Assembly (NCBI GenBank): GCA_902728285.1
Contig: CACVBU010000362.1
Span: 1,162,361-1,226,360 of the forward strand
Reading direction: 5' to 3'
Source: Clytia hemisphaerica
Lineage: Eukaryota > Cnidaria > Hydrozoa > Leptothecata > Clytiidae
Length of the DNA: 64,000 bases
Both the position numbers and the translations under genes were made by a program. Position 1 is the first letter of the stretch. Every line of letters starts with the position of its first letter. Below are positions 1 through 64,000 of the stretch, piece by piece. The notes under the pieces are model-generated. The model was not told the DNA's origin. It searched no databases and saw only the letters and a list, made by a program, of their open reading frames with translations.

Positions 1-30
1 GTAGGGGTAGGGTATCACCGGGGTAGGTCC
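1..30. repeat. Terminal fragment of the GGTAGGTCC repeat family
   Basis: The window opens with CACCGGGGTAGGTCC, the reverse complement of the GGACCTACCCCGGTG start seen at 4349, 22065 and 27634. It is therefore probably the right end of another copy of that repeat family, cut by the window edge. Confidence 0.5.
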
Positions 31-1164
31 AAATAACTATGTAAATTTAGGTCAAATTTTCGAAAAGTGACAATAAGAGGGACTCGATCAAACGTCTATT
101 AGTTTGCTAACCTTTTCGATACACCCATCACGATCCCATGATTGGTTACTGAGGTTCCCAACAGAGTTAAGAGGTCGCTTTTCTCCACTTGCAATCATTT
201 CTTTTTGCTTTTGAGTTCTTTCGATTGCCTTTTCGATCGGCTCAAGATATTTTATTTTCCTCAGGGCGTTTCGATGAGATCTGGAGACTGGAAACCCCCG
301 AGACTTCTATAAAATTTAAACAATATATTATTTCCAAACAATATATTATTTTCAAATCGTTATAAATAAAGACTAAATGACAAATTCTTAACCAAGCGAT
401 TTTTCCGTCACTTTTCACCAACGAATTTTCTACCGATAAGACGTATATCTTGCTGTTAGTATCAAGTTTATCTAGGTCAAATCTCAATCCTATTTTAATC
501 TCCATTTAAAAGAAACTCTTACCTACAACAGACAACTTTCTAATTATTAATCTCTGTAATTTTAACTTTAGTTCTAAAATTTGAATTAATCCAGATCAAT
601 CCAAAAATCAATCCTAAGCCCCTGAAATTTTTAAAATTTTGAATTTTTAAGAGTTTATAGCATACTTTAGAGAACTAACCCAACAACAGCTGTTTCAGCA
701 TCCTGCTTGTCAATGTCTTTCTTTACTTCCTTCACAATCTGTTCTTTCATTGTTTTCGGAACTTTGTTAATCTTACGTGTTTTAACTTTTGCTTCATTTT
801 ATTTAACCTCCTTAAACATTTCTAATCTTGTAGCCTTTTTAACAGCTAAATTGTTTTTCTTGTTAATCAACAATGCCAATGCTGGTGTAAAATTATCATT
901 GACGAGGCCAGGCTAAAAATCGAATTTTATTTCATAAAATCTCCATTTTATTTCATAAAATCTCCGTCGATTTAAGATTGGATAATCGAGACTAATCTCT
1001 ATAACCTTGGAACCCAGACCTCCATCAGCCTTGATCGTTTCTTTTCGCAAAACCACAAAGAAGGAAGCAGACGTACCTCAAAAGTACATCAACAAAAATC
1101 AAAGCTGAGAATCTAACTTAATCCAGCTTAATCATACAAATCGATCCATAGCTGTGAGTTAAGC

Positions 1165-1906
1165 ATGGTCGAACCAACTGAGGAGGTATTGACAGAGGCT
1201 ACAAACCCTGTCATTGACCCATAAGACACTGAGCCCTCTGGAGAAAAACGACCTCTACAGGAAGATGAAGCTCCTTCAAAAGCCATTTCTTTTAAAAAAG
1301 AAGCTGAGGACGCCATACACGATTGGCAACTGCCAGAGGAAATGAATTCTTACGCTCGCAAGTTTTTTCTACAATTTGTAAAGGAGAAGGAACTTGAAGA
1401 AAGTGTCTCCAAGAATAATCCTATCCCTAAAAATTTTTTTGTGCAAGGCGCCAAAACTGGACGAACACTTTAGAGAATTAATGGAGGAACGACGTCGAAG
1501 GGGAGAGATAGAGCTTGACCACGTTTTTGAGAGTGTTCAGAGTCGGATCTTGCAAGTAATGGGTCCATTGGCAAAGGTTTGGTTTATCTTGGAAGAAGTT
1601 TTTCAAACGAAGTCCTTTGATGAAGTGGACATGGCAGAACTCCTGGATTACATTGACAGTACCATCCTGTTAACCGGTCAGGCTTTCAACTCTGTTTCTT
1701 ATCGGAGAAGATTGAATATTCTCAAAGCAGTTGGCACTGAGAACACTAAAGCAAAAGCCACTTTGAAGGAACATTCTGAGTTATTGAATGGTTCAGATAA
1801 GGAACTGTTTGGTGAAACCTTCAGAATATTCTCATTAAAACGTTTGAATAGAATGCGTGTCTTTCTTAGAAAATTAAAAAATCAAAAATTAGAATTCAGA
1901 AATTGA
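1165..1906 (+). pseudogene. DIRS-like retrotransposon gag (ORF1) remnant
   Basis: From ATG 1165 the frame runs 19 codons to an in-frame TAA (1222-1224). It then continues through an acidic segment with LPEEMNSYARKFF and FVKEKELEESV, and shifts frame near 1450 into the 1394-1906 ORF (PKLDEHFRELMEE, ELDHVFESVQSRILQVMGPL, ILLTGQAFNSVSYRRR). This order (LPE.M, a KE..SV block, VMGPLA, LLG.A...RR, ELFG near the end) is the one I know from DIRS-type gag proteins of cnidarians. No reverse transcriptase or tyrosine recombinase is visible. The stop and the frameshift make it a dead fragment. Its 3' end (1840-1960) recurs inverted at 3558-3690. Confidence 0.6.
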
Positions 1907-2039
1907 AAGTAATTTTCGAAAATCATTACAGTACGGACTAAATTTCATGTACCATGTGCATCCTTGATGGGGCCCCGTCTACTCACGATTTTTTCTGAAC
2001 TCGATAGTAGACAGGTAGTTTTGGACAAAAATTTATACA

Positions 2040-2670
2040 ATTTTTTCTACAAGTTTTTAAAACTCGTAGAGAAAAATTTCCCAAAGAAACACAGATTTTC
2101 GAAAATTTTTAACCGCAACAACCTTAAAGTGAGTTATAGCTGTTTACCAAACATAGCCAGTATTATATCTTCGCACAACAAAAGCATATTAACCGCTAAA
2201 CCACCTGACAAGAGCAAAACGTGTAATTGCCGCAACAAAGATTCCTGCCCGTTGAAAGGTAACTGCTTACAAGAACAAGTTATTTATCAATGTACTATTA
2301 CTTCATCCGAAAGTGAGGAAGAAGCTAAGTACATTGGGCTTACCGAAAACGGCTTTAAAACACGTTGGACTGGAACCAACACAATTTCACATTCAGACAT
2401 GAAGATAAGGCAAACTCGACTGAATTATCGAAACACATCTGGAGCCTCGAAAAACGAGACATTCAACCCATATTATCATGGGAAATAATGGATTATGCTC
2501 GACCATTTGCAAACGGAGGTAAAACGTGTAATTTGTGCTTAACTGAAAAGTTCCACATCATCAATTCTAAACAAAAACTCTTAAATAAAAGATCCGAACT
2601 GATTTCCACGTGTAGGCACTTTAATAAACATTTGTTGAAAAACATAAAAAGCATCCCACCGGACACTTGA
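2040..2670 (+). pseudogene. Penelope-type GIY-YIG endonuclease fragment, frameshifted
   Basis: The frame encodes FSKIFNRNNLKVSYSC, then the Cys pattern CNCRNKDSCPLKGNC, then VIYQCTI and KYIGLTENGFKTRW, the YIG half of a GIY-YIG nuclease. Near 2370-2490 the reading shifts one frame. It continues as STELSKHIWSLEK, CNLCLTEKFHI and LLNKRSELISTCRHFNKHLL up to 2668. This Cys block plus GIY-YIG plus C..CLTEK..I tail is typical of the C-terminus of Penelope-like retroelements in corals and relatives. The reverse transcriptase part is missing. A truncated, frameshifted insertion. Confidence 0.65.
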
Positions 2671-3074
2671 ATCTTTTAAAAGTTTTATAGTTTTTTATCG
2701 CCTAATTTGTCATAATTGCTTTTAATCTTTTTTACGATTTTTTTTACGATTTTTTTCCACACTTCAAATCTGTTTATAAGACGGTTTTTTTGAAAATGTT
2801 TTTACACATCTGATGATTGCGATAAGTATGAAACTTTAAGTAATGTATTTTTAACCTTGTGAATTTTCGAAAGATATAATTTACAATTTTTTGTAGAAAC
2901 GCTTCTGATTGGCCAATTATGTCTATTGCTCTCCCGAAAAATTTATGCAACAAAATTCTGATTGGCCAGTTTTCAAACGATTTTTTTTTTGGTGGCAAAC
3001 TCAAAATCTCCAATTCTACCATACTAATTTTTATCTCGTGTGAGCTTTGTGAAATGGAGTAAAAATCAGTATGG

Positions 3075-3323
3075 GTCCAGACTATGTGCATCCGTCATGC
3101 ATGCATGTTCCGTTCAATTAATTTTTGACGAAATTTCTGGTCAAAAAATTGAATTTCGATGGTAATTTTCAATTTTCGAGTTAAAAAATTGAAAATTGAA
3201 TTTTGATTAAAAGTTTCAATTTTAGTTTTTTATTGCCAGAAATGAACTGAAATTTCAAGTATCATCTTTGATTTTCTAATATAAACTTTTTGCATTGAAA
3301 ATTGAAAATAATATTTTCAATGC
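3075..3323 (+). repeat. Copy of the RING/integrase-module terminal repeat
   Basis: The sequence from GCATGTTCCGTTCAATTAAT through a run of TTGAAAATTGA-type words matches, in the same orientation, the left terminal repeat at about 24880-25140. In inverse orientation it matches 33880-34130. It ends in a hairpin-like stretch (around 3290-3323) where element E1 has inserted. Confidence 0.6.
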
Positions 3324-3557
3324 AATCCGTGACCCGAAAGTATCATTTGATTTTTGATTTAAAATCAAATCGAATTTCAGAAGAAAATTGATTTTCAATT
3401 ATCCCTCACCAATTAAAAATCAAATTTCAAACCAATTCTTGATTTTTGATTTTTAAATCAAATATTGCATTGATCTGAGATGAGAGCCTGTTCTTGGGAA
3501 GCACACTTGTCCAAATGGGACTCGGTTATCTTTCCATGTCACTGACACACACACACG

Positions 3558-3690
3558 GTACATGAAATTTTGCCCGACTAAAAGTACATAGGCAAACATA
3601 CTGTAATGATTTTCGAAAATCACTTTCAATTTCTGATTTTTAATTTTTGATTTTCTAATTTTCTAAGAAAGACACGCATTCTATTCGAAC
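3558..3690 (-). repeat. Inverted copy of the DIRS-like gag 3' end inside E1
   Basis: Read on the minus strand, this segment reproduces 1840-1960: the gag 3' end with AATGCGTGTCTTTCTTAG, the A/T-rich block, GATTTTCGAAAATCA and then TTTCATGTACC. The outer part belongs to the E1 arm and recurs at 6670-6740. Confidence 0.55.
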
Positions 3691-4348
3691 ATGTTTATGA
3701 GAATAATAAGGCTAAAAAATGCCAGTAAACCAAAACAGATTCAGCCTGTATTTGAGTTTTCATCGTTGAAACAAGGTATAAAAGTTGAAAGGTTGTAAGT
3801 CTTAGAAATTAAGAACAGTTAAGGATGTATCTTCATTAAAAATTGTATTAAAAAGTACCATGTCCATCCTTATGAATTTGAGGGTGTTCCTGGGGCTTGG
3901 ATTTTTGGTGATTCCTGATATGTTACTGGACCTCTGCGCAAAATATCTTCTCTACATCATTTTTGTCCGGGTAGTTATGCAATTTTACCTGACTATTTCC
4001 TTCGTTATTACCATTGTTACACGTGGTAAGTTTGTGTACCTTTTAGAAAGAGGAACGTAACGAGGAGTAGCCTGTCAGACGAAAACCGCTTTTTTATCGC
4101 GATTTAACGTCTGTTACTTTTTGCCGTGGAATCGAATGTTCTTGGACGGGAAAGTCCGTCCAAGATTTTCTCTTCGGCGCGGCGCATTTTGCCGTGACTT
4201 TGGACAAGTTGCACTCCATCGCATGTGCCTTTTTCTGATTTTCAAGAAGTCATTGCATTGCTTCGAGCGGTAAAGTTCAAATAGATTTTCGAACTTTCGA
4301 ATTTTGTGATTCGAATGTTGAAAATTGTTTGAGTGATTTTTTTGGACC

Positions 4349-5260
4349 TACCTCCGGGTACCCCGGTGGAGGTTCTATAAATTAACCCATGTCCGTTCGT
4401 CCGTCCGTCCGTCTGTTACCAGCTTTTCTCAGGATTGGCTCATTAGTTTTTTCTGATTTTTTGCACAATGATGCAAAATGGCAATGCCCAGAACGTGACG
4501 GAGCCCGATTTTTGAGAAAAAATTTATTTGGGCAAATTTGGGCCAAAAACTACCTAAAAATAGGGTTTTTTGGACTTTGTGCAAAATCCTGTCATTACTT
4601 TTTTCTGATTTCTTGTACAAAGATGGAGGGCAAGATTCTCTAAAGAATGGCTGAAGTGGTTTTTCCCGGAAAATTCTTATTCGCCTTAAAAAACGGATTT
4701 TCTTATTTTGGGGAAATTCCCTTTAACCAAATAAGAAAATATAGCTTTTCTCAATGTTGACTCGTTATTTTTTTCTGATTTTTTGCACAATGATGCAAAA
4801 TGGCAATGCCTAAAATGTGTCGGAGCCCGATTTTCGAAAAAAAATATATGTGGGTAAATTTGGGCCAAAAACTGCCTAAAAATAGGGTTTTTTGGACTTT
4901 GTGCAAAATCCTGTCATTACTTTTTTCTCATTTTTTGTACAAAGATGGAGGGCAAGATTCTCTAAAGAATGGCTGAAGTGGTTTTTCCTGGAAAATTCTT
5001 ATTCGCCTTAAAAGATGGATTTTCGTATTTTGGGGAAATTCCCTTTAACCAAATAAGAAAATATAGCTTTTCTCAATGTTGACTCATAATTATTTTCTGA
5101 TTTTTTGCACAATGATGCAAAATGGCAATGCCCAAAATTTGAAGGAGCCAGATTTTTAAGGAATATTTTTTTGGGGAAATTTGGGCCAAAAACAGCTTAA
5201 AAGGTTTTTTTGGCCTGAATGGTTTAAGTGATTACTTTTATAAAAACTTTGATAATTTTT
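4349..5260 (+). repeat. GGACCTACC-family element with about 320-bp tandem units
   Basis: It begins GGACCTACCTCCGGGTACCC, then a (CGTC)n-like run at 4397-4415. Three tandem units follow, starting AGCTTTTCTCA at about 4422, 4742 and 5067 (period about 320). Each contains TTTTTTGCACAATGATGCA or a close variant and GGGCAAATTTGGGCCAAAAA. Small ORFs on both strands here are products of the repeat. The same family recurs at 22065-23164 and 27634-28200. Confidence 0.7.
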
Positions 5261-5935
5261 CAAAAAAAATAATGATGTAGGAAATATTTATTTTTATTTT
5301 GTTCCTCTGTATCTTGGAATTGTACGAGATCAACTTATTCCATCAAATACTAGTCTTGGAATCCTCATTATTTTACATCCCTGTTTCAAAGACTGGCTAT
5401 GGCTAGTGCTGAGAGTTTTTTGATTTTGGTTGTTTCTCTGCAAGGAAGAAAACCTTTTGAAGACGGGGGGTTTCCTTTTTTATTAAATCAAGAGCCTGTT
5501 GACAATACCATTAATTGGAGCTGCTTGGAGACTTTTTTGCTTCTATAGTTCTTTCGTTATAAAGCGATGTATCAAAATATTCTCGTTTTGAAAAACAAGC
5601 ATTTTTAGCTCACCAAAACTTTACCCCGATCCCGAGGATTCTTTTGTTTTGATTTTATGCACGGAACTCTAAAATTAAGACTAGATTTGACATCGACGCG
5701 CAACCTCTCCACCAAGAAATTCTATTCGGTCGTCCATTCCAGTCTTTGCTTTCGAGTTCCGTGTTTTTCCCGCCTTTATGCACTCCACACGGAATCGACG
5801 TCACCCTCCACCACAGTGAGATAACTTTCGACAAACGCTTCAAAGTGTAACTGACCATAAAGCAAAGAAAAAATTTGGTTTGTGGGAAGGTACTGGCTAA
5901 ACGAGAAGAGGATCTTTCAAATTTTTCAGAAACAT

Positions 5936-6205
5936 GCGGCCGCGTCTTTTTTCAGAAACACGTGACCGCATAAAATGACACGCGGCCGTGTAATTAATTA
6001 CGCGGCCGCGTTATTTAGACGCGCCCACATATTTTAACACGCGGCCGCGTTTCTCGACAAAAACGTGCGGCCGCGTTTTTATCTTTTAATATCCGGCCGC
6101 GTTTTTTCGCTGAATAACGCGGCCGCACATTTAACATGCGACCGCGTTATATAAGACGCGGCCACGTTTTAGAAACCGCGGCCGCGATTAATAACGAGCG
6201 GCCGC
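5936..6205. repeat. Array of 13 CGCGGCCGCG-type palindromes
   Basis: Thirteen exact or near copies of the palindrome GCGGCCGC, mostly with flanking A/C-CG and CGT/G, lie in otherwise AT-rich DNA. Their centres are at about 5939, 5965, 5985, 6005, 6024, 6044, 6070, 6096, 6122, 6141, 6161, 6181 and 6201. The spacing takes only two values, 19-20 bp or 26 bp. Spacers are A/T-rich and differ, so the palindrome and the spacing are kept rather than a whole unit. It lies within E1, about 770 bp from its right end. It could be a binding array for a DNA-binding protein, but no such protein is identified. Confidence 0.8.
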
Positions 6206-6296
6206 GTGTTACAAAAGAAACACAACCGAAACTAAAAGGTCCAATTCAGCCACGGTAAAAACGTGTAATTTCAAAAAAATCTGAAAGGTTTCCTAC

Positions 6297-6570
6297 AACT
6301 TTTTTTATAAGAACCAGTAAAACTTTTCTGAGCCTCGGCTGTTCTTATTTTTTGACAGTTTGAGCCTGAAATTGTTCTTATTCTGTTCTTATTTATAGGC
6401 TGTATTTGAGGTATTTTAGACGTATATACCCAATTTTTACCACTTTTGCCACTAAATTGCTTGAAATATAGTATTTCAGGCTCAGCATTGTTTATAAATT
6501 GTTCTTATTTTTTGGCGATTTTGAGCCTCATTGTTCTTATAAAATTGTTCTTATAAAAAAAAGTGTACCC
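6297..6570. mobile_element. MITE of the TTTTTTATAAGAAC family
   Basis: The left end ACTTTTTTTATAAGAACCAG faces the right end GTTCTTATAAAAAAAAGTGT. Inside are the family hallmarks GAGCCTCGG, TTCTTATTTTTTG and repeated TTGTTCTTA. No ORF. Confidence 0.65.
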
Positions 6571-7992
6571 ATTTTAGTTTTTTTACAATCACACTTTTTG
6601 AAACACCCGGTATCAATGCGCAAAGTACCTCTTTTCAGAGGTTAAAAATCTGAAATCAAATATTATAAATTTAAAGTGATTTTTGAAATTCATTATTGTA
6701 CGCTTGCTTCAGAGTTAGACTTAGTCGGACAAAATTTCATGTACCATGTGTGCGTGTTAGTGACATGGAAAGATAACCGAGTCCCATTTGGACAAGTGTG
6801 CTTCCCAAGAACAGGCTCTCATCTCAGATAAATGCAATATTTGATTTAAAAATCAAAAATCAAGAATTGGTTTGAAATTTGATTTTTAATTGGTGAGGGA
6901 TAATTGAAAATCAATTTTCTTCTGAAATTCGATTTGATTTTAAATAAAAAATCAAATGATACTTTCGGGTCACGGATTTCAATGCGTGTATGGAAAGTAT
7001 AATTCGAAAAATTAATTTTTCAAAAATAAAAATTGCAAAATTTTGAATTTCAAATTTTAAAAATTGACTTTGATTTCCATTACTCAAATTTTTCAGTTAT
7101 AACATGACAATTCAATATTCATTTCATTTTAAAATGAAATGAAAATTGAAAGTTGGCTTCTAAATTTGATTTTGCGAAAAAATACACAAAATAGGCATGG
7201 TTCTTAAATTAAACAAATAGATTTTGTCTTTGAAAGTAATAGTTAAAATATCAAGTTTGATTAAAACTTGAAAATAACTATTGTTTTCATTTTTCGTTTA
7301 AAAACAGAATTTTTCTTCTCAAGACAATACGTATTGTAATTGTTGAACTCGCAAATGTCTTTGTTTGCTTAATTTAGCGCGATGCACAAGTCATTTTCGA
7401 GTGGGAAAAAATCATTACGTCAATAAGGCGTGGAAAGATCTACATTTGAACTTAACCGACTTTTCACATTGCGGTACCTGCAATCGTCATTGTGTTGTTA
7501 TTTTTGCGACCAGACATGAAGCCACAACCCATATGTGATTTTTTTCTGAGAGAAGTGAATAAGAATCATGACGTAATGAATTTATTATGTATTATTTTTG
7601 GAAAAACGTCCGGTCACGCCGCTCATTAGAGTGCGAAATACTATTTTATCAGAGGCTAAAATTATTTTAAAAACTGTCAAGTCGTCTCGCAGTGAATATA
7701 TTAATCAAGGTTGCTGCATTCTCCGGAAATTAATGGTGTTGATTAAAAGTCTAATTAAAAATTTCTGGAAACTCTAGAAAAGTCTGGAATTTGGCTTAGC
7801 TGTCTGAAAAAAAAACTGGAGTTTTATGAAAATTTTCTGATTAAATATAACTTTCTGCAGATACTGGAAACTTCCTTCTTGGCTTTTGAATTCCCCAAAA
7901 ATGGCTTCGCTCACAACCAAATCTTTACTTAAATCATGCTCCTTCTAATATTTATTATTATTTTGCGGATTCATCAATCTGGCCATTTAAAT

Positions 7993-8253
7993 ACACGTTT
8001 TCTTTATAGAAGAACAAACTATATAAGAACACGAGGCTTCGATTGCAAAAATGTTAAGAACAAGTTAAGAACGTTTTTTTAAAGGCTTTGCAGGCCTAAA
8101 AAACCTAATTTCCTAGGAAAATGGGCAAAAAATACTCCCAAAATGTTGGAAATGAGAACATGTTAAGAACATTTTAGGCTTAAAACTCAAAAATTTAAGA
8201 ACATCCGAAGGCTTCAAAAATTTTGCATGTTCTAATAAAAAAAAGTGTAATTA
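7993..8253. mobile_element. MITE of the TTTTTTATAAGAAC family
   Basis: It starts ACACGTTTTCTTTATAGAAG and ends GTTCTAATAAAAAAAAGTGT, inverted copies of each other. It contains AAGAACA-type words and the phrase AAGAACACGAGGCTTCG. No coding sequence. Confidence 0.6.
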
Positions 8254-8748
8254 ACCGTTCAGGAGTATATATTTAAAAACATTCCTTCAGTTACCACTGG
8301 CTTTAGCGGAGGCTTTTACACTAAAGCATTGTCTAGAAAATGATATCGTCACAAAATACAGACACAAATACAGACTAGCTTAAGAAAATCATTCCTACTG
8401 TGATTGTCTAGGAATTTTCCTTTTAATTTTATTTTAATTTTAAATTCACGGGCATTTGACACCAGCAGAAAATATTTTTATTTCCATTTTCTGAGCACGC
8501 GATTGCCTATTATATTCAATACAAAAAAAAAAAGAACGAAGAGGGCCAATCAAATTCTGCGACAGAAGAAAAAGAATAGGAACCATTGTAATCAAAGCTA
8601 AAAGTAATTGAAACACAAGCCAATCAGATTTCTTCTATCTGTAATGAAAATAGTGCAAAAAATGAAACTATTATATGTTTTTGAAGTATAAAAAGTCGCA
8701 TGGCCGGAATAAGGTCATTTACTGAACAGTAGACTGCAATTCGTCACG

Positions 8749-11408
8749 ATGGTTGATATCGAGCTGAAGTACGAAGGTCTTTCGAGAATATGCAGACCAC
8801 AGCAAGTATCTGTGCAACGGTTGGCTGTGATGTTTAAAGTAAGTTGACTTATGCTATGCATGGCCTTGTATTGTTTGAAGTTCCTATTCAAAACGGACTT
8901 GAAAATTTGAGTTTTACAGAAGAAATACAGTTCGTTCAATGATCTGATATCTAATTAATGTGCGAGAATTATATCTCAAGACGTGATAAGTTATGTTTAA
9001 TTTAGAAGTTGTTTCGGGAAGAATAACGTTTTACATTTTGTTTCACTTCAGCTCGTCCCGGCCACCATATACGTAAGAGAAGAAAATGGTCTATCAGAAT
9101 TTCCTAATAATGGAATTTTCGATTGCTTCGCAAATGCTCAGCCTCAAAATCCAAATGCTCAACGAAAAATTTATCTGGTTGAAGGAGAACGAGAACAAGA
9201 AAATTCTAATGTAGTATCATCAACCACTGGCCCGTCGGCAGCAGTTCCAGGCAATAGTTTTGCGTCGAACGGTGCATTTAGAAGATTATCGGCGACAAGG
9301 TAAGCAGTCTTCTGAAAGGTTGATGGGGTACAATATTTCAATGAAAATCTTTTCATTCGATAGATATACATTAATAAAAAGAAAACACAACATGTTTTTT
9401 GTTATAGTTCCTATCAAGCTTCTCCGGATAGTGTTTTTTTACTTGGGATTCTTGGTGAGTCTTTTCAAAAAATGTCGCCATGAAATGACTACAAAATAAC
9501 TTAAACTAAGCTGGCATTAAACTTTCATCAGTATTATTTCCTGGTTGATATTTTATATTTTTCTATTTGTTTAGGAGAAGATCGTTACCACAACAACAAG
9601 ATCCACCGACCTATTCATTAAAAGTTATTTTGGCAGATCTAGATGGCAAAAAGATTGGTAAGACTGCAAATTTTCTTTGCGTTCTTATTTGTTACGGCTT
9701 TTCTTACAACCAGATTCCCTTTCTAAAAGTCATTTGTAAATCCGTAAGTTTGTTGTTCACTTCCAGGGAAGTTTTTTACCAGCGAAAGGTGGTAACTTCC
9801 CTGGGAAATTATATGAATTATCATTGTCTAAGGATTACAGATTCCCTGATAAAGTTTCTGTATATGTAAAGAATTCTTACACTATCGATTGAATATCGAT
9901 ATCGATTTGGAAGTTTTTCTATTAAAAACACCTTTTTTGCAAAATGTATGGTTCTTGTCTTAAAAAACCTTGATTGCGATTTGATACGAATAAAATCTTT
10001 TGATATCTATCATTTTTCGATTTTAGGAATTCACAGGAGGATGCAATTCTTTAATATTGACGAAGGTAGCGCTAACGTGACAGATATCACCGCAAAATGC
10101 AGAGATGGGTTTGGAAACGAAAATGTACTCCTCGTACAAGCTAATGGGTTAAGAATCGAAGACAATGTTGTAACACAAAGTGAGTATATACTTAAAATGG
10201 ATTTATTGCTGGATGACTAAGTTAAAGCAACGGTAAATAAGTACTTTTTACTAATGAATACAAAATGTAAGTATCAAATTGTTCATGATCAAACATTTAT
10301 GTTGAAAACAAGTTTTATAAAATAAACATTTTTCTATTGAAGCATTGGCATTTTGGAAAAGTTCCGCACGAAAAGTCTATGCGGTGGACAAATCTTTCAT
10401 TCAAGGAGTAACCCAGCAAATCGACAATGCACCAAGACTTGGTAAGTATAGTTGTTTTCTAAAGAAAAACACTTTTAGGAAACGAGGGGCTCAGAATGCG
10501 TAAAAACTAAGAAACTTCATCAGAATGAGACATTTTTCAATTCGGTTTTTTAAGAACCTTTCATTAAAAATTTTTTTTTCTTTGCATGAAAATAAATTTA
10601 TATACAAGTACATAAGACGTTTCTTTTTGAAAATAAACACTATAGGCCCTTTTTTTCTTTAAGAATAGTGCACTTTGAAGGATGAGGCTCAAATATTCTT
10701 AACATTCTTACTATTTTAGACTAGACTGTATTACAGGCATTAGAAATCTCATGTTGGCTTTTAAATGAACAATTGGAGCTAAAACTACTCCTGTCTCAAA
10801 GTTTAAATTAAAGTCTAACAAAGGAAGCAGTTTTTTAAATGACTGTATTATCAAATTCTTTGAAACTGGTCCTAGAGAGTATTCTTAGGTTATTATTATG
10901 ATTTTCCAATTTTCACCCTGACATTCGTAAAAAAATATTCTCGTAGAAAGAAAAAGAAAGAAACATGTTTAGAAACATTTAACATTTAAGGCTCAAAAGG
11001 CCTATTTCTCATGAAACATTGAGGCTGCTTGGTAAAACTAGTTTCTTAAAAAAACGTGTATAGGCATTTTTATTTTTTAATCATTACAGACATGATCATC
11101 GAAAAATTGGGACGATTAGAGTCGAAAGTTGAAAGATCGGTCGCTGTATCATGTCCAACATCGGAAGATGTCCAATCTCTCAAAAGTGTGATCCGATTAG
11201 CAGAATTGTCAAGAATTGTCCAAGACACATACAGTTGCTTGATTTGTCTAGATTTGATGACCTCACCCGTTGTTTTTGCAACTTGTTGTGTAAATCATGT
11301 AACGATCATTGGATCCCCAATACACGCCCTCATTGCCGTGCTCAAGACACGAGACTTGTTGAAACCAGTTGCTTTAACGATATTTTGGCGTTTTTCCGTG
11401 AAGAGTGA
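8749..11408 (+). CDS. Module A UBL-like/RING protein, six exons, one frameshift
   Basis: Six exons with consistent GT-AG phases can be traced: 8749-8838, 9052-9299, 9575-9657, 10027-10179, 10343-10441 and 11090-11408. The product is about 300 aa. An N-terminal block (QQVSVQRLAVMFK, then EFPNNGIFDCF) is followed by a Ser-rich linker. Next is a possible ubiquitin-like segment (SLKVILADLDGKKIG, then VTDITAKCRDGFG and LRIEDN), then FWKSSARKVYAVD, a helical segment and a RING (CLICLDLMTSPVV). The RING frame breaks near 11285-11292; the next frame supplies CKSCNDHW and PHCRAQ to the TGA at 11408. If functional it would be a ubiquitin E3 ligase. It is convergent with the integrase remnant at 13764-14074. 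The frameshift could be decay or a sequencing error. Confidence 0.7.
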
Positions 11409-12010
11409 TTACAGATCGGAATTTGTATGACTATTTTTTGTGTCAGTTTCTTTTGTTACAGCAAGAACGAACCTTAAACTTCAAGTGAAATTTTTCACCG
11501 TTTTATTTAATTCCTTGACTAAATTCACAATCGGAATACTCAGTTTATGTTTTAAGGGTCTTAAATATAAGTAAAGGTTCCTTAAACTTGTCTTTTAAAG
11601 ATTTCGCCTTCAAAAGATAATGAATCAAATTCTTTCGAAAATCCTTTAATTTCAATCTTGACGATATCAGCCGAATGATTTGAATTTTTCGCCGTTATTC
11701 ATAAGATTAATTTCAAAAGAACGCTTAATCTTAGCCAAAACCTAAGAACAAGCCAAGCCTCATCTCAGTTCAGAAATTGCCAAGAAATAACAGCCGATTG
11801 AAGACTCTGAATCTAAATTCCTTTTAGCGTACACACTTTATTTTTTGTACAAGTTTTTTTAGAATGAGTAAATTTTGGCGTTACTTTAAGATTTCTGCAC
11901 TCATTATATTCTTTCGTTTCGTCAGGCGTCAAAATGAAACAAAATATAAGCAACTTAAAAGCTGTAGGACCTCACATTTTTTCAATATCTCGTAAAGTAA
12001 AAGCTTGTCA

Positions 12011-12642
12011 GCAGTAGCATGGTGACAGGGGGCAGTTCCCCCCCCCCCCAAGAAAAGGTTTTTTTGGGAGGCGCCAAAAAGAAATTTTTGCGCCCTTTTA
12101 CTTTAATGATTACTTTGATTTTAGCGCCCCTTTCGTTTTGAGCACCCTTTCGTTTATTTCCAGTATTCATGTACGTTATTTCAAAATTTTTAGCTCGCTT
12201 CGATATTTTCACTTAAATTTTCGGAAGAAAACATTTTTCTCCCCAATAGGAAACTAATGTTCTATTATAACATTCCGTAACATTTCTTCGAAAGTATTTG
12301 AGGGAAAGTAGACCTAGCGCTTTCAATGCATTTACACCACTATTGACTAGTGCACTAATAGTAGAAATTTTTGTGATCGCTTCGCTCGCATTTCAATCGT
12401 TTTAGCTGACTTTACGCAATGTATCTCGAGAAAACAATGTCGTAAATTTTTCTTGCTTGCTTCGCTTGCATTTTCTCATGTTTAAAAAAAGACCAACACC
12501 GGAAAAAAGCTCAAATTTTTGTATTCGGATCCTTCCAAGGAGGCTGACAAAAAGGGGGCGTTTGAATAAACTTACTGGGGGTGCCAAAAGCCAAAATTCT
12601 ACCTTTGCCTCCCCAGCTTTGACATAGCCACCACACTACTGC
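12011..12642. mobile_element. Non-autonomous inverted-repeat element
   Basis: The left end GCAGTAGCATGGTGACA is mirrored by TGACATAGCCACCACACTAC at the right, ending GC at 12642. The interior has a C-run and the phrase CGCTTCGCTCGCATTTC, but no believable gene. Confidence 0.5.
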
Positions 12643-13011
12643 TTATCAGATAATCTAACAACTGGAAATTACTACCCTCGAGTCAAGCAGCATTAACAAG
12701 GAATAATATTAGGGGTGGTAAAATCCAAAATAGCAACTTTTTTCTGGCCATTCATAATAATAAAGAATATAGTCAAAATAGTTTTGATACAACCGAGATC
12801 ATCAATTCAAGATTTTTGATGCTTTCAGAATGAATATTTACGGACTTTCTTTTATTTTGTGGATATGATTACCCTTGACCCAATCAGCATAAACATGGTA
12901 CAGTATCAGGGTTGGTCAATACAAAACCAGCTCAGCTCATGCTATTGTGACCGTTTTCAAGAAAAAAAAGCTGATATATTAAAGATGATCAATAATAATT
13001 AGTCATTTAGT

Positions 13012-13567
13012 CTTGGGTACCTAATAGCCGCCCCCACCCTCCGTTTATTAATTTTGAGAAAAAGTTTTGAAAGTTCCCTTTTTTGTCCTTTTCCTGCTGC
13101 ATTAGCCTATTAGCTATTAGGTACCTGAGAGTAGGAGAGCTGAAAATTGGAGTTGCAAATAAGAAAATATTGTGTTCATTTAATGACTTAAAAAGGGCCA
13201 TGAAATAAGCATCAACTTAGCAAATTTTTAGGTACACATCTTTTTATAAGCAATTCCATTTTTCGGGTCAGGCCTGGAGTTGCTAAGGATTTTTTGAAAT
13301 CCAGGCCCAAAGTTGCTTCTAAGGTTGCTTTAAAATTTTCAAGCTTAAAATGGTTGAAAAGCACATTTTTCAACAATTTTTCAATTTTGAATGGGCAGTA
13401 GAGGCATTTTTCGAAGATTTTTAAGGCTCTCTTTTAAAGTTATTCTTTGTTGCTGGGGGGGAAAAGTTGCTCATTTGCATTTGACGCCTCAGGGTTGCTA
13501 AGAAAATTGCTTAATTTTTAGGCTCAGCTTGTTCTTTAATTTTTTAGTTGCCTAATAACTTTTTTTG
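13012..13567. repeat. Two small inverted-repeat elements
   Basis: At 13012-13127 the ends GGGTACCTAATAGC and GCTATTAGGTACCT form a short inverted repeat. At 13233-13567 lies a MITE-like block with TTTTTATAAGCAATTCC at the left and repeated GTTGCTAAG/GTTGCT words. It is related to, but diverged from, the TATAAGAAC family. Neither has an ORF. Confidence 0.4.
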
Positions 13568-13763
13568 GTGAAAAAATTAATTTTATTAACAGTGATTTCT
13601 GAATTCTACATCCTAATACGCTTCTTTGAAGCTTACCCATTTCTCACCATAGATTTAGTTAGACTTAGCATTATGCATTTAGTATGTGCAGAATGTGCAG
13701 AATCATGTATTTTGCCTCCATAAAAAAGAAGGACATAGAAGGTAGAGAATCTACACTGGATAT

Positions 13764-14074
13764 TTACTCTGACAATTCGCTCGTAAGAAAAATAAAATGT
13801 AAAATAGCTTCCTGAAATGATTGACCATTGTTTCTCAAAATGTTATTGAAAATGTCTTGCAATGAAAATCTTTGAGAAAATCTTCTTAAACGCTCGTTGT
13901 AAAGATGTAAGTTGTCAGCAATGGGGTCAATTCCAAATTTTGGAACTTCAGTTAGTGCTCCACCATACAAATATACATATAAATCTCGAGCTTCTGGCGA
14001 CTCTGGAATTTCGTTTTCTGCGATCCTAACAAGCCTGTTCGTTCTCTGCTTTACGTTGATAGGGACACCCCTAC
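13764..14074 (-). pseudogene. Module A integrase, last exon only
   Basis: After an acceptor (TTTTAG, exon starting 14074 in phase 1) the frame reads RGVPINVKQRTNRL, PEARDLYVYLYGG, FSLQDIFNNILRN and SFQEAILHFIFLTSELSE, then a stop. It aligns with the last exon of the intact integrase C (31296-31612) and of B (17434-17753), notably the DIF/AIF and FQEAI blocks. The upstream exons with the catalytic D-D-E residues are absent up to 17 kb, so the gene is 5' truncated. It is convergent with the module A RING gene. Confidence 0.65.
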
Positions 14075-14079
14075 CTAAA

Positions 14080-15750
14080 ATAGATTTTTAAAAAATCTTT
14101 AATTTTGAGTATCTCAAAGGGCTGGTTTTGGGTTTATTTCAAGTGAGTTTGAAGTGAAATCAGGGAGAGTATAAAATTCATATTATTCGCGACGCGACGT
14201 AAATGTCTCATAAACCTTGATAAAATTTTTTTTAAATTGCTACTACTTGCAAAAGCCAGGGCGTTCAGGGGCGTATGTAGGATTTTGAGGATGCCCTGCA
14301 AAAAAGATACAGCTATATACAGTGATTCAGCTATATATAGTATCTAAGGAGGGTCCACCATGGTTGGGCCCGACGGGACAGAAAATTTTTGAATTTCGAC
14401 CCTCTAGATTGGCTAAAACAGCCACCTTTTTATGCCCAATGTATCATGAACCAGAGATAAAAAATTAAAATTCATTTCATTTAAACACAAAATGAAGCTG
14501 GTAAACCTAAGATAGTTTTTTGGGTTAAAGAGTTTTAAAAACCAAAAAAGAGTGGCCTCTAAAATATGGAAAAAATGAAGGAAAGAGAAAGGAGGTGTAA
14601 AACATTGGCAATTCATTATATCAATGGCAAAAATCATAACTATCATGAATTTTTTTAAGAACTTTTTGAACTTTACACAAAAAAGTGAAAAATGATAGCA
14701 AAATAATACAATAGCACACAAAAGATTATAAATTATACAAAAATCTTTATCTGATCGTGATAATAGCATTTACAAGAATAATAATATTTACCAAACTGTC
14801 TATAATTTTTTAATATATAATTTTTGATTCTTATTATGTCAAATTTATTTATCTTATTGCTGACTTAATAATTTCAAGCAGATTAATAATAATAGCCTTT
14901 TGCCATTTCAAATGAAAATTTAGAGAAAAAGAGCAAAACTATTTTATTCAGACTGCTCAAGAAAAGAGTATTTCATTAGAAAATTGATTAATGTGATGCA
15001 TTAAAGTATGGAAAATTAGAATTTGTACTGAAGCTGAAATTTCTATAGTTGGTTCGTCTTGAAATTAGTCTAGCCCCATTCTGGTGTCTCGTTTGGAACT
15101 GTTTGCCAAATAAAGCAGGGAATCCTGTACCAGGGGTAAAAAGCCCCCGATCCGAATTGAAAACAAACCATATGTCATCAGAACAAAAACTCATCTATTC
15201 ATTATGTACATAATGCAGCATGGTTATGTTTGGTATCAAAATTCAGTTGTTGTGTTATAAATTTTATACTTTATATATACATTATGCATCCAAATTCATT
15301 TGCATTGGCAATAACATGTCAGGGATGATTTACATATGACAAATATTGATATCCAGTTTACAGGAAAAATTTTGAATCCAAAAACTTCCAAGAAACTAAA
15401 TGTTAGGTACACATCATCATTTGATGGTTCCACTCATCTTATTAGCAGACTTTGTCAGTGTTTACAAAGATTTCGTACCAACCACGTGAAGGTGCAAAAT
15501 AATCCATTGATCTAGGGGCTACTGGACAGTATGATGGCAACTAACCTGAAAGTATATAATGAAGAGAGAATTAGGATCTTTGCAAGCTACACCTACATTA
15601 ACAAACACAATACAACAAAATTTAAATCAAACGACAACTGTACAACCAATGAAATTAATCTTATATAATAACCGGCTGATTGTGGGTAACCGCCAACTGC
15701 AATGCTTCATGAGTCTATCTACTAAACTTCTTGTATGGGTTTCTTTGGTT
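14080..15750. other. No supported gene
   Basis: AT-rich sequence. The ORFs at 14413-14769 and 14988-15194 (both minus) are open, but I recognise neither. The second (LFTPGTGFPALFGKQFQ, NYRNFSFSTNSNFPYF) has fairly normal composition and could be a decayed terminal exon. Confidence 0.3.
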
Positions 15751-15759
15751 CTGAGAATA

Positions 15760-15930
15760 ATACTTACAATTCAGGAAAAGTTCTGCACACGTGCAAGTCA
15801 TCAAAGTGTATCCATCAAAGAATTTTTGCCCACAAGATGGAGAGAAATGGAACTGTACAGGCAATTTCCATTTGGAAGAGAACTAAAACAAAATAGAGAA
15901 ACCATTTTTAAGATTGTCGTGCAGTTTTTA
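15760..15930 (-). pseudogene. OTU-like cysteine protease fragment
   Basis: The minus strand encodes SSLPNGNCLYSSISLHLVGK, which resembles the catalytic-Cys box of OTU deubiquitinases ([DN]GNC[LF][FY].S[IVL]S..L.G). After a stop the neighbouring frame continues with MTCTCAELFLN, matching the helix that usually follows. The catalytic His region is not seen, so it is a broken fragment. It is probably cargo of a mobile element, since OTU domains are common in animal transposons. Confidence 0.5.
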
Positions 15931-15934
15931 TGAG

Positions 15935-17015
15935 CAGTACTTGACTGGCAGGTGCTGGCCCGCAAACTAAACATAGTCAAATACAATCTGTTTGTGTACC
16001 TCAAAATAGTGTGCGAAAAACCCACCCAGCTCTTTCTCTCCCCAGAAAAATTTTTTAACCGGCCAAAACATATTAAAAACATTAGGGTGTCAAGGTCCTC
16101 AGAATCACAAAATTTTCAATGTTATTTTTTTTCTCTTATTTCAAAATAAAACCACAATAGGTTGGTTGTCCCTTTGCCTCTTAAATTGCCGCAAATTCAT
16201 CTCCTGTCATCAACCTTTTCTTATAGCCAGAGTGATTGGCCAAACAAACAGTAGCTACGTACCCCGATTGATCAAATCTCTTATAAATATTTATGATTAG
16301 CCACTCACTCACCAGTCACTCACCACATACAACAAGTGGTTTTGTTGATTACCAAAAATTATGACAGGTCATAGTAGGCCATAAGGCAGATAAGTGGAGA
16401 AAGATGGGGAAGGGAAGCAGTTTTTCCTGCACTTACTGACTTACCTATATCAGATTATAATCGATAACATGCAGGCATGAAAAAAATACCACATACCTTA
16501 CAGATTTGACTTTCCTTGTTGCAATGGATTTGAGAAGATAACCATAAGAAGAAAAACAAACATTGAGATGACCTTGATGGCAGCCCTCAGATGACGAATT
16601 TGGAGAAGATCGAAAATGTGCAGGCTTCAAATTCTACAGAATTTGCGACAAAATAGATAAAATCAGGACTGTCTAATCTGTTTTTTCTTCTCCAAGCATC
16701 TAAAGCCATTTGACGAGTCTTGACTTTTAACGTTTTGACACTAACAGCCATCAAATCCCGGGCAAACCCTGCATTTTGACCAAGTCTAAAAAGGTTTGTA
16801 TACCGTTAAGTACGAGCTGACGGAATATGTCACTGAAGTTCTAACACAAATTTATCAAATTAAAATTTATTTAATATCTAATTATGTGGAAAGGTGATCT
16901 AACGGAACTGAAGGCAAATTTTTTCCCAAAAACGTTTTCTAAACACTATTTCGTTTCAAAATAGAAAGAAGCTTCTTGTGAATCCATCTCAGTTAAATTT
17001 AATTCTTTTTTATTC
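15935..17015. other. No supported gene
   Basis: I see no exon of the integrase upstream of 17021, although 5' exons with the first two catalytic aspartates would be expected here. Only short ORFs without recognisable domains are present. Confidence 0.35.
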
Positions 17016-17020
17016 TACAG

Positions 17021-17753
17021 AATTTGCCGATCGAGAGATTTTGGGTGGAAATCAACGCAAGAGTAAATTACCCATTAAAAGCTGCGCTTGTAATTCTTGA
17101 TAACGATAATGTGATTGATATGGACAATGAAGCTCACAAATACTGCGTTTCGAGTGTGACAGTATTAGTCGCAAAAATCGGCGTGACAAAGTGTGTCAAA
17201 TCTTGGAATGAGCATTACGTGCGAGGTAGGTTGTAGTTTTTCAAAATCAAAAACTAACAGAATATACTGGGTTGAAGGGTGCAACAGTTTAGAAAAAAGG
17301 CCACCGTCAGAATATAGTTAGAGACGTAAGAATGCCTTGATGTACCTGTTGTCTAATCGACTACAATAAAAAAGCTTTTTAGATTTATTCTTGTCTTGAG
17401 AGAAATAATAATTTAGCTCTTAAAATCTTTTAGGGAGAGGCAGACCTTCCCGAATAAAGAATGCAACAAATGCTCTGACCCCCTTGCAAATGGATGACCT
17501 TCCCGTTATGGAAACTGAAAAAGGTATCTACGAAGAAATCTATGATGGTAATATAAATCCCGAAAGTGTTTTTAGCTTAGACCCATTACAAGATTATCCT
17601 GATTTGATTGAGTTGCGAAAATCCGAATTTCTCCGAAACCATCACTTGGATGCAATCTTTGGAGAAGTGGCCAATGAAAACCCAAGACCTTTTCAAGAAG
17701 CAATCCTTTGGTATATTGACAAAACAACGGAGCTCTTTCAACAAACTCTTTGA
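17021..17753 (+). pseudogene. Module B integrase, last two exons (catalytic Glu present)
   Basis: Exon 17021-17225 (205 nt, exactly the length of its counterpart in C) encodes NLPIERFWVEINARVNYPLK, holding the catalytic Glu, then IDMDNEAHKYCVSS and SWNEHYV. Exon 17434-17753 encodes GRPSRIKNAT, HLDAIFGEVAN and PFQEAILWYIDKTTELFQ, then TGA. Splice phases match C (phase 1 junction). Both catalytic Asp exons are missing upstream, so it is a 5'-truncated integrase. It converges on the module B RING gene. Confidence 0.7.
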
Positions 17754-17759
17754 TTAACT

Positions 17760-18650
17760 AAAGACATGAATAGATTGAAGTTAGAAAACGACAGAACTTG
17801 TAACTTATTTGTTTTATTTGGTATACAAAACTAAAACCAGAAGTCTTTGATGTCAAAATCCTTTATCAGTTCCTCAGAGGCATATTTCGGTCGTAATGCT
17901 TGAATGTTTTCATTTTACAGGATCTCAAAAAATAAAAAAGTTATAATAGAAAATTTGAAAAAGTAATTATTCAGAAACACCAAAATATTTTTTTAATGAA
18001 TATGTATAGGAGGTGTAATCCAATTCAGGTTGAAAAGCCAGAGGAATATTAGAGAAGTTGCCTACTCTTAAAGCCATTGACCCTTTACATAGTTATAATG
18101 TATGTTGATTCAGCAAATTGAAATAAATAGATTCTTTTGTAATGAATAAAGAAAAATGTGGAGCAAGATTTTTTTATTTACAAATATGAAAGGACTCTTT
18201 TATTAAAATTTTGCTGACATCAGTTTCAGACGAGTCGGGTGTATATAACACCGTATAATTCCTTTAATAATGCGTACGTCAAGATTTATTTTATAGTCGG
18301 GTTTCCCGATAGGAAAATGATGGAATCTTGGGTTACACAATTTTTGTAAAATATTTTCAAAGCACAGTCAAAGTAGTAAAAAATATAAGCTATAAATTTT
18401 CTAATTTTCTTTACAGTAAAGTCTAAATAACAATTTGTGGTTTCAAGCTCCAAAAAATACGAACAGAGGCTCATTTGAGCATTTTGGAATATTTTTGAGA
18501 TTTTGAAGGGATCACGAGATTTTTCTCCGCCAATTTACAAAGGAAGTAAAGAAGAAGTGCGACGAACATTTTGTTAATTTACTTTCACTTTTTTCGAAAA
18601 AATATAAAAATACTTTCTAAAAACATAAGATATTCGTGTTCTTGATTTGT
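17760..18650. other. Spacer between convergent module B genes
   Basis: No gene seen. The stretch separates the 3' ends of integrase B and RING B and probably holds both polyadenylation regions; AATAAA is present at 18122 and 18144. Confidence 0.35.
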
Positions 18651-18651
18651 C

Positions 18652-21080
18652 TCAGCTTTCGTTTGCGATTAGGGCTGCCATGATCGGAAAAATTGCATCA
18701 AATGTGTGATTTGGGAATGTGGATAGATCTGGACTTCGACAATTTGGGCATGAAGGAGTGGCACCCAATCTTCCAATGCACTCTTTACATGTTATCAATT
18801 GTTTACAGCAATTCGAGTAAAGTAACGGTGGTGTTACTATCGGATCACGAAAGCCATAGTCCAAAAACTTGTTCCTTTTAATCATTGGAACTCTTACCAA
18901 ATTGTTTCGAGGAAAATAGGAATTCCTGGAAGAGTATAGTTTATTATAAATGAACTATGGTATCTAATCTAACATCATTGAATCAGGACACTTATAACGA
19001 TATAAAACTCAAACTAACCAATTTTTGGGGGGATGGATGGAGGACTTGAGCTTTCTTCTTTTTGTTCTTCAGTTGCTGCAAAGACTTTTCGGGCCGGCTT
19101 TTTCCAAAAATATAATTCTAAAACACAGAAAAGAAAAATTTTAAATATTAATGCACGTTTTTTTATAAGGAACACGTTTAAAAGGAACTTGAGGCTGAAA
19201 ATGGTCCAAAAAATAAGAAAATGTTAAGGAACTGCCCAAGTTCAGAATAAGAAATCAAGTTAAGGAACAGTTGGGTAAAACTTGAACTTTCACACTTTTC
19301 TAATAACCTAAACAAAAAGATGATAAAATGTTGCTGAAAACGACATTCAATGTGTCAAAAAGAAAAATTATATTTATACAGAAGTAAGGAGCTCGATTAA
19401 GGAACTTTGAGGCTGTAATTCTCTTGAAAAATAAGGAACTCCAGGCTCAGAGCTAAGTTAAGGTATCCTCATAAAAAAAACGTGCATTTTGAAAAAAAAG
19501 TACCTCGTGCTTCTCTCGACTCTCATTAGTAAGAGCAAATTTATTAAAAAAGGCCTTTGTGTACGAGAAAAATATTTTCCCAATCAGCTGATATTTCTCG
19601 TAAATTTCGTTAATTATTCCAGACTAGACAAACAAAGTTTCAACTGTCGATTGATATCCAAAGCCTTTTTTGCATGTACGTAAATGTAGGTTTTTTAATT
19701 ATTAGAAATATCTACTTTATAAAAAATGCGAAATCGTACCTCTTGTCCCCTCAGAATCTAAAATCTCCTTTCCAGAGGAACTAAACAGGACAAGTGATTG
19801 ATTGCCAAATTCTACTCTCGCTTTCCTTGTTATGCTATCCACGTTACAATTATCTTCACCGATTGTAATATACTTCTCTTTCAGAAACTCTAAAAATAAT
19901 AATAACACATTTTAGCTAAATTGACAAGAGGTCAAACCCTCTCTATTAAATACAACGAAAATTATATTCACAGTTCAAGATTTCATTTTATTAGGCAATT
20001 TAGTTCCTTGCTATCTTAGTCTCGTGAGGGAAATTAGAAATTACCAAAAAAACTCACCAAAATCTCTCTCTCTTTTTCGCAAGAGTGACTTTCAATGAAT
20101 GAGTCAGCTTCGAAGCATTTGGTCGTTTTCTGGACAGCTTGCTGAAGAAAAATAAATTTGTTTTCTCGTTACAAACAGCTAAATCAACTATGAAAAAGTA
20201 AAAGATAATCAGCTACTTTCGTTTAAAATCTAATCTTAACTTGGACCCATACTGCCCCCCCCCCCACAAAAAACTGTCCATAAGTTCTAGTAGTTCAGCT
20301 ACAAAAAAATACTTCAGGGATACATTATGTACAGCCTAATCTAATTCATCTTTTACTAGAGCTTAGTGTTATGAAAAATAATGTGAAAGCCTCGAACAAA
20401 TGGTTATTGCGGTAAGAGGGCACGAGAAATGATCTTACTTTTGAAGTGTGGTTGATGACGTTTTTTTAAACCTAGTCAGTAAATCAGACAGTCCTGGTGT
20501 TTCTTCAGCGTTGTTTGGATTATGGCTGCCAGTACCTTCTGCGTTTTGACCTGGGTTGGCTGAGTCACTGGGATCACCTCTGACTATGAAGTTTGCACCA
20601 CATAGAGCATTTTCAAGGATCGGAAACTTGCCGTCCTCCGGGAATTCTGATTGGGGCGATTGGGCATCCTCCCAATCCTCGGTAATGAACAATCCAACTG
20701 CGTTCAACTAAAATGAACAAGGAGAATGAATTAGCCTTCAACCAACTTCCTTGCTTCATTTTTATTTATAATTCGATAATTCTGACAGAAATCCTTGAAC
20801 AGAAATGAGTCCATGGTAAAAAATATTTGAATTAAAAAAGAATGAATTAAAAGTTGGTAGAGATCGGCCTGATAAATACGAAAATTGTGTAAACAGATAG
20901 TTAACAAGGAAGAAAACAAAGCAAACTTTCAACCGTAACCATTATTTAAAGATTTAAAAGCCTAATCATTACCTTGAATATTGTTGCAAGTCTTGCTGGT
21001 GTTACTTGCGCTCGTCGTAATGTAATACGCAAGTTTGATGCTTGATTAGAGCGAAAAGTGAACGATGGCTCATAATCCAT
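18652..21080 (-). pseudogene. Module B UBL-like/RING gene, decayed
   Basis: Minus-strand exons, in order: 21080-20973 (ATG, then LRRAQVTPARLATIFK); 20707-20439 (LFITEDWEDA, EFPEDGKFPILENA, Ser/Asn-rich linker); 20141-20058 (SRKRPNASKLTHSLKVTLAK); about 19897-19740 (VDSITRKARVEFGNQSLVLF, EILDSEGTRG); about 19104-19005 (FWKKPARKVFAATEE); and the final exon from about 18950. The last exon keeps CCKQLITCKECIGRLG and PSCPNCRS but lacks the coiled coil and the first CxxC of the RING. The (GA)n run in exon 3 makes its length incompatible with the next phase. Same architecture as A and C, but probably non-functional. Confidence 0.65.
19151..19487. mobile_element. MITE in the last intron of RING B
   Basis: It begins TGCACGTTTTTTTATAAGGA and ends CATAAAAAAAACGTGCA, which are inverted copies. 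The interior repeats AAGGAAC and GAGGCTG. It is a variant of the TATAAGAAC family with AAGGAAC in place of AAGAAC. Confidence 0.6.
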
Positions 21081-21529
21081 ATCATTAAGTTCTTCTTGAC
21101 GAACGCACTTGTTACCTCTTTGCGTCGCTATTTCCAAATGAGGTCATATGGTTTAAATCTTCAAAAGTGGAAAACAAAGAAAAAAACAGCCCTCCTTCTT
21201 TACAACAAAATACTTCTTTTATGGAAACTGTGTCTCTTCTCCATATGTGCTACAACTATTATTATTGTTTTAGAAGATATTTTCGGTGCTTGCTTTGAAT
21301 TCATTTTGAAACAACGAGACAATAACGTCTGCATATTTTTGGCGGGTCACTTTCCTTTCTTACAAGAGGAAGAAAAAAAACATGTGATTTTGTAGTTTCC
21401 AAGGTTTTCCAATTATGTACTGTTTATATATTGCTTGAATATATTAAAATATGACAGTCTTGTTTTTCATAATTCCAAACAAAGAATTGCCCTTTTATTG
21501 CAATGACGCAATGTCTAATTTTCAACAAA

Positions 21530-21850
21530 AGTTCAAATTTATAATTTTTCATTTTTCAAATTTTGAAATTTGAAAGTTTTTAGTTCTTTTTAAATTTCAA
21601 AATTTGAAAATTATTTGGCACTTTCGTTACTTCGATTATACACGCATTATTTTCAATTACTGAAAATTCTGTCGTGAAAAATTGAATTTGACAAAACCAA
21701 ACCAATTTGTAAAAAAGACGTCTCGGATAAAACATTAGAAAGCTGAAAATGATTTACAATCAGTTACAAAGAAGACGAAGGAAGCAATAGTTTTATTCAG
21801 TCACTTCTTTGTTAGTCTAATTAATCTCTACCTCAAGGAGTTAGGTCATT
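21530..21850 (-). repeat. Outer terminal repeat of module B
   Basis: 21655-21850 is the reverse complement of 33680-33890, just outside integrase C. Shared words include GACAAAACCAAACCAATTTG, GACGTCTCGGATAAAA and GACTTAGT-like flanks. It lies upstream of the module B RING gene and preserves ATACACGCATTATT, the outer motif of the module terminal repeat, with an internal deletion compared with 24880-25140. Confidence 0.6.
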
Positions 21851-22064
21851 TGAAACTTTCTGATTACGCAGTATGTCAAAGGTCCCTTAGTTGACAAGTA
21901 GTTGTGCCACTGAGGTTGAAGAAATTTCATTCCCAACACAGTCCTGTGTATCCTAAAGACTTAATCAAGCACTTTCTAAGAACCAGTAAGTATACTTTGG
22001 CTCAGGCTGGGCTGTTCTTAATTTTTCGAATTTTTCAGGCTTAAATGTTCTTACGATGCTTTTT

Positions 22065-23164
22065 GGACCTACCCCGGTGGAGGTCCTATAAATTAACCTG
22101 TGTTTGTTTGTTCGTCCGTCCGTCCGTCCGTCCGTCCGTTCGTTCGTTCGTTCGTCTGTTACCAACTTTTCTCAGGATTGAATCATAGGAATCTTTTGAT
22201 TTTTGGTACAAAGGTGCAAAATGGTGGTTGCCAAAATGTGACGGAGCCCGATTTTCGAAAAAAAAAATTTTTGGGCCAATTTGGGCCAAAAAGCGGCTAA
22301 AAAACGGTTTTTTTAGACTTTGTGAAAAATTGGATCATTAATTTTTTCTTATTTTTTGTATGAAAGTAGGGTACCATCATAGGTAAAAGATGGCTCAAGC
22401 AGATTTTTGCAAAAAAAATTTGTTGGATCAAAAAACGCATGTTTATCTTTAAGAATCACTATTAATAAGCATACATCAAGGTTCTTAGTCAAATTACTCA
22501 ATTTTTTTATGAGATAGATGTTTCTTTTGCTCATGAGGGCTTACTTTTAGAGAGTATGTGTGTTTAGACATGAAATTTTTGTTGCTTAGCGATATTTTTT
22601 TATAAGCACATTATCAATTACTTAGGTATTAGCTTTTCTCGAGATTGGCTCTTTCATTCTTTATGATTTTTTGCACAAAGATGCATAACTTTAAACCCTC
22701 AAATGAGCCTGATTTTCGAAAAAAATGTTTTTGGGCAAATTTGGGCCATAAAACTGCTAAAAAAGGGTTTTTTGAACTTTGTGAAACATTGGATCATTGT
22801 TTTTTTCTGATTTTTTACATTAAAGTAGGTAAAAGATGGCTCAAGCAGATTTTTGTAAAAAAAGAATTTTTCAGCTAAAAAAAACGAATCTTTATTTATA
22901 AGAATCACTATTAATGAGCATACATCGATGTTCTTAGTCAAATTACTCAATTTTTTAATGAGAAAGATGTTTTTTTGCTCACGAAGTCCTGAATATGAAA
23001 GATTATTTCAAGGGCATGAAGTTTTGGTTTCTAAACGTTTTTTTTATAAGAAACAAACGACTAATTTTAATAGATCGTCACTATTTGTGTTCAGAACGAT
23101 TGTTTAACGGTCATGTTCACGTAGATATCAATTATATTTGTTAAATGCATAACCAGGTAGGTCC
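22065..23164. mobile_element. GGACCTACC...GGTAGGTCC element, 1.1 kb
   Basis: Left end GGACCTACCCCGGTGGAGG, right end GGTAGGTCC. A (CGTC)n/(CGTT)n run follows the left end (22110-22155). Two diverged internal units begin CTTTTCTC (near 22167 and 22631) and contain GGGCCAAAAA- and TTCTGATTTTTT-type words. Open frames on both strands in this stretch are repeat artefacts. No transposase. Confidence 0.6.
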
Positions 23165-23199
23165 ATAAAAGTATCACTTGTTACTGGAGAACTTAGAAT

Positions 23200-25535
23200 A
23201 AATTTAAAATCAGTACTTTTTTAGAAATCCGAGGCTCAGATTGTTCTTAATTTGTTCTTAGGTTTTGGCCTAAATTCCAGCCTCGTGTTATTGTAAAATT
23301 GTTCTTATAAAAAAGGGCGTTGCTCAATAAAAAAGGCACACTGCAGGACTATGTTTGCAGACAAAGACCAAAGAGTATCCGAAGAGTATATATTACGTAA
23401 AGGAAATTTTTCCACGTGAAATTTATGTCATAGTGTATTTACCCAGAAGGAAATTAAACTGCAAAAGACCTGGTAACTAGACAGCAAGAAACAATAAAAC
23501 AATCTACATTTTTGTTCTTTTTTGGTACCGATGAAACACTACTTGTTTTGAGCATCTTTTTCATGGAAAAGCAAGCGTGATAAAAAATTGGTTTTGTTTT
23601 GTCAATTCAATTTTTCACGACACAATTTTCAGTATTTGAAAATATTATTTTCAATTTTCGATGCAAGAAGTTTATATTAGAAAATCAAAGATGATACTTA
23701 AAATTTCAGTTCATTTCTGGCAATAAACAAAACAAAAATTGAAATTTGCTATCAAAATTCAATTTTCAATTTCTTAACTCGAATATTGAAAATTGAATAT
23801 TACCATTTAAATTCAATTTTTTGACCAAAAATGTCTTCAAAAATTGAATGAACGAAACATGCACACACGATAATGCGTGTATACTTCCGTCCATTCGATT
23901 TTTCACAATAAAAATGAAATGAAAATTGATTTTTTTCAATTATTTTCAATTTTTCATTTTTGTTTTTAAATTAAAAATTGAAAAAAGAAAAATTGAGATT
24001 CAATTTTTAATTTTTAATTTTTTGTCCATGTGGGTGACATTTCTGTGATGATGATGTATCATTTAGATTAGACGGGGGTCTGAAATGGCAATGTTTTAAA
24101 CTTTTAAAATTATATCATACTTTGCTTTAAACGTAGCTTCTGCAGATTGGTTCAATCTAAGTATAGTCCGAGATCCGTAAATCACAATAGGTATACTTAC
24201 GCAATATAACATGCAGCAGAACAGAATTGGTGGAGTGATTCTGCAAGACAACTCCCACGATGGAGTAATCGTCTATTTGAAGGTCCTGAACATGCTGTAA
24301 CAGGGCTGGGTGGTTCAGAAAGTTTACAAAGATTTCACCAAGTCACGGTGGAGAATAATCGCGACAGCTACAATTTGCTGTAAATCTTTAGAACTACTAA
24401 ACCTAAAAAAACCTACAAAAACCTTCCGTAGAATGACCATAAACACCTCCTTTCCATAATCAAGAGATTCAAATTTGCCAAAAGCTTCGGTCTTGCATAT
24501 CATTCCAGTTTGTCAATAAGATCTTATATCATTAGATCATTAGATGTTACATTATTATGTTTTTTCTGATCGTGTAATATGTTAATAATGTGATAAAGAT
24601 GTTATAGGACAATATGTATAACATCTACAGCAGTCTGCGACAAATCTATCAGCCTTAGCTTCACTCTTGCCATGTTCAGACCCCCGTCTAATCTAAATGA
24701 TACATCATCATGACAGAAATGTCACCCACATGGACAAAAAATTAAAAATTAAAAATTGAATCTCAATTTTTCTTTTTTCAATTTTTAATTTAAAAACAAA
24801 AATGAAAAATTGAAAATAATTGAAAAAAATCAATTTTCATTTCATTTTTATTGTGAAAAATCGAATGGACGGAAGTATACACGCATTATTCACCGTGTGT
24901 GCATGTTTCGTTCATTCAATTTTTGACGACTTTTTTGGTCAAAAAATTGAATTTCGATGGCAATATTCAATTTTTAATTTTCGAGTTAAAAAATTGAAAA
25001 TTGAATTTTGACTGCTAGTTTCAATTTTCGTTTTGTTTATTGCCAGAAATGAACTGAAATTTCCAGTATCATCTTTGATTTTCTAATATAAACTTCTTGC
25101 ATTGAAAATTGAAAATAATATTTTCAAATACTGAAAATTGTGTCGTGAGAAATTGAAATTGACAAAACCAAACCAATTTTTTATCACGCTTGCTTTTCCA
25201 CGAAAACAGATGCTCAAAAGTAGTGTTTCATCGGTTTTATTGTTATTTGTAGCTGTCTAGTTTCCAGGTCTTTCGCAGCTTAATTTAGTTTTGGGTTCTA
25301 TAAATACATTATGGCATAAATTTCACGCCGGAGCAATTTCCTTTACGTAATATTTACTCTTCGGATACTCTTTGGTTTTTGTCAGTAAACATTGTTTGCC
25401 TTTTCTATTTGACTACACTCTTTTTTTATAAGAACAATTTCAAAAGAAGGCTGGAAATTGGCCTAAATCTAAGAACATATTAAGAACAATGTGAGCTTCA
25501 GATTTCAGATTTTAAAAAAGTACTGACTTTAGCCG
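23200..25535. repeat. 2.3-kb palindrome with about 850-bp arms
   Basis: The left arm (about 23200-24095) is the reverse complement of the right arm (about 24684-25535), with scattered differences. Shared landmarks are AGACGGGGGTCTGA against its complement, GTCACCCACATGGACAAAAA, AGCAAGCGTGATAAAAAATTG and CTCTTTGGT. The inner half of each arm contains the module terminal repeat; the outer half contains part of a TATAAGAAC MITE. The 590-bp centre is unique and holds a short open stretch (24215-24380) ending in TAA that I do not recognise. It could be two module ends facing each other or a foldback element. Confidence 0.7.
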
Positions 25536-25536
25536 A

Positions 25537-25899
25537 TTTTACACGTTTTTTTTTATTAGAACACTTATAATTCGGCTGAGTCTGGATGGTACTAGATGTG
25601 CTTATTTTTTAGCAGTTTCCAGCCTAAAATGTTCTTAAATGCATTCCTAATTTTTCAGACTACTCTAAATTGACAATATCATCCAAAATAACGAGCACTT
25701 AGAATTGGTAAAATTTGGACAATATTTGAATCCCTAAGTTCGGTTAAAACTGCTTGAAAAGAGGAGAACAATTGTAGTTTCTTGTCATTCTTTTCCAAAC
25801 TGAGGCTGCGCATGTTTTGACGATGTTCTTAATAATTTTCGACAAATTTCAGCCTAAATGTTCTTATAAACTGGGTTTTTATAAAAAAAACGTGTAACA
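25537..25899. mobile_element. MITE of the TATAAGAAC family
   Basis: It starts TTACACGTTTTTTTTATTAG and ends TATAAAAAAAACGTGTAA, inverted copies. Several AAGAAC/GTTCTTA words lie inside. It abuts the outer end of the palindrome. Confidence 0.65.
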
Positions 25900-26517
25900 G
25901 ATTTCAAATGACCTAACTCGTTGAAATGACAGAATACTACTATTAAAAACAAAAGAATGAATTTTTGCATCGTTTGGAAATTTTTCGAGACAACAGCACA
26001 ATTACGTACGTCGTGCTATCATTCCGACAAAGAGGATGTTTTACCCAATAACAGGTTGCTTTATTCATACAATACGGAAAATATTTTCGATTATTTTATC
26101 TTAGACAACAAAGAGCGTATGACGTACGAAATATAAATAAATATAAATATTGGGTTATTTTTGCACGACAAAGAGAGCATATTTAAAAATTCTACAGACA
26201 CAGACAGCGAAAAGCACGTGACATGCGAAATATTTTGGGTGTTGTGCACGCGACCGATCAACAATAGCACCATGTATACGCAAAAATTCCTTTCAGTTTC
26301 AACATCTGATTGGTTGATTGGTTGACACCTATTCTTTCAATGACTGTGAATAACAATGGTTATAATTCACTTCTTTGTTTTCTTATAAGAAAGAGCCATT
26401 CACTACGATTCACGTAACAATGTATTGAACTAACAGTGAATTTCAACCATAAAATTAATTAATGTTATTTTCGTTACGAACAACGAAGAACGCACACCAC
26501 ACGAGAGACGGGCAAAG

Positions 26518-29500
26518 ATGAAAACTCATAACTTTAGAAGAGAAGGCTCTCCACCTATTTCTTTAAGAGAAGCACAGATTTGCACGTCCAATCTATCAAG
26601 ACACTTCAAAGTAAGTTTGGTACTAAATGTTTTCCTAGTATACGATGGGCGAAACTTCGTTTTGATTCTTTCAAATTTCACTCGTGACAGATTTGATCAA
26701 AATGAGTTTTTTATCCGGCGACAACACAAGAAACTTGATTTGATAAATTCAAAATTGAAATGTATAACTTATGAACTTTTTCTTGGTAAAATGTTAGCTT
26801 AATAAATTCAAAATTGTCGAAGATTCTTGTCGACATTTCCCGAAATCATTACAAATAAAAAAATCTAAAATAATTTTTTATTCATTTTACACCAGGTTGA
26901 CGAAACAACTATGTATTTAAAAGAGTGTTATGGCGATCGTGTGGAATTTCCGAAGGACGATGGATCATTTGACCTTTCTCGGCACACGGATCAAACAGAC
27001 TTCGAAGTAGTAGGAATGATTTTATCCGCCATCGCCGATGTCTCGTCCACCACATTTTCAACTCCTGTGACTCTTCGAAGTCAAAGTGCTCCAGCTGCTA
27101 CCGCTTCTTCTAATTCAAACCAGCTACCTTCAGCCTCCAATTCAAAGAAGACCGCGCTTGCTTCAGTGAAGATAATCAGAGCAGATTTGAACTCCCAAGG
27201 GAAACCTTCTAATTTTCACTCACACCAACAAAAGACGATCGTCAGTATCTACAAGGACGACGAAGCCAATGTCAACCACATCATGAACCGAGTCCGACTT
27301 GATATGCGTGATTCCACACTTCAACTTGCCGATCCGAATGGTATAATCTATCACGACCAAGAGGGCACTAGAGGTTTGTTTATTTCAGTCGTTTTAAGAT
27401 TTTTTTAAAGGGCTCTGACCAGTGAATTTTTCATATTTTTAAGATGTTTTATGTTCTTCTTTAGCTTGTTCTTATAAAGAAAACGTATGTACATTTCTGG
27501 AAACTGAATTAAATATCATCATATTTCGATTTCATTCACCATAAAAATATGCGTGCGCATTTTCTACGACAATACATAACTTCGTCTTTATCTCAAAACG
27601 AACTTCAATTTGGCACGTGATACACATTTTTGGACCTACCCGTTCGTCTGTTACAAGCTCTTCTAAGGATCGGCTCATTATATTTTTTTACCACTGATGG
27701 AAAATAGCAATGCCTTACAAGTGGCAGATTCCAATTTTCGAAGAAAAAATAATTTGGACTAGGTGCAAAATTGCTTCATTAGTTTTTCCTAATTTTTGGC
27801 AGAAAGATGTGGCTGAATTGATTTTTCTCGAAAAAAATTTTTTGTCCAAAAATGCGGATTTTCCTTTTTTGAAGAAATTCCATTTTACCATTTTCCTTTT
27901 AGCTGCTTTTCTTGTGATCTCATTAGTTTTTTCTGATTTTTGCATAAACTGCCAAAATGTCAGGAAGCCCGATTTTTGAGAAAATGTGGGCCAAAAACTG
28001 CCTGAGAATAGGGTTTTTTTTGGACTTTGTGTGAAATTGCTTCATTAGTTTCTTCTATTTTTTGCACAAAGATAGAGGGCAAGGTTCTCTAAAATATGGC
28101 TCAAGTCGCTTTTTACCGTAAAATTCAGATTTTCTTATATGGGGAAATACCCTTCAGTAAATTTTAGGGGTTAGGGGGAATGAGTATTTCTCGCGATTGG
28201 CTTGGTATATTTTTCTGATTTTTAGTTTGACTATTGTTGCCATGCTTTCTATTTTTTTATTAATTCAGCGTTTTTTTATAAGAAAATCCAAAATTTTTGA
28301 AGCCTTCAGATGTTTTTAACTTTTTTGAGTTTTTAGGCTAAAAATATTCTTAACATTAACTTATTTTGGCCACTTTTTGAGTAATTTTGTCCATTTTCCT
28401 AAGAAATTGGGAGTTTTGATTGAGAGTCTGGGAAACTTTAAAATATTCTTAACTTGTTCTTAACCCTATTCAACCTAGGCTTTTAGGGGCGGTTCAGAAC
28501 TAGGGGGGGGCTTTTCCTGTACCACCCCTTAACTTTTGATCTATTTGGTCTTTTTGGATGAAATTTGGCACACAAGATCTTTGTCACGTAAGGTAACTTT
28601 TGACAAAAAAAATTTTTGATGACGTCACTCATCATGCCCAAGGTGAGCAAATATAAATAGCTATTGTATTCTAACAAAAGCTTTAGAAAAAAGTTGTCTG
28701 AGTTTAAAATGCTTATTTTATCCTAAATATTCAATAAATTACGGTTTAAACGATATATTAGACATTAAAAATAAATTTGTATTGGAAAAGTGTCAATTTT
28801 TGTGACACCTTACTGTCAGAAATGTCATCATACTCAAGGTGTGAAAATTTTTAGGTGTCAAATTTTTTTTTATTTTGAAGCTAAATAAAAGTTAGGAATT
28901 TACAGAAAATTTCAAGGCAAAAGCTCTATTATTTCAGGAGCTATTACCAATAGTTTGACGTCCGAACAGAAAGAGCCCCCCCCCCTAGGCCGAATAGGGT
29001 TAACATTTTGGCCATCAAAGCCTTATGTTATATAGCTTGTTCTTGAAAAAAACGTACAAACATAACAACGCATTTTTTGATGAATCAAGAAGCCATCTAG
29101 CCATCCCTGTCTCAATGACCTGGAGTGAATTATTTAGCCAAATTGGTTAAAATGAAGGTCGTTTAAATGTATAAATAAAAAATCTTCTAATTTCCAATTA
29201 TTCTATATTCTTATTGACATTTTTTTCTTTTTTTTGTAGGTTTGGCATTTTGGCGTGTGGGGAGTAGGAAATACTATGCAGTTCCAAACAATCAATTCGA
29301 AAAAATGAAAACCCCAGAAGCAAGTGGCAGTGGAAAAAAACCGGCAGCAAAGAGATCTCGGGTATCAGAGATTGCACCAAATTACATCGAGGAATCCATC
29401 GAAAACCTAATTGAAGATTTTGCTGAGGTGAAAGAGGAGCTTGGAAAATTCAAAGAGCTGGCATTTCGTCATCGATTTAGCTTATCCTTTATTCAAGCAT

Positions 29501-29811
29501 TAGAAGAGACTTTCACTTGCTCAATATGCCGAGTTGTTCCACCAAGTCCCCCCGTGATTGCCTGCTCCGCATGCTCGACACTCGTTGGTTGCGAAACCTG
29601 TGTAAACGGTTGGTATCGCGACGCGTTCTCTCGGAAGTGCCCAAAATGTAACGCCGAACGAGGTGTAACAAAAACCTTCATATTAAAAGGCTTCGATGAC
29701 CTCATTAGTCAAATCAACATAATGTTGAAGAGCAACAAGGTTCAAGATGACGATAGTGTGTATGCTGATACCAGACCGGTTTCTCCCAACATGGAAAATC
29801 TTGACGAATAA
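26518..29811 (+). CDS. Module C UBL-like/RING protein, 380 aa, intact
   Basis: Exons 26518-26610, 26896-27373 and 29240-29811 join in frame with GT-AG introns into 380 codons plus TAA. Residues 17-31 carry ISLREAQ...LSRHFK, then VEFPKDDGSFDLSRHTD, as in A and B. A Ser/Ala-rich linker leads to VKIIRADLNSQGK and VNHIMNRVRLDMRDSTLQL, a segment that may be ubiquitin-like. Then come FWRVGSRKYYAV (about 194-205), a basic patch KKPAAKRSR, an acidic coiled-coil-like helix, and a RING at 284-327 with Cys pairs CSIC, CSAC, CETC and CPKC (all-Cys, with no His in the usual place). It ends KGFDDLISQINIML plus an acidic tail. It predicts a nuclear E3 ligase encoded by the element. Exon 2 equals three exons of gene A, so introns differ between copies. 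Confidence 0.8.
27374..29239. repeat. Nested repeats filling intron 2 of RING C
   Basis: 27634-28200 is a partial GGACCTACC-family repeat (GGACCTACCCGTTCGTCTGT, then tandem CTGATTTTT units). 28262-29058 is a MITE with ends GCGTTTTTTTATAAGAAA and TGTTCTTGAAAAAAACGT. Inside it, 28462-29003 is a second MITE with ends TTAACCCTATTCAACCTAGG-like and CCTAGGCCGAATAGGGTTAA. The gene stays open despite about 1.9 kb of insertions. Confidence 0.6.
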
Positions 29812-29819
29812 AGCAAATA

Positions 29820-31290
29820 GTTTTATTTTTTTCAACGACACGATATATTTTGTTAAACAGTAAAGGATATTTTTGTTATAAAAGACTTATAAAATCTTTA
29901 GATTTCGAAATTTTCTGCGTCCTATTGATTGACATTAACGAGAAGGGCTTTCCAAGATCCTTTATTTTATTCTTTTCCCCATGTGAACCATTTTTCAAAA
30001 GCTTAATTTTAAGTGAAAATCCACTTTTTGAATGCGTGAATCAGGGCTATTTTGTGCGTGAATACGTGAATTTTCCCTTCTTCCACCGATCATGTGCAGT
30101 TTTGATTTTTCCATGTTTCCCCAATTTTTCCGAAACATTTTCCGATTTTTTGAAAAAGGGTTTTGCGTGAAAATCGAGAAAAATTTACGTGAATGAATGA
30201 ATTTCGAAAAAAAATTGTGTGATTGGTGTTGTCGTTTTCAAGATTCTTTATCTACCAAATTTCAGCGAATTTCCAAGGTTTTTTGGCTTTAAATCAGTTC
30301 TTTTTCCAGGGGGTAAAATGCGTTACAGGGTGTGCCGCTGGTCAGAGTATCATTTTTACATCCACGTGTCCCAGATAAGGTCACAATAACACCAAAATCT
30401 GAAAAACAGTCCCTCGTAACTAGTTCCCTTTATGGAAAATTTGGAGAAAGGTAGAAACTTTTGGGATAATTTTGACGTATAGTCTATTTGTAGAGCCTCA
30501 GATAAACACCCCTGTCCGTCAACAAGAGTAGTACCCCCGGGTATTTTTCCAGGTTTTCCCCAATAATCAAATTTATTTAAATGTAGGCCAGCGGGGGGGG
30601 GGTACTTGGGCAAAACAGGGTTCGGGGACGTTCCTCTGGTCAGTCCTCCTTTCACCTCCGTTAGTCTCCCTGCTAGGGTCACAAAAACCTATAAAAGTAA
30701 CTGGTTTTCAAAAATCATGTTTTTCCAAGGTTTTTCCAAAACATTTTAAGTTTCAAGGTTCTGAAGGCCCCGCAGAAATCCTATATGGATTTTTCCAAGG
30801 GATTGAATGCTGTTCTGTAATAGATGAAAGACTGATTTTTAAAGCACTCTGCTCCAGGGGATATGATTTTCTTTCTTCAAAGGGGGTTGGGAAAATTTTG
30901 CCAAGGGTACAATTATGGAGTCTATTACTAAAAAGCAAAGAAATTGACTGCTATTAAGGATATATCTTTTAGCCGAGAATCTGTTCGGTAAATCTGAAGA
31001 AAATAAATGTTTCCTTAAAATTTGTACCAAAATTTCTTAGGGAGGGTTAGTTCATTAACTTTTCTACACGAGTATTACACGCGTTTTGATAAGAAAACGA
31101 GACTTAAATTTCGTGTTAAATTTAGCCAAAACATGAATTAAGAATACTCCTAGCCTCAGATTGTGCCATACTCCTGATACTCTATTTCTGTTCTGTTGTG
31201 GGGCCTATTGTAATATAGTGATGTAAGAATCGGATAAAGATTCTTTCTAAATGCCTTGTAATGATAATTTGTTCTTCAAAAACAGTTTAT
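29820..31290. other. Spacer between convergent module C genes
   Basis: No gene found. 30360-30680 is richer in G+C with runs of G and may be a small repeat. AAACGTGTAA-type MITE ends occur near 31077. Both genes' polyadenylation regions should lie at the two edges (AATAAA at 29809 directly at the RING stop). Confidence 0.35.
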
Positions 31291-31295
31291 CGATA

Positions 31296-33675
31296 TTATA
31301 TCTGACTGGAATACGCTATTGTCAAATTTTGAAAATAACAAATTGCTCTTTCGAAAAATATACCCCTATTTGACATGATTGCTGAAAATTTACTTTTATC
31401 GTCGTTGAACATTTCATAAAATTTATGTTCCCTTTGCCTTTTGAGTTCTGCATGGTTTTCCAAAGGGTCTGAACCATAACCTTGAGGTCTGGTTAATTGT
31501 CCTCCCATTTGTTCGTAGTGATTTACAGCATCTCCTGTTGTTAATACTCTTTCTGCCGGCACGATACCTATCTGGTCATTTTGGTGTTGCAATCGGTTTG
31601 GGATACCTTTTCCTAAAATTAAATAAATAAATATTAAGCCTTTCCCAAGACCTATCAAATTTATGATGTCATCTCAAAAATTTAAACTTAGAAAGACTTT
31701 TGGCCGATTACACTTTTTTTAAATAAGAAAAATTTTATAAGAACAATGAGGCTCAAAATTGCCAAAAAATGAAAATAATCTAAGAACAATGCTGATCCTG
31801 AAATTACTCCTCCCTTTTCGTATCAATAACAAAGAATAAAGCGACTTATCAATCATTTTACCAACAAATCTTTCTAACTTGAAATGTGCTCTACAATAGC
31901 ACTTTAAATCCCACAAAATATTCATTACTCAACAAAAGGAAACATTTTAATAAAGAGGTGATCTACGAAATGTACTTACTCACAATTCTGTGGTGGTTCC
32001 AACTTTCGACAAATATCTTTAGCCCATAATATGAAACCTTACATGTTACCCAAGATACGCAAAATTGTGTTACTTCATTCGACATATCAATCTTTTCGGC
32101 TGCAACAAGGTTGCTTAAAATTTTCTTGATGGGGAAATTGATTCGTACGTTTACCTCGACCCAGATCCTTTCAATAATGTTATTCTGAAAAAATAGATTG
32201 TAATTTCAAAGAAAGTTCTTACGGAATTGCTCGCATATAATTGACTTCTGCTCATCCTCTAGCGAAAAAAGTTTCTTATATAGGAGATGTATATCTATAG
32301 AGGTTTGCAAATCAAACTAGCATAAATTGGGAAAGCGTAGTTAAGAGAGTCAAAAGTAAACAAAAATATTTAATATATTTCTTACATCCGTGGATTTTGA
32401 TTTATAAACAGGTCGTCTTTCAGTGTTCGTTCTGTATTCTTTTAAGTGCTCTTGTATGTGACAAATTAGATTGAATTCTTTCCCACCATCCACTCTGACT
32501 TGGTCCCACACGCCATATCTTTCTAAGCTTGGTCTATAAGTAAAAAACAAAAAGACAAAAAAATTAAAGCAAAATATGGAAAAAATACTGCCTGAGGATT
32601 TACCAAGCTGTACATTTATAATGTGTAAAACGTTCTTCTAAGTTCTCATATTATGCAAAGCCCTTTTTAAATTTCTTATTAATAAGAATTCCTCGAGAGA
32701 ATAATAAGAAAAGGTATCCATACTAAATTACCTATAAATTTCATCATATATTGTGATGTTGTTCTTTCTTGGCATAGTCGAAAAACCAATGATTTTCCCA
32801 GAAAAGCCGTCTCTTGAACATACATGAACTACACCAAACATACATAATTTCTCATTTTGATCATAGTGAATCTTATGACCAAAGTAGTCGGCTCTGTAAA
32901 CCTTCGGATTGAATGACCTTCTGGCTATGTTTCGTCTTCGCTCTTGAGCAGCAGGATTAATACTTTTCAAAATTTTACCCACTTTTTCCTCTCCAACACG
33001 AATTCCTTTGCTCCTTAGTGTCCCATGCAAAGTACGACGCCCATAGCTTTCACCAACCTAAGTAAAATTATTTTAAACTGTTTGTGATCGAAAAATTGAA
33101 CATTTGTGCATTTATTTAATTCAATATCCCAAGAATTACTTGTTCCTTTGTTCATCAGATAGATGAAGGTAAGTCCAGCCTCTTTCCCAGGGCCTGATTC
33201 TCACTTTTTCATAATTTTGATGGTCGTTTCGATTTTGTATGACAGCCCCGGGGGATAATCTTTACAACAGATACAACAACCTACCAACCTCAGGACCCTA
33301 GGAAACCCTTGTTTGTCTTATTATATTGGAATTGGAGATGAAAAGAAAAGCCTTTGAATCGACTCTTGTAGTACTAAGTGGGATTTGTTGGACTCCCAGA
33401 GGGATAGACAGGTAGATAATCAGATGGTGTGCCCGTGATTTGAATTTACTTACTTCTGAGACTGATACAGATATTTCTTTTCTCAGGTCATCCGCAGATA
33501 AAGTGCAATTTCTTCCCATATTATTTTCTTTACAAAACCTTCTAACACTCATTGCTGATAATCCTCTTTGAGCGGGAAAGTCTGATTTCAATTTGCAGCT
33601 TATTTCTTCGTACGTCATTCCATTCTGTATCAAAGATTTTACGGAAGACGGAGTTGTTACTCTCGCCACTTCCAT
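31296..33675 (-). CDS. Module C DDE integrase/transposase, 405 aa, intact
   Basis: Five minus-strand exons, 33675-33454, 33057-32732, 32533-32386, 32184-31980 and 31612-31296, splice in frame (1218 nt, 405 aa plus TAA). The N-terminus has a helix-turn-helix-like region (MTYEEISCKLKSDFPAQRG, MSVRRFCKEN), then YGRRTLHGTLRSKGIRVGEE, like the HTH before IS3-type integrase cores. The catalytic core has Asp140 (KIHYDQNEK), Asp198 (VRVDGGKEF) and Glu237 (NNIIERIWVEV), giving D-D-(38)-E. Conserved SRDGFSGKIIGF, FCVSWVTC and SWNHHRIV follow. The family is the rve-like integrase of animal transposons in which HYD replaces the usual WHID. It would cut and join the element's ends in the nucleus. It is convergent with the RING gene and holds all key residues. 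Confidence 0.85.
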
Positions 33676-33679
33676 TTCA

Positions 33680-34147
33680 GCTCTTAATGAAGTAAACGCG
33701 CGTGTAATCGAGACATTAAGAGAAAAATTAGACTAACAAAGAAAAGACTGAATAAAACTATTGTTTTATTTGTCTTCTTTGTAACTGGTTGTAAATCATT
33801 TTCAACTTTCGATTTTTTTATCCGAGACGTTTTTTTTACAAATTGGTTTGGTTTTGTCAATTTCAATTTTTCACGACACAATTTCAGTATTTGAAAATAT
33901 TATTTTCAATTTTCAATGCAAGAAGTTTATATTAGAAAATTAAAGATGATACTGGAAATTTCAGTTCATTTCTGGCAGAAATAAAAATAAAATTGAAACT
34001 TTCAATCAAAATTCAATTTTCAATTTTTTAACTCGAAAATTGAAAATTGAAAATTACCATCGAAATTCAATTTTTTGACCAGAAATGTCGTCAAAAATTG
34101 ATTGAACGGAACATGCCTGCATGATTCACGATCCGTGTATGAAAACG
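33680..34147. repeat. Right terminal repeat of module C
   Basis: Inverted counterpart of 24870-25180, with tandem TTGAAAATTGA/TCAATTTTC words that can form many small hairpins. The inner segment 33680-33890 recurs inverted at 21655-21850. The outer edge is placed near ATACACGG...GTCCATTC, just before coding sequence of integrase D. Confidence 0.65.
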
Positions 34148-34619
34148 TCCATTCAAAATTTTGATTGATTCAATAAACGAATTTGTACGTCAGGAAAGAA
34201 TAAATTTAGCGACTGAAGAAACTAAATTTGCCGTATCTTGGGTAACTTGTCGTGTATCAGAAATTGGTACGAATCTTTCTGTTCGAGCATGGAATCATCA
34301 CAGAGTTCCAGGCAAAGGCACCCCGATGGATTTTATGTCATTGAATAACAGAACTGTCCCAGTTCTAAATTTAATGACAAATTTGGAAGATGTACGACAT
34401 TACGAGACTGTAAATGGCGGTCATTTAACAATCTGGAATACCTTTGGAATCGATAGATTAGCAGAATCTTTGGACCTAAGTATGCACAGGGAGACTGAAA
34501 TTCTTAAAAAGTGTAGTTTTGAAGATATATTTTCTGAGGTGCAACATGGGAGAAATGACAACTTTCTCTATTGTATTCAACTCTTCATACACGTAACAAA
34601 TTCTTTATTAGTAGAATAA
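34147..34619 (+). pseudogene. Module D integrase, C-terminal half, intron lost
   Basis: The open frame SINEFVRQERINLATEETKF, FAVSWVTCRV, SVRAWNHHRVPGKGTPMDF, FEDIFSEVQHGRN continues to VTNSLLVE and TAA. It aligns with exons 4 and 5 of integrase C, but the intron between WNHHRV and GKGTP is absent. The 5' side, including all catalytic residues, is cut by the right repeat of module C. It converges on RING D. Confidence 0.65.
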
Positions 34620-34624
34620 AGTCT

Positions 34625-36390
34625 TAGCTTTTAGTGTTTATAGTTTTTATAGTTCTTACTTGAAAAAAATTTACACTTATGGAATAGTTACAAGTTTAGT
34701 AAGTTACACTTATATGCTGCCATGTCTATTGATTTTTCTATTAATCCGGCTTTTAGACACAGCGTCACAGGAGGAAAAATCAAATTCGGGGTCCCTGATT
34801 ACAAAATTCGAAGCATGCACTAAAAAATAACTCGTACATAGATGTAATGTACGCCAACACTATAGTGGTTTACCCCTCGCTTGAAAACTTGAATCTTGAT
34901 TGAATCCCTCGTTTGTTATTCTACGTTTTCCGAAGAAAGATATAAGATTCACTTCTGACCTTTGGCTTAAATTCATGGTCCCGGTAGCTACTTATAAAGA
35001 AGTTGTTGCTCATTATGCTTAGAAAGTTGTCGCATATTTTTCAGCATGTTCAAATTATGCTTAGCCATGTGATTACAATTTTTTTCCTCCAAAGCTTCAT
35101 TAATTTTGACTAATTTTTACTTAACGTGTTTTTTATAGGAAAATCTAGACAGAATCTTTGAGAAAATTCCAAAAAGCCAGTGTTTTTAGGGACATTATAG
35201 CGACCGCAAAAGTTTTTTATTCGAAAGTCCGGATCTTTTGATGCCAATAGGGGTGAGGGACAGTAAAAACATGCTGAAAACATTCCATACGATAGAATAT
35301 AAGTTGAGAAAAGTCCAGAAAACCAAGGGCAAGGGTACGGGATGTGAAAGCGGTAAGAGTACCTTTTTCAGGCCCCAAAAATCTCTCTAAGGGTTACAAA
35401 AATCCCATCCATTCTCTGAAAGGGTCCCAAAATCAGCATAATCAAAATACACGCCTTTTCTTTATAAGAACATGAAATTTGGCCAGAAAACTAAAAAACA
35501 AATTGAGAACAAGCCGAGCCTCAGAATTTTCAGAGCAGATTTTAGAACAATCTATTTTTGTCCCTTTGTTACTGAAGAAATGCATTATTCCAAAATTTTT
35601 TCAAGTTTTGCCAATATGAATCGATCTTTTTAATTTTTCTTTCTTAAGGATGGAAGTTTTGATTCACGAATGATCAAGGTTACAAAGTAGCCAGAAATTT
35701 TAGAATTTAAGAATAGTTTAAGAACATTTGAGCCTGAAAATCGAAAATTTAAGAACAACCCTCAGCCAAAATTTACTGGTTCTTATAAAAATAAGCGTGT
35801 ACATGTTTTTTTATAAGCATACTTTTTTTTGGAAATAGGCTCGGTTAAGCTTGGGCAAAATTTGAAGCCAGGTTCAAATTATGCTTATATTATGCTTATC
35901 TTAAAATTCTGCTGATTAACAATTGAATTCCACCGAGTAAGCTGGTCGAAGAGAAAAGCCACGAATTCCTTCCCTTTTCCAATAACATCAAAGTACATCA
36001 AATCATCCCATTGAAATTGATAAAATATCCTTAAAAATGTTGAATGTAAAACAAAAAGATCCAGTCAGACAAACAATATGGAGGTTCGTGAATATGCTTG
36101 TGTTATGCTTAATTTTTGGCAAAATATAGGTCTCGTTGAAACATGTTGACAATATTTTTTGCAGATGAATTTTTTCACCGACGAATTTTCTACCGATAAG
36201 GTATTTATTCAGGCACCGAAGAGTACGGGAATGTGTATTCAGTTGTATTTCTGTTTAAGGAGGGAGATAATAGTCAAGGGGTCTTTTGAAAATAAAAACA
36301 AAAGAATACAGTTGCTACAACTTGCTATGTTGGCTTGTATAATAAAACAAAACAAAAGTTAGTTCAAAAGTCAATTGGTTGGTTGCTTAA
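34625..36390. repeat. Spacer with MITEs between module D genes
   Basis: 35452-35802 is a TATAAGAAC MITE (ends ATACACGCCTTTTCTTTATA and TTCTTATAAAAATAAGCGTG). Directly after it, at 35808, a TATAAGCATA variant begins. An earlier piece with CATTATGCTTAG words lies at 34985-35150. No gene is supported; the ORF at 36159-36362 is unconvincing. Confidence 0.5.
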
Positions 36391-36392
36391 TC

Positions 36393-36937
36393 CTAATCTT
36401 CAATTAATACAGCGTCTTCCCCTTCACTCTCCTCCTCACCAGAGTCATCGTCACTAGTTGAACCGTCGTCTTCCATAATTTTTATTTGTTGAATCAGCTC
36501 ACTGAAACCACGAATTTCCTCTGACTTTTTGTAACCACCTGTTGCTCGACATAAGAGGCATGTTTTCGAGAGGGTCCTTCCACCTCTGTAGTATCTGTGA
36601 ACGCATTTTGAGCACCCAAGGGGCCACCACAGCCAACGCAAGCACTCGCTGGTGCTCGCATTGGAAAACGGTGACAAATACTGCATTTGAATGCCTCTTC
36701 CAAGGCGCTTAAAAAAGCAACGGGAAATTTATGTTCAAAGGAGTCTTTGAACTTCCATAACCTGGGTTCTCATCTCTTTTACTTCCTTTGTTAGTTCTTC
36801 AAGTGGCGATTTTTGCTTTCCTTTATGCTCGGCGGATAGCTCACTTCTCGTCTCTGATGTTGAGCTTGAGGATCTTTGGAGTTCTTCCTCGTCAACTGCA
36901 AAGACTTTTCTGGCTCCGCATTTCCAATATGAGATCC
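36393..36937 (-). pseudogene. Module D RING gene, terminal exon, two frameshifts
   Basis: The minus strand, after a TTATCAG acceptor at 36938, reads GISYWKCGARKVFAVDEEEL, a Ser-rich segment and a Lys/Glu helix. It then shifts frame near 36750 to FKDSFEHKFPVAFLSALEEA and FKCSICHRFPMRAPASACVG, and shifts again near 36610 to GCSKCVHRYYRGG and KTCLLCRATGG. It ends GFSELIQQIKIMEDDG and an acidic tail. The order and the RING Cys pairs match gene C (284-327 there). Upstream exons were not found. The two frameshifts mark it as dead. Confidence 0.7.
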
Positions 36938-36959
36938 CTGATAAGTAAATAGATTTCAT

Positions 36960-39600
36960 TAAGTAACAACAGTCCTAAATATTTCAAAAGTGGATAAAAA
37001 GCCGTAAATGAAATGTCAAAAATCGAATTATTCCAGGAGTCCGACTAGTCATTTTAGGTGCGGCACTTATTTAAAAATCCAATCTTTCAGATTACCATTG
37101 AGGTAATAAAGATATAGATGGAGAGAAAACGTCTTGGTAATGACCTAAATGATCGTTAAAACCTTTTATAAATCTATTCAAAGCGGCTTTCCTTTGATGT
37201 ACCATCATTGGAAGCAAAAAAATCCGAAATGTAAATTTATAAGAACAGAAGTGAGAATGTTATCCTGATTGAAATAAACTTATTATGCAAAAAGTTCTTG
37301 TTCAAACGCGATACTAAAGTAATTTTCTCAAAGTCAGGTTACAAAAGTTCTATGATTTCATATCGATGTATTTTTGGGCGAACACAGTGCTAATTTTGGA
37401 GAGTTTCAGCACATTTTCCTTGAAAATTTCTTCATTATAAATCTTTACGTCTAAAAAGGGAGGGGGTTTTCAAATCCTGATGGATGATTAATTAAAAGGT
37501 TTACCTAATCGTAATATAGAATTCTTTTTGAAATTTATCGATGATTTTATGAGAGGGGACCCTTAGAATTATAGGATTTTGTGCTTGTTACGGCAACCTT
37601 TTTCTTATTTTGATCAACAAAGTTATCATCTCACAATAGAGTTGTTAAAAATCCAACATCTTTTTATTCATTTTTTTATGAACTTAAATATTCCCACGAA
37701 TATACCCAAAATTAATCATCTTATTCCCAAAGCAACCAAACAGCTGTTTGCTTCCGATGATAAATCAGAATAGAACAAAAGGCATTGACTCTCCATCTAT
37801 CTTTATTACCTCCACGAGATTACAAAAGTTTTTGTTGCCTATTCTATTGATTGATTCGGACGCTTGATATCTTTAAAAAGGACTTTTCAATTCTTTGCCA
37901 CGACATGACGTCACAATTGGGGGAAAACAGAACACTTACTAAAGATAATTATGTGTAATCATTAAAAAGAATCTTTTAGTGAGTTAAACCATAGTGTTTG
38001 TTTTCTCCTCGCAATAATTAAATCCTATTAGTTGAAAAGCATATCACATGACTTTCCGTGGCAAAGAATAGTTACTTCGAGTTACTTGGTAGTAGGGATA
38101 AACGATCGAGGGACGTTCCGGTCCCCTCGCCAGTCCCAGACCCTATTTAACCTTTTCTAAGGGTTGTTTTTATGTACGGTGGTACTATACATAACTGGCT
38201 ACGTTATCCGCGCAAAAACAAATTCTTGCTTAGAAACAGGGATTTTTCTAAGCACTTTTAGCTGCTAACGTTTTTGTATAATTAGATTGAGTTTCAGACA
38301 TGGCCCAAAGTGCGAAGGCCGCGAACATTTTTGAATATATACATATTATCAGTTAGTTCTAGTCCAAAATAGTTCTCTGTATGTTTTATTTTGGATTCAA
38401 TATATTTCATATTTCATAAAGACGATTTAATTTTGTTTTCAAAAATAGAGTTTTTTGGGATATGATAACTTTCTATTTTGAAAACAAAAATGAAAGAAGG
38501 AATAGCAACGAATCTGCTTTTTAAGAAAAAATCTTCGAAACTTTTTGCCTGTAAACAACTAAAAATGTTTTTTTTTACTTTGGATTGAGTTTCAATAAAT
38601 CAATCTTGGATTGAGTATTTTTGCCGGTATACGAACATAAAAAAGTAAAACAGTGTATAGAAAAATTATGATTATGAAAGATTTTCGAAGTAGAATCGTA
38701 TAAAATAAAAATTCTTTGGTCAACTTTAAAATCCCTTCGGTCAAAAGTTTATAAATCAAAATTAATTCTTTTTTGCAATGGTTCAGTTTATAAGCCCTTT
38801 TTCCTAGCTTTTTACCCTTTTGAGTTAAAAAGTTTAGCAAACCCATCAACCAGTCCAACCTGCTTTATTTTTGCTTTTCTTACCTAATACTTTTGCTTGT
38901 TTTCACTATCATTAGAAGCACGCACATAAATGTTAATCAAAATATTGATCTTTTTACAGCTTAGTCTGCCATTATGGATAAATTTGTTGCTGCGGTTTAA
39001 GGTTTTCAAAATGGTAGCCGCTCAGATGTAAACAAACCACTTAAAGAAATAATCAGATGGTCTGAGATTTTAAGTGTACCTGTTCATGGGCATGGGAAAA
39101 CGTGATTTGCCAAGTAGTTTTGTCAACTGATGCGTATAAGTCAGTATAATCCACTTTAAAAATTCAAAATTCCAGCTCTTTCCACAACGAAAGGTCCGTG
39201 AGAGGTCCCACTGTTTTTATTTTTAAGTCCCTGCGAAGTCCGCCTGACTTCTCGAAGAAGAAAATATATTTCAGGGGGTCATATAGAATTTTCCCAAAGA
39301 TGATCAGCAATCTAAATCTGATATCCTTTACACAAAACGTTAATAGTTTTGATCAACTTTTACTTCATAAAGAAAATTAAAATCAAAAAAAAGAAAAAAG
39401 TATCACAAATCTCAAACAAATGTTATAAAGGCTTGGTTAGACTTTCCATACTGAACCCCCGGAAAGAAATCGACTTTTCTGAACCGTTAAAATGGCAATA
39501 ATACTAGAAAATGGTTCCTTACGGTCCGCATAAACAAAAAAAACGAAAGTGAAAAGGCCTGGGCTCAACAATTTGTGCTGCGCGGGAGATGAGGAAGTAA
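36960..39600. other. No supported gene
   Basis: AT-rich DNA, where 5' exons of RING D would be expected but are not recognised. Short ORFs at 37579-37773 and 38592-38858 have no domains. The stretch 39540-39720 upstream of the THAP start, with GC-richer sequence, may act as its promoter. Confidence 0.3.
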
Positions 39601-39720
39601 ACAAACAACAAAAGTGAAAGTGTTTTTTTTTGCGAGGGAACTTCGGAACATGTCAATCAAAATCCTTGTGTCAATCAAACTTTTATATTACGGTCATCCG
39701 TCATCAACATTTAACTAAAT

Positions 39721-42085
39721 ATGTTCAATTCAAAAGAGAATCTGGATTATAAAAGATGTATAATATGTAGGATAAGAAAACATAACAACTTTTTGGATAT
39801 CTCTTTTCATGCAATTCCAGCAGGGAGAAAAACAGAATGGCTTACATGTTTGGGGTTGAAACCGTATACAATTTTGACAACAAAATCTAGGGTGTGTAGT
39901 AGGCATTTCGAAAGAAAGGAGTTTAAGAATCCGGAGAGCAAGCTCAAGAGATTGAAAGACGATGCAAAGCCACACAACAAATACCCGGATCAACTAGTAA
40001 GTAATCAATTTGCGGGTTCATATGCATAGCACCCGGAATGGTCATTAATACCCAGAACAGTTCATATCAAGGTAAAACACCTTTTGGACTTAATTATTTT
40101 TTGAAAAACTGACTCGATTTTAACATTGATTTTTCAAAGTATTTAATCACATTGTTCTTGGACTATGACAGACATTTGGCGATTGTTGTTTTTCTTATAA
40201 GCGTCATCTTTATAAGAAACAAGTCAATATCTTTTTATCAAAGTGATATTGGCTTTCGGCGATTGGTTCTATCAAAGCAACTAGGGGACAGTGCTAAATG
40301 ACTTATAAGCATCAGCTTTATAAGAACACAATTCATAATTCTCGAAACAATAGATATTAGCTTTCGGCGATTGGTTCTTTTAAAGCAAACATATGATTGT
40401 ACCTAAAATAGAAACATTTATTTTTCTTATAAGCATCAACTTGATAAGAACACAATTCATAACAAACCAATGATTATTAGCTTTCGGTGATCGGTCTTTC
40501 AAAGCAAACATAGGATTGTGCCTAAAAAAGAAACATTTATTTTTCTTATAAGCATTAACTTTATAAAAACACGATTCATAACTCTTAAACCAATGATTAT
40601 TCGCTTTCGGTGATCGGTTCTTTCAAAGCAAACATAGGATTGTGCCCAAAAGAGAAAATTTATTTTTCTCATAAGCAACATTTTATAAGAACACAATTCA
40701 TAACTTTTAAACAATATTTGTTAGCTATTGTTTGATAAACTAATGTTAGATTTAGGAAATTCCCTATTTCTTTCGATAGAGCCGTTGCAGAATGCTGATT
40801 CCACTTAGAAAAAAAATAATTTCTCTCCTTTTAGAAGAAGTTGAATATTTTGCCTTGGTTTAATTTATAGGGGGGAAATAAAAAAGGCATGTAATTTTTT
40901 TAAATATCTTTACCAATCAGTGTCAAAATATTCCTGAAATATATAACATTCTTCAGAATTTAAGTTCGAGTAAGATCCCACCCTATTTCATTGGATAATT
41001 CAATCAAATATAATGACTTTGCTCGTAGAACCATGAAAAGGAAAAGGAAGTTTTTTTTATCATAAATTAGTCCATGTATTGGTAAAGACAACCAATATAA
41101 TTTTACTTTATCTCACTGTAATGTAAAGAAATGCAATCCATATCTACAAAATCAATAAAGCTTACATAGATGCGAGATCTCGAGTCGAGGTTTTATCGAA
41201 GATCTCATTAGGTTGTACCGATAAGATAAATAGAAAATCCGAATCTTTTGCTTACCTTGCTAGATGGGTTTGTATCTTTTAAAAGAATTTGGATACTCTT
41301 TTTTTTTAAGTTTCAGCCTAAAGATATTCTTAACATGTTCTCCCTTGTTAACTTTGTAATAACTACCGTATTTTTTCAAATAAACGCCCTGGGCGTCTTT
41401 TTAATTTTAAGACTTTCAGGAGGGGTGTTTATTCGAGGGTATATACCATTCTACCAAGAGTTATTTGATTCTCATAAAGTAGTTGCTTATAGGAAGAATT
41501 ACTATGCTCATAATATTATACGCCTTTCCTTGTTTACTTTGTAAGAACTAGATACTGAAAGGTATATGACCATCGATGAAAAGCTATCGATTTTATTCTT
41601 ATAAAATAGGTGCTTATGAGAAAATTAAATATGCTCATGCGCCGTTCCTTGTTTACTTTGTAAGAGCTAATTACCGAAGGGTATATCACCGTCTATCAAG
41701 AGTTATTGATTTGATTCTTATAAAGTATATGCTTATGAGAAAAATGATAATGCTCATATTATGCGCCATCCCTTGTTTACTTTGTAAGAACTAATTACCG
41801 AAGGGTAAATGACCGTCTATCAAGAGTTATTGCTTATAAGAAAAATAAATATACACATATTATGCGCCATCCCTTATTTACTTTGTAAAAACTAACAAAC
41901 GAATGGTATATCACAGTCTATCAAGAGTTATTGATTTGATTCTTATAAAGTATATACTTATAGGAAAAATAATAAACCAGCTGCGCTGGAAGCTCCGGCT
42001 TAAGAGATTAAAAGATGTGAAAGATGAGTTTGTTGAGTTAGAACGTTGCCCACAAACTACTCATCAGAACAGATCAGAAAGCAAA
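39721..42085 (+). CDS. THAP-domain DNA-binding protein, two visible exons
   Basis: Exon 39721-39996 (92 codons) begins at ATG and contains a complete C2CH THAP zinc finger: CIICRIRKHNN, ISFHAIPAGRKTEWLTCLGL and SRVCSRHFERKEFKNPESK. It ends at a GTAAGT donor in phase 0. A second in-frame exon at 41981-42085, after an AACCAG acceptor, reads LRWKLRLKRLKDVKDEFVEL and RSESK, ending at a GTAATA donor. The 2-kb intron holds two minisatellites. Further exons are not found, and the CACTA-like element lies 0.8 kb downstream. THAP fingers are DNA-binding and common in both host genes and transposases; which this is cannot be told. Confidence 0.65.
40193..40730. repeat. Minisatellite, about 119-bp unit, five copies
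   Basis: Units start CTTATAAGCATCAACTTTAT (or variants) at about 40193, 40309, 40429, 40547 and 40668. Each holds AGCTTTCGGCGATTGGTTCT or AGCTTTCGGTGATCGGT and AAACATAGGATTGTG. It lies in the THAP intron. Confidence 0.8.
41343..41962. repeat. Minisatellite, about 100-125-bp unit, with inserted MITE
   Basis: Five copies of CCCTTGTTTACTTTGTAAGA ... GTCTATCAAGAGTTATTGAT ... GCTCATATTATGCGCC. The first copy is split at ACTACCG by a small palindromic insert (41372-41443) with CAAATAAACGCCCTGGGCG and GGGGTGTTTATTCG ends, related to the element at 55798-56117. Confidence 0.75.
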
Positions 42086-42489
42086 GTAATAATTCTATTG
42101 CAGAGCGAGTATGAGAAATAATCTTAACGAATATAAAAAAAACAGCTGAAAGTTTAGCTCTTCTAAGTGATTACACATGCACTTTCTTGCCTAAAGAACC
42201 AACCCCACCCCACCCCCCACTCATCCTCGACTAAAAAGTTCAAAATTGGAGCTAAACATTTAGGAGTTAATATCTTCAAGTTCTTATAAATTTATTTTTT
42301 TCTAAACTTGCCAATAGTGAAGCCATGATGTGCCGTTAATTTGATTGTCCGGATAAAATTTTGGGGAGAAAAATAGCCTATAATTAGAGGCCACGGCTTT
42401 TAGCTAAGCATTATTTTTTCTATTGGGATAATTCTTGGAGGAGAGTAGGATAAACCAAATAAAATGGTACAATAGTGTGTATGTAATAA

Positions 42490-42921
42490 ATAGTGGTATA
42501 TTTGGAAAAAACCTGTTTCGGGTTTGAAAAATCTTCAAAAGGACCGGTCGCCACAGCCAATGAAATTTACGACAAAGTCCAAAAAATATCATTTTCAGTT
42601 ATAACACTGTGAAAATTTCTCCGATCTTGTTCAAATTTACACAGGAATTGTGTTTTAGTATCCTTTACTGAATTCCCATAGTGATATGTTTGCAAAAAAT
42701 CTGTGTCGGGTTTGAAAAATCAAAAGTAACGTTCGCCAGCCGCGATAAAATTACGACAAAGTCAAAAACGTTCATTTTCAGCCATAACACTGTGAAAATT
42801 TCTCCAGTCTTGTTCAAATTTACACTGGAATTGTGTTTTAGTATCCTTTACTGAATTCTAATAGTGATATGTTTGTAAAAAATCTGTGTCGGGTTTGAAA
42901 AATCAAAAGGAACGGTCGCCA
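42490..42921. repeat. 187-bp tandem repeat, left part (target of the CACTA-like insertion)
   Basis: Units share GTGTCGGGTTTGAAAAATCA, AACGGTCGCCA and CATAACACTGTGAAAATTTC, with a period near 187 bp. The array is interrupted at 42922 and resumes at 56869, to about 57190. The pre-insertion site can be read from intact neighbours (GTTCGCCAGCCGCGAT at 42731). Confidence 0.85.
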
Positions 42922-43090
42922 CCCAGTGGGCACAGAATGTCCGGAGGACGTCCTGAGGACGTCTAAATCAGGTCCGTCCGTCCGCCTCTCGTCCCCGTCC
43001 ATAATAGACGTCTAAAGGACGTCTCTAGTGGACTCGGTCTTTTCAGGACGTCTTAAGGGCGACTTCTAGACGACTTGATATTTGGATGAT
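42922..43090. repeat. Left terminal and subterminal GACGTC repeats
   Basis: GACGTCC/GGACGTC words recur about every 15-30 bp after the terminal CCCAGTGGGCAC. A larger matching block at 56575-56868 forms the right end. Such subterminal arrays are transposase binding sites in CACTA elements; this role is inferred here. Confidence 0.75.
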
Positions 43091-43322
43091 TGTGTGGCGC
43101 GAAATCCTTCCAAGTTACAAATAAAAGAAACACGGGGGTTCTAATAATGCTTTAACAATTGTTGTAATAATGCTAGCAGGCAAACATTCGAAATTAGGAT
43201 AAAAATACATTTAAAAAATAACAATTACTTTTCATAGTTAAATTTTTTTTTTGTTTTATTTATTATTTTTATTGCAAAACCTTAAAATGTTTGTTATTTT
43301 TACCCCCGGTTATGCTTTTCCA

Positions 43323-43727
43323 ATGTCAAAAAAAGTGCGCGCAAAGGAAATAAAGACAGACGGCAAAAGTCGAAGCTCGAAGAACAAACAACATTTTCAT
43401 AGAGCATATCAGTTGGATCTTGTCAATCATTTTAGTGCGTATCTGTTGGATCTTGTCAATCAAGCAAATTCTTTTAATAACACAGGTGAGTTTTGATTTC
43501 TTTTTTTGTTTCTCAAAGGATAACTTCTGTCTTCAGATAATGTATGTTTTGAAGTTGAAAAGGAACAGTGGAATCCAGTTGAAAAAGAGAGTGGGCAAGT
43601 GAGGCAGGCAAATCTATGTTTGCAATGTTTTGTTTGTGGTTGTTGCTTTTGGATGAGGAGCAATGCTTTAAAGTTTCTTACTATCAACTATTTATTAGCT
43701 ATGTTTATACAGTATCACCCCCTATAG
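43323..43727 (+). CDS. Possible two-exon small gene within the CACTA-like element
   Basis: ATG 43323 opens SKKVRAKEIKTDGKSRSSKN, then RAYQLDLVNHFSAYLLDLVN, to a GTGAGT donor after 43485 (phase 1). An acceptor at 43536 continues in frame (DNVCFEVEKEQWNPVEKES, then the Cys-rich LCLQCFVCGCCFW) to TAG at 43727. The total is about 117 aa, basic at the start. I recognise no family. It lies just inside the left terminal repeat and points the same way as the other two genes. It could instead be a 5' exon set of a longer transcript. Confidence 0.4.
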
Positions 43728-44117
43728 ATCTTGGGGAGAGTACGGAGCTCCCTGCCCTGTCCTGTGGGATGATGATGATTAATTATACAATTTATGATGT
43801 GGTGGATTGAAAATTGCATTTTAATTGCAATCTATCTTGGATAGAAACTCTCAATGTATTTTCATGTCAGCTGTCCTTCCTTTTATATCCAGTATGCAAA
43901 TAATCCTCTCATCCATAACTATGATGAGTTTTAATAATAACAGAATTCACAATTTAAAAAACCTTTTTTGCATGACAAACAATGATACTGAACTTATATC
44001 GATCGACCCAAGATAGATAGGACAGGGCTCAAGGCAAGAGGGCTGTGTCATATTTAAGGCTTTCTTACTGCAATAATCATTAGCAAGGCCCAAATATTTT
44101 GGTGGCGGCAGGTAGGC

Positions 44118-44542
44118 AAGTCTGGGAAATCCTCTCAATTGCACGCTTATGTTCCGAGGGCGTAAGCGCGCAATTGCATGGTTATAATTTGCGCTCGCTC
44201 CCGCCCCGGTTGAAATTGCTTAGGGATTTCAAGGGGTTCAGAATTCTCTAATTTGGGCGAAGGCATGGTTTAACGGGCAATCCATTTTTACGGAATCTTC
44301 TTCTACGATAAATTTTGAGTAAAACTGCCTTAGGCTTTTGAAATTCAACAGAGCTTTCGGAAGGAATTGCGTGTCAGAATAATAAAGGGTGCAATTACAC
44401 GCTTACCGCTTACCGCCCGTTTCAGAACAATTTCGATAAGCATGTAATTACACGCTTAAAAATTCTGTCATTTTGATAACCGTGCAATTGTGCGCTTACG
44501 GCCTCGGAACATAAGCGTGCAATTGAGAGGATTTCCCAGACT
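44118..44542. mobile_element. MITE with 65-bp TIRs and 6-bp TSD
   Basis: Starts AGTCTGGGAAATCCTCTCAA, ends TTGAGAGGATTTCCCAGACT. Inverted similarity runs about 65 bp (CACGCTTATGTTCCGAGG inside). GTAGGC flanks both ends (44112-44117 and 44543-44548). 425 bp, no ORF, inside the CACTA-like element. Confidence 0.8.
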
Positions 44543-45124
44543 GTAGGCGTTCAGGCAAAAAGATTCCAAGGTTTTTGAGAATCATGACAGGAACTCATTT
44601 TATTTTTTCCGAGGGCGGGTAAAGTGATGCAAAGAGAACAAATTTTAGATGGCCACCATCCAGAGCAATTTTGCTTTCTCCAGATTCTTTCTCGCTTCTC
44701 TGCACCTGAAAATCAGCAGAAAATATGATGCTGATGGGTGGCAAACAAATTTTTTGGATTTATATAATATGCAAAAATACAGAGACAAAAAAGCCATGGT
44801 TGGATTTAGTTAGAAAGCATGCAAAGCATAGTTTACTCAAAATTTTAAATCCAACAAAGCATCTCTCATAAAGAAATATTACCATTAACGGCTCTAATTT
44901 AACTTTTAGAACGATTGGTTGAAACATGCGATTGTTGATATCTGGACTGTAAAGACCTTTTCCAGATCACAATGTCATGTTTAATAATTAAAAATTCAAG
45001 CATCAAAACAATGACAAGAAAAAATTTATTACACACTTTTACTAAGGTCTATATGTGATAACACAAGCAATTTAAAAGATATAAAATTCTTGCCAGCGAA
45101 AAGCAATCAGTTGGCTATTTATAA

Positions 45125-45420
45125 TTCCAGTAGCCGGCAGATTACCTGCTGATATATAAGGTGGAAAAATTGCAGGCAAAGCAGTGCAATTGTATTTTTA
45201 TATTTTTATCGGTAGATTGTCGGCTAGTTTTTTCTTGTTGCCAGCAATTTGCAGGCAAAAGTGCCCCTTAGGTCAAAACCTTATCTAAAAATAGATTTTT
45301 CACAATTGTTGCCGGCAAACTGTCTACTGGCTTATTGCCGGCAGCAATTGATGAATTGCCAGACTGAACAAGAGTGTTGCTGGCAAAATGCCGATGGATT
45401 TGCCGGTATCAGCCGGAAAA
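45125..45420. repeat. Cluster of GCCGGCA-type words
   Basis: GCCGGCA, TGCCGGCAA and degenerate forms (GCAGGCAAA, TTGCTGGCAA) recur about ten times, both strands, in an AT-rich setting. Spacing is irregular. No gene. Confidence 0.4.
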
Positions 45421-45429
45421 AAATAAGTA

Positions 45430-48400
45430 GTATTTTGAGTTCAGAGTAGTATTTTTTTGGATTAATTGCTAGATGTTGAAAATGTGGAAGCAGAGAAATC
45501 TTAAAATACTTTATAGATATCTGTGGCAGAGAGGAATTTTTTACATATTTCGATGCAAAAGCCTATTCAAAGCAAAAGCCAAATTGTATATTTTATAATT
45601 TGCTGTTCGCATTAATTCAAATTAAATGCCTCCAGGCTGCTCCAGGTTCAATGCTGGCCGAATTGCCATCCCATGTTTTGTCAGATATTTCCAAGTTAGA
45701 ACCGTTGATGGTAGATGGCATTAGAACAATAAAAGATTTCATAATTCAAAAAGAAAAACTTTCAAAATATCAAAAGCCTTTTAAGAATTGGTTCTTAAAG
45801 ACAGCAAATTCTGTTTTGAGGCTATTAACAATTCCACAAAGGAGGTGAAGTACTCAGGCCAAACTTTTAAAACACCCAAATTGAAAGCAGTAATTATGAC
45901 ATCATACCTTCTTTCCCTGTGCAAGAAAATATTAAACCCCCATTTGGATATATGGCGTTTAGCTCACCCTGTTAGTAAAAACAAGTATTTTGCCGCTATA
46001 AAAATTTGAATAATCGAAAAAAAATGACTTAACAGTATGAAGATGAGCTGAATTAAGAGCCTTTTAAAGTTGCGGAGCCTGGACTTAAACTTATTCAAAT
46101 GAAGGTGAATGTATTATGCATTCTGTATTTAATTGAAAGGGCAGCTGACATTGAAAAATGAGGTCAAGTATATTTTTTAATGAACCTGGTAAATCACGCA
46201 TTTTAGTGCTTTAGTGCCTTGCATGAAGAAATTAGTTGCCTCTGGTGCATGATTTAACTTATTTATACCTAAGGGAAGAAATTTTCACGGGAATCCAATT
46301 TTGCGGTTCATCAATATTAAAAATTTTTGCGGGAATTAAATTTCGCTGCTCACTGCAATCTTTGATTTGTTATTTGAATACACATTGTTTTTTTTTTAAT
46401 AAGAAACACCTTTATAAGGAACTTGAGGCTGAAATTTGACTATGAATCTTAAGGAAATTCACAAACTATATATACATCTATTCGAAATATTGAACAAACA
46501 GAATGAAAAAGGACATTAAAAGAATATTTTTTGGGTATTTTTAGGGATAGGGTGACTATATTTTCTATGAAGCTGGACTTGTTTGTTGGTTTGCCGTTGC
46601 CCGACCCTAGATTTTGGAGGAGGGTTGGCCAGTTGGAAATTCTTTTTATTATTACAATTTTGTATGGACATAATCAACAACATTTAAGTAATTTTGAAAG
46701 GAAAACGGAAGAGCTAGAAGGGAATTCACTTTTCCTAAGCTTAAGATAGAATGAGACAGACAAAATACAGGTTGTGCTTTGAAGGTTTGAAATTTTTGAA
46801 GAAAAGAATTTCTCTTCTTTAAAATAGCAATAAATTTTTTTGGATTGGCAGATTTTGAGGTAAGGTCGGTTGGGTGATGGCAATAAGTCCAGCCTGAAAA
46901 GTGCTTAGTAATCTAGGGACTATGAAATTTCGCTGTTCACTGATTATGAAAAATTTTGTGGTTCACCTATTTTGAAAAATTTCGCAGGAAGTTAACTTTG
47001 CAGACTGCCGATTTTGTAAATCTCTGTGAGAACTTTGGGAATTTTCTTGCTGCAAAAATTTCTTCCCTTAAGGTAACACAACTGTTATGAGTCATTGTTA
47101 CCAATAAAGGTACTTAGATATCTTGATAAAGGAAGCAAGCAAATTGCACAGGAAGAATCTTGCTCAAAATGCTATTTCCATCACAAGACTTGATTTTCAT
47201 TATTTATTTTTCCGTAGGATTGTACAAGTTTTCCTGAGTTATTGTGAAATTTCATCGTTCCTGATTTGAACCTTCATCCTTTAAGGTACCTTCTTTACTT
47301 TACTTTTTTTCGTTAAAAAATATTTTTAGTAAAGGTCAGAGCAGGTCAGGGATGTTTTATGAACTAATCTAATCCACACCTATTTTTAACTGAAGTTTTT
47401 AAGCTATTTACCCCATTATTCTCAGGTACCTAGCAGGCAGACCACCCTAACTTGTTAATTTAAGATTCTTAAGACCTTATAAGCTAGTTTGTTTGATAAT
47501 AAGCATGTTTTTATTTTTTTTTATTTTTCAGATATACTCTTTGTATCATTGACACCAATAGATTTTGAATTATACCTTATCCAACATTTAGGAGGTGAGT
47601 CAATGGATCTTCTTCATTGAAATGTCATCACTCAATGACTACAGATTTTTTTGATTTTTTCTTTAAATTGGTATGTACACTCCTTGATAGTAGGGGCAGT
47701 AACTTTAGTAATTATGGGTACTGAAGAACTAATTCTTAAAATTTAGGTGGTGGTACGAAAAAAATGGTCCTTACTTACGTCTGAAACTGGCCCACTTACT
47801 CCCCAACCATGAAAATTTTTCTTAATGATCTTAAGGGTTAAATAATAACATGTTTTTGTCTTCTATTTTTAGTTTCTCTCTACATCTTTGACACCAATTG
47901 AGTTATCCCTTATCCATCAAGTTAGAAAGGTGAGACAATTTTGTTGATTTTGGTTCAATCAATTTTCTTCTTTAAATGACAGGTGCTGTAACTTGAATAT
48001 TTTTATTTTGTCTTACTTCAAAAGTGGCTATTCTCTTCAACACATTTTGTAATATCAATTCAAGACAGCCTTAAGCTGCCTTAAGTCCATTTCATTTTGA
48101 GATAATCGACTTTAATAAAGAAGGTTTCATTTGCTGATAAAACTTTGAAACAATGCCAGGAGTCCCTTCTTTTGCTATTATGGGAGTATCGTGAATATCT
48201 TTTTGTGGATGAAAAGACATTTTAAATAGCTTACTCTAGAGGCTCTAAAATGGCATTTATTGGACTTGTTAAGGTCGTATTGCATTTAACTGAAAATCTT
48301 TATACTAAGCAAGTTTCGAGATAAAATTGAGCCTTAAACTGCCTTAAGTCCATCGTCCAATGTGTTGGACTTAAGGCTACACAATTTAGTTGTGATGCTT

Positions 48401-49500
48401 CATGAAGGCTTTCTAAGACTTTTTTGCCCTACAATTCAGGATGCCAACTTTTCTGATAGGGGTTATTGTCTTAAGTCAATTTTCGAAAAAATGGGCTTAA
48501 GTCTATCTTGAATTGATACGGCGATTTATTTATATATAATTTAAAGGAATCTTTGTTTTGGTGTTATTTTACTTGGAATTTTAAATAAACTCGTTATACG
48601 TTATACAATCTAAGATTTTACTAGCTCTTGAACTGCTTTTTAGCATTCAAAGAACCTCAAAATGACATGAGTGACAAGAGAAATAGAGAAAGGTGAATAC
48701 TTTGTTTAAAAGCAATGAGCATTTCTACGATAATGAAGGTCTTATTCTCCTGGATTGGGTCTAAGATAAAAGTTTATTGGTTTTCTTTGAAAGTTCGAGA
48801 AACCTTTTAGAAAGCGTGGGCATCAAGGCTTTTTACCGACCAATGTATGAAAATTAGAGTTGTATCTATTAAAAAATGTCACTGATAGCGGCATTTTGAG
48901 ACGATTTTGAATTTCCAGGAGAGGCAGGGGGGGGTCAGTACTAAAATGTCAGACATATATGAGTACTAAAAGGATTTTCAAGAATTTCTTACATACCACC
49001 ACCTATTTTTCGAAAATGTTATTTTAGTACACATGTACTAAGATTATTTTGAGCAATTTAACATAGATACCACCCATTTTTTGCCCTTTTATGAGTTTAA
49101 ATTGGGGTAATTGTTACAAACCTAGTCGAAATTTGGTATTTTAGTACACATGGTACTAAAATTATTTTTGAGCTTTTTTGCAGTACCACCACGTCACTAA
49201 ATGTCATGATGTCTGAAATTTTAGTACCGACCCCCCCCCCCTGGGAGAGGATGCTTTCAAATTATAGTTAATCTTCAGAACAATCTTTTATAAGAGCTTT
49301 TCACTATGGTTGTGATTCATAGTATTGTCGCTTTTAGCTTCTTAGAGACTAAATAGTAACAAAATTGATCATTGCAAACCTAGAAATCTTGCTATTTTCA
49401 ATTCTTATCAAACTTTGGAAGTAAGAAATTTGTTTCAGCGCTATATTTCAACAATGTTGATTGACTGTTCTAGTAGATTTTTAGTTAATACAGAGCTTAG
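45430..49500. other. Non-coding interior of the CACTA-like element with MITEs
   Basis: 48053-48522 has inverted ends ATCAATTCAAGACAGCCTTA and TAAGTCTATCTTGAATTGAT. 48928-49236 has ends GGGGGTCAGTACTAAAATGT and ATTTTAGTACCGACCCCC. Overlapping ORFs at 45600-45848 and 45788-46009 look like one frameshifted coding piece (SMLAELPSHVLSDISKLEPL, FKTPKLKAVIMTSYLLSLCK) of unknown family. Otherwise I see no gene. Confidence 0.45.
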
Positions 49501-49524
49501 AATACGAACTTTCAAATTTTAAGG

Positions 49525-51489
49525 TTGAAATCTTGGAGAGATAGAAGAAGAGGTGTTCAGGCTATCTCAAACGCCATTAATGATTATGGAGGTCATTCTG
49601 ATTTCGACTCATCTGCTGTCAAGTCAACAGGCGTGGCTGTGGATAATGATGTTGACATGAGTGATAATGACTCTCAGATAGTAGATAGCGTGTCCCCTGA
49701 TGATGGTGATAACGAGATGTTGGGCTCCCCTGCAGTTTTTGCTGGAGCTTGTGCACAGTCTACAGAATCTTCATCCTCTTCGTCGGAAGCTTCCTCTATT
49801 TCCCTGGAGTCAGATTTGGAATGTCTAAATGATGAAATTGATGGTGTTTTGTGTGAGAAATTGAAGACATGGGCACTAAAAAACCACTGCACAAGGGTTT
49901 GTGTAAATGAAGTTTTGAGCATTGTTGGCAATCTTGGTTGTAAAGTGCCTAAAGATAAAAGAACACTTCTAAATACGCAAAGAACAATTGTTCAAACCCC
50001 TATGGGTCTTGGACATTACATTTATATTGGTGTTGAGAATAGAGTCACTAAACTGTTGGCATATGACAGTAATTTGGATTCTATAACTCTGTTCGTAAAC
50101 ATGGACGGTCTTCCTCTTTTTAAATCAAGCACAATCAACTTATGGCCTATTCTAATTCAGTTCCACACTTTTAAACCGATTTCTGTTGCTTTTTTTTGTG
50201 GCAAATCCAAACCTCCTTTTAACGAGTTTATGCATGATTTTGTTGTTGAGATGAGGCATTTGATTAACAATGGTATGACGTTCAACCATGTTCATTATCG
50301 CGTATCTTTGTTTTGTTTAACATCTGATGCACCAGCACGGTCTGCCATGAAAGGTATTATTCAACATACCGGTTATCTGCCCTGCGAAAGATGTGATATC
50401 AAAGGCGTGCATGTCAAAAACAGAATAGTCTTTGATAGAGATCAAGCAGAAGCCAATGGTGAACGGACTGATGAATTATTTCGCATGAATTTATACGCCA
50501 TACCTGATGAGGATGGAAAGCGTCATCAAATTGCCATCTCTGAACTGACTGACTTACCTATTGATATGATCAAAGATATAGCTCTTGACCCTATGCACTT
50601 GATATTTCTCGGTGTCACCAGGCGGCTGTTGTATTACATCAAAGGATCCTTCCGAAAAATCAAAGCTGGAAAGCTGTCTACCGGTTACTTGAACGGTATT
50701 TCTGCTGCTTTAAATGCCTTTAAATTACCGACTGAATTTGCTCGTAAAGCAAGAACGCTGGCCGAGCTAGACAGATGGAAAGCTACTGAACTGAAGTCAT
50801 TTTTGCTGTACACTGGATTAGTAGTTTTGCGACCCTATCTTTCCTCTCCTACTTTCAAGCACTTTCTTAGCTTTTCCATCGCTATCCGATTGCTCAGTGA
50901 AGAAAATGGTGTTATCAGAAATCAAAACATTGGAGCAGCTCGAGGTCTTTTAAAGTATTTCGTTGACAATTGTCATGTTTTTTACGGTGAAACATTTTGT
51001 GTTTATAACGTACATAACGTGAAACACCTCCCAGATGACGTGGTTAGATTTCAGTTACCCTTAATGAAATTTTCATGTTTCCAGTTCGAAAACCATCTCC
51101 AAAAAATCAAACGTCTTGTTAGGGGAAAAAATAATCCACTCAGTCAAATTGTTAAAAGATGTGATGAGCTAGATGGAAGTTACTATCTTACCAAACCACT
51201 TGAATTGAAATATAATCCGAATGGCAAAGACTCTTGGTTCATTGCATTTGATCTAATAGTTCAGTTGAAGGAAATAGGAAACAATGGAACATTTTGGTGT
51301 GATACTTATAAACCTGCTAACCTGTCGTCATACTTCAATGCTTTCAACATCGATTCGAAAGAACTTGGAATATACCTATTGAAAGAGAACCTGAAACCAT
51401 CTCGCGCAAACTTTAAAAGGGAACAGTTACAAAAGAAATGTGTTTGTTTACCATATAAGAACGACTTTGTTATTATTTCAATGTTATAG
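49525..51489 (+). CDS. CACTA/CMC-like transposase, about 654 codons, uninterrupted
   Basis: One long exon, preceded in frame by TAG at 49498. There is no ATG at its head, so a 5' exon ending near 49524 is likely. Residues counted from 49525: an acidic Ser-rich N-terminus; MDGLPLFKSST (Asp194); TSDAPAR (Asp268) followed by a zinc-like CERC (287-290); LDPMHLIFLGVTRRLL (355-); RKARTLAELDRWKATELKSF and LLYTGLVVLRP; YNVHNVKHL; and FQFENHLQKIKRLVRG with Glu522. This order is that of a large animal transposase family with D-D-E catalysis, often paired with DUF4806 genes. It should bind the CCCAGTGGG ends. No stop or frameshift, so it may still be functional. Confidence 0.8.
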   Translation: MKSWRDRRRGVQAISNAINDYGGHSDFDSSAVKSTGVAVDNDVDMSDNDSQIVDSVSPDDGDNEMLGSPAVFAGACAQSTESSSSSSEASSISLESDLECLNDEIDGVLCEKLKTWALKNHCTRVCVNEVLSIVGNLGCKVPKDKRTLLNTQRTIVQTPMGLGHYIYIGVENRVTKLLAYDSNLDSITLFVNMDGLPLFKSSTINLWPILIQFHTFKPISVAFFCGKSKPPFNEFMHDFVVEMRHLINNGMTFNHVHYRVSLFCLTSDAPARSAMKGIIQHTGYLPCERCDIKGVHVKNRIVFDRDQAEANGERTDELFRMNLYAIPDEDGKRHQIAISELTDLPIDMIKDIALDPMHLIFLGVTRRLLYYIKGSFRKIKAGKLSTGYLNGISAALNAFKLPTEFARKARTLAELDRWKATELKSFLLYTGLVVLRPYLSSPTFKHFLSFSIAIRLLSEENGVIRNQNIGAARGLLKYFVDNCHVFYGETFCVYNVHNVKHLPDDVVRFQLPLMKFSCFQFENHLQKIKRLVRGKNNPLSQIVKRCDELDGSYYLTKPLELKYNPNGKDSWFIAFDLIVQLKEIGNNGTFWCDTYKPANLSSYFNAFNIDSKELGIYLLKENLKPSRANFKREQLQKKCVCLPYKNDFVIISML

Positions 51490-51499
51490 TCCGTGGTAA

Positions 51500-52165
51500 A
51501 TGGCCCCAAAGCGTTTCACTTTTTTTGTGGTAAAAAGATCTTTAATTTTGCATAATTTATACAGAATTTGGGGAAATTTCCCTCTTTTTTTACCATAACA
51601 ACGCCCATAACTTCTGATCTACAAAAGTTGGAAAATTGTTGTAGTATATTTTTTTGTTCAGTTTGAAGAGCTTTATCCCGTTATAATACAGGTCTTTTTT
51701 GATTTTGAAGTTCCCCCAAAAATGATTTTAATTTCATTTCTGAGGCTTCAGAAATCCAAGGGCCATGGCCTATTATTATAGGTCTTGATCTTTAGAGGTT
51801 CTATAAATTACCTATAATAAAAATTCATTTTTCTTTTCCATTTTATCTTGTGTTTATTAAATATAAATATATCTAGTCATTTCAAGATTTTTCAAGACTT
51901 TTTATCAAGTATTTGCACTAAAAAACCATTACTATTCTTAATTGCCCAATTTTAACCTTATGAAGCTCATTTTAAGTAATTCTTGTTAAGAATTTCCAGA
52001 AAAATCGAATCGAATCGAATGAATATAGGTCCTCCCTTTTTGGCTGAGGGTAGGAAGCTAGAGATCTACAGCCAAAGTTTTGCTTTTCTTTGAGCCTGAG
52101 AAAAAAGGGACCCTTCAAAGACGTCTTCTGTTTTTTTTTAATTATTACTAATTTTTTATCATTTT
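51500..52165. other. Spacer between transposase and DUF4806 gene
   Basis: AT-rich, no ORF of note. AATAAA-like signals are not obvious directly after the transposase stop. The AG at 52170 just before ATG 52173 may be an acceptor of a 5' non-coding exon. Confidence 0.3.
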
Positions 52166-52172
52166 TAGCAAA

Positions 52173-55100
52173 ATGTCATATGCTTTGTTCAAGTATTTTG
52201 AAAAAAATGGTCAGCACCGGGAGTGCGTTGCGCCAACACAATGGATAAAAGAAAGCAAACTTTACTGGCCAAAATATGCTGCTCGTCAATTGGCTTTAGA
52301 AATGGCACCCTTAGACGAAACTTGGCCCTCTTATCCCATACACGAGATAAAGAAATATCACGGTATTGATACAATTCCCTTTTCTCTGTTTTGAAAAAGA
52401 TCTTTGGAACTCTCGTGTTCGGTGCATTCTTCCGCCTCTTTTATAACCTCTTAAAATAATGTGATTTTTCTTTCAACAGCCATTTTTAAATTTAAACGTT
52501 TGATTTATTTTCCAGACGACTACAATTATCTTAATGACTGCTGCTATACCACCACCGAAGATGAGAGTCCAGTCAAAAAAAAAACCGATGGTCAGTATAT
52601 ATTAAAACATAGTTCAAGTATCAAGTTTCGTACATTTGCCCTTGTGCATTTGTATTGTTTCTGAAAAATCATGATGGTTAGTAATAATTAATGTCGATTT
52701 GCGTATTTCTTTTGGTTTAGAATCACCGAAAAGAGCTTCAAGCCCAAATTTCAATATTTCAGGCAGCTACGCCAATTCGTTTAGCAGGCCGACCCTACCT
52801 GGCGCTTGTAGAACGCAATCTCAGGTGCAGTCACCTACAGTTTCAATGAAAAGTAAGTTTAACCAGAATATTTAGAATATGGACCCTTCTCCTGTTTAGT
52901 AATTTTCAAAAAAAATTTTAGCTGTTAAAAGGAAAGTCCTCTCTTTATTTTGCTTTAAATTGTCTTTTAAATCATTTTTACCATAGGAAAAAGAGACGAT
53001 ACTATCGTTCGCTCCAGTTTTTCTCCGGCAGCCACATGCACCGAAAGTAATAGCTTTATACCACTGGCGTCAATAATAAACGCAGGTATTTTTTATTCGA
53101 AAATTTTACTATAGGTACTATCCAATCTTTTCGCATCTTTTACTCAGATTGCACTATTTCATTACTCCAGACAATTCTTGTTTTTTGACGGTATTTTCAG
53201 CTGATAATAACTTATTTTGGCTTTCAGATAACAGTTTCAATCCAGACGACTGTATATCTCCATATGACCTTCTCGGCAAATCTGGATCAGGTATGTTAGT
53301 CACCTTAGTTAGTCAGTGATTATTCCGAGTAAAAAATCGATCAAATAATATCACTAAACCGGATTAAACAATTTTCGAAGAATGTTTATAAAAAAATATC
53401 CATTTTAATGGCGATGGAGTAATACTTGAATTTTTCTCTGCTTATTATTCTTTACATTCTTTTATTTATTTTTATTCAGCATACATTTACATATTTTTCA
53501 TAGCTTCTCACTCACAGTCACCACGACAATCGCCGAACTGTGCACGAAATAATGGCGCTATGAAAAAAAAACGTAAAAAAAATATATTTTTTTTTATTAG
53601 CAATTTCAGTACCGAATATTTTCAAAGCAGCCCTGTTCAGAAAGCTCGAGCTTATCCTAGTTTGTTTTTTTTTTACTTTTAGATGCAAACTTCATTGTTC
53701 CTGAAACCAATGATCAACGACCTTGTAAGTCTTTTTTAAATTAAGCACAGATGATTTTTTTGTTTTTTTCTTGTGAGTGAAGAATTCTTTTGCCTTGATC
53801 AATGCTTCCTGATTTTTTTTTACTTTCTGGGAAGGACTTGACAGATATTTTGTTGAGATAGAGAAACATACTATACTATTTTTTTAATTTCTTTTTGCAG
53901 CGACACAGAAAAAATGCCACTCAAAATATGGAGATGGCGGAAAGGACTTCAAAGAAATGTCGAATAAACGTAAGTTTTCAAGCTCAATATTACATTCTTG
54001 TTTTGTACAAAGAAATAAAGTCCATTCGCTTTGAGTATGCACACGTTTTTTCTACAACGTGGGAAACAATCTCAAAGGAAGTAAGTCTAATTACGATGAC
54101 ACGGTTTCTACATGGTAGCTAAAACGAGTGCACACTTAAAGCGAATGTACTCTAGTTTGGTTGGATTTACATAAAAGCAAGAGTATAGAGTATAGTCATT
54201 CATGCGGGCTCCAGACATTCGGTAAGAAAATGAGCAAGAGTGTAACCCACCCTTTGTTTCCATATCACATCAGACTAATTATTACACTTTTTTTTCAGAA
54301 TATCAATATTCCGTCATGATGGAGTTGCAAGTTTTGAAACGAAATCAAAACAGAATTCTCGCCATCCTGGAAAACCAAGAAACAAGCCCTTCAGAACAGA
54401 CACTTGAGCCACCAGAACCATTGGATACGATGGAAGAATTCGATATCGAGGAAGAAAAACTCAAAACACACGATAAGAGAGTGATAAAGGTAAAAATAAT
54501 CAATACTTTTTATATACCTTTTCAATACCTCGATCTTCTTTTTACCCGACAACTTCACGTTTCACAGTAGGCCCTCGTGAAATTTTTTTATTTCTTGTGA
54601 AAATATATAGTAATTAATGTATTATTTTGAATTTTATCTTGTAGCGAAAAATGATCAAGCAAATAGGTGGCAAAGACATCCGTCAAGCAATCCGCTTAGC
54701 ACTCGACAGCATGATGTCGAGAAGACTACAAAGCAAGTTTTCAAAGTCGGGCTTGCAGAAAAAAAGAAAATTTAAAGGCACTTATCATTATAAATGCTTA
54801 GAGGGTAAGACATATTTTATCTTATTTTATCCAAACTTTTATCCTTAAATAGTTAAGTATAATAATTCCGTCATAGTTAAATTCACTGTTGATGTAGACT
54901 TTGATCGTCAGAACTTCGGCTTTACATTTTAGTATACTTTAAGAGAATAAATTAGTTAATGAGAATTGGCCCTAATTTGCATTACATATTCACTTCCGCA
55001 TATCCTAAAATTGGCCAATTCGCATTAATCTATTCCCTTATATTAAATTAGCTGTGACAATTAGTTCTGCAAGGCATGAATTTTTGAGGTGTCATTCGCA

Positions 55101-55532
55101 TTATTGTATTCCGCATTAATCTATTATGGGGGGGGTTTTCACTTTTACGGTACGACGGTATTGGGCCTTTTTTTCCCCGGTAAATCGGTATTACCAGAAA
55201 AAAACGACGGGATTACGGTATTTCATTTTCTACCGGTATCGGTATTTAGGTAATTCGGCTTCTTTTATCGACGGTACTACGGTATTTGACCCAAATTTTT
55301 GTCGGTATGACGGTATTTGAGACCCCTGAAAACCCCCCCCTATTATTGCATTAATGTATTCCCTTATTAAGGTATTTTGTTTTATTTCAACAGCTGTGCT
55401 GCTTCTAAAGTACGAACAATTCGATATTGATAAAGAAGTTGGGGATATCATTAAACGAGCCAATGACAAACCAAAGAATGCTGGTACTGACGATGGAAAC
55501 CAATCGGATCACGAAAACAGCCCTATTTCATA
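52173..55532 (+). CDS. DUF4806 protein of the CACTA-like element, about ten exons
   Basis: The first exon (52173 to about 52366) encodes MSYALFKYFEKNGQ, PTQWIKESKLYWPKYAA and LDETWPSYPIHEIKKYH. Short exons follow at about 52516-52590, 52722-52851, 52987-53083, 53228-53290, 53504-53571, 53682-53721 and 53901-53970, Ser/Pro-rich. Then come 54300-54489 (MMELQVLKRNQNRILAILEN), 54647-54803 (IKQIGGKDIRQAIRLALDSM) and 55394-55532, ending TAA. The W-rich start and the C-terminal RQAIRLAL helix match DUF4806 proteins that accompany this transposase family. Phases are mostly phase 1 and compatible; the exact count of small exons is less sure. The role is unknown, perhaps an accessory DNA-binding or assembly factor. 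Confidence 0.7.
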
Positions 55533-56398
55533 AATACATGTTTTATTATAAGCATAAATGAAAATGAAATCACTATGCTTATTTTACCGAAGAAAAGCGA
55601 GATTGATTTTGTCTATAGATTTTTCTATCACTAAATTGAGTGCAAATATAGCAATCTCTCAATTCACTAAATTTTTCCAAGGTTCATTTAAAATGACAAA
55701 AGCTCACTGATATGCTCAATTTTTCACCAAATCCAAGTCTTAGTATGCTTATAAACGTTATGCTTGTAAAAAAACATGTATGTTATATTTCATAAATATT
55801 ACTTCGAATAAACACCCCTTTCTTTAAACGTCCTCTCAAGAAAACGCCTTCCCTCTAGGAGGGGCGTTTATTTGCAACAGGTGGCTGTAAGAAAAATATC
55901 ACGAAAGAAAACTTAAATATATAATAATTGTACTCTTTAGTGCTCGAACTCGTTTGACTCTCTTTTACATCCCTAAATTGACATACGTGCACTCAAATAA
56001 AAATGAAAAGGGAAATAAAGTTCCCATTCACTTAAATAAGGCGGCCTTGGTTATGAATAATTTAATAAACGCCCCTCCTAAAAACCAAAAAAGGGCGTTT
56101 ATTTGAAGTAATACGGTTAATAAAATTCAAAGATTATATTTTAATAGTGTAATATATCATAGTATTTCGAATTGAACATTTCTATCTCTTTAATTATTTA
56201 TTCCTCTCAAAAATATTTATAAAATATTCAAACAAATCTTTCCATTTATTCGAAGTAATACGGTTAATAAAATTCAAAGAATATATTTTAATAGTGTAAT
56301 ATATCATAGTATTTCGAATTGTACATTTCGATCTCTTTATTATTTATTCTTCTCGAAAATATTTATAAAATATTCAAACAAATCTTTCCATTTTAATT
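55128..56398. repeat. MITEs and a 147-bp duplication near the right end
   Basis: 55128-55343 has inverted ends GGGGGGTTTTCAC and TGAAAACCCCCC around CGGTATTACGG words, within the last intron of the DUF4806 gene. 55543-55783 is a TATAAGCATA variant with ACATGTTTTATTATAAGCAT and GCTTGTAAAAAAACATGT ends. 55798-56117 has ATTACTTCGAATAAACACCC and GGGCGTTTATTTGAAGTAAT ends. 56105-56398 is a direct duplication of about 147 bp (GAAGTAATACGGTTAATAAA starts at 56105 and 56252). Confidence 0.65.
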
Positions 56399-56574
56399 TA
56401 AAACCCAGATTCTTCATATATTTTTATTCGGTGAAAATATTCTTTGAAATCCTTGTTGACATATTTATAAAAACCAATAAAATTATAACAAGAAATAAAA
56501 ATTTTGACCATGCTAATGTCACAATCAAGAAGCTTAAAAAAGAGAATACGACTCCATAGAGACGACTAAATAAG

Positions 56575-56868
56575 GTCATCCCGCACGTTTTAATCACGTC
56601 TGAAAAACGTCCAAAGGACGTCCAAATACAAACATTGTGTCCACCCGACGTCTGATAAACGTCTTCAGGACGTCCATTTGCAAAAGTTAAGTCCATATTA
56701 CGTCCTTTTCGCGTCCCTTTGGACGTCCGTATTGGACCAACATCGGACGGACGGGATCCGTTTCATTTTTCACGTCCTTAGGACGTCCTAAAGTCGTCCA
56801 CATTTGACGTCCTTTCGTCCGAAATGGACCTTGTATGGACGTCCTCTGGACGTCCTGTGCCCACTGGG
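56575..56868. repeat. Right subterminal and terminal repeat of the CACTA-like element
   Basis: Dense ACGTCC/GGACGT words end in GGACGTCCTGTGCCCACTGG (final G at 56868), then the CA duplication. Longer than the left block (about 290 against 170 bp). Confidence 0.75.
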
Positions 56869-56870
56869 CA

Positions 56871-57190
56871 GCCGCGATGAAATTACGACAAAGTCCAAAA
56901 ACGATCATTTTCAGCCATAACACTGTGAAGATTTCTCCAATCTTGTTCAAATTTACACAGGAATTGTGTTTTAGTACCCTTTATTGAATTCTCATAGTAA
57001 TATGTTTGTAAAAAATCTGTGTCGGGTTTGAAAAATCAAAAGGAACGGTCGTCAGTCAACAATGATGAATACAATAAAACAGGATCATTTTCAGCCATAC
57101 ACATAACACCATAAAAATTACTCAGATCGTTTTCAAATTTGCACTGTAATGTTGTAATTTTAGTATTCTCTTTTGAATTCCAATGGCTGT
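56871..57190. repeat. 187-bp tandem repeat, right part
   Basis: It resumes with GCCGCGATGAAATTACGACA and the same CATAACACTGTGAAGATTTC block as at 42780, continuing about 1.7 units before fading. Confidence 0.8.
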
Positions 57191-57199
57191 GTGTTTGAA

Positions 57200-59225
57200 A
57201 GTTTCATTTCCAAGTTACAGAGTTTTTACGTCTAGAAGAAGTTTTAGCCATATGCAAGATTCAAGCACTCGATCAGCTGACGATTCATGGCCAAAATTTC
57301 TCCAAAGTTTTTCCACATTGTTGGAGAGCCAGTATGCATCAAACTTCTCATAAATCATGTCCAAAACATCATGAATAATGATGAAAATGATCAATTTTTC
57401 ACTGAGATTTGCTTTTCGGCAGCCATCTTTTTCTAAATACTTTCGGCGAATCAAATCACAATATTATCTTTTTTACAGAGAAAATGTTTTTCATATTTTT
57501 CATCGATTTCAAGACATATTTCAGTCTTATTAACAAACTTTAACAACAAAATAATAACATCAAATATGAATGTTTCTATGATAGGTCATGATTAAACTTC
57601 ATCGCCGTCTTTTTCCTCCAAAAAATCTAAAATATTTCGCACTCCATCACCACTTTCATCTTGTATACAAATACACGTTACATGCTTAAAAATCAATTGT
57701 GTTCATCTTTTTTGGTAATACCTGGTCAATAACAACAAAATAAAAGAAGAAAAAAAATCGAATTTCGCGGAATTTAATTTCGCGATTTAGCCATTTTGGT
57801 GTGTTTCGCGGAATTTACGAAATGGCTTGAAGAATTTCCTCATTCCAATTTTTAAAGATCGGTTTTACATTGTTTCTATTTGTTGTTTATGGGATGTCGT
57901 TGAAAAAGATCTTGGAGTAGCTGCTTATAATATTGATATAAAACGCCTGGAACTTGAGAATATTGTTGACTCCTTTGAAAATGTTGTGACATACTTTTCT
58001 TGCACGTGTGCAATTGAATCGACAATTTGAGAGAAGAACTTAAGAAAAAACGGGATATTGTTGGTTTTGAAAATGACAATGAGTTTGAAGATTACGATGA
58101 GGACGACTCGCCTATACCAGGTAAGGAAAATTTCTCTATATTTCTTATTTTTTAACTGACGTCCATTAATTTTCTATAACGCTCTTTGACATATTTCCTA
58201 AGATATGATTTTTTAATCATTTCTGGGGTAGCATTTTGGATTGCTCTGTCCACAACTAAATATGGTGCTTCAAAATTTGAATCGGAAATATCCAAAAAGA
58301 TCATGCTCGCTGGTCTTAATGTCACATCTTGCTGACCAATTCAAACAAGAGGTAACTAAAGCAATGCCATAAGGCTATTTTTGCGAAGCGAATATACATG
58401 AGCGAAGCAGTTTTGCTATGTACCTTTAAATTCTATATACCCAGGGGAGCGCAAGACGAAAACAAAAATTTAGTTCCCATCTGTTAAATGTGGATTATTA
58501 TTCAGATCCCTGTTGTTTTCATCAGGGTAGGAGGCATTTCAATATCGGTTTGGTAGATTGTATTTAGGATGGTTTCGTCCAAAAAAGGAACCACTCTACG
58601 GCGCCGAAAATCTCCGAGTCAGGGCAATTTCCATAATAGATATTCCATCGTTCCCGTACATTTTCTCCCGCCCCTACTATATCAGACAGCTGATTGGTTA
58701 TGATATTTTCATTGTCATGGTTTCGATCTTTGTGTATATCCATTTTGATTTTTTTGCATTCAAAGAGTTTCCTGGAAGACTTTCATCGACCTCGAAGCTT
58801 TTACTGAAAATTCTACAGATTATTAAATTTATTGCTCTGCTGTCTTTGTTATTGGTGTTGCAATTATCACTTGGAAAAATCATATCATCAGGTTTATTCA
58901 CCATTTATAGTTTTGGATTTATAACACCATCTACACACAAGTAACACAACTTTTATGGTACCATCAGCATTATCTATAGCTGTGTATAGGGAAGTACATT
59001 TTGTTGACTTTTTCCTCACTTAGTTTCACTACTTTGTAGGAAGGAAATATATTGAAGTAGGGTTTCACTCCGTTCTTTATAGACCTTTTAAAAGTTTCAC
59101 TTAATTTTTGCGAATGAAATATCATTCATTTATCAACGATATCGATAACGTTTAAAAAATTAATACTGTAACAGAACAGTCCAACACTGCTACAAATTAT
59201 CCAATACCAATCCATCGATGTGTGC
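57200..59225. other. No firmly supported gene
   Basis: Short ORFs occur at 57215-57454 (minus), 57827-58030 and 58558-58944. The segment 58030-58120 (GFENDNEFEDYDEDDSPIPG before GTAAGG) could be an acidic exon. The ORF at 58558 has two hydrophobic stretches but no ATG start and no recognised family. Confidence 0.3.
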
Positions 59226-59234
59226 GTCAAAAAA

Positions 59235-59840
59235 ATGTCACGGCGATCACGACTTTCCCCACCAGGGCGAAGAAATTTGGGCCAAAATGTCTGCTTTTTT
59301 AATTCTGTTATTCAAGCATTATATTCTCTCAAGACTTTTCGTGAATTTGTTTATGAATTTGACATTAACAGTAATAACTCAGGAAAGACAATGATTAGAG
59401 AATTGTTTATTGCCATGACATTATCAAACATACCAATTGAAACATACCACCTGATTCCCTCTTTTCATTTTGGGGCAGATTATGATCACAGTCGTTTTCA
59501 ACAGTTTGATGCTCAAGAATGTCTAATATATATGCTGTACCAAATTTATGACTTAAATCTAAGTTCCGCGCCAGAAGAATCTGTGTTTACCATATCTAGC
59601 TTAGAGTCTATATCATGTCAAACATGTCATAATGCGTCAAAACCCAATCAAAATTCATCAACCCTTAATTCAAAAGAAAATAGTATCATCAAACCACACA
59701 TTTTTTCATCTCTAACATTGTCTAAGGGAGAGAAAAATACAACATACACAGGCGAAGAGAAACATCGTCAAGACAAAGCTGATAAACTTTTACAGGGAGA
59801 ATGTAGTATGTATAATGATTACAACAAAGAGGAAACGTAG
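59235..59840 (+). CDS. USP-type ubiquitin protease-like ORF beside the Helitron remnant
   Basis: ATG 59235 starts MSRRSRLSPPGRRNLGQNVC. NLGQNVCFFNSVIQALYSL is the Cys box of ubiquitin-specific proteases (normally NLGNTC..NS..Q.L, catalytic Cys retained). RFQQFDAQECLIYMLYQI matches the QQDA.E box, and CQTCHN is a CxxC finger. The catalytic His box is absent before the TAG at 59838, so this is a partial or degraded domain of about 200 aa, Ser/Asn/Lys-rich at its end. It leads, through frame changes, into the Rep region on the same strand. It may be the N-terminal cargo domain of the Helitron protein or an independent fragment. Confidence 0.55.
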   Translation: MSRRSRLSPPGRRNLGQNVCFFNSVIQALYSLKTFREFVYEFDINSNNSGKTMIRELFIAMTLSNIPIETYHLIPSFHFGADYDHSRFQQFDAQECLIYMLYQIYDLNLSSAPEESVFTISSLESISCQTCHNASKPNQNSSTLNSKENSIIKPHIFSSLTLSKGEKNTTYTGEEKHRQDKADKLLQGECSMYNDYNKEET

Positions 59841-60029
59841 AAAAGCTATGCGAAGTGAAATTAAAGAAGAAAAAAATGAGTGTAGAGAAAACCAGCAATA
59901 ATGATAAGATTACAAAGTCCGTTAACATTGAAACATGTGATAATAAATCTAAAATAAATGATTCAAATGCACAAGAAATTCATTTTGAAATTAGTTCTGC
60001 TAGTGTGTCTAAAGACTCTGGTCACAACT

Positions 60030-62798
60030 CAATATGTACACTCCATCACGAAAGAACAAAGAAATCAACACTAATCCTCCTGTTCATTCTCAGAAGGCTG
60101 ACCAGAATTTAAAGATAACTTTTCCTCCTGTGTCAAAATCATATCAACAAATACCCATAGGTAAATCAGAAAAACATCAAGAGATCGTCAAGGAGCTAGA
60201 CATCTTATGTAAAAGTACGTTTTTTCCAAAAAATCCACTTACAACACAGAAAAACGATATACAACTACATCATTCAGATAACATTCATGTTCCCTTGCAA
60301 AATAATGGAGACATTGAAATGGTTGAACAACCTGAAGTAACAAGCAACGTTATACCTAACTCGTATGTCCACAGTCACGGTGATCTTCAAATCCATGAAA
60401 ACGTTCTTGTTAAAGAGACTATTTCAAAATTTATTGAAGGAGAAGACAGCCATACTGTTTCTGAATGTATTACATGCCAGGAAGTCAGGCCAGATTTTTT
60501 TTACAAGTCCCTAAAAAGCAAAAGGATCCTCCTAACTTTTGGCAAGTTCAAGAACAAAGATGTAATAGGTGCAACAATGAATTTCATAAAAAGATAAAAG
60601 GTAATCAAAACCAAGCACTGTTTTTTTTCAGGAGCTCTGTCCCCTCCTATTGATTGTTTTCATGATGACCAAAGGAATTTGATGCACAATAATCAAAACT
60701 TCATTGATGTTCCTCCATTTTTAAAAGGGTTGACTTTTGTTGAAACATTAGAAAAATCTCTATTGCCATTTATGTTCATTGTTTGAAATATGGCATGCTT
60801 GCTTCAAAAGGACATGCAGTAGCCATACCTTCAAATTTAAAAATCTTTACGTAACTGCCTCGATTGCCCACTGAGATTGGTATTTTGTTGATTCGAAGTG
60901 GTAGCAATAACTCTAAAGCATACATGGCCTCTAGACAAAGGGTTCAAGATGCTCTCAATGGTTTAGTTTTTGGATTTCCTTATTATGGGTTAGACAACCC
61001 ACAACACGGATACACACAGTATCATGGAAAAGATCATATATCAGGGAGAATTCTGAAAGGTAAATATTTTTTATATCAGCCCAATCCATATTATCATGAT
61101 GTAACAATTGAACTGGATCAGCTTCTTAACATTCCTGGAAATCATGGTATTGTTGAAGGACTTCTAATAGTTTCAGCTGACAATAGTAACACTGAACAGG
61201 CTACTGAAGATAGGGGACCAGCACCAGGTCAGTTTGAAAAGCTTGCTGTAGATGAAGAATTAACAACATCTTCAGGATCTGCAGCCCAACTAACCAACTC
61301 TGATGCAGATGAAAATGTTAAAAATGCATTACGCCTATTTCTTGGAGAAAATTGCAATATCGAAGAACTTATTGAAACAGGTGTGATAGCCGACATAGGT
61401 AAGCTACACAATAACAAAAGGGAAAAACCTATCCCAGGGCTTTCCACATAGGGATTTTTTACTATGTGCTATCCTCATATATTTGTTAATGGAACCTGTG
61501 ATTTTAAAATTTAAGGACTGGATTGATCATATATACTTTTGTAAAGACAGTCGTGTACCTGCTCACAGATTCTTAAAATTTCATCTCATGAATACCAGTC
61601 TGCGTCAGAAAGCTTTAAATCAAGGAAGTTTTTGCGTCAAATTAATGAAAAACACATAACAAGGGATGAGTTAGTTCAACAACTAGAAAATCAAAACGAG
61701 GCAATTCCTCGCAAAATATTATCAATGAGTGCTAATCTAGTTGACACAGCACCATATTGGCGAGAGAGAAAAGATGAATTAGACTCACTTTGTTTTTTTA
61801 TGTTGAAAGAACACCAAGTTTACCCTACTTATTTTGACACCAGTAGCTGTGCTGAGCACCACTGGCCTCAATTGCATAATGTTTTGATCAAATATATTGC
61901 TCAAATTAATGGAGAATCAGAAAGTGATGTTAGACTTAAATTTACAAATGATTCTAAGTACCGTCACCAGGTTATATTACAAAACCAACACATTGTCACC
62001 TCTTACTTTGATATAAGACATACCAATTATTAAGATACTGTTTTAAAAGACCTGTTTCAATATGAAGAGTTTTGGAGTCGTTATGAATTTCCCAAATCAC
62101 GGGGCCAAATCCATTCTCACTCATTATATTTTTCAAAACTCCATTATCTAATAGTCAAGGCTATATTATCTCAAGATAAGGATGATCCAGCAGTCAACAT
62201 TGCCAGTGACTTAGAAAAATGGCTCCAAACCAATGAGTTGAACGGAGAAGGTGTTTTATCTCCCCAATTCGTTTCTATGCATCCTGCAGGGGGTGCAGTT
62301 GAATACTATGAGGATAAACCACCTGAATGGATTCCAAATAAACATCAATGGCCACTACCAGAAGGAACTTTGCCAAATGTAGATGCTAATGTGTTGAAAA
62401 AATGTATTCTCTGTCAAACAGATGAAAACAAAGTTAAAGAACTAAATAGTGATACAGTTAATAAGGTCATGTTACACTCATGTAGCTCATATTGTCTCCA
62501 CCGGAAAACTGTTACCACAAAGGAAAAAGATGAAAATGGTCAACAGTTAAAAAAGTTGTTCGATACTGCAGGCATCATTTTGGTGAGTATGATGAGGAAA
62601 GTAAAAGATCTTCTGGAAAAAAGACAAATCCTTTTGCAGCTAGACTTACAGAAGGTCAAATACAAAGATATGAAGGGAGAAATGATCATCCTCGGATGGT
62701 TCAACATATACGTCCCAGGCTGTTATCCTGGGCAGGGCAATGTGACACCCAACCCATTGTCAACAAAGGGATCAAGAACAAGTCGATCAATTGCATGA
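60030..62798 (+). pseudogene. Helitron Rep (HUH endonuclease) N-terminal region, decayed
   Basis: Pieces in order: SECITCQEVRPDFF then (shifted) FWQVQEQRCNRCNNEFH, a Cys cluster; VPPFLKGLTFVE; YGMLASKGHAVAIPSNLKIF; LPTEIGILLIRSG and RQRVQDALNGL; NPYYHDVTIELDQLLNIPG; DWIDHIYFCKDSRVPAHRFL; KILSMSANLVDTAPYWRERK; VYPTYFDTSSCAEHHWPQL; and SRGQIHSHSLYF, the HUH motif at 62112-62120. Then come CILCQTDEN and VMLHSCSSYCLHRK. This is the standard order of Helitron Rep. Stops lie at 61449-61451 and 62031-62033, with several frameshifts. No helicase domain is seen before 64 kb. Confidence 0.75.
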
Positions 62799-62799
62799 A

Positions 62800-63120
62800 C
62801 AACATCAAAAATCAATTGAATCAATCCAAAACAAACACAGACAGGATATTGAACAATTGCTGAGTAGATTTGGGAACGCTGAGGGTAGTGAGAATGACCC
62901 CATGGAAGGAGATTTCCTCCTGGAAGAGACACCTGCAAATAATGATGAACCAGAAACCCGGATGAACCACTTGTGAGTAAAATTTACGATATTAAAGAAT
63001 CAATTGAGACCATGGTTTTCTTGCACCGAAACGTTGAAGTGCCAAATGTCAAAACCATCTATTCTACACCCTTTGAACTTGACCGTGTAACCGGTACTCT
63101 ACTTTATGTTTAAGTAAATT
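62800..63120 (+). pseudogene. Coiled-coil-like fragment after the Rep remnant
   Basis: The frame reads LHEQHQKSIESIQNKHRQDI, EQLLSRFGNAEGSEND, then an acidic stretch. A neighbouring frame reads SKIYDIKESIETMVFLHRNV and STPFELDRVTGTLLYV. A short GATGAACCA duplication (62945-62965) may explain the frame change. No family recognised. Confidence 0.3.
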
Positions 63121-63229
63121 TGATATTATTTTTAAGGAACTCACACGTGCCGATTTGGATGAGTATCGTCTGGACCATCCCGGGCCAATGTCAACCAGCG
63201 CCTTCAATAAATGAAAGAGTTTGGGAGGC

Positions 63230-63510
63230 AAAAACGCTTCTTGTTTTGTTTGGCGGGTGGGACGAAGAAATCGGGGTAGGGGTGGAAGGGGTAGAGGTGG
63301 TCGGGGCAGGGGTCGTGGTTTAGGTCGAGGTCGGGGTAGAGGAGGTATTGCTACGGTTAGAGAGGATGATGTAGTGCGAAGAGATGAGAAAGGGAGAGGG
63401 GGTAGTGTTGTGGGTGCTAGAGGGGCTAGAGCTGACAGGGGGGTCGACGTAGAGGTGGTAAGGGGGAGAGATTTCCAGGAGTGTGAGAGAGGGTAGAGTT
63501 GGGAAATTGT
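63230..63510 (+). other. GC/purine-rich RGG-type low-complexity stretch
   Basis: One frame reads RGGRGRGGRGRGRGLGRGRG, an RGG-box-like repeat, preceded in another frame by ELTRADLDEYRLDHPGPMST. The DNA is GGGGTAGAGGT-type repeat, almost all purine plus T. It may be the tail of a nucleic-acid-binding protein or simply a simple repeat read as protein. Confidence 0.35.
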
Positions 63511-63514
63511 GGGA

Positions 63515-64000
63515 GAGGGATTTTGGAGGGAGGGTTATTTTTAATTTACAGGTGGAGAAGGGTGGTGTTGGTATCAATCATCTTTGATAGCTGATTGATA
63601 CGGTGCATTCAAACTTAAAGAATTATTTATTGAAAATCTTCGTATACACAATCATACCCTTCTTTACCTGTGAATCTTAAATATTTATGTTCAGTGATGC
63701 ATTTACAGTATTTCAATTTATTAAAAATTTGAAGAAGCCCTCATCTAGAATTCGTTTAGCATTAAAGGATAAGGAAAAGAATTTGGCTTTTCGAGAACTT
63801 ATATTTGATAGTTGGTAAGTAATAAACGACAGATAGAACCCATAGTTAAAGCCCAGAAAATCTTGAAAGGTTTTACTTCGTAAGTAAACCCTTGTTTTAA
63901 ATATCTCATTTTTGTACAGTCCTACTTTTCTGTCTCAACTTTGGAAGTTTTAGCCCCTAGATCAGGAAGATGATTTTAAGTCTCTCATAATAATGCTTTG
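63515..64000. other. No supported gene
   Basis: The short open segment FIKNLKKPSSRIRLALKDKE (63710-63810) ends at a GTAAGT-like donor (63817) and could be an exon running out of the window. No domain seen. Confidence 0.25.

Follow-up and report, generated by a model that had tools for sequence, protein, structure and literature searches.

According to the excerpted text of Kojima and Bao 2023 (PMC10045372), IS3EU elements "always" have TA..TA termini, and an excerpt on fungal TET+ IS3EU elements reports a 6-bp target-site duplication (TSD) and an alpha-kinase gene opposite in orientation to the transposase (PMC12730594); neither "RING" nor "ubiquitin" is used in that paper. RING domains have been reported in other settings: the excerpted sources state that the RING of RAG1 is an E3 ligase (PMC4411706, 2015) and that RINGs occur in retrotransposons, namely Isis-like Gag, Osvaldo and Pao LTR elements (PMC3630058, 2013). 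Among the papers listed in the literature searches, none showed an IS3EU-like element with a RING gene or a ubiquitin gene, though Repbase may already contain a two-protein entry.

The window, that is, the whole stretch of 64,000 nt that was analysed, corresponds to positions 1,162,361-1,226,360 of the forward strand of contig CACVBU010000362.1 in the 417 Mb genome of Clytia hemisphaerica (GCA_902728285.1). The initial annotation had described four tail-to-tail pairs of a RING gene and an integrase gene (A-D) in this region. All four were recovered, with very uneven quality: pair C is complete, and the other three (A, B and D) are related to it but decayed, broken and dead. The annotated coordinates and motifs were correct, with the starts of integrase C (33675) and RING C (26518) coinciding with the ATG of the predicted first exon. 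Exon-level tblastn within the window linked the integrase remnants A, B, C and D to one another through the C-terminal domain (E 5e-7 to 2e-13) and through the exon carrying the catalytic E (1e-4 to 2e-15), and matched RING C to RING D (4e-10). The exons of RING A and RING B were tied to the other RINGs via siblings elsewhere, L027 and L030 among them. The four pairs are related DNA transposons, piled up and nested in a transposon-rich stretch, and are probably copies of one old cut-and-paste lineage.

Element C occupies positions 24894..34123 (9,230 bp), with the RING gene on the forward strand and the integrase gene on the reverse strand, tail to tail, and is bounded by terminal inverted repeats (TIRs) and an exact 6-bp TSD, ATTCAC, at 24888..24893 on the left and 34124..34129 on the right. 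The left TIR (CGTGTGTGCATGTTTCG..., 24894..25179, + strand) and the right TIR (CATGCAGGCATGTTCCG... read inward, 33838..34123, - strand), each of about 286 bp, are about 92% identical in an alignment counted by eye (20 mismatches, 2 gaps). At the right TIR the terminus is identical to that of L017, a locus on C735 that is a 98% sibling to part of the integrase half of C (32266-34124). The right copy of the TSD abuts the terminus of D directly; the insertion point of C is exactly beside the end of D.

The RING gene of C comprises three exons on the forward strand, their splicing being inferred from the sequence. Exon 1 (26518..26610) ends at the donor GTAAGT; exon 2 (26896..27373), bounded by a CAG acceptor and a GT donor, contains, from 27127, a region resembling a ubiquitin-like (UBL) domain, as judged from the structure of the homologous L020 exon; and exon 3 (29240..29811) encodes the FWRVGSRK motif, a linker, the RING and the stop. 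On the reverse strand, the integrase gene begins with an N-terminal exon (33450..33675; 3' boundary approximate) that appears HTH-like by eye and has homologous exons in L018, L020 and L023. This is followed by the core exon with the first catalytic D (32732..33057), which has 90 matches in the genome, the exon with the second catalytic D (VRVDGGKEF; 32386..32535, 5' boundary approximate), the exon with the catalytic E (NNIIERIWVEVN) and the WNHH motif (31975..32184, 3' boundary approximate), which matches PF24764 (rva_4) at E 7.8e-7, and the C-terminal exon (31296..31612). Both genes have open exons and canonical GT/AG splice sites, and the D-D-E of the integrase, assigned by eye, is present.

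The remaining pairs are remnants. In RING A (9001..11430, + strand), a UBL-like exon (10026-10181) and a FWKSSARK exon (within 10321-10503) precede a frame-broken RING (within 11050-11430) that is split across two frames, and the sole recognisable exon of integrase A is the C-terminal one (13764..14087, - strand); the ends of element A were looked for and not found. The remnant of element B (16778..21637) keeps the RING and the 3' half of the integrase, with integrase exons at 17003-17753 (+), RING exons at 18652-21143 (-) and the right terminus at 21637. It is 94-98% identical to L024 and L034; on the left the alignment stops at 16778, and the left part is missing; about 230 bp, including the first RING Cys pair, is absent at 18850. 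Element D (34130..36974) begins with a CATCCG-type terminus at 34130, one mismatch from that of L020, which is fused to mid-integrase sequence (34143-34619, +), and its RING exons (36396-36974, -) are interrupted by frame changes; its right end was likewise sought and not found. The terminal repeats previously described as shared are indeed present, but they belong to three terminus types, those of C, of D and of B, and element C is not bounded by the C-like repeats that lie at 3095-3320 and at 23585-23871.

Siblings of these elements are spread over several contigs, where they share their terminal sequences but not their flanks, and their termini are of three types: CATCCG..CGGATG, CGTGTG..CCTGCATG and AATYGAAG..CTTCGATT. 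Both genes are enclosed by one TIR pair in L020, L021, L031 and L034, as in window C. The 6-bp TSD is exact in L020 (CCCATG), L021 (GCTTAC), L034 (GAAAAC) and window C, and has a 1-bp offset in L031 (CATCTT). The TIR of L020 measures 355 bp and is 100% identical, and the long exons of both its genes are open; L021 is a recent copy with complete inverted repeats, and the TIR of L034 (96 bp) is 89% identical. A RING exon was found 100% identical at four loci, the query's own included. Within the Clytia hemisphaerica genome, the RING gene is multicopy and located inside elements; for this species alone, this answers the contrary outcome named in the initial annotation, a single-copy host gene in related species.

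When the whole genome was considered, 22 of 44 RING places had an integrase exon within 10 kb, compared with the 0.12 that chance would give for 44 such places and 57 integrase loci across 417 Mb. The RING places were merged from 20, 23 and 37 listing rows; on the integrase side, the count drew on 44 core places, 40 of the 44 rows of another search and 18 places from 20 + 20 rows. Genome searches with PF00665 (rve; at least 150 matches, with 150 of 912 candidates scored) and PF24764 (at least 150 matches, 150 of 596 scored) were excluded from it. Twenty paired places were convergent, D's own integrase counted, and two, which form one family (C472:2.55 Mb and C834; L028/L046), were head to head. 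No integrase exon lay within 10 kb of the other 22 places; four of them were examined, and RING identity marks each as a copy of a paired family (C74, 95%; C482, 89%; C669, 73-94%; C265, 92%); the left TIR of the C74 copy is present in L045. The fixed convergent pairing proposed earlier thus survives as an adjacency far above chance in this genome, but not as a fixed rule, given the two head-to-head places and the 22 unpaired ones. On the integrase side, nine of 20 stretches had no RING exon, although in two of these nine (L028, L029) one lay just outside. No RING place was found within 20 kb of any of 14 further integrase core places (41-51% to the L030 core), located on C404, C251, C456, C504, C340, C864, C423, C741, C884, C335, C882, C558:609615 and, twice, C170; this check used 49 integrase core places, and the two core searches gave 90 and 53 rows. 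These counts suggest that the RING gene is carried by only part of these integrases.

By their sequences, both genes are constrained and co-diverging. Because dS had reached saturation for the RING and for the UBL exons, pN/pS was the measure used. Between families L020 and L023 the RING exon gave 0.36, the UBL exon 0.30, and two pieces of the integrase 0.13 and 0.27. Overall, the RING and UBL exons gave values of 0.30-0.52, below 1; rows that set window C and L018 against the C-terminal half of L023, in which different parts were aligned, were ignored. RING and integrase distances correlated over eight families (r 0.75; 141 of 40,320 permutations), a set that includes the head-to-head family and L032, whose RING is a fragment. 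The distances were 0.40-0.85 for the RING domain versus 0.17-0.54 for the integrase core.

Regarding the transposase, the PF24764 integrase core was matched in L020 at E 3.4e-18, with D, D and E again assigned by eye; the N-terminal integrase exon of L020 matched no Pfam family, and a search of the integrase against the PDB gave no match. As far as its sequence indicates, the transposase resembles those of IS3EU/GingerRoot elements, and it is not filed as IS3EU because its termini are not TA..TA, an arrangement seen in none of the three terminus types and the one by which IS3EU is described. No relatives were found in viral contigs and plasmids. The prokaryote genome search returned a single contig with an integrase core (L048, from a sponge-symbiont MAG), which is probably host DNA and whose 4.4 kb matched the RING at E 0.28 at best. 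The proposal of a transposon group is upheld by dispersed, TIR-bounded copies with 6-bp TSDs in which the pairing recurs across the Clytia hemisphaerica genome; calling the group new was an overstatement, because the transposase belongs with PF24764, the 6-bp TSDs are IS3EU/GingerRoot-like, and a facing accessory gene is known, from the excerpt cited, in fungal TET+ IS3EU (PMC12730594).

The second gene encodes a RING, as annotated, by profile matches to the RINGs of BIRC3, XIAP, UHRF1 and MDM2 (E 1e-4 to 4e-4). Its model resembles the RINGs of TRIM37 and cIAP2 (best E 1.4e-3), the exon model being poor outside about residues 61-160, and the linker before the RING is helical by low-confidence prediction. 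Four Cys pairs, providing eight zinc ligands in RING order, are present in C, L020, L023, L030, L024/L034 and L046, and seven ligand Cys do not vary among the six members of alignment A3. One of the eight ligands is shifted in five of eight families (CC vs CxxC), so E2 binding may differ there. The UBL-like fold is plausible from the predicted structure of the homologous L020 exon, whose modelled beta-grasp region has SUMO-like, ubiquilin, PB1 and CIDE-N domains as nearest folds, although the 38 PDB matches of the UBL exon alignment were all at E 0.14 or worse. The protein joins the RING to what is probably a beta-grasp (ubiquitin-like) domain.

These elements are two-gene cut-and-paste transposons with a RING accessory gene. 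An intact element has two genes between its TIRs: one encodes a DDE integrase-type transposase, and the other, which faces it, encodes, in order, a putative ubiquitin-like (beta-grasp) domain, the FW..(S/A)RK motif, a linker and the RING. As the TSDs show, the transposase inserts the element via a 6-bp staggered cut. Linkage, co-divergence and pN/pS below 1 show that the RING protein is inherited with the element and under constraint, and did not come along by chance. With moderate confidence, we favour one old transposon lineage in which this constrained protein would most likely be an E3 ligase or E3 adaptor that acts in trans and tunes transposition, as the analogy with the RING of RAG1 suggests; by the same analogy, candidate substrates would be the transposase or chromatin/repair proteins at the element ends.

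Readings that dispense with a two-gene transposon fare poorly. A chance neighbourhood of unrelated RING genes and integrases in a transposon graveyard could draw on the nest of repeats in the window and on C lying exactly beside the end of D, but 22 adjacent places against 0.12 expected and the enclosure of both genes by one TIR pair in L020, L021, L031, L034 and window C leave it a negligible probability. A tandem cluster of domesticated, immobile host genes would account for four pairs within 28 kb that have introns and divergent sequences. It is nonetheless highly improbable, as C is bounded by TIRs and flanked by a TSD, siblings with the same termini and different flanks are found on several contigs, and A, B and D are all broken; on the TIRs, TSDs and dispersed siblings it was rejected, being refuted for C.

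Other readings accept the two-gene transposon and differ on the role of its second protein. It might not be a ligase at all but a partner of the transposase, either structural or binding DNA/ends, with the RING and beta-grasp domains serving as assembly modules. PB1 and CIDE-N domains, which are among the nearest folds of the beta-grasp model, are such modules, and the shifted zinc ligand and the predicted helical linker are also compatible with this role; the invariance of seven ligand Cys and the best profile matches, all to RINGs of known E3 ligases, speak against it, and we regard it as unlikely. Counter-defence, in which the RING gene would remove host silencing proteins or the transposases or RING proteins of rival elements and so aid the spread of copies, finds some encouragement in the divergent families and in the RING having diverged more than the integrase core, as in an arms race. 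The greater divergence, however, also fits relaxed constraint, and pN/pS stays below 1, making this role quite improbable. Apart from these, a more far-reaching reading, which is less likely than not, would see a widespread ancient clade with its own UBL-RING ligase as a conserved second gene, used to degrade host silencers or to control the transposase, an E3-armed group outside Chapaev/RAG1 and a possible source of host RINGs.

Returning to the favoured E3 ligase or adaptor, the one complete copy and the footprint of its insertion suggest that some transposons may carry their own protein-tagging helper. If true, there would be a second cut-and-paste lineage, unrelated to the first, whose RING gene is separate and inherited with it; whether ubiquitylation generally controls DDE transposition would become testable, and the result would bear on the reason RAG1 retained its RING. 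Recent copies whose inverted repeats are complete, such as L020 and L021, would make a direct assay feasible.

When compared to the described systems, as far as the excerpted sources reach, the Clytia elements share with IS3EU/GingerRoot an integrase-like DDE transposase, TIRs and a 6-bp TSD, but the termini of the former are neither TA..TA nor the occasional TG..CA, and an extra RING gene is present (PMC10045372). IS3EU is also characterised by the lack of an HHCC zinc motif upstream of the core, a trait on which the Pfam-negative N-terminal exon of L020 is compatible with either state. IS481EU differs in its TSDs of about 4, 15 or 25 bp, in contrast to 6 bp here. The TET+ IS3EU elements and "Intons" are likewise IS3EU-type elements with accessory genes, but they are fungal and those genes encode a TET/JBP dioxygenase and an alpha-kinase (PMC12730594, PMC3520738). 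LTR retrotransposons also have a RING within a mobile element, located in Gag or the polyprotein and not in a separate gene or a TIR transposon (PMC3630058). Finally, Chapaev/RAG1 has a transposon-encoded RING beside a DDE recombinase, but there it is fused inside a transposase of the Transib/Chapaev kind (PMC4411706), whereas in Clytia the RING is encoded by a separate gene on the opposite strand, together with a UBL-like domain.

Four tail-to-tail pairs of a RING/UBL-like gene and a DDE integrase gene were identified at 8749-36937 of the window (contig C256 of the 417-Mb genome G000), bearing out the arrangement described in the initial annotation. By exon-level tblastn, the integrase remnants of pairs A, B, C, and D were mutually homologous, the RING exons of C and D matched each other, and those of A and B matched RING exons at sibling loci. 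Only pair C is complete: A (RING remnant 9001-11430, integrase 13764-14087) and D (34130-36974) are disrupted by frame changes and have parts absent, and B (16778-21637) is missing its left part as well as the first cysteine pair of the RING.

Element C extends from 24894 to 34123, and both termini are flanked by an identical 6-bp ATTCAC. Over an alignment of approximately 286 bp, its inverted repeats differ by 20 mismatches and 2 gaps, as counted by eye. The RING and integrase genes both have open exons; wherever an exon border was read, it shows a GT/AG splice site, and the integrase has its three catalytic residues (assigned by eye). A sibling on contig C735 (L017), 98% identical to part of the C integrase half, ends exactly at C's terminus, beyond which its flanking DNA differs; the remainder of this 9.9-kb stretch showed no RING exon. 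The integrase of D lacks its 5' part, and the D terminus lies six bases from the C insertion. The elements may prefer to insert beside the ends of their relatives. The gap between the C and D termini (34124-34130) consists of exactly the 6-bp target duplication; on its opposite flank, C adjoins an element end of similar type. Right beside the start of C is a palindromic repeat with C-like ends (23582-25181); a different inverted-repeat stretch, with ends similar to the CATCCG type, splits it at about 23872-24889.

Elsewhere in the window, a THAP domain (39715-40026; PF05485, E 1.1e-9) adjoins repeat arrays at 40186-41975. At 59172-62795, a ubiquitin carboxyl-terminal hydrolase domain (PF00443, E 9e-12) is encoded by an ORF, and a Helitron-like N-terminal helicase domain (PF14214, E 3.2e-5, below cut-off) follows 1.7 kb downstream of that ORF. 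The two may belong to a Helitron with deubiquitinase cargo.

Sibling elements were sampled in 20 stretches of about 10 kb, namely the 2nd to 20th of 90 integrase matches and one weak match near the window. Eleven of the 20 contained RING-gene exons, and in two more (L028, L029) these lie just outside the stretch. L020 bears a complete element from one terminal inverted repeat to the other (121-9036), with inverted repeats of 355 bp at 100% identity, the target site duplication (TSD) CCCATG, and open long exons in both genes; four loci, L020 included, share this RING exon at 100% identity. Further TSDs were GCTTAC (L021), GAAAAC (L034, a B-type element 94-97% identical to window B), and CATCTT with one extra base (L031). 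These identities among siblings suggest that the elements were recently mobile with both genes aboard.

Searches with RING sequences of three families yielded 20, 23, and 37 matches, which merged to 44 places, and the integrase set comprised 57 loci obtained with core, rva-exon, and C-terminal queries. An integrase exon lay within 10 kb of 22 of the 44 RING places against a chance expectation of 0.12. Nineteen of these pairs were convergent, two were head to head, and one, window D, was listed as tandem; D is counted as convergent because its own integrase was seen by tblastn, which brings the convergent pairs to 20. The head-to-head order occurs in both copies of one family (L028 with L046 and L029 with L047, 93-96% alike), which counts against a strictly fixed orientation, and the other 22 RING places had no integrase exon within 10 kb. 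The four of these that were inspected (contigs C74, C482, C669, and C265) represent copies of paired families, judging from their RING identity, and the C74 place has a left terminal inverted repeat (L045). From the integrase side, a RING place lay within 10 kb of 18 of 49 core places, and none lay within 20 kb of the 14 more distant core places (e.g., C404:21207, L035).

When L020 is compared with L023, the RING and UBL exons are saturated at synonymous sites; pN/pS was 0.36 (RING exon), 0.30 (UBL exon), and 0.13 and 0.27 (two integrase pieces). RING and UBL comparisons against window C gave 0.48-0.52. RING and integrase distance matrices from eight families, one RING being a fragment and the head-to-head family included, were correlated (r = 0.75, a value reached in 141 of 40,320 permutations). 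Constraint and correlated distances together indicate that the RING gene has long been retained and inherited alongside the transposase. The data describe a mobile two-gene element with 6-bp staggered insertion and long co-inheritance under constraint. The RING protein presumably ubiquitylates something relevant to transposition, and, since both genes are co-inherited, its likeliest target would be the transposase or the end complex; a bolder reading would make the RING gene a counter-defence against the host.

The transposase belongs to PF24764. An integrase-core relative (56%) on a contig of a sponge-symbiont bacterial MAG (L048, LWTN01000144.1) is probably sponge host DNA. In the literature searched (Repbase lay outside the search), no description of a RING gene in IS3EU-like elements was found. 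In fungi, PMC3520738 describes 'Entons' and 'Intons', which derive from En/Spm and IS3EU and encode five to six proteins. According to PMC10045372, IS3EU and GingerRoot form one lineage, and the termini of complete IS3EU families are always TA..TA, with TSDs usually of 6 bp. The elements described here share the 6-bp TSD but differ in lacking the TA..TA termini; judged by these two features, we therefore name them IS3EU/GingerRoot-like and not members of the group.
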